A stretch of DNA of 64,000 nt from Sipunculus nudus (taxonomy: Eukaryota; Annelida; Sipuncula; Golfingiida; Sipunculidae). The position numbers and the translations under genes are program-made. The stretch covers positions 42,349,676 to 42,413,675 of the forward strand of contig CM049311.1 in the NCBI GenBank assembly GCA_026874595.1. The letters run 5' to 3'. Below are positions 1 to 64,000 of the stretch, piece after piece. Each line of letters begins with the position of its first letter. The stretch's first letter is position 1. The notes beneath the pieces are model-generated. The model did no database searches. It was not told the DNA's origin and saw only the letters and a program-made list of their open reading frames with translations.

Positions 1-2335
1 TTACCATAAATATTCCTCTGTATAGTTCCTATGTACATGCCTGAAATTATGTCTGTATTATTTAATTTTAAAAAGTTATGGGCCAGAACATAATGCATTT
101 TGTAAAAAATCAGGAAAGATATTTGATCACTTAACACAAAACATGTTAAAGCTATGGACTTTTTTTCAAGTAATATAACTTTAATTAATCAAAATTAAAT
201 TGTATACCCAAAATTAGATCAAAATCTTTTAAATTTTTTAAAATATTAACAAAAATAAAAAATTGGTGCCTTAAATTTTACCTAAGTTTGACCATGGCAC
301 GTTTTTTTTTTCCTGTAAGTATTGTGGATTTAATTTTGTCAGCATGTTTTTGTTAGCATATTATCTGTTAACACCAGAATTTGAAACCAGTTGATCAAAA
401 ACTGTAGATTTTAATCAAGTTTTCAAGCACCATGTAACATATTGTTTACATCAGGCTAGTGTTATGCAGTTTGCAAGAGCTCAGCTCCCCAGCTTCAGCT
501 CTCAGATCCTAATATTTGGCATACAATTAGATGTCTCCAAAATCCCCTACCATGCCAAGAATTTGGTCACTAGGACTTAATACCTTTGAGATATTAATGA
601 AAAACTTCATTTTTCAATTAAAAACCCATTGTTACACTTCAATACTGCCTAATATCAAAACCACTGATCTGATTTTAATCATATATAATATACATGTTTT
701 TCTATACATTCTCTGTGCACATGCCAGAAATGATGTCAGTATTGCGTAATTGTTTTTAAGTTATGGGCCCAAACATAATGCACTTTGTAAAAAATCAAGA
801 AATATATTGACTTTCTTAACAAGGGGCTTCCTGAAGCTAGAGATTTTTTGTCAGGGATGTAACATTATTTAATCAAGGTTCAATTGAATACCCAAAATTA
901 GTTCTGAATTTTTAAAATTTTATAAGTTATTAGTATAAATATAAAATTAGTACCTTAAATTTTGCCCAACTTTGACCATTTCACGTTTGTTTCTTGTGAG
1001 CTCTGTTTATATAATTTTCATATCATGCACACATAAGGATTTCAGCTTTTTAGTTTAGAAAGCTGAAAGAAATTGGCCAAAAATTGTAGCTCTTATTAAT
1101 GTTTTTATGAGACCATGTCACACCTTGGCTCTCTCAAGCCACTCTTGAGTCACCTGTATGTTGACCTTGTTGAACTTTCAGCAAATTATGCACGCTTGAG
1201 GCGAGGCATATACTGGGGCAGCCAGGCAGCTTATGGCCAGCCACAGTTGATCCAGGTGTCCAACCCAACTCATCTAGTAGTTTTAACCAACAACATAACA
1301 ATAAACAATAAATTAATCAATCTTTATTGGTATTTAATAACAAATTAAAGAAAAATAGAAAAGGAATTTGTTAGTTTATAATAATAGGGAATTAACTTGC
1401 AGTTTCTGATGATATAAGAATCTTGTATCGATGGATAGAATGTCACGTATTCCAAATAACACCATGCAGTCACCTATGGCATTTTTCAGTTCAATTTTAA
1501 TAATAAAAAAGTAAATCATATTATTCATTACTAATCATTAGGGATCATATGAAGGAAATTAATGATAGACAAAGATGCAGTTGATAATATTAATCTAGAT
1601 TCCTACTGTGTCTAGTGTGTACATTGATGTGAAATTAATCCAAAATTAATATATTACATTTTTTTTAATATCAATAAAAGCCATAAAACCAGGTACTTAT
1701 GATCATTATTTAAATGTGTAAATTTTGTACATTCTGGATTCTCAACACCATTGTTTGGTGAAAACTGAATAAATACCAGACATGGTGGGAATACTTTGCA
1801 ATTGTATTTAAATACGAATATGAATATGTACTCCATTATAAAATTTCTTGCATAAAGAATGGGAATTAAGGTAAAAATGAAAGTATATGAATACCAGTGC
1901 AAATACTTTCCAAATGTATTCATGAATGCATTCATGAATATATTCTTTAATATTATTTTAATATTCATTTCAGTTATGTTTTATTTTAAAAATCATACGA
2001 TTCTCTTATTATTTTTAATAAAAATTATATCTGGGACAATATTTGTAATTTTTTTTAATAAATAGTTAAGCTCTTATATTATATGTTATGCTTATAAGTT
2101 ATATGGCCAAGTCAAAATCTGTGTGAGAATAGTACTCCATTTGTTAATAAAATAAATGAAATCAATCCTCTTCCCTGTCTCCAAAGGTACTATCAAAATC
2201 ATACATAAGCTAAGCAACAACAACTCATAATACAGCTTATATTTATTACCACACAAAACCAGCATGTGCCTCGTTTCTAAATCATATTTTTTTATCATAT
2301 ATAACAGCTGAGCGCCGTGACCCATAGGTCCCTTG
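1..2335 (+). mobile_element. AD-family Helentron/HINE-like element, left part outside window
   Basis: The right end carries the AD-type 3' terminus at about 2305-2335: CAGCTGAGCG, then GACCCATAGGTC, then CCTTG followed by a T run. The body contains about 680-bp core repeats (compare 3-60 with 680-740) and is collinear over its whole length with about 5960-8856, so the two loci are copies of the same composite element. Short ORFs are spurious; the same degenerate peptides recur in other copies at shifted frames. Non-autonomous: no Rep or helicase motifs are visible. The class assignment rests on end structure, not on a database match. Confidence 0.6.
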
Positions 2336-3067
2336 TTTTTTTGTTTGCAATATTTGTCCCACTGTACCCCTTTTCAATGCAGCAACACTTGATCAATTCC
2401 TTATCGGAATGGCTAAAAACCATTATGTACACAATAAGGTATCGAGTTCAGCTAAACGGAATATAATTTTGCTTTTGGTATGAAAAGGATGTACCTAGTC
2501 ACTCTGGAGCGAAAGGCCATCGCAACTGTATCCAATGTTCTGTATCTAGATGACACTTGTACACCGACCTCCGGGGACATGCAGTACCCAGCACTGGACA
2601 TATCAAATTTCACTATGCAAATTTATTCTTGTCACAAAAAAGGAAGTTGAACTTCTGGACCAATGATATTATACAGACATATTTATATTATATACATCTT
2701 TCAACATACTTACTAACAACAACTCACATGTAGTATTTATAAAAGTAATTACCCCTATAGTTCGGGACTTTTTTTTTCCTGAATCAACCGATATTTCGGT
2801 GTTCCTTCCTCGTTTCCTGAGCGGCAAACGTCAACATGAACTAATAATAATAATGACAGGAGATCACGAAAATGATCTAGTAGTTAGAATTCCACAACAG
2901 AGCAGATTTGGGCACGAAGATGTCAAGGGTCAGAAGTTAACCGGGCCGCTCAAAACAACAAACACGACAACGGATTCATTTCGCCCCTTTTGTATTCAGG
3001 TTTAACTGGAACCCGACCTTAAAATGAAAATCCAACATGGAGCCACGGGTTCAGGCATGATATATTT
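2336..3067. other. Interval without recognisable gene
   Basis: About 730 bp between two elements. It has no ORF of useful length with family resemblance and no RNA gene that I recognise. A 68-codon open frame at 2799-3005 has low complexity and no recognisable motif. Confidence 0.5.
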
Positions 3068-4438
3068 TTTAGCGAACCTTTGAGCTTATGCGATGGTGTG
3101 GCGTTGTCCGTCGTCTGTCGTCCGGCGTCCGTCGGCCGTGGTCTGCACGTTAACACATACTGTCTTGAAAAACGGCAAGAGTTAGCATCACGAAATTTTA
3201 TGCAAAAATTATTCATCTAAATTCTCTATCGGATTTTGCTTATTTTTTGGCTAACTGCATTTTCTTAGATTTTATAGATAAAAAGCTAAAAAAACTTTAA
3301 AAATCTTCTCCGAAACTGTTCAGCCAAATTGTCCAATATTTCACAGAAATGATTCCTGGAACAATCTTTCTCAAGTTTGTTTAAATGGTTTAAGTACGGT
3401 GATTTTTGGCCGAGTTACAGGAAGTTGAACTTAGTCTCTGTCCAAAAAAGCATACTAAAATTACAGAAACGGCTAAAGCTATCATCACCAAATTTTATGC
3501 CAATATTGGTCACATGAGTCATATCTGAAATTGAGGTATTGGTGGCGCCACCTGCATCGGCCTTTTTTGTACGGGGGTCATCAGTGCCCGTATCATACTG
3601 ACGGCTACATAAAAACTTCTTCTCTGAAACCATATGGCTAAATTGTTTAATTTCGCATAGAAATGATCCTAGGGTAGTGCTTTCTGAAGTTTGTTCAAAT
3701 GGTCTCAGTTCAGTGACTTTTGGCTGAGTTATGGGAAGCTGAATTTGCTCATATGCCATATCAGCCCATTTTAGCTCAGTGGCTACAAAGATCTTCTAAA
3801 AAACCACAGGGCCAAATTCTTAAATCTCACACATTAATTATCCTCAGAAGTTGATAATTCAAGTTTGTTCAAATGGTTTTGGTTCAAAGATTTTTGGCTG
3901 AGTTATGGGAAGCATAACTTAGCCATTTTGCATTTTCCCTTATGAGTTATAAACCTGCAAAACGTTTTTTGACTGACCCCACTGAGGCCAATTTGTTTAC
4001 AAGAATAATCCCCTGAATAATTCTTATAAAAATTGTCTTTTATGGTTCCAAAGAATGAATATTGGCTGAATTATAAAGATTGAATTGAGTCATTTTACCA
4101 TAAATGTTAGCTGTGTGAAGCAGATACCTCTAACCTGGCACTAGTTTATCAGCATCTGTTACATCATGCCTCTAGACATTTAGATTTCAGGTTATCTATG
4201 GTTAATATTGACAAGAATGTTTTTTAATAGCTTTTAAAAAATGTAGATTTATGATTTAGATATTCCTCATGCCAAGCAATGTTTACAATCACAGGTATAC
4301 AGCTCTCTGTGGTCATATAAAGACGGCTGTACATGGATTATAAATAATTGGTATCCATACTCAACTTAATTCAAGATTTTGCCATCAGTGAGATGTATCT
4401 GTATTATAATTTTGCATTCATTAGGCCCAAAAAATTAC
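3068..4438 (+). mobile_element. B-family Helentron/HINE-like element, copy 1 (3' end missing)
   Basis: Starts with TTTAGCGAACC, followed by the B-type head (GAGCTTATGCGATGGTGTGG), a GTC/GTCC-rich microsatellite and the invariant GTTAAC-ACATAC segment. Core repeats follow (TTTGTTCAAATGGT... modules), with one GGTGGCGCCACC at 3541-3552. Near-identical heads lie at 8890, 21657, 35205 and 36572. The body is interrupted at 4438 by a MITE-like sequence and no B-type 3' terminus is seen, so the copy is truncated. Confidence 0.6.
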
Positions 4439-4740
4439 AGGTATGGTTCTCAGGCACCGCCCGCATCAATTTGAAACCCCCGCATCAAAAATTTTTATTT
4501 TGATTTTCAATTAAAACTTTCCAATTTTGTGCTGCTGCCGCTCCGACATTTCTTTCAAGAAGATAAAACCATACAATTTCCTTTTTTGTAGTGCTTTTAC
4601 TTATTTAGCAAAATAAAACTGTTATTTTCATGCTTTTCCCTTATCATTTGACATTTTTATCGAAACATACCAAAAAAATTAAAATAAAAAAGCGTCCGCC
4701 CGCATTGATTTCTGAAAAAAAGTGCCTGAGAACCATACCT
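4439..4740. mobile_element. MITE-like element with perfect 19-bp TIRs
   Basis: The left end AGGTATGGTTCTCAGGCAC (4439-4457) and right end GTGCCTGAGAACCATACCT (4722-4740) are perfect inverted repeats 302 bp apart. Inside each end is a similar CGCCCGCAT(C/T)(A/G)ATTT segment in direct orientation. There is no coding capacity. No convincing target-site duplication could be read, so the superfamily is not assigned. Confidence 0.65.
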
Positions 4741-4768
4741 TTTTAGCTCAGCTGACTACAAGTCATCT

Positions 4769-5251
4769 TGTAGTCATTATAACCTGGTCCAGGATGCACT
4801 GGTGACAAACTTACAAGTCTCTCAGTTGATGTAAAAGATTCTTTATTTAAACTATAAAGGAGAAGGTATGCCGAGCCCTGTTTAGGGCTTGCCCCCCAGT
4901 TTGTAACTGCCTCTCAACACCGCGCTTCTCTCCCAGCATTATTCATACACCATTAGTAAACCAATCAGAGATTTCCCTGACGTGTCACCACAGATGCAAT
5001 TAAAGAAAGGTGTGCACAGGAGCTGAATGAAAGTGCAATTACACTGAATAGTGCAATTACACTGAATAGAGTTGCCATGTAATCAAGGCTAAGCAATTAC
5101 AGTCATTATATAAATACCTGGCAACTCAGCTCTGACATTTGAATACACAAAGTCCCAATTAACTTAAACACCTGCAACTTACATAATATATAATAATGAT
5201 GAAATACAGAGAGTGAGAATTGTAGTAATAGACTGGCCTTAGTACATTACA
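4769..5251 (+). mobile_element. Solo-LTR-like insertion (483 bp) inside the AD hairpin
   Basis: Removing this segment and one copy of ATCT restores the AD 5' hairpin seen intact at 26460 and 34030, so the borders are well defined. ATCT occurs on both sides (4765-4768 and 5252-5255), consistent with a 4-bp target-site duplication. The insert starts TGTA and ends TACA, has a TATATAAAT box at 5107-5115, and encodes nothing. TG...CA ends with a short duplication fit a solo LTR of a retrotransposon. No matching internal region exists in the window, and it does not resemble the LTR at 42301. Confidence 0.6.
5033..5069. repeat. Two tandem copies of an 18-bp unit
   Basis: The unit AGTGCAATTACACTGAAT is repeated twice. 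Its core GTGCAATTACAC is itself nearly palindromic. It lies within the solo-LTR-like insertion, upstream of the TATA-like box. Confidence 0.7.
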
Positions 5252-5275
5252 ATCTGAGCTATAGTCGTGGTCCTT

Positions 5276-5308
5276 TGTCCGTCGGCTGTCCGTCCGTCCG
5301 TCCGTCCG
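5276..5308. repeat. GTCC tetranucleotide microsatellite of AD head
   Basis: GTCC units follow the 5' hairpin of the AD element. The same position is occupied by GTCC/GTCT at 26481 and by ACGG/GGAC on the minus-strand copies at 20332, 58585, 59345 and 60838. Confidence 0.75.
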
Positions 5309-6165
5309 TTAAACTGGCACGTTTTGAAACCGTTGGACCTACGAATCTGAAATTCGGCATACCTTTAGATGTCCCCAAAATCTCCTACCATAACGAAAAT
5401 TGGGTCACTAGGACTTCTTTTCTTCGAATTATTAAGGAAAACCCTCAGTTTTCCATTAAAAACCCATTGTTACACTTCAAGACTGCCTAATATCAAAACC
5501 ACTGACCTGATATTGATCACTTTTCATATATATATTCCTCTATATACTTCCTATGTACATACCAGAAATTAGTTCAGTATTTTATAAATTTTTTAAGTAA
5601 TCGGCCTGAATATAATGCACTTTGTAAAAATTCAGAAATTATATTTTCTCCCTTAACTTGAGAATTGCTGAAGCTAAAAATTTTTTTTCAGGAATTTAAC
5701 TATATTTAATCAAGATTCAATTGTATACCCAAAATTAGATCTGAATTTTTCAAATTTTATAAGTCATTAGCATAAATATAAAATCGGTACCTTAAATTTT
5801 GCCAGGATTTGACCATGGCACATTTTTTTCCTGTAACTGCTGTGGATTTAATTTTCACAGCATGTTACCATTAGCATTTCATCTGTTAACATCTGAAATT
5901 TGAAACCAGTTGGTAAAAAATGTAGATTTTATTCAAGTTTACAAGGGCCATGTAAAGTATTGTTTAGATCAAGCAAGTGTTATGCAGTGTGCTAGAGCTC
6001 AGCTCCCCAGCTTCCCAAGCCAGCTCTCAGCTCCCAAAATTTGGCATACAGTTAGATGTCCCCCAAACCCCCTACCATACCAAAAGTTTGGTCACTAAAA
6101 CTTCATTCCTTCGAGATATTAAGAAAAAAATTCAGTTTTCAATTAAAAACCAATTGTTACACTTC

Positions 6166-6329
6166 AAGACTGCCTAATATCACAACCACTGATCTGACTT
6201 TCATCATGTATATTATACATGTTCTTCTATTCATACTCTTTGCACATAAGACTGCCTAATATCACAACCACTGATCTGACTTTCATCATATATAATATAC
6301 ATGTTCTTCTATTCATACTATTTGCACAT
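6166..6329. repeat. 82-bp tandem duplication within AD core
   Basis: Starting with AAGACTGCCTAATATCACAA, an 82-bp stretch is immediately repeated with few differences. It is a local duplication within the 680-bp core; other copies (for example 640-720) carry it once. Confidence 0.75.
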
Positions 6330-9300
6330 GCCAAAAATGATGTCAGTGTTGCGAAATTGTTTTTAAGTTGTGGGCCTAAACATTATGCACTTTGTAAAAA
6401 ATCAAGAAATATTATTAATCCCTTGAGAAATGCTGAAGCTAGAGATTTTTTGACAGGGATACAACATTATTTAATCAAGATTCAATTATATACCAAAAAT
6501 TAGTTCTGAATTTTCTAAATTTTACAAGTTATTAGCATAAATATTAAATCGGTACCTTAAATTTTGCCTAAATTTGACCATGGCATGTTTGTTTCCTGTA
6601 AGCACTGTTGATATAATTTTCATATTATGCAGAAATAAGGATTTTAGCATGTTACTTTCGAAAGTTGAAAGAAATTGGCCAAAAACTGTAGCTTATATTA
6701 TAGTTTTTATGAGACAATGTCAGACCCTTGGCTCTACACAGTCCCTCTTCAGTCACCTGTTTGTCCTTTAGTTGACCTCTCATGCCAATTATGCATGCTA
6801 GAGGCGGGGCATATACTAGTTAGCCAGGCAGCTTATGACTTGCCTCAGTTGATTCAGGTGTCCAACCCAACGCATCTATTAGTTGTTTAGACCAACAGCA
6901 TAACAATAAACAATAAATAAATAATTTTTTATAGGTCTGTAACAACAACTTTGAAAAAAAATCAATAGAAAAGGAATTTGATAGTTGATGAGTAACAGGG
7001 AATTACCTTGCAATTACTGATGTTTTATGCATTTTTTATTATTGGATGAAAAGGTATTCCAAATAACACCATTGAGTCACCTATGGTATTTTTCTTTTCA
7101 GTTTTAATAATGAAAAAAAAAATTATTAAACTATATTATACTACACTATATATGATTATATGAAGGGAATTAATGATAGACAAAGGCGCAATTGATAATA
7201 TTAATCTAAATGTCCAGGTCTTTTCCAAGTGTTTCAGCTTGTTAATTTATATTTATTTCAAATTAAAAAAAAATTTAAATATGTCAACATTTTTAATTTT
7301 ACTCAGACAAGCACTGAATAAAGATGTCAATATGTTTCACTAATGACATTTAGACACGTGGCTGTAACAGCTGGTACAAGACTATGTAAATAATCAAAAT
7401 TTATATTACTGGTTCCTATATTTCAGTTAATAAAATTAAATTTGCCCATCTATAGGTTTCTCCTTGTAAAATTTATAGGGTGTTCTTTTCCTTGGCTTTA
7501 TTTTTTACACATATAATGGTTTCATAGCTGAGATTACTCCATTTTTTTCTGATACTTTTTTTTAATAAAAAAATTTGAATATGATAAAAAAGTAGATCTT
7601 AGATAAGTTCTCATTATGATTTCTGTAATGTTAATAATTGTCATAAGACTCTTGCTATGTATAGTGTGTAGATTGATGTGACAGTAGTCCAAAGTGAATA
7701 TAATAGTTTTTTCTTTAAATATAAATAAAATTCATAAAACCAAGTACTTATGATCATTATTTAGATTTGTGGTATTTGTTTATTCTGGATTCTCAAGAAC
7801 TTTTGTTCAGCTGAAACAGTTATGATTATGGTGATTATTGGGCCAAATAACTATAAATTCTTGTTAATCTTCAGTGTAGCTTATTATACAGGTTCATTCA
7901 GTACAGGCATGTAAGTAGAATCCTTTACCTCCTATAGCGCAGATAACCCTTTGCTGGTCACCCTGTTTTGACAGGGGTCTCATTTGAGTGCTGGTCAGTC
8001 TTCAGGAATGTTTAACATCGCTCCTTCACTGAGCATCTTGATCTTTAGGTTGTCAACTTTTCACCTATCAACCAGATTTGTCATTTTATATAAAAATTTA
8101 TGTAAGATCATTATGTTAATATATTTAGATGATATGGATGGTCAAGATTTTTCTTAGTTCTAAATGGACAGTATTTTTAATGCTGGTTTTAGGTCAGTAT
8201 TATAATATTCAGTAGCTTAAATCCAAGTATCTGATTGGTTAGTCAGGTTTAGGAACATGTACGTAAGGGCTTTACAGGCCTCTGACAGACAGGCACTTTT
8301 AGACAATGCACGACTCTGTTCTGTTTTTATTTAGATTCATAAAGCCTATTTTATTAGATTAGATACTTTTTAAAGGAAGATCTTATGATCATTTTTGTAG
8401 TTAGAGTGTCAACCTTCAATATTTCGGATACATATTTTAATTGGTGAACTTAGAAGAAAATAAACTTTATTATTACCATATGGATGGACTTTATCATGAT
8501 TGTTGAGAAAAAGTGAACAAGAAAACATGGATGTATATATATAAAATCTACATGGAGCTAATTCCCCCATTTTCCTGGATGCCCAAAACTGAATAAATTC
8601 CAGACATGGTGAAGTACTTTGCAAATGTATTTGAATGCAAATATGAATATGTACTCCATAATTTCATGCATAAGGATAGGAATACTAGCAAAAATGAAAG
8701 TATTTGAATACAAATGCATTTATGAATATATTCTATAATATTGTTTTTAATAATCATCTATTACAATAATATTATTAAAAAATCAAAAGGTTATTATCAA
8801 AATCTTACATAATTATCATATTTAACAGCTGAGCACCGTGACCCATGGGTCCCTTGTTTTTATTTTGGCCTTATGCATCTGTAGTAATTTTTAGCGAACT
8901 TGTGAGCTAATGCGATGGTATGGGGGCGTCCGTCGTCTGAACTTTAACCCATACTATTTCGAAAACGACTGGAGCTAGCATCATGAAATTTAATGCAAAA
9001 AATAGCCATCTGAAAAACTCTGCATTTTCTTAGATTTGATAGAATAAAAGGTAAAAAAAACTTTAAAAATCTTCGCCTCCAAAACGGTCAAGCCAAATTG
9101 TTCAATATTTCAAAAGAATTATCCTAGAACATTGTTTTTTCAATCATATCAGAAAAGCTTAAGTTGGTCTTAAGGCCATTATTATGTCTATTTCAAACTA
9201 AGGACTGCAAAACTGTTCTTCTACAAAATTATTGTTTCAATTATAACTTCTGTAACATTGCACAAAAATTATTCGTAGGTGGCTTTTGTTCAAGTTTACT

Positions 9301-9489
9301 TGAATAATTTTTGGCAGAATTTTTGGACCTGTAACAATGAAAGGACTGCATCTTTTATTATTCTAGATATTTTGATCAAAAGTTTATGAATATGTCAGCT
9401 TGGAAAAAAAAGCATTTTAGCCAAAGTCTCTCAGTATGTGTAAACAGATTTACCAACAGGCCAAGATTGCGTCTTTTTTTTAAATAGGT

Positions 9490-10080
9490 TGAGAAACTGC
9501 CAACTGTTTTAGATTTGGCAACAGATCAAGGGTTCATTCAGTGCAGCCAGATATAGGTCAATAGTTCAATCAGTGCGGCCAAACACAAGGCATGTGATCA
9601 CCTCATGTTCACCATGTCAACACCTCATGGGTGTCATGCTCCTCAGGGCTGCATGTGGAGCAAATCTGTGATCTAATGCAATGGTGTGGCTACTATTTCA
9701 GATTTGGCAACAGGCGAAAGGTCATTCTGGGTCTATTTATAGCTTTGGCAGACTGCCAACTGTATCAGATTAGGCAACAGGTCAAGAGTTCACTTAGTGC
9801 AGCCAGGTATAGGTCAGGAGTTCACTCAGTGCAGTAGCTGCATTCTATTTATAGCGTTGGCAGACTGCCCAGTGCATCAGATTTGGCACCAAAGTTCAGC
9901 CTGGATCTATTTATAGCTTTGGCAGACTGCCAACTGTGTCAGGTTATGCAACAGGTCAAGAGTTCACTCAGTGCAGCCAGTTACAGGTCAAAAGTTCACT
10001 CGGTCTAGCCAGGTGCAGGTCATGAGTTCACTCAGTGCAGTAGCCTGAGCCAGCAAATTTGTCACAGTTCACTCAAGGCA
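9490..10080. repeat. Short tandem repeats in B interior
   Basis: Repeated modules containing TTGGCAGACTGCCAACTGT, GCAACAGGTCAAGAGTTCACT and CAGTGCAGCCAGGTACAGG, recurring at irregular spacing of about 70-130 bp. The same block is present in shorter form at 23530-23880 in another B copy. GGCAGACTGCC is a small inverted repeat within the unit. Confidence 0.65.
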
Positions 10081-10349
10081 ACTGCCTTTCTCACCTAAGC
10101 CTCGTCAGCCCTATGCATCAGACTCAAGGTAAGTTTGATGTATTGGCCTGATATTGCGACCTGTCTCTGTGTCTTTGATGGCTTTCTCCTTCACAAGACA
10201 GGTGTCGCCACCTACAATGAATTTTGCACAGTGTATGTGCCTGCTTATTTCTACAGAGGAATTTGAAATATCAGCCTGAAATTTGGCATATTTATACATA
10301 TCAAATAGCTTTGTCGTATACAAGACTGGTTGTGCCACCTACAATAATT

Positions 10350-11795
10350 GTATCCGCCAAAACAAAGTTTTGTGGATAATATGTTTTTGACCAGGTTCCG
10401 CCGCCGCCGCCGCGTTTGTTTCCAGAATAGAACTCTGAGACCACTGGACAGATTTTTCCGAAACTTTACACGATTATCGGGTCACATGTGAACTGGTGCC
10501 AAAATATTTTGCATTGACCTCTGACCTTTCCTCTCTCCAGTGCGTCCATCTGTGCGTCTGTTTTGACACATTAACCCACATATCTCGGGAACCGTTTGAC
10601 CAATCAGAAAAAATTGTTCCACAAACGTATCCCTTGGATAGCTTTATAACATACATAAATACTGGTGGCGCCACCTGCAACCATTTTTACACAGCGTCCA
10701 TCTGTTCATCTGCCTTGGGATAAAATCACTCATATCTCTGCATTGGTTGGACTAGTCCACCTGAAATTTTGCATGTGTATACATCCTTGACAGCTTTCTT
10801 GATTTTATGACAGGTGGCGCCACCTACATTCACATTAACGCTGCATACATCCAAGCTCATAACTTGGAAACCGTTTGACCGATTTGGCCAAAATTTTGCA
10901 TAAGTATAGATCTCGCAAAGCTCTTTATCATAGCCAAAACTGGTGGCGCCACCTGCAACCATTTTTGCACAGCGTCCGTCTGTTTGTCTGCCGTGGGATA
11001 AAAATCACTCATATCTTTGCAGTGGTTTGACTTACCTGCTAAAATTTTGCAGGTTTATACATCTTGGAAAGCTTTCTGAATTATGTGGCAGGTGGCGCCA
11101 CCTACATTTATGTTTACGCTGCAGACATCCAGGCTTATATCTCGGGAACCGTTTGACCGATTTGGCAAAACTTTTGCATGTGTATAAATCTCACATAGCT
11201 CTTTATCATACGCAAAACTGGTGGCGCTATCTGCAACCATTTTTGCACAGCGTCCGGCTGTTTGTCTGCCGTGGGATAAAATCACTCTTATCTTGGCAGT
11301 GGTTTGACTTATCTGCCTAAAATTTTGCAGGTTTATACATCTTGGATAGTTTTCTTGATTTTATTACCGGTGGCGCCACCTATATTCACATTTACGCTGC
11401 AGACATCCAAGCTCATATCTCAGGAACTGTTCGACCGATTGGGCCAAAATTTTGCATGTATATAGATCTCACATAGCTCTTTATCACAGGCAAAACTGGT
11501 TGCGCCATCTGCAACAATTTTTGCACAGCGTCCGTCTGTTTGTCTGCCGTGGGATAAAATCACTCATATCTCGGCAGTGGTTTGACTTTTTGCATATGTA
11601 TACAACTTTGACAGCTTTATGGATTTTGTGGTAGGTGGCACAACCTACATACACATTTCGGCGGCAGACATCCATGCTAATAGGCAACACACCTCACTCT
11701 ATTTCCCCTTGCCACTCAATCAATGCCTCACTTCGCCTGTCCCACTCTGATTTCGGCGGATACACGTAGTCGCTTGTCGACTACCCGTATTCTAG
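10350..11795 (+). mobile_element. C-family Helitron/Helentron-like element C-1, complete, nested in B
   Basis: 5' end GTATCCGCC within a hairpin (arms around GTATCC.../...GGATA), then TATGTTTTTGACC and CCG repeats (10397-10413). The 3' end has GGCGGATAC (subterminal inverted repeat), the hairpin GTAGTCG-cttgt-CGACTAC, seven nt, then CTAG. The interior carries about 278-bp cores with GGTGGCGCCACC at 10664, 10813, 10942, 11091 and 11369, spaced alternately 149 and 129 bp. It sits between CCTACAATAATT and TTTTTTCACAGTGTG. An uninterrupted version of this host sequence occurs at 10213-10242, which defines both borders. Confidence 0.7.
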
Positions 11796-13785
11796 TTTTT
11801 TCACAGTGTGTGTCCCTTTTTATTTCTCAGTAGGGGTTTGATATATCAGTCTGAAATTGGGCATATATCTCTGAAAGCTTCGTTGTATACAAGACTGGTG
11901 CCAGCTACAATCATTTTTGTGTTTTGTGCACCCATGCCAGAATTTCAGCAGTGTTGTTTGTGTAATTGTTTCTTATTTAAAATGTTTATTACTTGCATTG
12001 TTCATATACATGAGAAGTAATGGTCCAGCATTGAAGCATTATACCTGATGTATTTCCCAATGCACAGGTTCGCATTAGGCCTGTAGGCCTTGTTTATATG
12101 TATACACAATTCGTATGGGGTACGTGAAATCAAATGGTTGGCGCGAGTTTATCAACATATTGCTTGCGTGTACTCTTGATATAATAGCGTCAGACATCGA
12201 CGTATGCATGTCGGCAGCAAAACTAATTGTTATAAAATAAGTCCATGCTGGTTGTGAAGTTAAAACAATACGCTGCAGTCTGAGTTCCAGCCGTTTGTTT
12301 TTAACTATTGTATGTTATATCGTACAAAATGAAGGACAATTATTGGCGATGACAGTCCATATCAGATACCGGCTGTCAAAGGTATTTTGCGCAAGGTGAC
12401 GGGCATAATCGAGGTACCGATTTTAAGTATCGTTTGGTTTCATCTTTTAAGTAAATACTTTTTTTACATATGTTTATTTAAACATTCTATTTTATTAAAC
12501 AGTTATTTAACATTCATTTATAACCATCCTTCTCATTCCTCTTTATCTGCAAAAGAAAAATCTCAAACTCCAGTCATTCATAAATTCTTATACTGACGCA
12601 AAATTAAATCGTCTGCACATCCGCGTGAACTCCAGAAAAATGCTAGGAATAATGGCAAATGCGATACAATGAAGAGAGTGAATTCAAATTTTGCTAAGAG
12701 ATCATTACGTTAATATAACCGCTTGATTCTCACAGAAAATTACACTAGGCTGTTAAAACCCTACCGCAGTTACATTTTCACGCGTGGGCAGACCTTACGG
12801 GCCATTGGTTCCAGTTGTAACTGCATAATCCATGGGATGTATATGGTCAACCTACTGCATTCTTCTAATCTGCATCAGATATTTGATTTAATGTTCTTTG
12901 TCAAACTTTCTCTGTCTCACTAATTTATTGACTTTGAATTTATATTATCATGGGCCAAACAACGATCCCAGGTCACCTGAATAGCTCCAGCTGGTATGGA
13001 TTCATGCTGGCGTAGTCTACGTGCGTTTTTAAAGAGGGGATTAGTTGATTTTCTTTTTCTAAGTGCATCACTTACAGGGAACGGAAAAGTGTGGGTGTAG
13101 CTTTTAATAGATGTGCGTATTATAATAGAAAATTTATGGTAGTAGAAGTAGTAGTAGTGGCAGCAGTGGTACTTAAGTGTAAAATTTGATTTTATTAATA
13201 TCCCTCTCTAACAACTGAAAATATACAATTATGCTGGAGGGCACTCTCCTATCCCACAATCATTATTTAACGCTGCACTGACCATGTTTCACACTATATG
13301 GGTGGGTTACGAAGGGTGGGCGCATAATCTCTAGCCAACCATGGTACCTCAGTAGGATTCCAGTCAACCTTCACCTTACAGGTAAGGCTCGTTTAACTTT
13401 ACAATTCGACAACGCTACCATTGGTTGCCCGCCTTTATACGATACTTCAACGGGAACATATTAGTATATATAACTTATTAGCATACCGGTATATCATATT
13501 ATCAACCCATGCAGTTATCTCACCATTCTTTCACTTTATAAAAGCCCATTTTAACGTTTTGTTCAATATTTATTCCAAATTATTGGAAGCCAGACATCTT
13601 TTTGCACGGTGTAATAAAATGTTGATAAATTCCTGCCATGTGAAATTTTACAGCTTCTCACAGCTAACTTATGAAGTAAAATGACATGTAATTCCCTTCG
13701 AATCCTGCATTTTATCGTCAAACCCTCTTTTCAAGTATACCTGGCATATTGACGATTAATATAACAGTAGGCCTACGTATATCGT

Positions 13786-13872
13786 TATATATATATTATG
13801 GGCCTATGTATATATATATATATATATACATACTAGTATAAGTATATATATATATATATGTATATATATATT
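13786..13872. repeat. TA-dinucleotide repeat, interrupted
   Basis: Runs of TA interrupted by short unique segments (for example ATGGGCC and CATACTAGTA). Confidence 0.85.
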
Positions 13873-14375
13873 CATCTTCATGCTTTGGCTAAACTGTTAT
13901 AGGGCCAGGGTTTAAACAAAAGTGTCCTTTTGAGAACAAAACGGATTATAAATGAAGAAGGCTGAGGTCGGGGTAAAACGCCCATGTTTACGGAATAGTT
14001 CTTTTCCTATTTATTTAAATATTTTCTTTGGTTTTGCAAAAAAAAATTCAGTTATAATATATTTTTCCCATGGAAACTATTCTTTATGGAATAAGAAATA
14101 AGATTTTAAAATATATACAAAATGGCAATAAAGATTTTCCCTTAGGGTGGGCGTCTTGCCCCGGTCTACCTACGCCATATCAAATAGTCCATTTTGTGAT
14201 AAAAATATATCGTCCGACTGTATGCACGTTGTATTTATAAATTTAAATTGCTTGAAATTGGACTGCATAACAAACGACCGGGAAATAAACGGACATTTTG
14301 AAGAATAGTTAAGGGTTCCTGAAATATAGATATATTAGCCACTGATATTCAATTTAAGTTAATGTCATATTAACC

Positions 14376-14515
14376 AGTGTTGGAGGTCTCGAGGCCGGTC
14401 TTGGGGCCGGGTTTCGCCAGCCTCGGCCTTGGCCTCGGAAGGCCATGATTCGGACTCGGCCTCGAGCCCTCCGGCCTCGATGACTCGGGGCAAACGGGTT
14501 CAAGGCCGCGCACGT
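14376..14515. repeat. CpG-rich GGCCTCG repeat patch
   Basis: A GC-rich stretch in AT-rich surroundings, built of repeated CCTCGG/GGCCTCG heptamers that also occur in inverted orientation (CGAGGCC). The two antisense ORFs here (14354-14587 minus, 14429-14680 plus) are by-products of this composition. It could be a short GC-rich repeat or a CpG island; no promoter element is recognisable. Confidence 0.5.
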
Positions 14516-15254
14516 TTGACCTTCTCTGAATGTTCTCAGCTTGCATTTGTGAAAAGGATTCAAATTTTTAGAGGGCCCGCGGGCCAATCACCCGTATTTT
14601 TTTCTCACTCGCGTGAAATGTATAAGGTGCAAGCTTGTTTGGCCCGTAAGAATTTGCCTTCAGACGCTATAGACCTATAGCCGCTCTATTTTTAAACTCC
14701 CTCAGTCTCCATTTAATTATTCTTTATTTCCATAAAGAAAGGTATTACCCGACGTAGCCGATCCTTTAATTTGAGCCTTTAAAATTAGTCTGATTGTGCC
14801 TACATACGAGGAACGACCGGTACACTCTCGTATGCCGGTGAGAGGAGACAAACTGCCGGTAAACCGCTCCTAAAGTTTCAACACTTGCATGAGTGAATAA
14901 AATCCACGAACTCACTTATCAACATGCACAAACGTTACAAAAATAGGGGAATCGCGTAAAAAAAGAGACATTGAGCAATTAGAAATCGTTCTCTTTGGAT
15001 TACAAATAAAGCGCAAATTCATCGTTGTCGCATTAAATGAGTTCTCTCGACATTCATACTGTCAACCGGCCATGTTGGCATTTAAACCATGTGACACGTT
15101 GACTGACATGCAGCTGATTTGCATACATTCGTGCCTAGCCAGTGAACGCATACGTTCTTGTGATTCGCGGAGAGATGAAGTGTCATAAATAGAGAGCCAA
15201 TAAGAGGTTCGTAGTAAATTCCACCCCATGTGACTTCATTCATGACAATTTTGA

Positions 15255-15420
15255 CGGGAAAATGTTTTCCGACATCGCTTCGCCTTCGGTTTTTGAGTGT
15301 TTGTTTTTCCAGCTAAGATCCCGGCGGCACCGTGAGTAAATAAAGCAAATGACGCAGGGCAATACAATGGAACCTGCAACTGACGATGTCTGGTGCACGA
15401 TCTCCATAAATCAGATGTTT
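15255..15420 (+). repeat. Host repeat H, uninterrupted (empty site for AD-4)
   Basis: The sequence GGGAAAATGTTTTCCGACAT through CTTCGGTTTTTGAGTGTTTG to CTCCATAAATCAGATGTTT recurs at 26408-26444 plus 29806-29920, where an AD element splits it at the T run (15290-15294 here). Flank similarity between the two loci is very high by eye. It serves as an internal empty-site control. Confidence 0.75.
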
Positions 15421-15663
15421 CACTGTTAGAAAAAAGGGTTTTCTAAAGAGTGAGAAGAGGGTTTTTTAAGTGTCCAAATACGAAAACCCTATATGGGTTT
15501 TTTAACAAAACCCTTTTCTATAAATGTTTTTTTTAACAAACCCCTTTTCTGTAAATGGACTTTTTAATAAAACCCTTTAATGTAAAAGGGTTTCAATAAA
15601 ACCTTTTGATAAAAAATGGGTTATTTAATTAAACCCTTTTATAAAAAGGGGTTATAAAAAAAA
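15421..15663. repeat. AACCCTTTT-rich repeat with CACTGTTAGAAA start
   Basis: Begins CACTGTTAGAAAAAAGGGTT and contains many AAACCCTTTT and AAAAGGGTT blocks in both orientations. A related stretch lies at 26262-26404. The start resembles the terminal sequence near 50316-50337 (reverse complement CACTCTTAGAAATAAGGGTT), so it may be a MITE of the same group. The AD-3 3' end abuts it. Confidence 0.45.
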
Positions 15664-16375
15664 CAAACGACCCATGGGTCACATCGCTCAGCTGAATTTT
15701 CGAAAATATTAGTAACTGCAAAATATTTTTATTTCTTTTAGTTTTTCTTGTATATTATCCTTAGAAAAGCTATGAGAATATGGCCCTGCTAAAATGAATT
15801 TGTAAATTATAGAATAGTGGACATGAGCTAAACCATTTAGTGATGCACCAAGGGAACAAATAGGCCTACGGTAAGTGTTATATAAAAGTAACATTTCATA
15901 AACAAATAATATGTGAAGGTAATTAAGTTTTCAAAAGTTAAATATATGGCCATATGGGTTAAAAATTATTCCCACAAAGTTTGACCAATATTCCTAAGCT
16001 TAATAACACTTTAACAGTGTTATTCACACCTAGGCTCGCCAACTTTAAGAGATATGACTGAAATGCTTCAAAGTATTTATATCTTCTTAAATCTTGTCAG
16101 TTAGCACTTACATTAAATCCTAATATTTTATCACATTTGAATATTAGGATTAAATTCCTGAAATTATTTTCTTAAAAAAAATCAAAATTGTCCAAGTCTC
16201 ATCAAAAAGAATTTATTTAACATTAAAATTATAAGATTCATCTTGTTTATTAGTCCTGTGTATTGAAGGGGTGGGTGGGGGAGGGGACTCCGTTGTTACT
16301 GCTCGTTGCTGAAAAAAATGTTAATTTTAAGATTCATCTAGATCATAGTACAGGTCTGTCAACAGAATGGGATTG

Positions 16376-16391
16376 GGGGGGGGGGGGGGGG
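16376..16391. repeat. Poly-G tract
   Basis: A G homopolymer of about 16 nt followed by GA repeats; lengths of such tracts are assembly-sensitive. Confidence 0.8.
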
Positions 16392-18199
16392 GAGAGAGAG
16401 AAAAAGTCTCCCTGTGGTATGGTATTAACTGCAGACAGCCTGATCAAGCTCAGCTCAGTGGAGAGAGGGCTTACCCTAGTGATGAGTTATAACATTATGC
16501 CAACAGCCTGGGGAGCATAGAGAGCTGCACTGAATGAACTACAGTGACCAAAGTGGACTGCTTGAGAATGTAATGGGAATACAGGAGCCTCCAAAAAATT
16601 CAATAACTAGCCTAATTTTGCAGCTTTTATTTGCAAATTTCAGATTTTAACAGGTTAAATCCTTATGTGCACATGCTGCGAAAATTTAATCCACAGTACT
16701 TACAGGAAAAAAAAACGTGCTGTGGCCAAAGTTGGGCAAAATTTAAGGTACAAATTTTTTATTTTTGCTAATAGTTTAAAAAATTTAAAAGATTTTGATC
16801 TTATTTTGGGTATACAATTTAATTTTGATAAATTAAAGGTATATTACTGGAAAAAAGTCCTTAGCTCTAACATGTTTTGTGATAAGCGATCAAATATCTT
16901 TCCTGATTGTTTACAAAATGCATTATTTGAGCCCATAACTTTTTAAATTATGTAATACAGACCTTATTCTGGCATGTACATAGGAACTATATAGAGGAAT
17001 ATTTATGGTAAATATGAGGAAAAACAGATGAGTAGTTTTGATATTAGGCGGTCCTGAAGTGTGAGAATAAGGAATACACTTATTATACCCTTTGCCACTT
17101 CTGGGGACTTTCAATGTTTTGTATCCTTGGCAACATTGAAAGAAAGCAGGTACAGATAAAAGAACCTTGACACTTTGAAGGTTTACATTCTTCCATAAAG
17201 ACATTTTTTCTGGATGCAAAATATTTTGCAGTTGCCTGCAGATATTAATTGCTGCCTCTCGTTGCCTTGTAAAGACCTTAATGTCGGGTTCAGGAATGAG
17301 CGATTCTCGCATGTAAACATATGAAATATGGATAAAACTGAAATAAAATTAAAATGTTCATTGTAGGGAAGTAGTCATGAAAACAACCATGAAAATAAGT
17401 GTTGAAACAGAAACAGAGCATTTATGCACAACCGCAGAATTATACCAACTTTCGCTGATAAATATTTTTCTAAAACGTCATTTCTAATATGATAAAGGAA
17501 CATTGCTTATTTACTTTTTTTAACAGTGCTACCATACTGCCTACATTAAAAATGCAACTCTACTGTTTATATACCATAAGAAATATGTTTAGAGAAGCAC
17601 CATGCGAATCACAATTACATATGCAAGTAACAAAAATGCAGATTATAAAATAAATGAAAAAAATTAGGCCTATAGCATTTACATAAATTCAGTTTTGGTA
17701 AAGATGGTGTAAAGCTGTCAGAGCTGATGTAGTCTTCAAATAAATCAATCAGCAATAAACAAACATTCTGTAAACACTGGTATATGAAGAATATATATGA
17801 TGATATCAATGTCAGTAATTGCACAATATAAAATACAACATAATTCATCATATAGTGGTTTTATGCAACATTGTCAACGGTTATATGCAACAGTCGTTCT
17901 AGATCTCCTTCACAGTGACCGGTGCGTGTTGTAACACAGTCTGCCGGTTTTCACCACCAGGACTGAAAATTGTAGTCAGACCAATGACAGCGCAGTATTG
18001 CATCGTGCATCCATGATGTTGAATTCTCCTACAATTCTACCTGAAATTAGAATGACGCTCAGCTGAATTCAAGAAATGTTGAACAATGAGGGAAATGACT
18101 GCCAAACAAATCATTAATTTTGTGAAGAGTCCTAAGAAATGGGTTTCAGTGGGCTTTTGGACAGATGACAACTTCATTTGAGTGTCTCATAAATAGAAA

Positions 18200-20330
18200 G
18201 AAAAATGCATAAAAATACAGGTAGTGCCACCAGTCTGCAGGAACTGATGAAACACTCCATGATCAATAAATATCCCAAGAATCATGGCTATCAGGGCATA
18301 AGTTATTCAGATACTGGAGCTTTTGTTTGTATCAAATTTTTAATTATTCTTTGGGGTATTTACGAGCCCTATAGCTCAGAGGATATGGGTAACAGAGACC
18401 TAATTTCAGATTTACATGAAGACTTTTCATGGACCTCCCTAGATGTCAAGTATGAAGATTCTATGTCAAGTTGTTACCATTTGTGGCCTGTTACAAGATG
18501 AGGCTTTATTGGAAAGTCTCAAAAAGAGAAAAAATGCGTACAAATAAAAAAAAATATAGGTGGCGCCACCATTCTGCAGGAAATGATGAAACCCTCCATG
18601 ATCAATACACATGCAAAACATCAGGGCCATCAGTACATTAGTTATTCAGATACTGCAGCTTTTGTATCACATTTTTAGTTATTCTTAGGGGTACTTGCGA
18701 GCCCCATAGCTCGGAGGATATGGGTAACAGAGACCTAATTTCACGTATCCGCAGAGACTTTTCATGGACCTACCTTGATGTCAAGTTAGAAGATTCCAGG
18801 TCCAGCAGTTACGATTTGTAACCTGTTAACAGATGAGGCTTTATTTGAAAGTCTCGAAAAGAGAAAAAAATGCGTACAAATTAAAAAAAGATATAGGTGG
18901 CGCCACCAGTCTGCAGGAACTGATGAAACACTCCATGATCAATATGCCTGCAAAGAATCATGGTGATACATGCATTAGTTATTCAGATACTGGAGCTTCT
19001 GTATCAAATTTTTAATTATTCTTAGGGGTACTTACTATGGATATGGGTTACAGAGACCTAATTTCATATTTTTCACAGAGACTTTTCATTGACCTCCCTT
19101 GATGTAAAGTTTGAAGAATCCAGCCGAGCGGTTATGATTTGTGCCCTGTTAACAGATGACAGCTTCTTTGAAAGTCTCAAAAATAAAGAAAAAAATCGTA
19201 AAAATTGGAAAAAATACAAGTGGCGCCACCAGTTTGCAGGAACTGATGGAACACTCAACACTTGATACAAAAGCTAAAGTATCTGAATAACTACTTCATT
19301 GATCACCATGATTTTTTTGCATGAATATTGATCATGGAGTGATGACCGCATCTTAAGAGGTCTCAAAAATAGAGAAAAAAAAATCGTAAAAATAAAAAAA
19401 AATACAGGTTGCGCCACCAGACTGCAGAAACTGATGAAACGCTTCATGATCAATATCCATGCAAAAAATCATGGTGATCAAAGAAATAGTTGTTCAGTTA
19501 CTTGAGCTTTTGTATAAAATTTTCCATTATTCTGGGGGGGTATTTCGGAGCCCCATAGCTCAGAGGTTATGGGTAACAGAGACCTAATTTCAGGTTTCCA
19601 AAGAGACTTCTTATGGGCCTCCCTGCATGTCAAGAGAGAAAATTCTAGGTCCAGTCGTTACGATTTGTGCCCTGTTAACAGATGACCGCATCTTAAGAGG
19701 TCTCAAAAATAGAGAAAAAAATTCGTAAAAATTAAAAAAAAATACAGGTTGCGCCACCAGACTGCAGAAACTGATGAAACACTTCATGATCAATATCCAT
19801 GCAAAAAATCATGGTGATCAATGCAATAGTTGTTCAGTTACTTGAGCTTTTGTATAAAATTTTCCATTATTCTGGGGGGTATTTCAGAGGTTATGGGTAA
19901 CAGAGACCTTAATTCAGGTTTCAAAAGAGACTTTTTATGGGCCTCCCTGCATGTCAAGAGAGAAAATTCTAGGTCCAGTCGTTACGATTTGTGCCCTGTT
20001 AACAGATGACCGCATCTTAAGAGGTCTCCAAAAAAGAGAAAAAAAAATCGAAAAAATACAGGTGGCGCCACCAGTCTGCAGAAACTGATGAAACACTCCA
20101 TGATCAATATCCATGCAAAAAAAATCATGGTGATCAATGCATTAGATGTTCAGATACTTGAGCTTTTGTATCAAATTTTCCATTATTCTGGGGGGACTTT
20201 GGAGCCCCATAGCTCGAAGAATATGGGTAATAGAGACCTAATTTCAGGTTTCCAAGGAGATTTTTATTGACCTCCCAGGATGCCAAGTTAGAAGATTCCA
20301 GGTCCAGCGGTTACGATTTGCGCCCTGTTA
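18200..20330 (-). repeat. Tandem A-cores with GGTGGCGCCACC
   Basis: About six to seven copies of a 310-350-bp unit, each containing a CTGCAGAAACTGATGAAAC-type segment, TTGATCATGG-type palindromes, CCCATAGCTC, and AGGTCTCTGTTACCCAT in reverse. Exact GGTGGCGCCACC occurs at 18559, 18896 and 20061, with one-mismatch versions at about 19209, 19398 and 19748. The same unit in plus orientation forms the AD-4 core at 26580-28530. Confidence 0.75.
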
Positions 20331-20419
20331 AGGGACGGCCGGACGGCCGGACGGACGGACATACGACGGACAAAGAGTGATCGCTATAGCTCAGATGACT
20401 TTCAGTCAGCTGAGCTAAA

Positions 20420-20867
20420 AAAATATAAGAAGAACGAACCAGTGAAATTGTCAACATATTTGCTCAGACCTATTTCTCTTAGCAAGTTTGATACTTCTTA
20501 GACTGTCCAACTGACCATAGACATGATCTGTAAATTGACAAAATAAGTCTCACGGCAGTCTCTAGAGCTTATTTACACTTCTTTCAACAAGCCCAAGTGC
20601 TACTGAAACTGATCGTATAACATACCAGTACATATGTGCTAATTTATATCTTGTTATTCTTTGAAAGTCACATATACATGAGAAAATAATTTGGTAGCAG
20701 TCCTTATACAAAATAATAATAATATAAAAAAATAATATAAGGCATTGAAAAAATTAATGCTTCATCATATCATCGATGAAGGGGTAGGTGATCGCAAGCA
20801 TTAACTTTAGGCGCATGAATTTCGATAATAACAGAGGTAAATTGTCCTATAACTGTTCATTCTCACA
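20420..20867. other. Interval without recognisable gene
   Basis: AT-rich, no ORF or RNA gene recognised. Confidence 0.5.
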
Positions 20868-21480
20868 CATCAAGTTGTACATGCTATTCTCTCCACCCAC
20901 TCTAAATGTGTGACTTTAAATATTTCCCATTTGGCAGTCCAAAAATAGGTGTTCTTGTGATAACTATATGAGTACCTGTTGTTATTCAGCAGTGGATAGG
21001 CAAGGCTACACACATCAAGATATATGTGCCATTCTCTCCACCCACTCTAAATGTGTGACTTTAAATATTTCCCATTTGGCAGTAAAAAAATAAGTGTTCT
21101 TGAGATAACTACATGAGTACCTGTTGATATTCAGCAATGAATGGGGAAGGCTTCACACATCAAGATGTATGTGCAATTCTCTCCACACACTCTATGTGAC
21201 TTTAAATATTTCCCATTTGGCAGTAAAAACATAAGTGTTCTTGAGATAACTAAATGAGTACCTGTTGTTATTCAGCAGTGAATGGGGAAGGCTTCACACA
21301 TCAAGATGTATGTGCCATTCTCTCCACCAGTCTTAATGTGTGACTTTAATTTTTTCCTATTTTGCACTAAAAAAAAAAATTGTTCGTGTGCTATATATAT
21401 GGGTACCTGTTGTCATTTAGCAGTGAGTGTACAGGGCCCAGTCAGAATAATATATTTGCCATATTCCATGTATTCCATTC
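20868..21480. repeat. About 144-bp tandem repeat, four copies
   Basis: CATCAAG...GTGCCATTCTCTCCACCCAC...AAATATTTCCCATTTGGCAG modules start at 20868, 21012, 21158 and 21299, giving periods of 141-146 bp. The last copy is degenerate. The ORF at 21282-21506 is a by-product of this repeat. Confidence 0.8.
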
Positions 21481-21656
21481 CTCAAGTTACTATTTATCAT
21501 TTTTAAAATAGCAATCTAAGGGGTTTTTTTTTGTTTTGCTAGTATATTATTTTCTAAAATTTTAATGTCCTGTCAAGTGAAAAAAAAATAACTTTTTAAT
21601 TTATTCTAATGGAGGACCTTCTTTCCTATTTTGAACTACTTCATGGCAGTTTTTTT

Positions 21657-23990
21657 TTTATCGAACCTGTGAGCTTATGCGATGGTGTGGCGTCGTCCGG
21701 CGTCCGTCGTCCGTCGTCTGTACGTTAACCCATACTATCTTGAAAACGGCAAGAATTAGCATCACGAAATTTTATGCATAAAATTAGTCATCCTAAAAAC
21801 TCTATCGGATTTTGCTTATTTTTTGGCTAACTGCATTTTCTTAGATTTTATAAGGAAATAGTTAAAAAAATTAAAAAATCTTCTTCTCCGAATCTGTTCA
21901 GCCAAATTGTCCAATATATTACAGAAATGATTCCTGGAACAATCTTTCTCAAGTTTGTTCGAATGGTTTAAGTTCGGTGATTTTGGCCAAGTTACAGGAA
22001 GTTGAACTTAGTCATCTGTCCAAAAAAGCATATTAAAATTACAATCTCAGAAATGGCTTGAGCTATCATCACCAAATTTTATGCCAATATTGGTCACGTG
22101 AGTCATATCTGAAATTGAGGTATTGGTGGCGCCACCTGCAACAGCCTTTTTTGTACGGGGGTCATCAGTGCAGGTATCATACTGACAGCTACAAATAACT
22201 TCTTCTCTAAAACGATATGGCCAAATTGGTTAATATCGCACAGAAATGATCCTAGGGTAGTGCTTTCTGAAGTTTGTTCAAATGGTATCAGTTCAGTGAC
22301 ATTTGGCTAAGTTATGGGAAGCGGAATTTAGTCATATGCCATAACAGCCCATTTAAGCTAAGTGGCTACAAAAATCTTCTTCTCAAAAACCACTGGGCCA
22401 AATTCTTAAATCTCACACATTAAGTATCCTTACATGTTGATAATTCAAGTTTGTTCAAATGGTCTCAGTTCAGTGACTTTTGGCTGAGTTATGGGAAGCT
22501 GAATTTAGTCATATGCCATAACAGCCCATGTTAGCTAAGAGGCTACAAAAATCTTCTTCTCAAAAACCACTTGGCCAAATTCTTAAATCTCACACATTAA
22601 TTATCCTTAGATGATGATAATTCAAGTTTGTTCAAATGGTCTCAGTTCAGTGACTTTTGGCAGAGTTATGGGAAGCTGAATTTAGTCATATGCCATAACA
22701 GCCCATGTTAGCTAAGTGGCTACAAAAATCTTCTTCTCAAAAACCACTGGGCTAAATTCTTAAATCTCACACATTAATTATCCTTAGATGTTGATGATTC
22801 AAGTTTGTTCAAATGGTTTTGGTTCAATGATTTTTGACTGAGTTATGGGAAGCTGAACTTTGCCATTTTGCTGTTATTTTCCCATATTAGTTATAAACCT
22901 ACAAAATGTTTTTCGACTGATGATTCTGAGGCCATTCTGTTTAATATTTTGCAAGAACAATTCCCTGAATAATTCTTTTCATAAATGTCTTTTATGGTTC
23001 CAAAGAATGAATTTTGGCTGAATTATAAAGATTGAATTGAGTCAATTTACCATATATATTAGCTGTGTGAAGCAGATACATCTAGCCTAGCACCAGTTTA
23101 TCAGCATCCATTACATCATGCCTCTAGACATTTAGATTTCAGGTTATCTATGGAAAATATTGACAAGAATGTTTTTTGAATGCTTTTAAAATATGTAGAT
23201 TTATGATATTATATATCATCTGTACACTAACTCATAATTTCTCAGGAATAGCAGGAGCTACTTTCCCCAAAATTTATGCAATTATCTGTCACATATCAAA
23301 TGTTGATGGATTCAGCTTATTTTTGCTATCTGCATTTACTTAGATATTACAGAGAAAAAGCTGAAAAAACTTTAAAAGTCTTCTTCTTATAAACGGTCGA
23401 GCCAAATTGTTCAATATTTAACAGAAATGATCCCAGAGGCGAGCCCTCTAAAGTTTGTTCAAATGGTTTGTGTTGGATAAATATTAGCAGAGTTACATAA
23501 CAGGCCAAGATTGTGTATGTTTCTTGAATAGGTTGAGAAACTGCCAACAGTTTCAGATTTGGCAACAGATCAAGAGCTCAATCAGTGCAGCCAAGCACAA
23601 GGCTCGGATCACCTCATGGGCAGCGTGTGATCATCTCATGGGTAGCATGTGATCACCTCATGAGTATCATGTGATCACCTCAAGGGTGTCATGCCACTCA
23701 GGGCTGCATATGGAGCCAATCTGTGAGCTTATGCAATTGTGTGCCTACTATTTCAGATTTGGCAATAGGCAAAAGGTCAGTCTGGATTTATTTATAGCTT
23801 TGGCAGACTGCCAACTGTGTCAGATTATGCAACAGGTCAAGAGTTCACTCAGTGCAGCCAAGTACAGGTCAAAATATCACTCCAAAAATGTAATGCTTCA
23901 CCTAATTTTACTACTGTCCGAGTGCTATGGGAAACAATTTGTACTTCTCTCAATATTTTTAATAATTCAGTTCTGATCAAATGATCAAAT
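21657..23990 (+). mobile_element. B-family element, copy 3 (3' end not found)
   Basis: The head TTTATCGAACCTGTGAGCTT starts after a T run, followed by GTC-rich microsatellite, B cores, GGTGGCGCCACC at 22125-22136, then the tandem block seen also at 9490. No CACAGGTTCGC-plus-hairpin terminus is visible, so the right limit is approximate. Confidence 0.55.
22270..22870 (+). repeat. About 178-bp tandem B-core repeat
   Basis: TTTGTTCAAATGGT...CAGTTCAGTGAC...GCCATAACAGCCCAT modules start at about 22274, 22452, 22632 and 22808. Other B copies (3690, 35830) carry one or two units. Confidence 0.8.
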
Positions 23991-24150
23991 GGTTTTCCTA
24001 ATAGTTTTTCATTGTGGACCAGCACCTCTCACACATCAAAAATGTACTTGACATGTCTTTACAGCTTGGGCGGCAACAGTGGTTTCAAATTCTGTAACCA
24101 AAACCAATGCGTTTACCTCGCATCATTCAGACGAAATCAAATACAAAGCA

Positions 24151-24189
<39 letters not shown>
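24151..24189. repeat. TA microsatellite
   Basis: Uninterrupted TA dinucleotides, about 19 units. Confidence 0.9.
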
Positions 24190-24191
<2 letters not shown>

Positions 24192-25378
24192 AGCAATATT
24201 TACATAATAGCATCATCCATCGTTTTATTCGTAAGTGAAATCAGATGAAATAAAGGAGTGTGTCAACTTTAAATTGAAGGACAACCCCAAAGCAATCTCA
24301 TCAAAGGTGCCCCTGAGTAAAACCTTAGGGAATTTGAATAACATTTGAAAATATTCATAAACTTCCTTAGTTCTTCCATAAAGAATTCTCTTTTTTTTCA
24401 GTTCCTCTTGACTTTAATATGACGTGAACATTTATGTAAGAAATTGATTTAAAGCATTCACTAGATCATATAATTTGTTGTAATTATAAGATGTCGATAA
24501 TATTTTAACAGCTGTGCCCGCGCCGATTGGGAGAAGTGGTTTAAAAAGCAAATTCAGATAAATGCCTAAACTATTATGCATATTCCAGCAAAGTAAATGC
24601 TGATTTCAAGCTAACATGATTTAAATATAAGAAATACATAAATGATATTACACAATATAATGCCATGGTTGCTTTGAAAATTAAGTTAGGGATTAAATAG
24701 TGGAAACATGAACGAATGTTATAAAATTATAATTTTATTTTTTTATGTTTGAACTCAAAATGTTTAATGTACATTTACTGGAAGAGCAGGTTATTAATGC
24801 ATAGTTTTCTATACATTAGAGCCCAAACACTTATTCATAAACAATTACAAATAAATGTACTACAATTTTAAAATATAAAACCTAAACGTGCTTCTTATTA
24901 ATGCTGATATATCTTCATCTCCTTAGCCGCTGGCACAAACTAATGATGTGACTGAAAACAAATAATGTTCATACTATGCCTAATATAACTTCAATACACA
25001 ATATCAATATATCATCAATAATGTTTACATGAAAATCCTTTGAATGTTAAGACAAGTTAGTGTCCCCGCACCATGACCCCTTCTGCAGTCTGAAAAGCCC
25101 AGTAAAATTAAAAAGGAACAGGACATCCATGCAGAGTGTTTGTTAAGATTATCCACTACGGCGTTCCATATCATATTTTTATAGTAACTTGCTCAGCAAT
25201 GATGATTAACACCGATCCATGTAATTGTTGGAGACCTCTTTTATGGAGAAATAATTTTGGCAACAAGTGTTTTGAACAAAATATTATATAATTTCAAGGC
25301 AGAAACCTTGGGGTGAAGACACTATTGGGAATACAGCAACACATGCAGTCATGTCACTGAACCATCATGCTTGGTTCG

Positions 25379-25397
25379 GGGGGGGGGGGGGGGGGGA
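25379..25397. repeat. Poly-G tract
   Basis: About 18-19 consecutive G followed by AGGAGAAGGGG. Confidence 0.85.
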
Positions 25398-26261
25398 GGA
25401 GAAGGGGAACAGGGCACTTCCTGTTTTGGCGGGTTCACAAGTTACCACATTCAGGAAGCTGTTTAAATGATATGTGTAAAAACATTACTCACCGATTTTT
25501 AACACAAGTTAATACATGCAGCGACAAAACCTTGCACACACTGTAATATTCCTGTTTCTCCCAAGAGCTGCGGCCATAAGTGACATGGTAACTGCATGGT
25601 ATGCGAGGGTCAGGGAGAGGCCATGGAAACCGGACTCCCACTCTTAACAAGAGGACAGGATGCCAGGGCGGGGTGATAAACTGCCTGTGGTACTGTGGTC
25701 AGCTTTGCCTATGTAAGGGAAAGTTGCTTTGAGGTTTTTTTTTTTAAAATAAACTGATGGGCCTGGGAGGTTAAACATCCAGAACTTGTACATCGATGTT
25801 TGGGTGGCATATACTGCTGCCAACATCGTTGGGGCACGCAGTGTCCACGCTAGCCTCTACAAAGCAGCTGTCCTGGTTTATGTCCAGCACAGCGGGGTGC
25901 ATCTGATACCATATAAACACGTTGAAACCCGGCATGACCAGAAAAGTCAGTAAGTCAAAGGCTGGCCTTTGTGGCCTTTACAATGTATTAAGATGTTTAC
26001 TTGTGTATTGCAGCAGCTACCATGATTTTTATGATTTTGCTTAAACAAAGCTTACTTACCAATATGCTTGAATTTCATAGAGTGTCGGCTTCTTGGCTGG
26101 AGAAAGTGACCGCCGTGTCTTGCTGTTAATTGTTCTTGCTTACACTTCACTGCTGCTGAAATTCCCGCCAAAAAGCCACGTCACGCGTGACACATTTAGT
26201 AATACGTCTGCAGCGCACTCTCGCATTGATATAAGGAATCAAAGCTATACTCTCTTTGTTA

Positions 26262-26404
26262 AAGGTTGTAAAAGGGTTTTCTTCAAAGAAAATGGGGTTA
26301 TACTCGGGGAAATACACAGAACTAAACCCTTCTTAAGGAAGCTAAGGGTTAAGGAAGACAAAACAACCCTTTTCTCTACAAAAAAACTTTCAATAAAACC
26401 CTTT
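26262..26404. repeat. AACCCTTTT-rich repeat, second copy
   Basis: AAAAGGGTTTTC, AACCCTTCTT, GGGTT and AACCCTTTT blocks in both orientations, related to 15421-15663. Directly precedes host repeat H. Confidence 0.5.
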
Positions 26405-26489
26405 GGCGGGAAAATGTTCACCGACATCGCTTCGCCTTCGGTTTTTTAGCTCAGCTGACTGAAAGTCATCTGAGCTATAGCGATCACTC

Positions 26490-26573
26490 TTTGTCCGTCG
26501 TCCGTCTGTCCGTCTGTCCGTCTGTCTGTCTGTCCGTCTGTCCGTCTGTCCGTCTGTCCGTCCGTTAACCAGG
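26490..26573. repeat. GTCC/GTCT microsatellite of AD-4 head
   Basis: Alternating GTCC and GTCT tetramers directly after the 5' hairpin region. Confidence 0.85.
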
Positions 26574-28531
26574 CACAAATCGTAACCGCTGGACCTAGAA
26601 CCTTGTAACTTGGGATTCTGAGAGGTCCATAAAAAATCTCCTTGGAAACCAGAAATTAGGTCTCTGTTACCCATATCCTTCGAGCTATGTGGCCCCAAAG
26701 TACCCCCCAGAAAAGTAAAAAATTTCATACAAAAACTTCAATATCTCATTAACTACTTGACTGATGGTCATGATTTTTGGCATACATATTGATCATGAGA
26801 TGTTACATCACTTCCTGCAGACTGGTGGCGCCACCTGTATTTTTCGATTTTTTACGAATTTTTTTCTCTATTTTTGAGACCTTTAAAAATGTGAACATCT
26901 GTTAACAAGGCACAAATCATAAAGACTGGACTTAGAATCTTAATTCTTGACACACTGAGAGGTCCATGAAAAATCTCCTTGGAAACCAGAAATTAGGTCT
27001 CTGTTACCCATATCCTTTGAGCTATGGGGCCCCAAAGTACCCCCCAGAATAGTAAAAAAATTCATACAAAAACTTCAATATCTCAATAACTACATCACTG
27101 ATGGTCTTCATTTTTGGCATACATATTGATCATGAGATGTTCGATCAGTTCCTGCAGACTGGTGGCGCCACCTGTACTGTTTGATTTTTTACGATTTTTC
27201 CTCTATTTTTGAGCTCTTTGAGGATGCTGTCATCTGTTTGCGTGGCACAAATCGTAACGACTGGACCTAGAATCTTCATTTTCGACACACTGAGAGACCT
27301 ATGAAAAGTCTCCATGGAAACCAGAAATTAGGTCTCTGTTACCCATATCCTTCGAGCTATGGGGCCCAAAATTACCCCCACAATAGTCAAAAATTTCATA
27401 CAAAAACTTCAATATCTCATTAACTACATCACTGATGGTCATGATTTTCGACATACATATTGATCATGAGATGTTTCATCAGTTTGTGCAGACTGGTGGC
27501 GCCACCTGTATTTTTCAATGTTCACGAATTGTTTTCTCCATTTTTGAGACCTTTAAGGATGTAGTTATCTGTCAACAGGGTACAAATCGTAACGACTGGA
27601 CCTAGAATCTTCGTTCTTGACACACAGGGAGACCCATAATAAGTCTCCATGGAAACCTGAAATTTGGTCTCTGTTACCCATATCCTTTGAGCTATGGCAC
27701 TCCAAAGTACAGCTCAGAATAATGGAAAATTTGATACAAAAGCTAAAGTATCTGAACAACTAATGCAGAGATAACCATAATTGTTTGCATGGATATTGAT
27801 CATGGAGTGTTTCATAAGTTTCTGCAGACTGGTGGCACCACCTGTATTTGTTCGTTTTTTTTCCGAAATTTTTCTGTATTTTTGAGACCTTTAAAGATAT
27901 GAACATCTGTTAACAGGGCACAAATCATAAAAACTGGACCAAGAATCTTCATTCTTGACACACAGGGAGACCCATGAAAAGTCTCCATGGAAACTTGAAA
28001 TTAGGTCTCTGTTACCCATATTCTTTAAGCTGTATGGGTCCAAAATACCCCCCCCCCCCAGAATAATGGAAAATTTGATACAAAAACTGCAGTATTTCAA
28101 TAACTACAACACTGATGGTCATGATTTTCGGCATACATATTGATCATGAGCTGTTCCATCAGTTTCTGCAGACTGGGTGTGCCACCTCTATTTTTTTTCA
28201 AATTTTTACGAATTTTTTTTTTTTGAGACCTTTAAAGATGTGGTTATCTGTCAACAGGGTACAAATCGCAACAACTGGACCTAGAATCTTCATTCTTGTC
28301 ATGCAAGGAGGCCCATGAAAGGTGCCTGTGGAAACTTGAAATTAGGTCTCTGTTACCCATATCCTTCAAGCTATAGGACTCCGAAGTATCCCTCAGAATA
28401 ATGGACAATTTGATACAAAAACTGAAGTATCTGAACAACTAATGCAGAGATCACCATGATTTTTTGCATGGATATTGACCATTAAGTGTTTTTATTAGTT
28501 TCTGCAGACTGGTGGAGCCACCTGTATTTTT

Positions 28532-29623
28532 GTATCCGCCAAAACGAAGTTTTGCGGATACTATGTTTTTGACAGAGTTCCTCCGCCGCGGCGGCGTTCG
28601 TTTCCAGAGAGCTCCTCGGAGACTAATGGACCGATTTTTCCCAAACTTACACCTATTATCGGGTCACATGTGAACTGGTGCCTAACCAATTTGCATTGAC
28701 CTCTGACCTTTTCTCTCTATCCAGTGACCATTTGTGGGTCTGTTTCCACTCATAAACCCTCATATCTCGGGAACTGTTTGACCGATCAGGAAATAAAATT
28801 GATACAAATGTAGCCCTTGGATTGCTTATAACATACACAAAAAATGGTGGCGCCACCTGTAACCATGTTTGCACAGTGTCCATCTGTTCATCTGCCTTGG
28901 GTTAAAATCACTCATATCTCTGCAGTGAATTGACTGACTCACCTGAAATTCGTCATGTGTATACATCCAGGATAGCTTTCTTGATTTTATAACAGGTGGC
29001 GCCACCTACGTTCACGTTCACGCTGATGACATCCAAGCTTATATCTCGGGAACCGTTTGACCGATCAGGAAATAAAATTTATACAAATGTAGCCCTTTGA
29101 TAGCTCTGTAACATACACAAAAAATGGTGGCGCCACCTGTAACAATGTTTGCACAGGGTCTGTCTGTTAGTCTGCCGTGGCCTAAAATCACTCATTTCTC
29201 TGTAGTGGTTCGACATAACTGCCTAAAATTTTGCAGGTTTATACATTGTGGACAGCTTTCTTGATTTTATGACAGGTGGCGCCACCTACATTCTAGTTAA
29301 CGCTGGACACATTCATACACAAAACTGGAGGGGTTACCTGCAAAGATTTTTGCACAGTGTTTGTCTGTTTGTCTGCCATGGGCAAAAATCGCTCATATAC
29401 ATGTTGTGGTTTGACTTTTCTGCCTAAAATTTTGCAGGTGTATACAACTTGGACAGTTTCTGGATTTGTGGTAGGTGGCACAACCTACATACACATTTAG
29501 GCTGCAGACATCCATGCTAAAATGCAACATACCTCACTCTATTTCCCCTTGCCACTGAATCCATGCCTCACTATCCGATTTTGGCAGATACATGTAGTCA
29601 CTTGTCGGTTACCAGTATTCTAG
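28532..29623 (+). mobile_element. C-family element C-2, complete, nested in AD-4
   Basis: 5' end GTATCCGCC; the hairpin arms GTATCCGCcAAAAC and GTTTTGCGGATAC pair with one bulged base around a GAA loop, then TATGTTTTTGAC and CCG repeats. GGTGGCGCCACC lies at 28846, 28995, 29126 and 29275 (spacing 149/131/149, as in C-1). The 3' end has a hairpin-like GTAGTCAcTTGTcGGTTAC and ends TATTCTAG. Flanks are CACCTGTATTTTT and TTTTAAAAG, i.e. inside the T-rich segment of an AD core whose intact form is at 26832-26880. Confidence 0.7.
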
Positions 29624-29805
29624 TTTTAAAAGTTTACACATTTTTCTCTATTTTTGAGATATATAAATACAGACTAAATCTTGGCCTGTTGGTTAATCTG
29701 TTTGATGCTTCAGTTGAATGGGTATATACTACCATTCTGATGATAAAATTTCCTTTTGCGAATCTCTTCCCAGTCAGCTGAGCGTCATGACCCATGGGTC
29801 ACTTG

Positions 29806-29925
29806 TTGAGTGTTTGTTTTTCCAGCTAAGATCCCGGCGGCACCGTGAGTAAATAAAGCAAATGACGCAGAGCAATATAATGGAACCTGCAACTGACGAT
29901 CTCCATAAATCAGATGTTTAAATTG
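29806..29925 (+). repeat. Host repeat H, right half of the filled site
   Basis: Continues host repeat H from GAGTGTTTGTTTTTCCAGCT to CTCCATAAATCAGATGTTT, matching 15295-15420 apart from one short internal deletion and a few substitutions. Confidence 0.75.
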
Positions 29926-32184
29926 TTATTGCTAGAATTGTGCAATTTCTTCGGTTCTGTAACGATCATAACAGGGTTTTGGCAGCAGATGGTTTCTGGC
30001 GAATCGTCCCTACCATCCATAACTGATCGGATTAATTTAAGCAACCGCGTATACCGTATTTTTTTGTAGCGTTTCGTTTTAACTGCCTTTGTTTACGTTA
30101 ATTTATTTCATTTGATTAATAGCGTTTAAATTAAACCTGGGACCTTCTTTTATTTAAATTATTATAATAATAAAAAAGGATATTTCCCAGCCGTACGGCG
30201 TTTCATGTGGAGACGCTGACAGGATGCAGATCAACATTATTTGCTAAGTCATTAATTAAAGAAAAATAAAATATATTCAACACTATAGGCAGCGCCGTGC
30301 CTGTCGTGGAATTTAATTTTTTTTCTAGTATATATGCTGGTACGTTACTTCACTAGTATTTTGCCCAGCTGACTAGGAAAGAGTATTTTCCAGAATACAG
30401 AAATTAACAACAAACTTGGAAAATAGATTAAGAAATCAGTGTAAATGTCTGTGAGAGTAATATTATCTCGCCCGAGTTCCATTATTGGCAAAATAAACGC
30501 ATATTTAAAGAAGGTCAGAGGTCGCTAGGATGCTGTGGTGTCGCCGCGATAACTTACATGCATGGAATACAAATGATTTTGATAAAACTCAACAGAAATA
30601 TTAATCAATATAATATCTCGCCTATAGATTTCCAACAAAATCTATCCATATTCAGTGAGGTCAGTGGGTCACCAAACTTTGGTGGCACAATGGCATCGTA
30701 AATATATTATTGGTGAGTGACATGGTCAGTACAAATATTAATCTCTACAGTTTCTCACCTGAATACAAGTCTCAGCAAAATTCACGCATGTTTAATGAGG
30801 TCACAAGACAGAAAACGGGCACATTATGCACGTGTGCTCATGTTTTTTAATCAAAACCAAATAAAAATAAATACCATCGAGGTAGTGAACGTTATACAAA
30901 GAGTGCATATGTTGTTAATAATATTTAATCTTTTAACTATTTTTTTAAAATTTTGACACAAAAATATTCGGGCCTGTAATTTTTCTGGCGGACCTGTGAA
31001 ACCAGTGTTACACAGGGCCGACTGGCCTGTATATTTTCTAGCCTTTTTTCTGTTTTTGCTCAGAAAGCCCCATGAAATATTGGTAATTATAATGCCCCTC
31101 ACGAGACTGGCCATTGTCCCGCTAGCAAAAAAAAAAAAAAAAAAGAGACGTTCAATCTACAGTATCAACACTATCGGAAATATTGGGGGCGCACTTGTTG
31201 TGCACCAAAACAAAACTTTATTATGAACATTTGCAACTGTTAAATATCTCCTTGAAGTTCTTCTATCATTAACTGTTATTAATCATACATTTATTATTTT
31301 TGCATGTGTGGTCTTTGAAGCGGGATCTTTTCCAAGCGGGAATTCCCCAGACATGTCACTTATTTGTGACCCTGATATCATAATATAATAACATGTAATA
31401 TGATATTATTATTATTATCATTTTACCGGTATTATTACTATTTTAAAACATATCATTCCATTAGTTTTATTACAATTTTCTTAATTATTACAATAATTAT
31501 TGATATTTACATAATGACCATAATATAATAACATGCAATAGTATATTATTATTATTATCATTGTTGTTATTTATTATTATTATTATATTTGTTATTATTA
31601 TTATTATTTTGTTTTAGTATTAGTATCATTTTAAAACGTACTATTCTAAAAAAGTTCATTCATGTTCATTCATATTTTTTTGCACATATTAAAATAAAAT
31701 ATTGCTATAGTAAATTAATCATCTGTGTTATTTCCAATAAATCAAAACTACTAATTAATCATTTAAATTCTTTTTTATTATAATCAAAAAATAGTTGTAA
31801 TATTTACTATAGTAACTAAATCATCTGTTTGTGTTATTCCAATAAATTAAAACTACCTTTAGTAATTTTAAATTCTATGTAATATAATTAAAAATAGTTG
31901 TTGAAATATATCTGGTCAAACAGATTAATAATTATGACTGAAAAATAATAAATTTCATTCAGGTGGGATTTAAATCATTTTGAAATAATTTGAAATATAA
32001 TTTATTAGATATTTAAATTTTCAAAATTTAAACATATAATTCAAGTAATTAATACATTCAACTGCTCCCCTTTCCTTGGAAATGTATCAGTCTTCATGAT
32101 AATAAAAGTTAAGTACATAATGCATATATTATTACAACAGCATATGCATGGTACGTGTAGCTCATATAGTCATTAGGCCTAATA

Positions 32185-32580
32185 CTGCAATAATTTTGCA
32201 GGATACTGCGGTAATACCTGCAGGAGGTGCAGCAAAACTGCAGTATACCTCGGATGTACTGCAGTTCATCTGTTAATACGGTTGAATTAACTTGAACGTG
32301 CATAATCCAAGTTGACTGCAGTTAAATGTGGTATACTGCAGTAAAATGTAGCAAACTGCAAAATGACTGCAATTTACTCTTTGCACGATGTAAGTTTACT
32401 GCAGTATACTGAGGTATATTGCAGTAAACTGTGGCATACTGCAGTTTACTGTGGTATATTGCAGGATTCCTGCAGTCAGCTCTTTGCGTACTGCAAGTTT
32501 ACAACAGTAAACTGTGGTATTCTGCAGATTTACTGTAGTACAGTGCAGGATTACTGGCTTTTACTGCGGTATACTGCAGT
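32185..32580. repeat. CTGCAG/TACTGCAGTA-rich degenerate repeat
   Basis: Short degenerate units around ACTGCAGTA and TGGTATACTGCAGTTTACTG recur at variable spacing, with many PstI-type CTGCAG palindromes. Left and right margins contain similar GATACTGCGGTAATAC / TTACTGCGGTATACTGCAG segments. It could be a fold-back element or a decayed minisatellite. Confidence 0.6.
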
Positions 32581-32589
32581 TTTTTTTAC

Positions 32590-32593
32590 CTGG

Positions 32594-32649
<56 letters not shown>
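32590..32649. repeat. TA microsatellite
   Basis: TA dinucleotide tract immediately following the CTGCAG cluster, ending in TGTGTATA. Confidence 0.9.
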
Positions 32650-34012
32650 ATATAGGCTATATACTGGTCTACTATCCCCCCCCCCCCCAATGAAAATTTG
32701 GTTTCGCCGCCAATTCGTTAGAGGAACCAGTATTTACGTCTGTTTGCCTTTCTATGGACTACCTCCTTGAACCAAGAACATGCTGATAACGGTGATTAAT
32801 TACTTCTGTGATGCAAATATTCTTAAGGTGCTCATAATCATATTCCCCCCCCCCCCCCCCATGTACCCTTCATATACACCGCCACGTCACCTATCGCGAA
32901 GCAATGTAGTTCCCCGGGTTTTACGAAATTTCAAACAAAATAGACAATAATATTCCTTAAAACCGTTATATTTGAAATTAATGTTATTGTATTTACAACT
33001 CTCATGCACGGTTGCTGGATTTCGGCGTAAAAGCTTGCTGAGTGAATAGGTGGTGTACCCTTGATATTCATAGATAGACCTTCTGCACATGTGAGAAGAA
33101 TGTGATCAGCCAAGAAAAAACAAAGGGATCATACACGTTATGGTAATGCCGTCGCGATATAGGTGAGCATTTTAAAATATTTTAAAAGAAACAACCATCA
33201 AGAAAAAACTATGATGTAATTTAAACTTTTTAAGAGTTCCGATTTAATCTAATATTTTATAAATCGTTGAGAATATTATAAATTAATAAATATGAAATAA
33301 AAAACCATTTTCCCATACAGGTTTTCCCGCTTGAGATCACCCATCCACCATTTCCTCTCGAAACGTAATCTGGGGGGCCGCTTCTGCTCAGTGTGGCTTC
33401 AGATCTCACCTAGCCATCAGAAACTGGCAGGTGTGATGGGGGATTAATGTTCAATTCAATATAACTTCAGGTGCAGCTGTGTATAGGTTGAGGAGATATC
33501 AAAACCACATATTCAAGAAGATGGACTGGGAGTCTGTCACAGGTGAGATATAATATAAATAATATAAATAATAGTTATTATTACTAAAATGTTATATATA
33601 TATTTATTATAGTCCGTCCCAGATCCTGTGTAATTTTCGCGATAACTTTTAACTGTACTACGACGAATATTCTTTACAAATATTCCCCCAACTTATATTT
33701 GCAGATGTTCCACCAATTCTGGATAAACAATGTATGAAAGCACAGACAACACATGAAAATTGAAATGTCATATCAAAGGATAATAAGATTTTTTAATTAA
33801 AATTTAATCAAGTGTGAAGCATAACGACGGTTTATAATCAAGTGTGGTTATGAGTAAACAAATAATTAGTGTATGGAAACAAACAACTCCGGATATGTCA
33901 GATAAATGGTCCAAGGATCAGCTTATTACTCGATCAAAGCCAAGGTAATCAAACAATCTTACACCACACCCAATTAAAGCGGTAATGGTGTAGTTTAGGA
34001 TTTTTAGCTCAG

Positions 34013-34984
34013 CTGACTGAAAGTCATCTGAGCTATAGCGATCACTCTTTGTCAGTCACATGTCCGGCCGTCCGGCAGTCTGTTAACAGGGCACAAATTG
34101 TAACCGCTGGACCTGGAATCTTCTAACTTGACGTCAAGGGAGGTCCATAAAAAATCTCCTTGGTAACCTGAAATTAGGTCTTTGTTATCCATATTCTCCG
34201 AGCTATGGGTCTCGTAAGTACTCCCCAGAATAATCAAAAGTTTGATACAAAAGCTCAAGTATCTGAATAACTACTGCATTGATCACCATGATTCTTTAAT
34301 TGCATGAATATTGATCATGGAGTGTCCTATCAGTTCCTGCAGACTGGCGGCGCCATCTATATTTTTTCTAATTTTAACGTAATTCTTTTTCTATTTATGA
34401 TACCTTCAAAGAAGCTGTCATTTGTTAACATGGCACAAATCGTAACAACTGGACAGTGAATCTTCTATGTTGACATCAAGGGAGGTCAATGAAAACTCGG
34501 TAGAAACCTAAAAATAGGTCTCTGTTAACCATATCCTCCAAGCTATGGGTCTCGTTAGTACCCCCCAGAATAGTAAAAAAATTATACAAAAGCTGAAGTA
34601 TCTGTATAACTAATGCATTGATCACCATGATTCTTTGCATGAATATTGATCGTGGAGTGTTCCATCAGTTCCTGCAGACTGGTGGTGCCACCTTTATTTT
34701 TTTCTAATTTTTACGAAATTCTTTCTCTATTTATGATTCGTTCAAAGAAGCTGTCATCTGTTAACAAATCGTAACCACTGGACCTGGAATCTTCTGACTT
34801 AACATCAAGGGAATCCATGAAAAGTCTTTGTAGAAACCTGAAATAGGTCTCTGTTACCCATACCTCCGAGCTATTGGTCTTGTAAGTACCCTTGAGAATA
34901 ATAAAAAAATTGATACAAAAGCTAAAGTATCTGAATAACTAATGCATTGATCACCATTATTCTTTGCATGAATATTGATCATGA
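34013..34984 (+). mobile_element. AD-family element AD-5, 3' truncated
   Basis: Full AD 5' hairpin (TTTAGCTCAGCTGACT-gaa-AGTCATCTGAGCT) and CTATAGCGATCACTCTTTG, a short GTCC-like tract, then three A-cores with degenerate palindromes (CGGCGCCATC, GGTGGTGCCACC). It stops abruptly inside TTGATCATGATCAATAATC where B sequence begins. No AD 3' end is present. Confidence 0.65.
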
Positions 34985-36560
34985 TCAATAATCCCCTAAA
35001 TAATTCTTATAATAATTGTCTATTATTGTTCCAAAGAATGAATTTTGGCTGAATTATAAGAATTGAATTGAGTCATTTTACCATACCTGTTAGCTGTATG
35101 AAGCAGATACATCTAGCCTGGCACCAGTTTTTCAGCATCCGTTACATCATGCCTCTAGACATTTAGATTTCAGGTTATCTATAGTTAATATTGACAAGAA
35201 TGTTTTTAGCGAACCTGTGAGCTTATGCAATGGTGTGGCGTCGTCCTTTGTCTGTCGTCTGGCGTCTGTATGTTAACCCATTCTTTCTTGAAAATGGCAA
35301 GAGTAAGCATCACAAAATTTTATGCAAAAAATTAGTCATAGAAAAAACTATATCAGATTTTGCTTATTTTTGGCTTACTGCATTTTCTTAGAGTTTATTG
35401 GGAAAAAGCTTAAGAAGCTTTAAAAATCTACTTCTCCGAAATTGTTCAGCCAAATTGTCCAATATTTCACAGAAATGATTCCTGGAACAATCTTTCTCAA
35501 GTTTGTTCGAATGGTTTAAGTTTGGTGATTTTTAGCCAAGTTACAGGAAGTTGAACTTAGTCATCTGTCCAAAAACCCATAGTTAAATTACAATCTCAGA
35601 AACGGCTGGAGCTGTCATCACCAAATTTTATGCCAATGTTGGTCACATGAGTCATATCTGAAATTGAGGTATTGGTGGCGCCACCTGCATAGGCCTTTTT
35701 TGTACGGGGGGTCATCAGTGCCCATATCATACTGACGGCTACAAAAAACTTGTACTCTGAAACCATATGGCCTAATTGTTTAATATCGCACAGAAATGAT
35801 CCTAGGGTAGTGCTTTCTGAAATTTGTTCAAATGGTCTCAGTTCAGTGACTTTTGGCCGAGTTATGGGAAGCTGAATTTAGTCATATGCCATAACATCCC
35901 ATTTTAGCTAAGTGGCTACAAAGATCTTCTTCATAAAAACCACTGGGCCAAATCTCACACATTAATTATCTTTAGATGTTGATAATTCAAGTTTGTTCAA
36001 ATGGTTTTGGTTCAATGGTTTTTGGCTGAGTTATGAGAAGCTTGACTTAGCCATTTTGCTGTATTTTCCCATATGAGTTATAAACCTGTAAAATGTTTTT
36101 TTGACTGAGGCCACTGAGGCAAATTTGTTTAATATTTTTTGTTTAATTATTATTTACATAATAATTAATTGTCTTTTATGGTTCCAAAGAATGAATTTTG
36201 GCTGAATTATAAAGATTGAATTGAGTCATTTTACCATATATGTAAGCTGTGTGAAGCAGATACATCTAGCCTGGCACCAGATTATCAGCATCTGTTACAT
36301 CATGCCTCTAGACATTTAGATTTCAGGTTATCTTTAGTTAATATTGTCAAGAATGTTTTTTTAAAAGGTTTTAAAAATGTAAATTTATGATTTTAGATAT
36401 TCCTCATGCTAGGCAATGTTTACAATCACAGGTATACAGCTGTCTGTGGGCATATAAAGACAGCTGTACATGGATTATAAATAATTGGTATCCATACTCA
36501 ATTCAAGAGTTTGCCATCAGTGAGATGTATCTGTATCATTATTTTGCATTCATTATGCAT
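34985..36560 (+). mobile_element. B-family sequences: 3' fragment plus copy 4
   Basis: 34985-35204 matches the late part of a B core (compare 4010-4225). At TTGACAAGAATGTTTTT a new B head TTTAGCGAACCTGTG starts (35205), i.e. one B copy begins inside the T run of another. Copy 4 carries GGTGGCGCCACC at 35684-35695 and extends to the shared GTTTACAATCACAGG...ATGTATCTGTAT segment (36415-36545). Confidence 0.55.
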
Positions 36561-36571
36561 CTGTAGTAATT

Positions 36572-37368
36572 TTTAGTGAACCTGTGAGCTAATGCGATGG
36601 TATGGGGGCGTCCGTCGTCTGTACGTTAACCCATACTATTTCCAAAATGACTGGAGCTAGCGTCATGAAATTTAATGCAAAAATTAGCCATCTGAAAAAC
36701 TCTGCATTTTCTTAGATTTTAAGAGAAAAAGCTAAAAAACCTTTGAAAATCTTCTCCTTTGAAACGGTCAAGCCAAATTGTTCAATAATTCACAGAAATA
36801 ATCTTTTATACCATCTCTCTCAAGTTTGTTTGAATGGTTCAAGTTTGGTGAATTTTGGCCGAGTTACACTAAGTTGAACTTAGTCATCTGTCCAAAAAAA
36901 AGCATACTAAAATGACAATCTCAGAAACACCTGGAGCTGTTCACCAAATTTTATGCCAGTGTTGGTCACATGAGTCATATATGAAATTCAGGTATTGGTG
37001 TCGCCTGCTGCATTGACCTTTTTTGTACGGGGGTCATTGGTCATCTATACATTAACCCATCATTATTTCTCAGGAATAGCAGGAGCTACCATCCCCAGAT
37101 TTTATGCAATAATCTGTCACATATCAAATGTTATGGGATTCAGCTTATTTTTTGCTATCTGCATTTACTTAGATTTTATAGGTGAAAAGCTGAAAAACCT
37201 TTAAAAGTCTTATTTTTGTAAACGGTCCAGCCAAATTGTTCCAAATTTTACAGAAATGATCCCAGAGGCAAGCCCTCTCAAGTTTGTTCAAATTGTTTGC
37301 ATTTGATGAATTTAAGCGGAGTTACACAAATTTGAACTTAGTCATTATTTCTCAGGAGGGGTTTGATA
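36572..37368 (+). mobile_element. B-family element, copy 5 (partial)
   Basis: The head TTTTAGTGAACCTGTGAGCT is preceded by GCATCTGTAGTAA exactly as at 8877, so the pair B-2/B-5 shares upstream sequence as well. It ends near 37368 where a MITE-like inverted repeat begins. No B 3' end. Confidence 0.5.
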
Positions 37369-37475
37369 CAGTAAAACCTGAGAGTTAAGACCACCCGATG
37401 TGCCACACCAAAAGCGGACTTAAGTCACAGTCGATCTTAAGTCTTAGGTGGTCTTAACCCTTTGAACCCACTAGA

Positions 37476-37530
37476 CCGAAATATCGGGCTGACTCAAAGA
37501 ATACAACGCCCCGTAATCCCGATATTTCGG
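37476..37530. repeat. piggyBac 5' subterminal inverted repeat (13 bp)
   Basis: CCGAAATATCGGG (37476-37488) and CCCGATATTTCGG (37518-37530) are exact reverse complements separated by 29 nt. A matching pair is not seen at the right end. piggyBac elements usually have internal repeats needed for transposition, so this is a candidate transposase-binding site. Confidence 0.8.
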
Positions 37531-37722
37531 GCTCTGAGCACATGGCTAATTGACATGCATCGCAACATGATTAGTAGCGAATCAGCGGGTACCTAACAGC
37601 AAACCTGTTAGCCAATGAGCGGTCGTCTATCAAACCACTTTGGCTACAGCCGATAACATCATGGCGGCGCCCAGTAAGCGCGTGAAAGCGTGGTAACTGT
37701 ACCTGTGTTTACCTAGTAAACA

Positions 37723-39634
37723 ATGAAGCGAGCGCGCAATGACACAGGGACAGGTAGAAAAACTGCTAAGCGGTTAACAGCAGAGCAGGTACTTGATTTT
37801 ATTGATTCTGATGACGATGGAGGGGACGTTTATACCGGAGATTACCCCTCAGATGAACTCACTACATCGGACGAGGAATCTGACAGAGATATTGACAGTG
37901 AACCTTCGGATTCAGATACTCAGGTGAGTGATTCTGGTCATGTGGGAGGGAATGCACCAGTTTCACCTACAGGTCAGAGACCTAAACGCAACAGTAAGAA
38001 TACGAAAAAGGCATCGCCATTAGACACTGGGTGGTCAGAAAAGTTCATACCAGTTGACACCACATTTCGTGTTAGTGAGGTTGGCCCAAAACAAATGCCC
38101 AAGGACATATCTGATAAAAGTTCTGAATTGGATTTCCTGAATATCTGTCTTGATGCAGACTTTTGGAATTTGTTGTGCACACAAACCAACCTGCGTGCTG
38201 AGCAGGCAAAGGTAGAAAACCCTGATGGATTTTACTGTAAAAAATTCACCCCTGTTGATATTGCAGAAATGAAAGCATTTATTGGACTTCGCCTTCAAAT
38301 GGAAAATGCAGTTGTAAAGCCAAGATATGAAAATTTCTGGCAAGGCAAAGGAAAGAATTTTCTTGCGCACACACCAGGATTTCGTGAGGTCATGGAGCAT
38401 GACCGCTTCTTGGCATTATGGACATTCCTACATTTGGTAAATGAACAAGATGCTGATGTAGATAAAACTGACAAGATCTACAAAATCCGTCCGATGCTAG
38501 ACATTATTTTACCAAAGTTTCGTAAGTTCTACCAGCCACAACAGTATCTCAGCCTTGATGAAGGAATGATACCCACGAAAAATCGTTTGTCCATCAAGCA
38601 ATATATCAAAGACAAGCCCATCAAATGGGGTATAAAATCTTTCTTGCTTTGTGAATCTGAAACCGGATATATTTTCGATGCTGAATTGTACACAGGCAGA
38701 AATGATGATGGGCACATCCCTGAACTTGGGGCTACTGGTAGTGTTGTTGTGCGACTCGTTACGGCAGGACAAGTTGTACACAAGAATCATATTCTTGTTA
38801 TGGATAGATTCTATAACTCGGTGGCCCTCTTCCACTATTTACAACATACAAAGGGAATATTTGCAGTGGGGACCGTGATGCCACACCGGAAGCATTATCC
38901 AAAAGCCCTGAAAAAGGAAAAAGTTGCCTCACCGGGGGGACCACAAATATCAGAGCAGGGAGAACATTTCAGGTCTTGTGTGGATGGACAGAAAGGCAAT
39001 CAATTTTCTGTCAAGCTTCCATGATCCCACTCTCACCGGTACTGTGAACAGGAGAAATAAAGATGGGACTATAGTTGAAGTGAAAATTCCCAAACTTGTT
39101 CAAGACTACAACAAGTATATGGGCGGATGTGATAAGAATGACCAGATTGCCCATCTGAACAAAACCAGACGTCACTACCGCTGGCCTCGTAGGCTCTTCA
39201 TCAAATTTTTCATGTGGGCCTGCTATAATGCTTATGTATTGATGGGATACTACAGGCCACATAATGAGCCAGGAAGGAGATTCAGGAGTTTCCAGGTCTT
39301 CGTTGATGAGTTGAGTCTCCAGCTAGTCTCCGACTTCCGGACCACAGTGAAACGACGCGAATCACGTGAATCACAATTTGAACAGAGGATGCAGAACGTG
39401 GGGCTTCACTACCCGGAGAGGTCGCCAGAGGCAACAGGCAACAATGTATGTTGTGTTTGCACCTACAAATATAACAAGTACAGACGTGATCATCCAGATG
39501 TTCCAGCCAAGGATTTACCTTTCAAAAAGGTAAAAACCACATTCTGGTGTGGTTATTGTCGACGATACCTGTGCATCAGAGATGGCTCCACCTGTTGGCG
39601 GGACTGGCATGAAAAAGTAGAATACTGGCGCTAA
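37723..39634 (+). pseudogene. piggyBac transposase with one frameshift
   Basis: DDE transposase that would excise and integrate the element at TTAA. The ATG at 37723 is the first start in a good context (AAACAATGA). Residues 26-65 are highly acidic (Asp/Ser-rich), as in many piggyBac proteins. The catalytic core shows the first Asp in YLSLDEGM (residue 279), the second in ILVMDRFYNS (residue 361), and the third in GGCDKNDQ (codon at 39131). The C-terminal Cys/His zinc-binding domain (CCVC, CGYC, CxxxxxxxC, WH) lies at about 39450-39615. Frame 1 ends at 39024 in out-of-frame sequence; the homologous reading continues in the +1 frame from about 38924 to the TAA at 39632. The shift maps to the A5 run at 38918-38922, where one A too many would explain it. 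Total length about 635 codons, close to the family's usual size. Sequencing error and true inactivation cannot be told apart here. Confidence 0.92.
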
Positions 39635-39678
39635 TTCAGGCAAGTTGGGACTCTGATACATAATTCATGTGACTAATG

Positions 39679-39684
39679 AATAAA
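39679..39684 (+). promoter_or_regulatory. Poly(A) signal AATAAA of piggyBac transposase
   Basis: AATAAA lies 45 nt after the stop codon and inside the element, well placed to end the transposase transcript. Confidence 0.6.
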
Positions 39685-39820
39685 AGTTGTGAAATAATCA
39701 TGTTTGGAGTCATTTTTGCTATTATCCCTCGTTCATGTAATTTTCACCCAGGGCCCCGGGGTCGGGGGTACGGTCCAGTCAGGTCCTCGGGGTTCAAAGG
39801 GTTAAGTCTCAGCATGAAGC

Positions 39821-40699
39821 GAACAAAAAGAACCCAAGAAATATGTCTATGTAAACATTTATTTCTTTTTTATACAAATATATACTGGATAATTTATATA
39901 TATATAATCAAGATATTCTCAACAATATTTACAAGTTAACAACATTTACTTAAAACAATGAATCAATCTCGCTCTGATCAACAAATAACAAAGGGAATCT
40001 TGATTATAATTATCAAAGAAAGCTATAGTCCTTTTATAACTTTATTAAACAAGCCTTTGAAGAGCCTGTTTGTCATATTGCACAAACACAAACCATGTAC
40101 CATGAGTAACATGAGTACACACAGAGTCACTTTGTTGATCACTGATTTGTGCTGACCGTAAATAGAAGCAGACCCCGTTAAAATCTCAATAAACTTCAAA
40201 GCTAGTATGAAGGGATCGATAATTAGATTACAGGTGACTGCTTATGTTATCAAACAGTTTCTCTATATTGGTAGTTAGCATTGAGTCCTGTTGTCTTATT
40301 GATGAATGTTCTATTGATGTTATCAAAGAAGGTCGTCAGTTTGTCGTTGTCACGAACTGACATGTTGTCAGGTCAAAATGTGTGTGTTAAAGCAATGGAT
40401 AATTACTTGACAGTTGATTGATGGTCAATAGAGGGATTTCCCCTAGAGCATGTGATCCTTTACTGTAAAGATGTTTTAGACAATCGTTAAAATTCAAAGA
40501 TAGGCTGTGTTAAACTAGAATATCAGCAGAAGCTGACAAAAGCCCTCGGCCAAAAGAACAGTGTTTAGAGGTGGTAACAGTAACAAGTACTAAATATCTG
40601 TTCTCACAAGGATGTATATCTGTACATGTCTCAGTTATAAATTTAAAATGGAGAGGTATGTACCATGATTCATAACAATCCACCAAATGCTTCCTGAAA
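39821..40699. other. AT-rich interval without recognisable gene
   Basis: No gene seen. ORFs at 39676-39939 and 39958-40155 have no recognisable domain; the first crosses the piggyBac end. Confidence 0.45.
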
Positions 40700-41527
40700 A
40701 ATAAGCTACTAAGTTTTATTCTATTATAAGCTCTGTGACCTTGAAAAGTAGGTCAAGGTCACCCATCTTCAAACTTGACCGAGATTTTGTCGATATACAT
40801 CTTCACCAAAGAAATAAAATTCCTATTGTGAATCCTTTTAGAGATATACCGCTCACAAGGCCAAAGTTGAAAAATCCAAGAAAAATTCATTAAAAATCAG
40901 AAATTGTACGTGGCGCCCCCAAACTTGTGCAGCAGTTACAGACCATCAGTCCCTATGATCATAGCAAGTATTGTGTAAATCCACCCAATGGTTCCTGAGA
41001 AATAAGCTTCTAAATGTTTTTTCTATAATCAGCTCTAAAACGTAGAAAAATAAGTCAAGGACTTGACCGAGATTTTGTCAATATACATCTTCACCGAAAA
41101 AATAAAATTCCTACAGTGAATCCTATAAGAGATATCCTGCTCACAAGCCCAAGGTTGAAAAATCCAATAAAAATTCATTTAAAATCAGAAATTGTAGGTG
41201 GCGCCACCAAACTTGTGTAGCAGGTACAGACTATCAGTCCCAGTAATCATGGTAAGTTTTGTAAAAATCCACCAAATGGTTACTGAGTAATAAGCATCTA
41301 AGAGTTTTTCTATAATCAGCTCTAAAATGTAGAAAAATAGGTCAAGGTCACCCATCTTCGAACTTGACCGAGATTTTGTCAATATACATCTTTACCGAGG
41401 AAATAAAATTCTGATGGTGAATCCTTTTCAAGATATCCCGCTCACAAGGTAAAAGTTAACAGACGCCGGACGGACGGACAGCTTGGGTGACAACAATAGC
41501 CCATCAGCCTAAGGGCTGAGGGTTGAA
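40700..41527 (-). mobile_element. Family E element: tandem cores with ACGG microsatellite and hairpin end
   Basis: About three copies of a 300-bp core (ATGGTTCCTGA..., GACCGAGATTTTGTCAATAT, GATATCC(C/T)GCTCACAAG, AATTGTA(G/C)GTGGCGCC(A/C)CC). One exact GGTGGCGCCACC lies at 41197-41208 and a mutated one near 40909. The right end has a GGACGGACGGAC microsatellite (41468-41480) and a hairpin (CAGCCTAAGGGCTG region, 41503-41520) before GAAAAAG. This mirrors the AD head on the minus strand, but with different sequence. The opposite end was not found. Confidence 0.55.
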
Positions 41528-41965
41528 AAAGTAATGGTATACAGGCATCAGAATTAAAGAATAGCGTTGTTTTACATGTTCCCTCGCAATATTCGCGGAA
41601 CTTCCATTTTTGGAGAAAGATTTAAACCACGCGGGCTCTTGGCCATTGACACCTATAGGGGTATTGAGAATTGATGCGAGGAAAGTAGGTCACCATTGCC
41701 ACTTGCACATTCAAGTGACGGTCAATGGCATGGTCGTTTTAGTCTCAACTACGGATGCCAGGTGCCACTACCGCCACACCAGGCAGTCGCTTAACGGAGG
41801 TAAAGACCAGCGACCGGCCACATTTGAGGGGTCGGTGGTCGTGTACCACAAACGGTTGCTCAACACAGAGGCATTCAAGAGTGATTAAGCTCGGTGCATT
41901 CAGTTTTTGGTCGAAAGTCACAGACGGTTGCTGGGGGCAGTGGTCGCTTGGTTCAGGTTTCACTG
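41528..41965. other. Single-copy-looking segment ending in CAGTGAAACCTG-type terminus
   Basis: Ends at about 41965 with CAGGTTTCACTGTA, the form of a DNA-transposon terminal repeat similar to CAGTAAAACCTG at 37371. Overlapping short ORFs on both strands (41610-41982) show no recognisable domain. Confidence 0.35.
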
Positions 41966-42300
41966 TATATCAGTCGATCTGAAATTGGGCATATGTATAT
42001 ATCTCTGATAGCTTTGTTGTGTACAAGACTTGTGGTGCCAGCTACAATCATTTTTGTGTTGTATGCATCCATGCATGAATTTCAGCAGTGATGTTTGTGA
42101 TCTTCTCAACAAAAACCACTAGGCCAAATTCTAAAATCTCACACATTAATTATCCTTAGATGTTGATAATTCAAGTTTGTTCAAATGGTTTTGGTTCAGT
42201 GATTTTTGGCTGAGTTACAGGAAGTTGAACTTAGCCATTTTGCTGTAATTTCCCATATGAGTTTTAAACCTGCAAAACCTTTGTAATGAATACATGGTTC
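41966..42300 (+). repeat. B-family core fragment
   Basis: Matches the B interior at 11840-11960 (TCTGAAATTGGGCATAT, GCCAGCTACAATCATTTTTG) and then 3800-3960 (TCACACATTAATTATCCT, TTGGCTGAGTTA). It is the target into which the LTR element at 42301 inserted. Confidence 0.6.
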
Positions 42301-42465
42301 TGTGGGGGTCAGTCACACTGCAGTTGCCGGGTTAGCTGCGTATCTCACTTACATAAGCGGGGTTTGTCCCCTGGCTTTTAACAGCGATGTAGCTCTGGGC
42401 GATAACCGCCCGTGTAGGTCTGACCATGCGGACACTGCTCGGACGGTCATCGTCCACCTTCAGCC

Positions 42466-42473
42466 TATAAGTA
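42466..42473 (+). promoter_or_regulatory. TATA-like box in candidate LTR
   Basis: TATAAGTA followed about 25-30 nt later by a GC-rich segment, as expected for a retrotransposon promoter. Confidence 0.4.
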
Positions 42474-42785
42474 GAGTGCGCGCAGAGCGTGTCAAATGAG
42501 TGTTACTCAGTCTGTTCTCAGGGTGATCAGCTCTCATGTCAGCCTGAGCAGTGATTTGTTAACTAGCCATTTGGATTTTATTCGGGAATATTCACATTTA
42601 CTTTTGGATAACCTACACTGCACTGGAGTATATTATTGGAAATCTTTACGAACCTACGTTAACGGGGATTACTGTTTGTGCTTTGTGCGTAGCGGAGTGA
42701 CACCACGCCCCCGGCTTCGCCTGCAACGGAGTGAGAGAGCGCCTCACCATCTACCTTTGCCATTTGTAAGTTATCACTGAGTTGT

Positions 42786-42791
42786 ATTAAA
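42786..42791 (+). promoter_or_regulatory. Poly(A) signal-like ATTAAA in candidate LTR
   Basis: ATTAAA about 320 nt after the TATA-like box, consistent with the R-region polyadenylation signal. Confidence 0.35.
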
Positions 42792-42965
42792 ACCTTAATC
42801 ATGTACTGCTGCCTTATTTCATTTGTGAATGCATGCGACTTAGAGTGTCAAGTGCAGATACATCGACCCGAGCCGTTAGGACTTCATTAAACTAACCCAA
42901 ACTCACGTGTGTACACCCCCCTGTCACAGAGTAATTCTTAACAAGAGACTATTACATGATATGGC

Positions 42966-44070
42966 ATGTTGTGTGGAGAGTATGTTTTGGTTGGCTCGCT
43001 GGACAGTTGCCGACCCCAGTTGTACGAACCGCTTCGTGTTAAACTCAATGAAATGTGTGAGTTAGGGATCATTGAGCCTATAAACAAACCCACTAACTGG
43101 GTAAATAATCTCGTCATCACAGAGAAGCGAGACGGCTCTTTGAGATTATGCTTCGATCCTAAGCAACTGAACAAATCAATTCGCCGTGAACATTTCCAGA
43201 CACCAACGCTTGATGATATAGTTAGCAAGCTAAGCGGATACAAGCTTTTCTCAATCTTGGACCAGAAAGATGCCTACTGGCAGGTAGAACTTGACTCTGA
43301 TAGTGCTGCACTGTGTACATTTCACACACCATTTGGCAGATTCTGTTTTAAACGGATGCCGTTTGGTATCTCGAGTGCCAGCGAGATACAACAAAAGAAA
43401 ACATTCCAGATATTTGGAGATATAGAGGGAGTGTACGTCGTAGCTGATGACATGCTCATAGCAGCTAAAGATGAGGCACATCATGACCAGAATTTTTATA
43501 ACGCTCTTGAGCTTGCAAGAAGGCACAACATTAAATTCAATCGCCACAAGATGCAATTCAAAAAGTCGGAAGTGTTGTATATGGGAGTGCGACTCGGCGC
43601 AGATGGACTTAAGCCTGAATGAGCGAAAATACAGGCTATACTAGACATGCCAAATCCTACCGACAAGCAGTCAGTTCAACACCTAGTTGGAATGTTGAAT
43701 TTCTTGTCTCCATTTATTCCAAACAAATCGTCCGTCATCAGCCCCCTGCGACAGTTGTTGAAAGCTGACACACCGTGGACATGGGAATCTGAACACGAGG
43801 CAGCGATGGATCACATAAAACGAGTGCTCAGTAGTAAGCCTGTTCTCCGGTTGTATGATCCTGAAAGTCCGCTGACAATTCAGGCAGATGCATCATCCAC
43901 AGGTCTCGGTGCATGTTTAATACAGACCGAGCAACCAATCGCGTACGCATCTCGCTCGTTAACCGATACCGAAACCAGATATGTGCAAATAGAGAAGGAA
44001 CTACTAGCAATTGTGTTTGCGGCAGAAAAGTTCCACCAATACATATATCCCAGTCGGGAATTTGACATCA
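42966..44070 (+). pseudogene. Ty3-type pol remnant: reverse transcriptase and partial RNase H
   Basis: RT copies element RNA into DNA; RNase H degrades the RNA strand. First segment (42966-43622): RT fingers KRDGSLRLCFD, catalytic Asp in SILDQKDAYWQV (residue 99), RMPFGIS, and the DD pair in VVADDM (residues 161-162), where the usual Tyr-x-Asp-Asp is Val-Ala-Asp-Asp. A TGA at 43620-43622 interrupts the same frame; the next segment continues in frame (NPTDKQSVQHLVGMLNFLSPFI) into RNase H with Asp in IQADASSTG and the acidic EKELLAIV helix. The third RNase H acidic motif and all of integrase are absent, because the sequence passes into a satellite near 44068. Gag and protease are missing too. 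Decayed, not functional. Confidence 0.9.
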
Positions 44071-45735
44071 TGGTGATCTCACAATGGCATCACATATTAT
44101 ATCACATGACCTCATCGTGTGACCTCACTGTGACATGAAATCTGTAACCTAACACTGGTATCACAGTGATGTCACACGCTTAGGTCACATGGTGATCATA
44201 CTGTGACTTCATCTTGATATCTCTCTCTTGATGTCACAGAGATGTCACATGCTGATGTCACCACGACTTCACAGATTAGCTCACAAAGACCTCATGCTGT
44301 GACCTAACTGTGACATGAATTTTGTAACCTCACACTGGTGACACAATGATGTCACATGCTTAGGTCACATGGTGATCATACTGTGACTTCACCATGATCT
44401 GTCTATCTTGATGTCACAGAGATGTCACATGCTGATGTCACCACAACATAACATATTAGCTCATACAGACCTCATGCTGTGACCTCACTGTGACATGAAT
44501 TTTGTAACCTCACACTGGTGACACAATGATGTCACACGCTTAGATCACATGGTGATCATACTGTGATTTCACCATGATCTGTCTATCTTGATGTCACAGA
44601 GATGTCACATGCTGATGTCACCACGACATCACAGATTAGCTCACACAGACCTCATGCTGTGACCTCACTGTGACATGAATTTTGTAACCTCACACTGGTG
44701 ACACAGTGATGTCACATGCTTAGATCACATGGTGATCATACTGTGATTTCACCATGATCTGTCTATCTCGATGTCACAGAGATGTCACATGCTGATGTCA
44801 TCACGACATCACAGATTAGCTCACACAGACATCATGCTGTGACCTCACTGTGACATGAATTTTGTAACCTCACACTTGTGACACAGTGATGTCACATGCT
44901 TAGGTCACATGGTGATCATACTGTGACTTCACCATGATCTGTCTATCTCGATGTCACAGAGATGTCACATGCTGATGTCACCACGACATCACGGATTAGC
45001 TCACACAGACCTCATGCTGTGATCTCACTGTGACATGAATTTTGTAACCTCACACTGGTGACACAGTGATGTCACACGCTTAGGTCACATGGTGATCATA
45101 CTTTGATTTCACCATGATCTGTCTATCTCGATGTCACAGAGATGTCACATGCTGATGTCACCACGACATCACAGATTAGCTCACACAGACCTCATGCTGT
45201 GACCTCACTGTGACATGAATTTTGTAACCTCACACTGGTGACACAGTGATGTCACATGCTTAGATCACATGGTGATCATACTGTGATTTCACCATGATCT
45301 GTCTATCTCGATGTCACAGAGATGTCACATGCTGATGTCACCACGACATCACAGATAAGCTCACACAGACCTCATGCTGTGACCTCACTGTGACATGAAT
45401 TTTGTAACCTCACACTGGTGACACAATGTCGTCACATGCTTAGGTCACATGGTGATCATACTGTGACTTCACAATGATCTGTCTATCTCGATGTCACAGA
45501 GATGTCACATGCTGATGTCACACGACATCACGGATTAGCTCACACAGACCTCATGCTGTGACCTCACTGTGACATGGATTTTGTAACCTCACACTGGTGA
45601 CTCATTAATGTCACATGCTTAGGTCACATGGTGATACTGTAATTTCACCTTGATCGCACTCTCTTCATGTCACAGAGATGTCACATGCTGAGGTCACATG
45701 GTGATCATTTTGTGATATCACCATGACACCTCTTT
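44068..45735. repeat. 180-bp satellite, about nine tandem copies
   Basis: The period is exactly 180 bp: TCA(C/T)A(C/A)AGACCTCATGCTGTG recurs at 44281, 44461, 44641, 44821, 45001, 45181 and 45361, and one base early at 45540. The first and last copies are more divergent. Each unit is crowded with GTCACA/TGTGAC and TGATGTCA-like motifs. The left edge fuses with the pol remnant through ATGGTGATC; the right edge passes into a CTGT/CT/CA microsatellite. No coding capacity. Confidence 0.95.
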
Positions 45736-45738
45736 CTC

Positions 45739-45792
<54 letters not shown>
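45736..45792. repeat. CTGT, CT and CA microsatellite
   Basis: Consecutive CTGT, CT and CA runs directly after the satellite array. Confidence 0.9.
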
Positions 45793-45793
<1 letters not shown>

Positions 45794-46530
45794 ATATGCA
45801 AAACATCCAAATCAGAAAAGACACATAAAATTATAAATTTTATTTCTAATGTTTCACAGTATGTCAGGTTGCACTGAATGTTACACACGACATATATGAT
45901 ATCGGAATACTACTCCTTTCACTTATTTGCTGCCCGCCTCAGTCCCGTATTAACATTTGTGAAAAAGACCTCTTTTTGTCTGGACACTTCTGATAGGACA
46001 GATGTTACAAACATCCTCTCTGGCTCTTCTGGGCGTTATTCGATCTTCTTTGTTAAAAGTCTTCAGACAAGCTAAAACAAAACAGCCGTAATTTGGTTTT
46101 GTGAAAATTATTTACACATGATAAAAGAATAAATTCAGTAGTAGGCTTTGTTTAAGATATAAATGTCTCCAATCCCAATCAGCCTCCCCCAAAAGTTAAA
46201 GAAAGTATCTCCAAAGTTAGGGGGTTACATGCAATCATCCTAGATTTCTGTAGATTAGATCTTGAAGATCATGGTCACAAGTCACCAGTTTTCAAACACT
46301 TCTAACACTTGAAGGAAACATTTTGTGTGTCAAATCTGAGGAAAAATCTTCAGTAACTCATATGTGACAGGAGTCACAATTATCATAGATTTCCTCAGAA
46401 TTAACCTCTTTCAGGAAATGAATAAATTATACTTGTTTCACATTTGAGGGGGAAAATGCAATACTTGTTTATAATAAATTTATCTTGTTAACAAGAAATT
46501 CTACTAATGACTGATGGTGGGACTATAAAA
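45793..46530. other. Interval without recognisable gene
   Basis: AT-rich. The frame at 45878-46075 has no recognisable motif. Confidence 0.45.
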
Positions 46531-46736
46531 CAAGGGACCCATGTGTCACGGTGCTCATCTGAAGTTGACCAGGAAGATAAAATCTATAATAATTACAAAA
46601 AGCGATGTCTTGGAGGAAAAGGAAACATAGGCCATGGTTGGTTGACATGCTAGGTTTATATTGATGAGTAAGGAATAAGAGTGATCAAACAAAGAGTGAT
46701 CGCTATAGCTCAGATGACTTATAGTCAGCTGAGCTG
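46531..46736 (-). mobile_element. Minimal AD-family element (about 206 bp)
   Basis: Left: CAAGGGACCCATGTGTCACG and GCTCATCTGAAG (3' end in reverse). Right: GAGTGATCGCTATAGCTCAG, ATGACTTATAGTCAGCTGAGCT (5' hairpin in reverse). There is no microsatellite, palindrome or core between the ends, so it is an internal deletion derivative that retains both termini. Confidence 0.7.
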
Positions 46737-47477
46737 ATAAAGGGTTCTAAGTGGAACCCATTGTGGTTCTTTGGCTTGTCACATATTTGGAACCCATCTT
46801 GGTTCCCTGAGGAACCCTGAATGAAGGTTCCTTCTGGAACCCTCAAAATGGGTTCCCTGAGGTACCTTTCAGGTTCTGTAAATACATTTTTGTTTCCTTG
46901 AGGAACCTTGTATGGTGCTAATTACTTCCGCTGGGTCTTTGCAAAACCATTATTAAGGTCCTTTTTTAAATTAACCAGGAATGGTTCTGCGGACATTAAC
47001 TGGGTTCCTTGACTTATTTGTACCGACAGGAACTTTGACAGTTTATACATATTCTGGGTGATCCTATTACACCAAACCAGACTCGACAGGACCAATTCAA
47101 ATTCTCTGCAGGGCGAGATAAAGGAACAGATCTAGCACGATTCCTTTTCCTTGGTGGAGGTATGCCCTCAACTGGCATGTCATTCCACTTGGATATTATG
47201 ACACTTTAATGGGGGACTTTTTTTATCAAATGGATAGTAACTGTAAAAAAAAACAAGAATAAAATACGGGGGTAAACATACTTTATTTTACTTTAAACGA
47301 AGCAATTCATATACTAAATATGTGCAGTTCAGACCAAGAACAATGACTGGATGTAGCATTCAGGATTGCTCTCTTTGAATGGTGACACAGGGTACTACAA
47401 AATTGGTATTACCTCTTATATGTGTGCTTCAACGTTTATGCTGCAGTAACTTTATAGAATAGGTTTTCTATTCCCCT

Positions 47478-47745
47478 TTACACATTTAACTGTACAAATC
47501 CTGATTAGTTGGTCCTTCTTGGGCCAGTTGAGGCTTATAATGCAATATACGCAGCCATCAATTTCATATTCGTTTAAACGTGGCTCTGCATCCACTTTCT
47601 CCATGAATACTATCAGCAAAGATGAAAGCATGACATGATTCTTCTGCTATCGATTCTATAACACCAGCACCATTGTTGATTTGGCAGCATATGGCAGGAC
47701 ATCGTAGGTTAATATCAACCAACTGCATAATAGCCTGTCAAATAG
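47478..47745 (-). pseudogene. Possible gene fragment on minus strand, unrecognised
   Basis: Two adjacent minus-strand open stretches read like protein: about 47580-47735 (GAGVIESIAEESCHAFIFAD region, Cys-rich upstream) and about 47478-47580 (EIDGCVYCIISLNWPKKD region), in frames offset by one. The first is preceded by a plausible splice acceptor (TTTGACAG). I do not recognise a family. It may be an exon or a decayed transposon gene inside the GGTTCC-rich region, or chance. Confidence 0.25.
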
Positions 47746-48078
47746 ACAATTTGAATTTTCAATTGTAAGCAAAGCAATAAGATGAATTTGACTTGACATT
47801 TTCACTGTAATATTATTCTCTTTTGAATTATTGAATGGGACATTCTCAAATTAAAAGCCAAGCAGTTTTACAAAGTTCTTTTGAATAAAGTGTAATTGAT
47901 GAAAAATAATAAAATTGTTTCAAATGAGAAAACTCAAAGTAGGTGAAGTGTTCTTATTATCATTATTAAACACATTTCTAAATAAAGAAATAAATAAATT
48001 AACAAATTCTATAATGAGTTTAGCTATATGCAATGTGTGTGACTACCTTCATTCACTATCAGATAAAAAACAGCAAAT

Positions 48079-48330
48079 GTGGCTGGCTTCACACTCGATG
48101 TGAATGTGCCTACCATCACTCCCTGTTAGATATCATGTGAAATGTGGTTATCTTCACTCAGTATGTGCCTGCCTTCACTCGCAGCTGAATATCAAGAGTG
48201 GCTGGCTTCACACTCGATGTGAATGTGCCTACCCTCACTCCCTCTTAGATATCAAGAGGAAATTTGGTTGCTTTCACTCAGTGTGTGCCTGCCTTCACTC
48301 CCTGTTAGACATTAACAGTTATTGCGCTGG
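48079..48330. repeat. About 119-bp tandem repeat built of two half-units
   Basis: GTGGCTGGCTTCACACTCGA recurs at 48079 and 48198. Each unit contains two related halves (TGTGCCTACC(A/C)TCACTCCCT and TGTGCCTGCCTTCACTC). The 98-codon frame 48104-48400 is a by-product, with repeated HSVCACLHS-type peptides. Confidence 0.75.
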
Positions 48331-50460
48331 CCTTTTACACACAAAATGCATGTGCCAAACTTCATTTTATAACCAAGCTCAGAAGACTTCAAGAAGATAA
48401 TTAAGCTGGTCATATCGGTCTAGGACAAATGAAACATGTTATAGACAATCATAAAATATATAATAAATGTATAGTTTATGACAATCTGCTCAGAGCCGGT
48501 TTTCTTGTTGCTGGGACTTTTGTTGTTATTTTAAATGCTGCATGCGTTTTTGCACTTGGCAAGATAATTTGCTTTGATACTACCACCATGACAAATTTCA
48601 ACATTTCGTCTTCAGCTCTTCATACTTCATAATTGGTCTTTTGTTTAGCGAAGAGTCTTCACTCACCCTGAAAATATAGAACAATATTTATTTAGATTGA
48701 GCGGATGTGAATTGTGACATCATTTTTTTTATTTAAATCACTGGAGTTACCTACGAATCAGTGTGTTCATTTACATGTATATCATGCCTTAATGACATAG
48801 AAAAAATGTGACCCATTGTCATAACGCTCCACATTATATTAGAGTCCATCATTTACATAACTGTTTGTAACATTTTTGGAGAAATGTATTGCAAATTTCA
48901 GGAATTTATAAATATATGTCTGCATAAACCTTTAATCAATTTCATACTTACACCCAAAAAAAATGATAAAAAAACTTGTTGGCTATTTCAATTTAAACTC
49001 TGCATGATGACAGAAAAAGAAAGCATGACTTCATTTTCCAAGGCAAAATGCTGAATGATGAGCCAATGAAGCCTGTAAATATTTTTAAAAAATTAAAGTT
49101 TAAGATGGCACCATTTTAATCAAACAATGGATAAATATGAGATCAAAATGAATTGCAAACCGAGCATGATTTTGTTGGGAAATTAATGGTTTATTTTTGT
49201 ACAAATTTGAAGCATTTTTGTAAAATGTTACAACTATTACACCATATTCTTTGAGATCTCTGGCCAAGCCATTAAGCAAGTTAAAAGGAATAAATGTGTG
49301 AAAATGGCAATAAAAAAAAAATAAAATAAATAGTATATACATTCATATAATATATTTTGTAATCATTAATATTTATTTATTATTTATTTGTTCATAACAT
49401 GGGACACAAGGGGGAGGGGGTCCTAATAATATCCATAATATTAGTGGTACTGTATTAATTTCCCATAATATTTGAGACAGCATTTTTGGTAAAAATAAAT
49501 AATACTACTTTGAATAAAGGCCCATTTTCTACTGTGTTTATATCTTAAAATTGGTCACCTATTGTAACCACATTTTCTTCGATAAATATTTCTATTGCAT
49601 TTCAAATAAATTATGTTCTGCTCATAATGAAATTTGGTCACATCATGTTCTGCTGTAAGAAAGGCAGCTGGTCAATCATGGTGGAAAAGTCAAAAGTGAA
49701 TGTTGTCTGCATGGGAGGGTATTCTAAAGGTATTCGCTGTACAGCAGGCCAAGCTGGGTCTTCATTGAAACAAGATGTATACACAGCAATGTCCTAGTCA
49801 TACATACAGGCCAGCAATAAACATGTCCGACCTCCTGAATCTTCACACTACTAGTGGGCCGTATACTTATCCCTCCAGCAGGAAACCTGCCATCTTGTCA
49901 TTTCGGGTCTATTAAGGTCACCGATGGCCAGGACTGACCAGTACAACAGATAGAAAAATTAAAGCCAGTCCATCAGATAAACTTGCTGATAATAAATATT
50001 ACAGTCGGGTCTGCTTCCAACAATTTTATAAATCAAGATCAAATAATTTCTGTTAGTTAAATGATCTTATACTTATCTGATTTTCAAATATTCTTCAGTG
50101 CTGTGCCCTTTCCACATTCAGCTTCTTTTAGCAAAGAAAACACGGGTATCGTGTATCGTGCGCAAAAGGTCATATGACTCCGTCTGAGGAACCCTTCACG
50201 TGGCTGTGGAACCTTCTTTATTGAAAAGAATGCTGTCGCCTGCACAGAACCATTTTACCGAACCACCAAGTTTCCACCTGAAACTACAGAGTTCCCCAGG
50301 GATGCCCATGGAACCCTTATTTCTAAGAGTGTATTACATAACCTGTCATGACTGGTGCTGGCATGGCCTTGCTATACACAACATAGGTTTCAATGGTCAC
50401 TTTATATTATGTAAACCTTTGTTTTTATTGTAAAGGTTGATATGAATACAAACAATTGAT

Positions 50461-52133
50461 GTTTTTATTTCAGTTAATAAATATTTAACATGCCCATCTC
50501 AAATTCATTCTTTATTGTATAATTTGCTGGGTGTTCTTATCCCTGTATTTTAACTAGACATTTCTTGGCACCGCAGGTGCCAGAGTATCCCCAGACATAG
50601 TGGGCCCCCCCCCCTTTAAGAATAGACCCCAATTTTTAGCAGCATATACTGACACTTGGCATATTTATTGTTTCTTCCATCTAAAAATCCACAATCTTGT
50701 TGAAGATGTTGGTCCTGTGACCTTGATCTTTTTAAAGATGTGTCCTGTGACCTTGACCTTTGACCTCATGACCCAGAAATCAATTCGGGTCTTGCTTTTC
50801 CAATGGGTCAAATACAAGTCAAGTTTGAAATCCATACATCAATAAAAGAAGGAATTATCATCCAGAAACTAATTTTTAGACAGATAGCTCCTGTGGCCTT
50901 GATCTTTGACCTTGTGACCCCAAAATTTATATGGATCATCCACTATTGGCAAGTGAGCTATATATTCAAGATGGAAGACCTGGGATGAAAGTTTGGCTTA
51001 AAATGCATCCACAGTATCTTTTAAAATGCCAGTCCAGTGACCTTGACCTTTGACCTCATGACCCTAGAACCTATAGGGTTCTTACTTTAGTGGTGGGCCA
51101 TACATAAGTCATGTTTGAAATCAATATGGCTATCAACACTGGAGATATCATAAGAGGTGTGTGATTTTCACCATATATGGCAATATTCAAGGTCAAGGCC
51201 ACTATCATAGGAAAGGTCATGACCCCAATTTAAATAAACATCATCCCATAACCCATACCTATGTATATGCATAATATAAAAGAAATCTGTCCATTTGTTT
51301 TTATTTCAGTTAATAAATATTTAACATGCCCATCTCAAATTCATTCTTTATTGTATAATTTGCTGGGTGTTCTTATCCCTGTATTTTAACTAGACATTTC
51401 TTGGCACCGCAGGTGCCAGAGTATCCCCAGACATAGTGGGCCCCCCCCTTTAAGAATAGACCCTAATTTTTAGCAGCATATACTGACACTTGGCATATTT
51501 ATTGTTTCTTCCATCTAAAAATCCACAATCTTGTTGAAGATGTTGGTCCTGTGACCTTGATCTTTTTAAAGATGTGTCCTGTGACCTTGACCTTTGACCT
51601 CATGACCCAGAAATCAATTCGGGTCTTGCTTTTCCAATGGGTCATATACAAGTCAAGTTTGAAATCCATACATCAATAAAAGAAGGAATTATCATCCAGA
51701 AACTAATTTTTAGACAGATAGCTCCTGTGGCCTTGATCTTTGACCTTGTGACCCCAAAATTTATATGGATCATCCACTATTGGCAAGTGAGCTATATATT
51801 CAAGATGGAAGACCTGGGATGAAAGTTTGGCTTAAAATGCATCCACAGTATCTTTTAAAATGCCAGTCCAGTGACCTTGACCTTTGACCTCATGACCCTA
51901 GAACCTATAGGGTTCTTACTTTAGTGGTGGGCCATACATAAGTCATGTTTGAAATCAATATGGCTATCAACACTGGAGATATCATAAGAGGTGTGTGATT
52001 TTCACCATATATGGCAATATTCAAGGTCAAGGCCACTATCATAGGAAAGGTCATGACCCCAATTTAAATAAACATCATCCCATAACCCATACCTATGTAT
52101 ATGCATAATATAAAAGAAATCTGTCCATTTGTT
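50461..52133. repeat. 835-bp direct tandem duplication
   Basis: 50461-51295 and 51296-52133 are nearly identical, differing mainly in the poly-C length at 50608 versus 51440. Each unit holds about 93 bp of AD-type host sequence (compare 7421-7505) and the CTAG-side portion of a C' element. The junction GTTTTTA is shared by the host flank start (50461) and the C' interior (52131), so unequal exchange at this short identity explains it. Confidence 0.85.
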
Positions 52134-55100
52134 TTTACTTATAATGCTCACAGTACTGTAAGGTGGCAATTTTGGGGGTATTAAACGGCACAAAACAAGT
52201 AAAGAACTAGACATTTCTTGGCACCGCAGGTGCCAGAGTATCCCCAGACATAGTAGGCCCCCCTCCTACAAGAACAGACCCCCATTTTTAGCAGCATATA
52301 CTGACACTTGGCATATTTATTGTTTATTCCATCTAACGATCCACAATCTTGTTGAAGATGTTGGTCCTGTGACCTTGATCTTTTTAAAGATGTGTCCTGT
52401 GACCTTGACCTTTGATCTCATAACCCCAAAATCAATTTGGGTCTTGCTTTTCCAATGGGACATATGCAAGTCAAGTTTGAAATCTATACATCAATAAAGC
52501 AGGAATTATCATCCAGAAACTTATTTTTGGACAGATGGCTCCTATGACCTTCACCTTTGACCTTGTGACCTCAAAATTGATAGTGTTCTTCCTCTCTTGG
52601 CAGGAGAACTATATGTGCAAGATGAAAGATATGAGATGAAATGTTTGGCTAAAAATGCATCCACATCTTTTTAAAGATGTGTCCTGTGACCTTGACCTTT
52701 GACCTCATGACCCCAAAATCAATTTTGGTCTTACTTTTCCAATGGGACATATATAAGTCAAGTTTGAAATCCATACATCAATAAAAGCAGGAATTATCAT
52801 CCAGAAACTAATTTTTGGACATATGGCTCCTGTGACCTTCATCTTTGACATTGTGACCTCAAAATTGATAGGGGTCTTCCACTCTTGGCAGGTGAACTAT
52901 ATGTGCAAGAGGAAAGATCTGAGATGAATTGTTTGGCTGAAAATGCATCCACAATCTTTTTAAAGAGGTTTCCTGTGACCTTGACCTTTGACCTCATGAC
53001 CCCAAAATCAATTTGGGTCTTGCTTTTCTAATGGGTCAATAACAAAGCCAAGTTTGAAATCCATACATCAGTAAAAGAAGGAATTATCATCCAGAAACTA
53101 ATTTTTGGACAGATGGCTCCTGTGACCTTCACCTTTGACCTTGTGACCTCAAAATTGATAGGGGTCTTCCACTCTTGGCAGGTGAACTATATGTGCAAGA
53201 TGAAAGATCTGAGAAGAATTGTTTGGCTGAAAATGCATCCACAATCTTTCTAAAGAGGTTTCCTGTGACCTTGACCTTTGACCTCATGACCCCAAAATCA
53301 ATTTGGGTCTTGCTTTTTCAATGGGACATATATAAGTCAATTTTGAAATCATTACATCAATAAAAGCAGGAATTATCATCCAGAAACTAATTTTTGGACA
53401 TATGGCTCCTGTGGCCTTGACCTTTGACCTTGTGACCCCAAAATTTATAGGGGTCTTCCACTCTTGGCAGGTGAACTATATGTGCAAGATGAAAGATCTG
53501 AGATGAATTGTTTGGCTGAAAATGCATCCACAATCTTTTTATAGAGGTTTCCTGTATCTTTGACCTCATGACCTCATGACCCCTCTTGCTTCTCCAATGG
53601 GTCAAATACAAGTCAAGTTTGAAATCCAAACATCAATAAAAGAAGGAATTATCATCCAGAAACTAATTTTTGGACAGATGGCTCCTGTGACCTTCACCTT
53701 TGACCTTGTGACCTCAAAATTGATAGTGTTCTTCCTCTCTTGGCAGGAGAACTATATGTGCAAGATGAAAGATATGAGATGAAATGTTTGGCTAAAAATG
53801 CATCCACATCTTTTTAAAGATGTGTCCTGTGACCTTGACCTTTGACCTCATGACCCCAAAATCAATTTTGGTCTTACTTTTCCAATGGGACATATACAAG
53901 TCAAGTTTGAAATCCATACATCAATAAAAGCAGGAATTATCATCCAGAAACTAATTTTTGGACATATGCCTCCTGTGACCTTCATCTTTGACATTGTGAC
54001 CTCAAAATTGATAGGGGTCTTCCACTCTTGGCAGGTGAACTATATGTGCAAGAGGAAAGATCTGAGATGAATTGTTTGGCTGAAAATGCATCCACAATCT
54101 TTTTAAAGATGTGTCCTGTGACCTTGACCTTTGACCTCATGACCCGAAATTCAATTCCGGTTTTGCATTACCAATGGGTCAATAACAAAGCCAAGTTTGA
54201 AATCCATACATCAATAAAAGAAGGAATTATCATCCTGAAACTAATTTTTGGACAGATGGCTCCTGTGACCTTCACCTTTGACCTTGTGACCTCAAAATTG
54301 ATAGTGTTCTTCCTCTCTTGGCAGGAGAACTATATGTGCAAGATGAAAGATATGAGATGAAATGTTTGGCTAAAAATGCATCCACATCTTTTTAAAGATG
54401 TGTCCTGTGACCTTGACCTTTGACCTCATGACCCCAAAATCAATTTTGGTCTTACTTTTCCAATGGGACATATACAAGTCAAGTTTGAAATCCATACATC
54501 AATAAAAGAAGGAATTATCATCCAGAAACTAATTTTTGGACATATGGCTCCTGTGACCTTCATCTTTGACATTGTGACCTCAAAATTGATAGGGGTCTTC
54601 CACTCTTGGCAGGTGAACTATATGTGCAAGAGGAAAGATCTGAGATGAATTGTTTGGCTGAAAATGCATCCACAATCTTTTTAAAGATGTGTCCTGTGAC
54701 CTTGACCTTTGACCTCATGACCCGAAATTCAATTTCCGGTTTTGCATTTCCAATGGGTCAATAACAAAGCCAAGTTTGAAATCCATACATCAATAAAAGA
54801 AGGAATTATCATCCAGAAACTAATTTTTGGACAGATGGCTCCTGTGACCTTCACCTTTGACCTTGTGACCTCAAAATTGATAGGGGTCTTCCTCTATTGG
54901 CAGATGACTTATATGTGCAAGATGAAAGGTCTGAGATGAAATGTTTGGCTAAAAAATGCATCCACATGTTTTTAAAGATGTGTCCTGTGACCTTGACCTT
55001 TAACCTCATGACCCCAAAATCAATTTTGGTCTTGCTTTTCCAATGGGACATATATAAGTCAAGTTTGAAATCCATACATCAATAAAAGCAGGAATTATCA

Positions 55101-55930
55101 TCCAGAAACTAATTTTTGGACATATGGCTCCTGTGACCTTCACCTTTGACCTCTGACCTCAAAATTGATAGGGGTCTTCCACTCTTGGCAGGTGAACTAT
55201 ATGTGCAAGATGAAAGATCTGAGAAGAATTGTTTGGCTGAAAATGCATCCACAATCTTTCTAAAGATGTGTCCTGTGACCTTGACCTTTGACCTCATGAC
55301 CCCAAAATCAATTTGGGTCTTGCTTTTTCAATGGGACATATATAAGTCAAGTTTGAAATCCATACATCAATAAAAGCAGGAATTATCATCCAGAAACTAA
55401 TTTTTGGACATATGGCTCCTGTGACCTTCACCTTTGACCTTGTGACCTCAAAATTGATAGGGGTCTTCCACTCTTGGCAGGTGAACTGTATGTGCAAGAT
55501 GAAAGATCTGAGAAGAATTGTTTGGCTGAAAATGCATCCACAATCTTTCTAAAGAGGTTTCCTGTGACCTTGACCTTTGACCTCATGACCCCAAAATCAA
55601 TTTGGGTCTTGCTTTTTCAATGGGACATATATAAGTCAATTTTGAAATCATTACATCAATAAAAGCAGGAATTATCATCCAGAAACTAATTTTTGGACAG
55701 ATAGCTCCTGTGGCCTTGACCTTTGACCTTGTGACCCCAAAATTTATATGGATCATCCATTATTGGCAAGTGAGCTATATATTCAAGATGGAAGACCTGG
55801 GATGAAAGTTTGGCTTAAAATGCATCCACAGTATCTTTTAAAATGCCAGTCCAGTGACCTTGACCTTTGACCTCATGACCCTAGAACCTATAGGGTTCTT
55901 ATTTTAGTGGTGGGCCATACATAAGTCATG
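50730..55930. repeat. 289/290-bp tandem core array with DR1 motifs
   Basis: About 17 tandem units, each with two related halves of about 145 bp. One half has GTGACCTTGACCTTTGACCT-CATGACC, the other GTGACCTTCACCTTTGACCT-TGTGACC. The period of 289 or 290 is not a multiple of three, so the repeated short ORFs across it are not a gene. These are the cores of the C' elements. The most uniform section is 52680-55670. Confidence 0.9.
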
Positions 55931-56883
55931 TTTGAAATCCATATGGCTATCAACACTGCAGATATCATAAGAGGTGTGTGATTTTCACCATATATGGCAA
56001 TATTCAAGGTCAAGGCCACTATCATAGGAAAGGTCATGACCCCAATTTAAATAAGCATCATCCCATAACCCATACCTATGTATATGCATAATATAAAAGA
56101 AATCTGTCCATTAGTTTTTGACTTATAATGCTCACAGTGCTGTAAGGTGGCAATTTAGGGGGTATTAAACGGCACGAAAACAAGTAAAGAATAATAGGTG
56201 GCGCCACCAGTTTCTGGAACTTGACAACCCTATCCATGATCTTCCATCAACTTGATTTTGGGATAAATCCATGCAAGATTTCTTGAGATATTAAAGAATT
56301 TGTGTGATTTTCCCCAAAATTGGACCTATTCAAGGTCAAGGACACTCTCCTAATAAAGGTCATGACCTCATTTTAAATAGGCATCGTCCTCTAACCCATA
56401 TCTATACATATACCAAGTTTGGTAAAGTTCCGTGAAATATTTTTTGGGTAATCGCGCCAACAAGATTCATATGCGGCGGCGGCGGCGGCGGCGGGACCGG
56501 TATGAAAACATAGTATCCCCCGACTTTGTCTGGGGATACAATAATAGGTGGCGCCACCAGTTTCTGGAACATGACAACCCTATCCATGATCTTCCATCAA
56601 CTTGATTTTGGGATAAATCCATGCAAGATTTCTTGAGATATTAAAGAATTTGTGTGATTTTCCCCAAAATTGGACCTATTCAAGGTCAAGGACACTCTCC
56701 TAGTAAAGGTCATGACCTCATTTTAAATAGGCGTTGTCCTCTTACCCATATCTATACATATACCAAGTTTGGTAAAGTTCCGTGAAATATTTTTTGGGTT
56801 ATCGCGCCAACAAGATTTATATGCGGCGGCGGCGGCGGGACCGGTATGAAAACATAGTATCCCCCGACTTTGTCTGGGGATAC
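51390..56883 (-). mobile_element. Outer C'-family element, interrupted by inner copy
   Basis: On the minus strand the 5' end is at 56883: GTATCCCC-agac-aaa-gtcg-GGGGATAC hairpin, TATGTTTTCATACC and CCG repeats (56823-56838). The 3' end is at 51390: GGGGATAC, TCT, hairpin GGCACC-tgc-GGTGCC, nine nt, CTAG. The copy is split at 52206/56540 by the inner C' element. Another 3' terminus at 50554 comes from the 835-bp duplication. Flanks are TT on both sides of the element strand. GGTGGCGCCACC lies at 56547. Confidence 0.65.
52207..56539 (-). mobile_element. Inner C'-family element, complete, 4.3 kb
   Basis: On the minus strand it runs from GTATCC at 56539 (hairpin 56513-56539, CCG repeat 56473-56494) to CTAG at 52207, with the hairpin GGCACC-tgc-GGTGCC. 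It carries GGTGGCGCCACC at 56197 and the bulk of the DR1 array. It is inserted at AAAGAA / AATAATAGGTGG of the outer copy. The same sequence uninterrupted (GTAAAGAATAATAGGTGG) is at 56185-56202 inside this element, so the empty site is available in the same locus and shows AA (TT) on both sides of the insert. Confidence 0.75.
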
Positions 56884-56906
56884 AATGATCTAATACATGT
56901 AATAAA

Positions 56907-58666
56907 CAAGGGACCCATGATGGGTCACTGTGCTCAGCTGAAGTTGACCTTGAAGGTAAAAATCTAAAATAATATCAAATGGAGTTAGTGTAAGAGGAAG
57001 AGGTAATATAGGCTATGGTTCGTTTATATGAGTTGTTTGTATTGATAAGCAAGAAATTGTTGCAAATAATATTATGTGACCTAACCATGTGTTTCCTAAT
57101 GTTGAAACTGAAGCATGTGAGCAGTTTGTGAACAAATGATCTGTACTATTACCATGATCATTAGTTGGCTTTTTGATTAACTGTTGACATTTCAGTAGTT
57201 TACACATTTGTTTAATTGAATCTAGTTTTTTGCATGATAAATATTATTTAATATATATGTATTTTTTTATTTTATGAAATGTATACAGTTGAAATATTAT
57301 TAATTAACAAATAAATACAGGGTAAATAAAGGCTGATCTCCAATTCTGCTGAGGCAGAAAATAATGAACAAATGTTTGTATTAAATCCTCATTTTTTTAT
57401 CACATCAAATTTTTATAAATCTCAATCTTGTCAGATAGCACCACATCATGCATACAAATGTTTATTTATTTTTTACCACAAAAATAAATCTTTGAATCTG
57501 CAAAACAATAAATATATAAAAAAATTCTTGATTTAGATTTCACAATTTTAAATTGTGTCTTTATTTATCCATAATGTGCTTCATATTTTATAAATTTAAG
57601 CTAACTGATGGGTTAAAGTATATTTGTTATAATCATTTAAAAGAAAATTGATTTCTTTAAAAATGCCACATAAACACAACATGGCATCTTCTGGATTACA
57701 TCTTTTTAAGGAAATTTTTTGTATATATTTGAGTGGAAAGAGCAATTTAGGAGATACAGTGAAAACAATAACAATTACTGCATAACACTTGGTGGGTTGG
57801 GTTTGCGGGGAGGGGGGTGGGGGGGGATTGGGTTTGTGATATGAAAATAACAGTACACCTGTCACAGCAGGGGATCTCCCCCAGTGACTGTAACAAATCA
57901 GAAACCCTTGCATAGCTGAATTTTAGTGACCTGGAGTGGGACCCTGCATCTTTAATCTGTTATCAAAACAAATGACTACAATAGAGCCTCAAGTAAAAAA
58001 TAAGTAATAAGTCTAATTTTCAAGCTTTTTTTCAAATTTCAGATTCAAACAAATTAAATACTTATGTTTACATGCTGTGAAAATTGAATCAATGGTACTT
58101 ACAGGAAAAAAAGTGCCATGGTCAAAGTTGGGCAACATTTAAGTCATTCATTTTATTTTTATGCTAATAACTTAAAGAAAAAATACAAAATTCAGATCTA
58201 ATTTTTGGTAAACAATTAAAACTTAATTAAACATAGTAATATACTTGGGAAAATAGACTCTAGTTTCAAAATTTTTCATGTTAAGTGAGTAAATATTTTT
58301 CCTGATTTTTTTATAAAGTCTATTATGTTTGGGCCCATAACTTTAAAAAAAAAATTATACTTAATAGACTTAATTTCTTGCATGTACACAGGAACTATAT
58401 AGAGGAAAATTCATGTTAAATATGAGGAAAAACAGGAGAGTGGTTTTGGTATTAGGCATTTTTCCTTAATTTCTAAAAGGGACGAAATCGCAAAGACCCA
58501 GTTTTCGGCTTGGTAGGAGATCTTGGGGACATCTAATATAATGCCGAATTTTGGATTCCTAGGTCTAAACGTGCCAGATCTACGGAGGGACGGAGGGACG
58601 GACGAACGACGGACAATGGACCACGACTATAGTTCATGCAGATGACTTATAGTCAGCTGAGCTAAA
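56907..58666 (-). mobile_element. AD-family element AD-7, both ends
   Basis: Left: CAAGGGACCCATGATGGGTC and GTGCTCAGCTGAAG (3' end in reverse). Right: ACGG/GGAC microsatellite (58585-58615), CTATAGTTCATGCAGATGAC, ttatAGTCAGCTGAGCTAAA (5' end in reverse). A 680-type core lies next to the 5' end (58000-58560); the middle is AT-rich. It starts 24 bp from the outer C' 5' end. Confidence 0.65.
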
Positions 58667-59047
58667 AATCAATTTTATCAATAAATTAACATCTTTAACA
58701 ATTTTTTTTATGTTATATGGTTTTAATAAGATTCCCGCTATATTTGGCTTGTAGACAGAAGTGAAAGTTATCACAAAAATTAATTATTTAATGGAAATTG
58801 AACCCATAAAACTGGTAATTTTTAACATTCTTGTATAATTTGTGAAATATATTATATCCCGGATTCTTAACAATTTGATGGACGAAAATTGAATAAATGA
58901 TAAATATGATGTTATATGGTTTTACTTATGATTATAAGAATCCTACCATTTTTGGTGAGTACAATAATGTGGATGTTTTCAAAAGTTAATTAAACAGTTT
59001 ATTCTTTTAATATATATTAACCAATTTTAATTTGTGACATTGACTAA
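58667..59047. other. AT-rich interval without recognisable gene
   Basis: Nothing recognised. Confidence 0.5.
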
Positions 59048-59437
59048 CAAGTGACCAATGGGTCATGACGCTCAGCTGACAAGCATGACCTGTATTTAAA
59101 GCCTTCCCCAACACCTGTCCTGCTATGGTATCAAAGGGCAAGCATAACAATAATTGCATAACTATAACATTATATGTGAACTGTTGGATTACTTTTTCTG
59201 GGAGGTGCAAACGCACCCTGTAACTCAAGAAATATAGGTCACAGCGACCTAATTTCAGATCTGCAAGGAGATCTTTTTAGAACCTCTAAGACTGCATAGG
59301 GTTCATGTATTTAGCCCTTACAGTTACAATTTGTGCCCTGCTAACGGCCGGACGGCTGGCTGGACGGACAGACGGAAGGAGGACGGACAAAGACCCATCG
59401 CTATAGCACAGCATGACTAAAAGTCAGCTGAGCTAAA
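59048..59437 (-). mobile_element. Short AD-family element, 390 bp, both ends
   Basis: Left: CAAGTGACCAATGGGTCATG and CGCTCAGCTGAC. Right: GGAC/ACGG microsatellite (59345-59385), CCATCGCTATAGCACAGCAT, gactaaAAGTCAGCTGAGCTAAA. A single partial A-core (TAGGTCACAGCGACCTAATTTC) lies between. One of the two shortest complete AD copies in the window. Confidence 0.7.
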
Positions 59438-60169
59438 AATCACTGAAACTGTACTGACAAAAGGATTTCTAAGGTGGCTAACTGGCAGACATAATGGATT
59501 TCTGACAAGTCTGACATTTGATATCACACATCCTCCAATAAGAGACCAAACTTGTAGCAAATTCTCCAAAGGATGTTACAGTAATGAATGTCCAAAACAA
59601 TTCAAAAGGTATTTTCAGGCCCTCATATTAGATTTATAGATATGCAAATGTAAAAAGTGTAAGTCCAATATTTTTTATTATCACTCTGCTTTTCAATAGG
59701 ATCAGCAGGGTAGGTAAACTGCAAAACCTGAAAGAAAAGAAATGCAAAAAGCATGACTAAAAGTCTTGTAATAAAAAAAAAGCCATCCTAAATCCAGGTA
59801 CACATCCACATATTATGAGAACAAACATTTGCTTTTATATCTGGGGATTTATATAAAAATATTCAGATATCTAGGAAACTAAGTTTATTGCTATGATTCC
59901 ATAAAATAAACTGCAAAATGTTCCCATCATCTTATAAATCAGTAGCTAAACCTTAATACTATACTCTCACAGTCTTAATACCTGGCTGAAGCATTCCGGC
60001 AACAGTGTTTTTGTTATGCAGGAACGAGGAATTTATCACTCAGCCTTATCACTTAACAGGCTGATACAAAATAGAGTTATATGTTACCAACATCACTCAC
60101 AATTACAGCCACACATTGAGATGTACCAGTTGGAGTGCAATGGTTATATGTAAAAGAAAAATAGAGATG
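59438..60169. other. Interval without recognisable gene
   Basis: No ORF or RNA gene recognised. The left end of the following AD element may lie here but was not found. Confidence 0.4.
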
Positions 60170-60929
60170 GTCTACCTTTGACCTTATGAACTCAACATCA
60201 ATAGGCTTCTTCCCCTATTGGTAGGTAAGCCATATATGACAGATGGAAAGTATAGATTGAAAAGTTTGCCTGAAAATGACTCCACGCAAGAAGATGGTGC
60301 TGTGAACTTGACCTTTGACCTCAAAATCAACAGGTCTTTTCCCCTGTTGGCAGAGAAGCGATATCAGTGCTGAAAGGTTTGGAATGAAAAGTCTAGCTTA
60401 AAATGTGTCCACAACCTTTTTAAAGAAGTGGATCCTGTGACCCTGACCTTTGACCTTGTGACCTCAACATCTATAGGATTCTTCTCCCACTTAGTAGGTG
60501 AACTATATGTGAAAGATCAAAGGATGAAAGGTTTGGCTTAAAATGCATCCACAGGCTTTTCAAAGAAGTTGGTTCTGTGACCTTGACCTTGTGACCTCAA
60601 AATAATTATGGTTCTTCCCCTGTTGGTAGGTGAGCTGTATGTGAAAGATGGAAGGTTTGGGATGAAAATTTTGGCTAAAAGAATTATTTCTGTGGGGTGC
60701 AAACACACCCCATAACTTCAAAAATATAGGTCGCAGTGACCTAATTTCAGGTTTGCAAGGAGATCTTTTTAGAACCTCTAAGACTGCATAGGATTCATGG
60801 CCCTAGCCCCTACGGTAACGATTTGTGCCCTGCTAACGGACGGACGGCCGGCCGGACGGACAGACGGAAGGACGACGGACAAAGACCCATCGCTATAGCC
60901 CAGCATGACTGAAAGTCAGCTGAGCTAAA
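60170..60929 (-). mobile_element. AD-type 5' end joined to DR1-type cores
   Basis: The right end is a standard AD 5' end in reverse (GGACGG repeats 60838-60880, CGCTATAGCCCAGCATGACT, gaAAGTCAGCTGAGCTAAA). Its interior, 60170-60670, is made of divergent C'-type cores with DR1 motifs at 60309-60321 and 60444-60456, plus TTGGTAGGTGAGCTGTATGT-like segments. So an AD end is attached to cores otherwise found in C'. Confidence 0.6.
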
Positions 60930-61547
60930 AATGAATAAATACTCATTAAATAAAATTTATATAATAAAACTGCCAAAATGGTGTATACTTGCAACATCAG
61001 ACTTACGCAGGATTAATGTTAGGTATCATATTGTCACATTAAATTATTTGAAACTTTTGGGAAAATTGTTATCATATTTCATTTTTGGCCACATATTGTA
61101 AATGGTTTCAGTTAATTGTAAATTTTTTTTCTTTAAGAAAGGGTAACATTTTTAACCAATTTCTTATTTTCCTTTGTCATTTGATTATTAACCATGTGTC
61201 ACATGTAATAGTATATTACTTCTTGTGCCTGTTTCAGTCATTTAGTTTAGATAATTTATTGAGATATGTTGTCACCTTTGTTGTATCAAGCTTCTCTAAA
61301 AGATTAAGTGCATGTTGAAACTTCTACACACTTATTTATAGACTACCTTGGATTCTGGACTTACTTTCAATAAATATATATAATTTGTAAATACTATGAT
61401 GCCATATTAGAGTTTTTGATAGGATTATGCATATTTACAATTAACATATACATAAAAGAAAGTTTGGTTGTAAAAAATTAAATTTAATGCCAAAAATTTA
61501 AGTTCTCTAATATGTATAGTAAATCCTGAGTTACAAGAATGTAAAAC
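60930..61547. other. AT-rich interval without recognisable gene
   Basis: A 77-codon frame at 61085-61318 is hydrophobic, low-complexity and has no recognisable domain. Confidence 0.4.
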
Positions 61548-61990
61548 AAAGAACCTGTGGGTCACGGCACGGATTCTATGACCTTGGCTTTTGGCCTCAT
61601 GACCCCTAAATCAAAAGGGTTCTTACTTTAGTGATGGGCCATATAATAGTCAAGTTTGAACCATTATTTCAATCCTTTGATCTCATGACCCCAAAATCAA
61701 TCAAGTTGATTTTCTATTTGCACGTCACCTATATTTGCTCGATGGAAGGTTTGGGGTGAAATGTTTTGCTTAAAATGCACACAAAATCATTATAAATAAG
61801 TGGGCCCTCTGTGTTTAACCTTTGACCTCGTGACCCAAAAATCAACCAGAGTTCTTGCTATAGAGGTGGTCCATATATTACTAAGTTTGAAATTGACATG
61901 TCAAAACTTGAGTTATCATCACGAAACAAATTTAAACGGACATACAGAAAAACGAACAGATGGACAGACGGACGGATGAACAAGGTGATT
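61548..61990 (-). mobile_element. Degenerate AD-like 3' end with DR1-type cores
   Basis: Starts CAAAGAACCTGTGGGTCACG, a decayed AD 3' end in reverse, followed by about three divergent C'-type cores (CTTTGACCTCGTGACCC and similar) and a GGACAGACGGACGG tract at 61960-61975. Confidence 0.4.
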
Positions 61991-62520
61991 ACTAAAGGGC
62001 ATCCACTTGTTCTATTGGGTCCCAAATAACACATGGTTTCATGACACTGAATAAAATCACATTTGCAAATCTGATAAATTCAATATAATGTGGTAGTCTC
62101 AAAATAAAAATCATTAAAAAAAAGAAAAAAATACAGGAGGCGCCACCGGTCTTCAGGAACTCAAGAAACCAGTCATAATCAATAAACACACGAGGTTTTG
62201 GGACACTAGATGAAACCACAGTTGAGAAAAAAGTCATAATTGCTGTCATTTAACGTTCTCAAAAACAGTAAAAAAATCGTAAAAATTAGAAAAAAAGTGG
62301 TGCCACCAGTTTTCGGGAACTGACAGACCTTGTCAAGGTCATCTTCAAGGCAAGATTCAGGGCAATTCATGTATTAGTTATCAAGGTTTCGAATCACATT
62401 TTCGATTATTCAGAGGGGGGGGGGGGGCGTATTTACCAGCCCCATAGCTCGGAGTGACCTAATTTCAGGTTCCAATGCGACTTTTTATTGACTTCCCTGG
62501 ATCTAGCTGACCACTTTAAT
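61991..62520 (-). repeat. Degenerate A-core fragments
   Basis: GGAGGCGCCACCGG at about 62137 and GTGGTGCCACCAG at about 62298 with neighbouring GGAACTGA/CCCATAGCTCGGAG segments match AD cores on the minus strand. Includes a poly-G tract (62416-62428). No element ends are seen. Confidence 0.5.
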
Positions 62521-63005
62521 GAGAGCTGAGTAGCAATGAATCACATCCTTAAGTATTTTCTGTTATTTTTGTAAAATGCTCAGTGAAAATTATGATTTGT
62601 TAAATAATAATTTTTTTACAATTTATATTTTATTAATTAATTCATACCCCTTTCAACCACTAACTGTAAATTACATAAAATTATTTAAACAGTTTTTAAA
62701 CACATTTCCCCAAATTTTTCTTTTTACATTGGTCCGGTTTTTTTATCACTTAAAACTACTTACTCTTATTTTTACAAATGGTATCTTAAGATTGTTTTAC
62801 AAATATATTTATAAAAGTATCTATATATACAATATAACTCCCGCGTACAGCCAAACTTAAATGCAACAATATCCTATATCAAGGCCAGATTTCCCGGCCC
62901 CATTTGATTCCTAACCCTGCATGCTCACTGCTGTATTATAAGGCCTCTCCCTTTTTCCCTTTTTTTATTACATTTTTTAGTCCCAGTGGTGGCTTGTATA
63001 AAGGA

Positions 63006-63007
<2 letters not shown>

Positions 63008-63100
<93 letters not shown>

Positions 63101-63105
63101 ATATA
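63008..63105. repeat. Long TA microsatellite ending in TG
   Basis: About 40 TA units with one interruption, then TGTGTGTGTG. Confidence 0.92.
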
Positions 63106-63825
63106 ATAATTCAACCTGAAATATAAATTAAGGAAAAAATTGCTACATGTTAAATTGGATTTTTAAATAAGGACCATATCGTTTAAAATTTGTCGTTCAC
63201 AAGTGACTGCACCGTAATGTAATAAATGCAGTACGTTCAGTACATCAAAATTAGTTTTACCTAATACTTTATTTATTCATTTTATTTTAATATTCAATTT
63301 TGCCATTTTTTTTTTTACTCAACTTCAATGTTATTTAGAAATAGGCCTATGTGAATGTGATTACAATGCTATGTTCGTGTGCGTCATTAATGTCATTATA
63401 AAGTAGATAATGAAGACGAAATAAGAGGGGAGGGCAACATGCTATTTGTCAGGATATAGTAAGGCTTCAGTGAATATGGGCATATGATGACAGCCTAAGC
63501 ACTGTAATGGCTCAAGTTTATAAATGAAGTGAGGAAGAAAGGGAGAGGGAGGAGGTGGGGTAATATGGTCTGTGTATAGGGCATGTTAATCTAAGGAATG
63601 CAGCAGGTTCAGTCTAGGTCAGACAATTATGGCTTTGGCTTCCTTGCTTGTCGAGTTCGAGTTCCTGACATGCAGCTCCTCAGGATCCAGTCACACTGAT
63701 ATATGTCACACTATTAAGATCAACTACTTGTACAGAAAACTTAGTATATAAGCTCACACACAGACACACACGCACATTTGAACACATATATACACAAATA
63801 CCGGTTATTAAAAATCACTTACACA

Positions 63826-63827
<2 letters not shown>

Positions 63828-63865
<38 letters not shown>
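63828..63865. repeat. TA microsatellite
   Basis: Uninterrupted TA dinucleotides. Confidence 0.9.
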
Positions 63866-63869
<4 letters not shown>

Positions 63870-64000
63870 ATATAAACATATGGATTTATTAAATTAACCT
63901 TATAACTACATTCCAGACCATCTTTTTTGTAGATACAGTAGGTCAAGATACTATTGAATCTGACTGGCTAGCTGGCCAGGAAACCTCCCTGTTTACTTTT

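Follow-up and report, generated by a model that had tools for sequence, protein, structure and literature searches.

Four abundant families of gene-less, probably HINE-type transposons with two classes of ends in the Sipunculus nudus genome

Results and Discussion

Elements in the window

The 64,000-bp stretch of Sipunculus nudus DNA analysed here (the window; contig CM049311.1 of assembly GCA_026874595.1, positions 42,349,676 to 42,413,675) is densely occupied by rolling-circle transposons that carry no genes. They fall into four families, AD, B, C and C', and the end pairs of all four were found within the window (Table 1). Transposons of this kind (HINE type) are known, and their copy number here is very high. 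Inspection of the window elements bore out the first-pass annotation, which had placed a microsatellite after the head and a tandem core in each family. An Rfam search of the window at gathering scores gave 0 matches. The flank shared by the C' 3' ends at 50554 and 51390 makes a local duplication probable.

Table 1. Coordinates of element ends and internal features in the window
Feature	Position	Strand	Evidence
AD heads	4742, 26445, 34003	+	motif matches in window
AD heads	20419, 58666, 59437, 60929	-	motif matches in window
AD-ended long element, core different	4742..8856	+	
AD-ended element	15664..20419	-	
AD element TTTAGC...CTTG with nested C (composite)	26445..29805	+	ends; empty site 15250-15390; composite recurs elsewhere
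AD 5' head, subterminal repeat and inverted copy, DNA hairpin	26445..26477	+	z -4.13, 0/200 shuffles
GTCC-type microsatellite behind AD head	26492..26565	+	sequence
AD tandem core, units ~335 bp with GGTGGCGCCACC	26564..28531	+	
C copy nested in AD, tail mutated	28532..29623	+	1,024 exact genome matches to its tail
AD 3' end: repeat, palindrome GACCCATGGGTC, CTTG	29773..29805	+	5,146 genome-wide
Three AD heads (58666, 59437, 60929)	58582..60929	-	
B heads, some with mismatches	3068, 8890, 21657, 35205, 36572	+	
B element, no intact tail recognised	3068..4426	+	
B element, core units ~177 bp	21657..23216	+	
B element, canonical head	35205..36560	+	
B 3' end CACAGGTTCGC + AGGCCTGTAGGCCT + TG, sole intact one in window	12063..12092	+	4,513 genome-wide
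Stand-alone C, GTATCC...CTAG, CCG microsatellite, core ~278 bp	10350..11795	+	3,170 tails genome-wide
C' 3' ends	50554, 51390, 52207	-	
C' 5' ends	56539, 56883	-	
C' element(s) with a 289-bp tandem core; heads 56539 and 56883, 3' end 52207	52207..56883	-	1,689 tails genome-wide
Two more C' 3' ends (50554, 51390), identical flank	50554..51393	-	

Abundance, ends and insertion sites

Exact pattern matches, which are not numbers of elements, were counted across the genome (1.43 Gb): the AD head pattern occurred 19,292 times, and the tail patterns of AD, B, C and C' occurred 5,146, 4,513, 3,170 and 1,689 times, respectively, with 0 matches to the reversed pattern in every case. Together with the end pairs in the window, these counts uphold the first-pass annotation's claim that one end design runs through the four families, and the genome copies place the sharp boundaries of AD, B, C and C' where that annotation had set them.

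The ends fall into two classes: AD and B run TTTAGC...CTTG and lie in T-runs, and C and C' run GTATCC...CTAG and lie mostly at TNATT. The subterminal repeat is 11 bp long in AD and B, 9 bp in C and 8 bp in C', against a HINE yardstick of subterminal inverted repeats of approximately 11-15 bp at both ends. An inverted copy of the 5' repeat is present in every family except B; the hairpin that such a copy forms is a feature of Cg_HINE and DINE-1, but not of every HINE. All four families have asymmetric ends in which the 3' repeat lies internally and is followed by a palindrome, conserved in all four tail patterns and variable in folding strength.

A 5' hairpin or head and a 3' hairpin had been proposed for the design as a whole. 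In folding tests the 5' hairpin held for AD, C and C', where 0 of 200 shuffles each folded as well, but not for B (z +0.83; equalled or bettered by 159 of 200 shuffles). At the 3' end the palindrome stood in all four tails; that of AD is perfect, yet its folding as a DNA hairpin is unremarkable relative to shuffles (z 0.02). Flanking T-T, also proposed earlier, describes the T-runs around AD and B, but C sits at more than a bare T-T, since 12 of 15 C heads carry the TNATT target. All 30 of 30 C tails read CTAGTT, with random sequence beyond. An empty site was found for one of the seven AD copies tested, and it was exact, with no target duplication. Uninterrupted sites were found for 7 of the 15 C copies tested, and two T were missing in 6 of those 7; the extra TT is ambiguous and may represent a 2-bp TT duplication at C. 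No empty sites were found for B or C', whose targets (a T-run in the case of B) are read from the flanks.

The mutated tail of the C copy nested in AD is found in 1,024 exact copies genome-wide, and this C has been amplified together with AD. Since it was amplified inside AD, it is the outer ends that appear to set the extent of the mobilised DNA.

The palindrome GGTGGCGCCACC is common to otherwise unrelated cores, and occurs at 111,729 places genome-wide versus 14 for its reverse. It is exact in 15 of 41 AD core units, 5 of 6 B units, and, in two C classes, 36 of 79 units in one and 81 of 127 in the other. For the 12-mers flanking it, the mean modal fractions in the same class order were 0.34, 0.51, 0.30 and 0.33, with maxima of 0.75, 1.00, 0.79 and 0.63. 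A special constraint on the palindrome within units was considered and rejected, as a slight excess over the flanking 12-mers was seen solely in the last class (81/127).

Rep genes and the search for an autonomous partner

The Helitron_like_N domain gave at least 143 matches in the genome and none in 14 control genomes. Rep, PIF1 and endonuclease domains were found, indicating that endonuclease-bearing Helentrons are present. Thirty of the Helitron_like_N matches were inspected with 1.5 kb on either side, along with two 15.5-kb Rep regions. At least five Rep groups were distinguished among these 30 loci, endonuclease-bearing Helentrons being the commonest type; two degraded loci, L009 and L010, look like canonical Helitrons. 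To locate a Helentron terminus, we aligned the copies on C7, C8 and C11; those on C7 and C11 were 98.7-99.6% identical across the whole compared stretch, and no terminus was reached within it.

The first-pass annotation had proposed looking for an autonomous Rep/helicase element with the same termini. None came to light: the four end pairs, with mismatches allowed, had no match in the 30 Rep loci or the two 15.5-kb regions. A looser scan of these two regions for the ends gave only short motif matches of 8-11 bp, which were taken as chance, and inverted-repeat scans of them gave only AT-rich pairs or isolated 9-mers. With none of the four ends present in the 30 Rep loci and two regions scanned, a single common autonomous partner is unproven, and mobilisation of the families as one set stays a proposal of the first-pass annotation.

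Tails of C' at C1:63.71-63.74 Mb are spaced approximately 9.76 kb apart. This array was considered as a tandem autonomous element and rejected, as two samples (2.6 kb) taken from one unit were HINE-like and contained no Rep reading frame.

Relationship to known rolling-circle elements

The likeness between Cg_HINE of Crassostrea gigas (PMC7492417) and the present families extends to a 5' subterminal repeat with inverted copy, a GTCC-type microsatellite, a tandem core, a 3' repeat plus palindrome, a TT preference without target duplication, and the existence of multiple families with unrelated cores. Unlike in Cg_HINE, there is a second class of ends here, that of C and C', in which the repeats are shorter (those of Cg_HINE are usually 11-12 bp), the microsatellite is CCG, the element closes with CTAG and the site is mostly TNATT; in addition, B is without the inverted copy, and a nested composite has been amplified. 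The account of DINE-1/HINE and Helentrons (PMC4067079) shares with this genome the layout, the T-rich target, and a Rep with the GSPH signature, a helicase and an endonuclease. It ties HINEs to autonomous partners bearing the same ends, whereas no same-ended partner was found here in the 30 Rep loci and two 15.5-kb regions. Under its rule of at least 11 bp of identical repeats, AD, B, C and C' are separate families. The C and C' elements resemble Helitron2 in anatomy, with asymmetric inverted repeats and end hairpins, and in a TNAT^T-like site. In Fusarium oxysporum, the FoHeli elements of Helitron2 type (PMC5148889) likewise have a 5' hairpin and asymmetric inverted repeats, and FoHeli1/2 insert between TNAT and T, similar to the C class; their termini differ from those of C, FoHeli1/2 ending in ATTTT, and the likeness to C is one of DNA anatomy and site.

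We consider it very likely that the four families belong to the Helentron/Helitron2 branch as non-autonomous rolling-circle transposons (HINE type), and that Rep-helicase proteins encoded elsewhere move them in trans. Anatomy, counts, boundaries and the empty sites of AD and C are observed, as are Helentron Rep, helicase and endonuclease genes; from them we infer movement in trans, the pairing of Rep with ends and a single-strand intermediate. The 5' subterminal repeat, folded into a hairpin in all families but B, would give the start signal, and the 3' repeat plus palindrome would mark the stop. A single strand with CTTG or CTAG at its end would be copied and then inserted at a T-rich site, with no duplication of the target.

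Of the earlier proposal that the families form one Helentron-mobilised set, the shared HINE/Helentron design stands, but there are two end and target classes, and the Rep loci and regions examined held no partner with these ends. Two Rep lineages, or two specificities, are probably required for the AD/B and C/C' ends. That a single Helentron lineage moves all four families, the differences in ends and targets being tolerated variation, seems unlikely: the identical layout, the nesting and common strand direction of the families, and the predominance of endonuclease-bearing Helentrons among the 30 Rep loci would fit it, but termini and targets differ by class, those loci hold several Rep groups, and none of the ends was seen in them or in the two 15.5-kb regions. 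Two end classes with different targets lie side by side, and could be matched to Rep lineages.

Canonical Helitron identity (3' CTRR, A-T insertion) for C and C', leaving only AD and B as Helentron-type, is improbable. Although a hairpin and CTAG close both families and the canonical-looking L009 and L010 are present in the genome, the 5' inverted repeat of C matches its 3' repeat, its target is TNATT and not an A/T junction, and the 5' TC is absent from all four families; of the canonical marks, only the CTAG end of C and C' fits. Least probable is a cut-and-paste identity, as MITEs bounded by terminal inverted repeats. Both ends do carry inverted repeats and the TT beside C is readable as a 2-bp duplication, but the ends are asymmetric and the AD empty site lacks a duplication. 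The TIR/TSD signature of such elements, named earlier as evidence that would count against the grouping, was looked for in the four families and not found, though C may still hide the TT duplication.

Strand agreement along the chromosome

Neighbouring elements of the four families tend to share orientation along the chromosome. In part of one chromosome, and for these families only, the direction of 118 of 146 ends was predicted from ends of the other families at a distance of 5-50 kb, and in the first 1.16 Mb of C1 the ends are all minus. This agreement resembles replication-coupled single-strand insertion. The bacterial IS200/IS605 elements transpose as single strands with an orientation that follows replication direction (PMC5371812), and the strand-coherent stretches seen here look alike; the likeness is limited to the strand pattern, here read from sequence alone, and the enzyme is a different one. 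It is possible, and suggested here only tentatively, that the insertion direction of the four families follows strand domains of tens of kb to approximately 1.1 Mb, the intermediate being joined preferentially into one fork strand, perhaps the lagging-strand template. The main alternative is that the strand domains arise from transcription-coupled strand exposure. If insertion is replication-coupled, old rolling-circle insertions would be a fossil record of fork direction and a eukaryotic counterpart of IS200/IS605, and the strand pattern would allow the way in which such elements integrate in eukaryotes to be tested directly.

A chromosome-end rule, with left ends minus and right ends plus, was rejected, as it fits one of four places near other contig ends (C8:80139053 + fits; C7:545982 +, C10:282708 + and C13:70348121 - do not). 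Target supply as the sole cause of the agreement was judged insufficient, since TNATT occurs 216 times in sense and 202 times in antisense orientation in nine window elements; for TTTT the corresponding counts were 516 and 406.

End structure and abundance

The first-pass annotation had grouped four gene-less HINE-type families (non-autonomous Helentrons), AD, B, C and C', as one Helentron-mobilised set with a common end design. The end motifs of all four were detected in the window, together with the claimed microsatellites and tandem cores. The window spans C6:42349676-42413675, and none of the features identified in it was recognised as a host gene. In the genome searched (1,426,538,692 bp, 153 contigs), exact 3' ends numbered 5,146 for AD, 4,513 for B, 3,170 for C and 1,689 for C', and the AD head (5' end) pattern occurred at 19,292 places; each of these patterns spelled backwards gave 0. 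The AD tail (3' end) count is slightly above that of ordinary tails because 5 of 100 places among the matches listed are tail-to-head junctions on the other strand, a tail being followed by a head. A B tail also directly adjoins a B head in one fetched host locus (L071:1683-1747). Such junctions in AD and B would be expected from rolling-circle concatemers or from insertion next to a tail. C' tails are found at four places approximately 9.76 kb apart (C1:63714007-63743316), where HINE-rich DNA appears to have undergone tandem segmental duplication.

AD and B start with TTTAGC, end with CTTG, have GTCC-type microsatellites and insert into T-runs. C and C', whose heads give a 77.6% alignment over 67 bp, start with GTATCC, end with CTAG, have CCG microsatellites and mostly use TNATT sites. 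DNA folding of the ends (200 shuffles each) revealed strong 5' hairpins in AD (-10.6 kcal/mol, z -4.13), C (-10.9 kcal/mol, z -6.16) and C' (-10.4 kcal/mol, z -5.04), all three built from an outer stem of 8 bp, one unpaired base and an inner stem capped by a loop of 3 nt; the claim of a 5' hairpin or head was confirmed as a hairpin in these three, but folding gave none in B (z +0.83). The 3' hairpins proposed for the families folded with z scores of -2.28 in C and -3.17 in C', versus -1.52 in B and 0.02 in AD. The end design is real and of an already known kind: the plan of these families is that of Cg_HINE in the accessible text of PMC7492417, and the C/C' site resembles that of Fusarium FoHeli1/2, described in the available part of PMC5148889 as inserting between TNAT and T. 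The grouping was right as architecture, but one shared mobiliser is unproven and two end classes fit better than a single mobilised set.

The otherwise unlike AD, B and C cores have in common a 12-bp palindrome, GGTGGCGCCACC, with 21 occurrences in the window, against 0 in 100 shuffles, and 111,729 places genome-wide, versus 14 for the reversed 12-mer. Another tandem repeat (41197) also contains it, as does the sequence immediately outside two C' heads. Within families its conservation was not clearly above that of flanking 12-mers. The one literature match listed for the string concerns a bacterial chitinase.

Positions of features within the window
Feature	Position	Strand
AD composite with nested C copy	26445-29805	+
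Empty site matching the AD composite	15250-15390	
piggyBac-like DDE transposase	37720-39634	+
Retrotransposon RT	42960-44138	+
GGTGGCGCCACC	3541, 10664-11369, 18559-20061, 22125, 26824-29275, 35674, 41197, 56197, 56547	

Boundaries and target sites

The 3' end of C was CTAGTT, with random sequence beyond, in 30/30 fetched loci. Heads were within reach in 15 of the 30; all had T at -5 and -1, and 12 had the full TNATT (exceptions L053, L072 and L073). Among the fetched sequence, a relative of the target without the insertion (an empty site) was found for 7 of the 15 loci with a head, with two T missing in six and a less clear alignment in L051. The two T beside C may be either part of the element or a target duplication. 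Flanks alone define the C' boundaries, with TNATT at 3/3 heads and CTAG then TT at 3/3 tails, two further rows being left out because they are palindromic heads seen from the opposite strand.

AD heads had T at -2 in 15/15 and at -1 in 14/15, and 19 of 21 tail-like matches read TTG then TT. Seven full AD copies tested for empty sites yielded one clean case, the composite, where comparison with an empty site also in the window showed exact rejoining after CTTG and no duplication. For B, flanks alone were used: T was at -2 in 5/5 heads and at -1 in 4/5, and one of three tails examined directly adjoins a B head.

Amplification of a nested C copy

In the composite at 26445-29805, the nested C follows TTTTT rather than TNATT. 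A C copy lies in the same place, approximately 190 bp before the AD tail, in 6/10 fetched AD tails, with similarly mutated C tails, and is missing in the other four. In a second fetched set, which overlaps these ten, all six AD regions were composite, and of four window AD tails of the form in question, the one at 29773 has a nested C. One mutated C tail form had 1,024 exact matches genome-wide (reversed control 0); in C1:0-17.2 Mb, 15 of 19 places among the matches listed had an exact AD tail 188-190 bp away. The simplest reading is a single nested C insertion, after which the composite was amplified through the AD ends.

Coding partners

The genome contains at least 143 matches to Helitron_like_N (150 of 195 candidates scored), and 14 control genomes contain none. 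Thirty fetched Rep loci form at least five groups. The GSPH signature, which denotes Helentrons in the usage of PMC4067079 (accessible text), is present in 27/30 Rep fragments and absent from L035; the L009 and L010 fragments stop short of the site. One long region of contig C7 is a Helentron that encodes pieces of STPR, DUF6570, OTU, Rep, PIF1 and Exo_endo_phos, interrupted by a shift of frame and a stop. A second Helentron (L041:3154-7001 with L042:2-3412) occupies a single frame of 2,420 aa, with a Herpes_teg_N-like domain first, in contrast to the OTU and STPR of the C7 copy, and DUF6570, Rep, PIF1 and Exo_endo_phos_2 domains. The proposed search for an autonomous Rep element with the same termini found none of the four end pairs in the fetched Rep loci and long Rep regions, pieces that stop short of the Helentron termini. 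From the shared architecture, we infer that AD, B, C and C' are moved in trans by Helentron Rep proteins.

Strand domains

The most surprising result was agreement in strand across families: in C1:0-17 Mb, neighbouring AD, B, C and C' elements share direction far more often than chance. Strand data were the first 100 places listed per pattern, all on C1, and concern HINE-type families alone on part of one chromosome; the mutated C tail, whose matches also reach C2, was left out. In C1:0-1.16 Mb, 79/79 ends of five patterns among the matches listed were minus (47 AD heads, 8 AD tails, 16 B, 3 C and 5 C'; head and tail of one element may both count). In C1:1.2-16.9 Mb, again among the matches listed, the majority strand among the three remaining families 5-50 kb away predicted the strand of 118/146 ends, matched by 0/2000 random rotations; with five junction signs uncorrected the figure was 111/144, 94 further ends with no or tied neighbours being left out. 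Excluding pairs inside the first 1.2 Mb of C1, cross-family agreement was 23/23 below 5 kb (nested copies possibly among them), 46/58 at 5-20 kb, 65/86 at 20-50 kb, 97/169 at 50-100 kb, 198/354 at 100-200 kb and 1496/3148 at 1-2 Mb. Single family pairs were weaker, AD-C being reached by 57/2000 rotations and B-C by 31/2000 (signs uncorrected). C compared with C alone showed neither strand agreement at 5-50 kb (9/18) nor an excess of runs, which counts against a strand-domain reading.

An AD-, B- or C'-type piece was within 1.5 kb of 10/30 C copies, the nearest in the same direction in 9/10. Duplication does occur elsewhere on C1, but the flanks of 38 fetched insertions included 6 pairs alike, one in register, and duplication therefore does not explain those insertions. 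The supply of TNATT is equal on both strands. The agreement can be likened to IS200/IS605, in which transposon orientation follows replication (PMC5371812, accessible text); in the available parts of the literature on Helitron and rolling-circle orientation, no report of a replication- or orientation-linked strand bias was recognised for Helitrons. A rule placing minus at left contig ends and plus at right failed on other contig ends.

Two stretches of the window, 0-40 kb and 46-61 kb, differ in direction: by hand count, plus outnumbers minus 11 to 1 below 40 kb, and all 8 counted at 48-61 kb are minus, duplicated C' ends being among the eight. The piggyBac-like transposase and the retrotransposon RT sit at this switch in HINE orientation from plus to minus.
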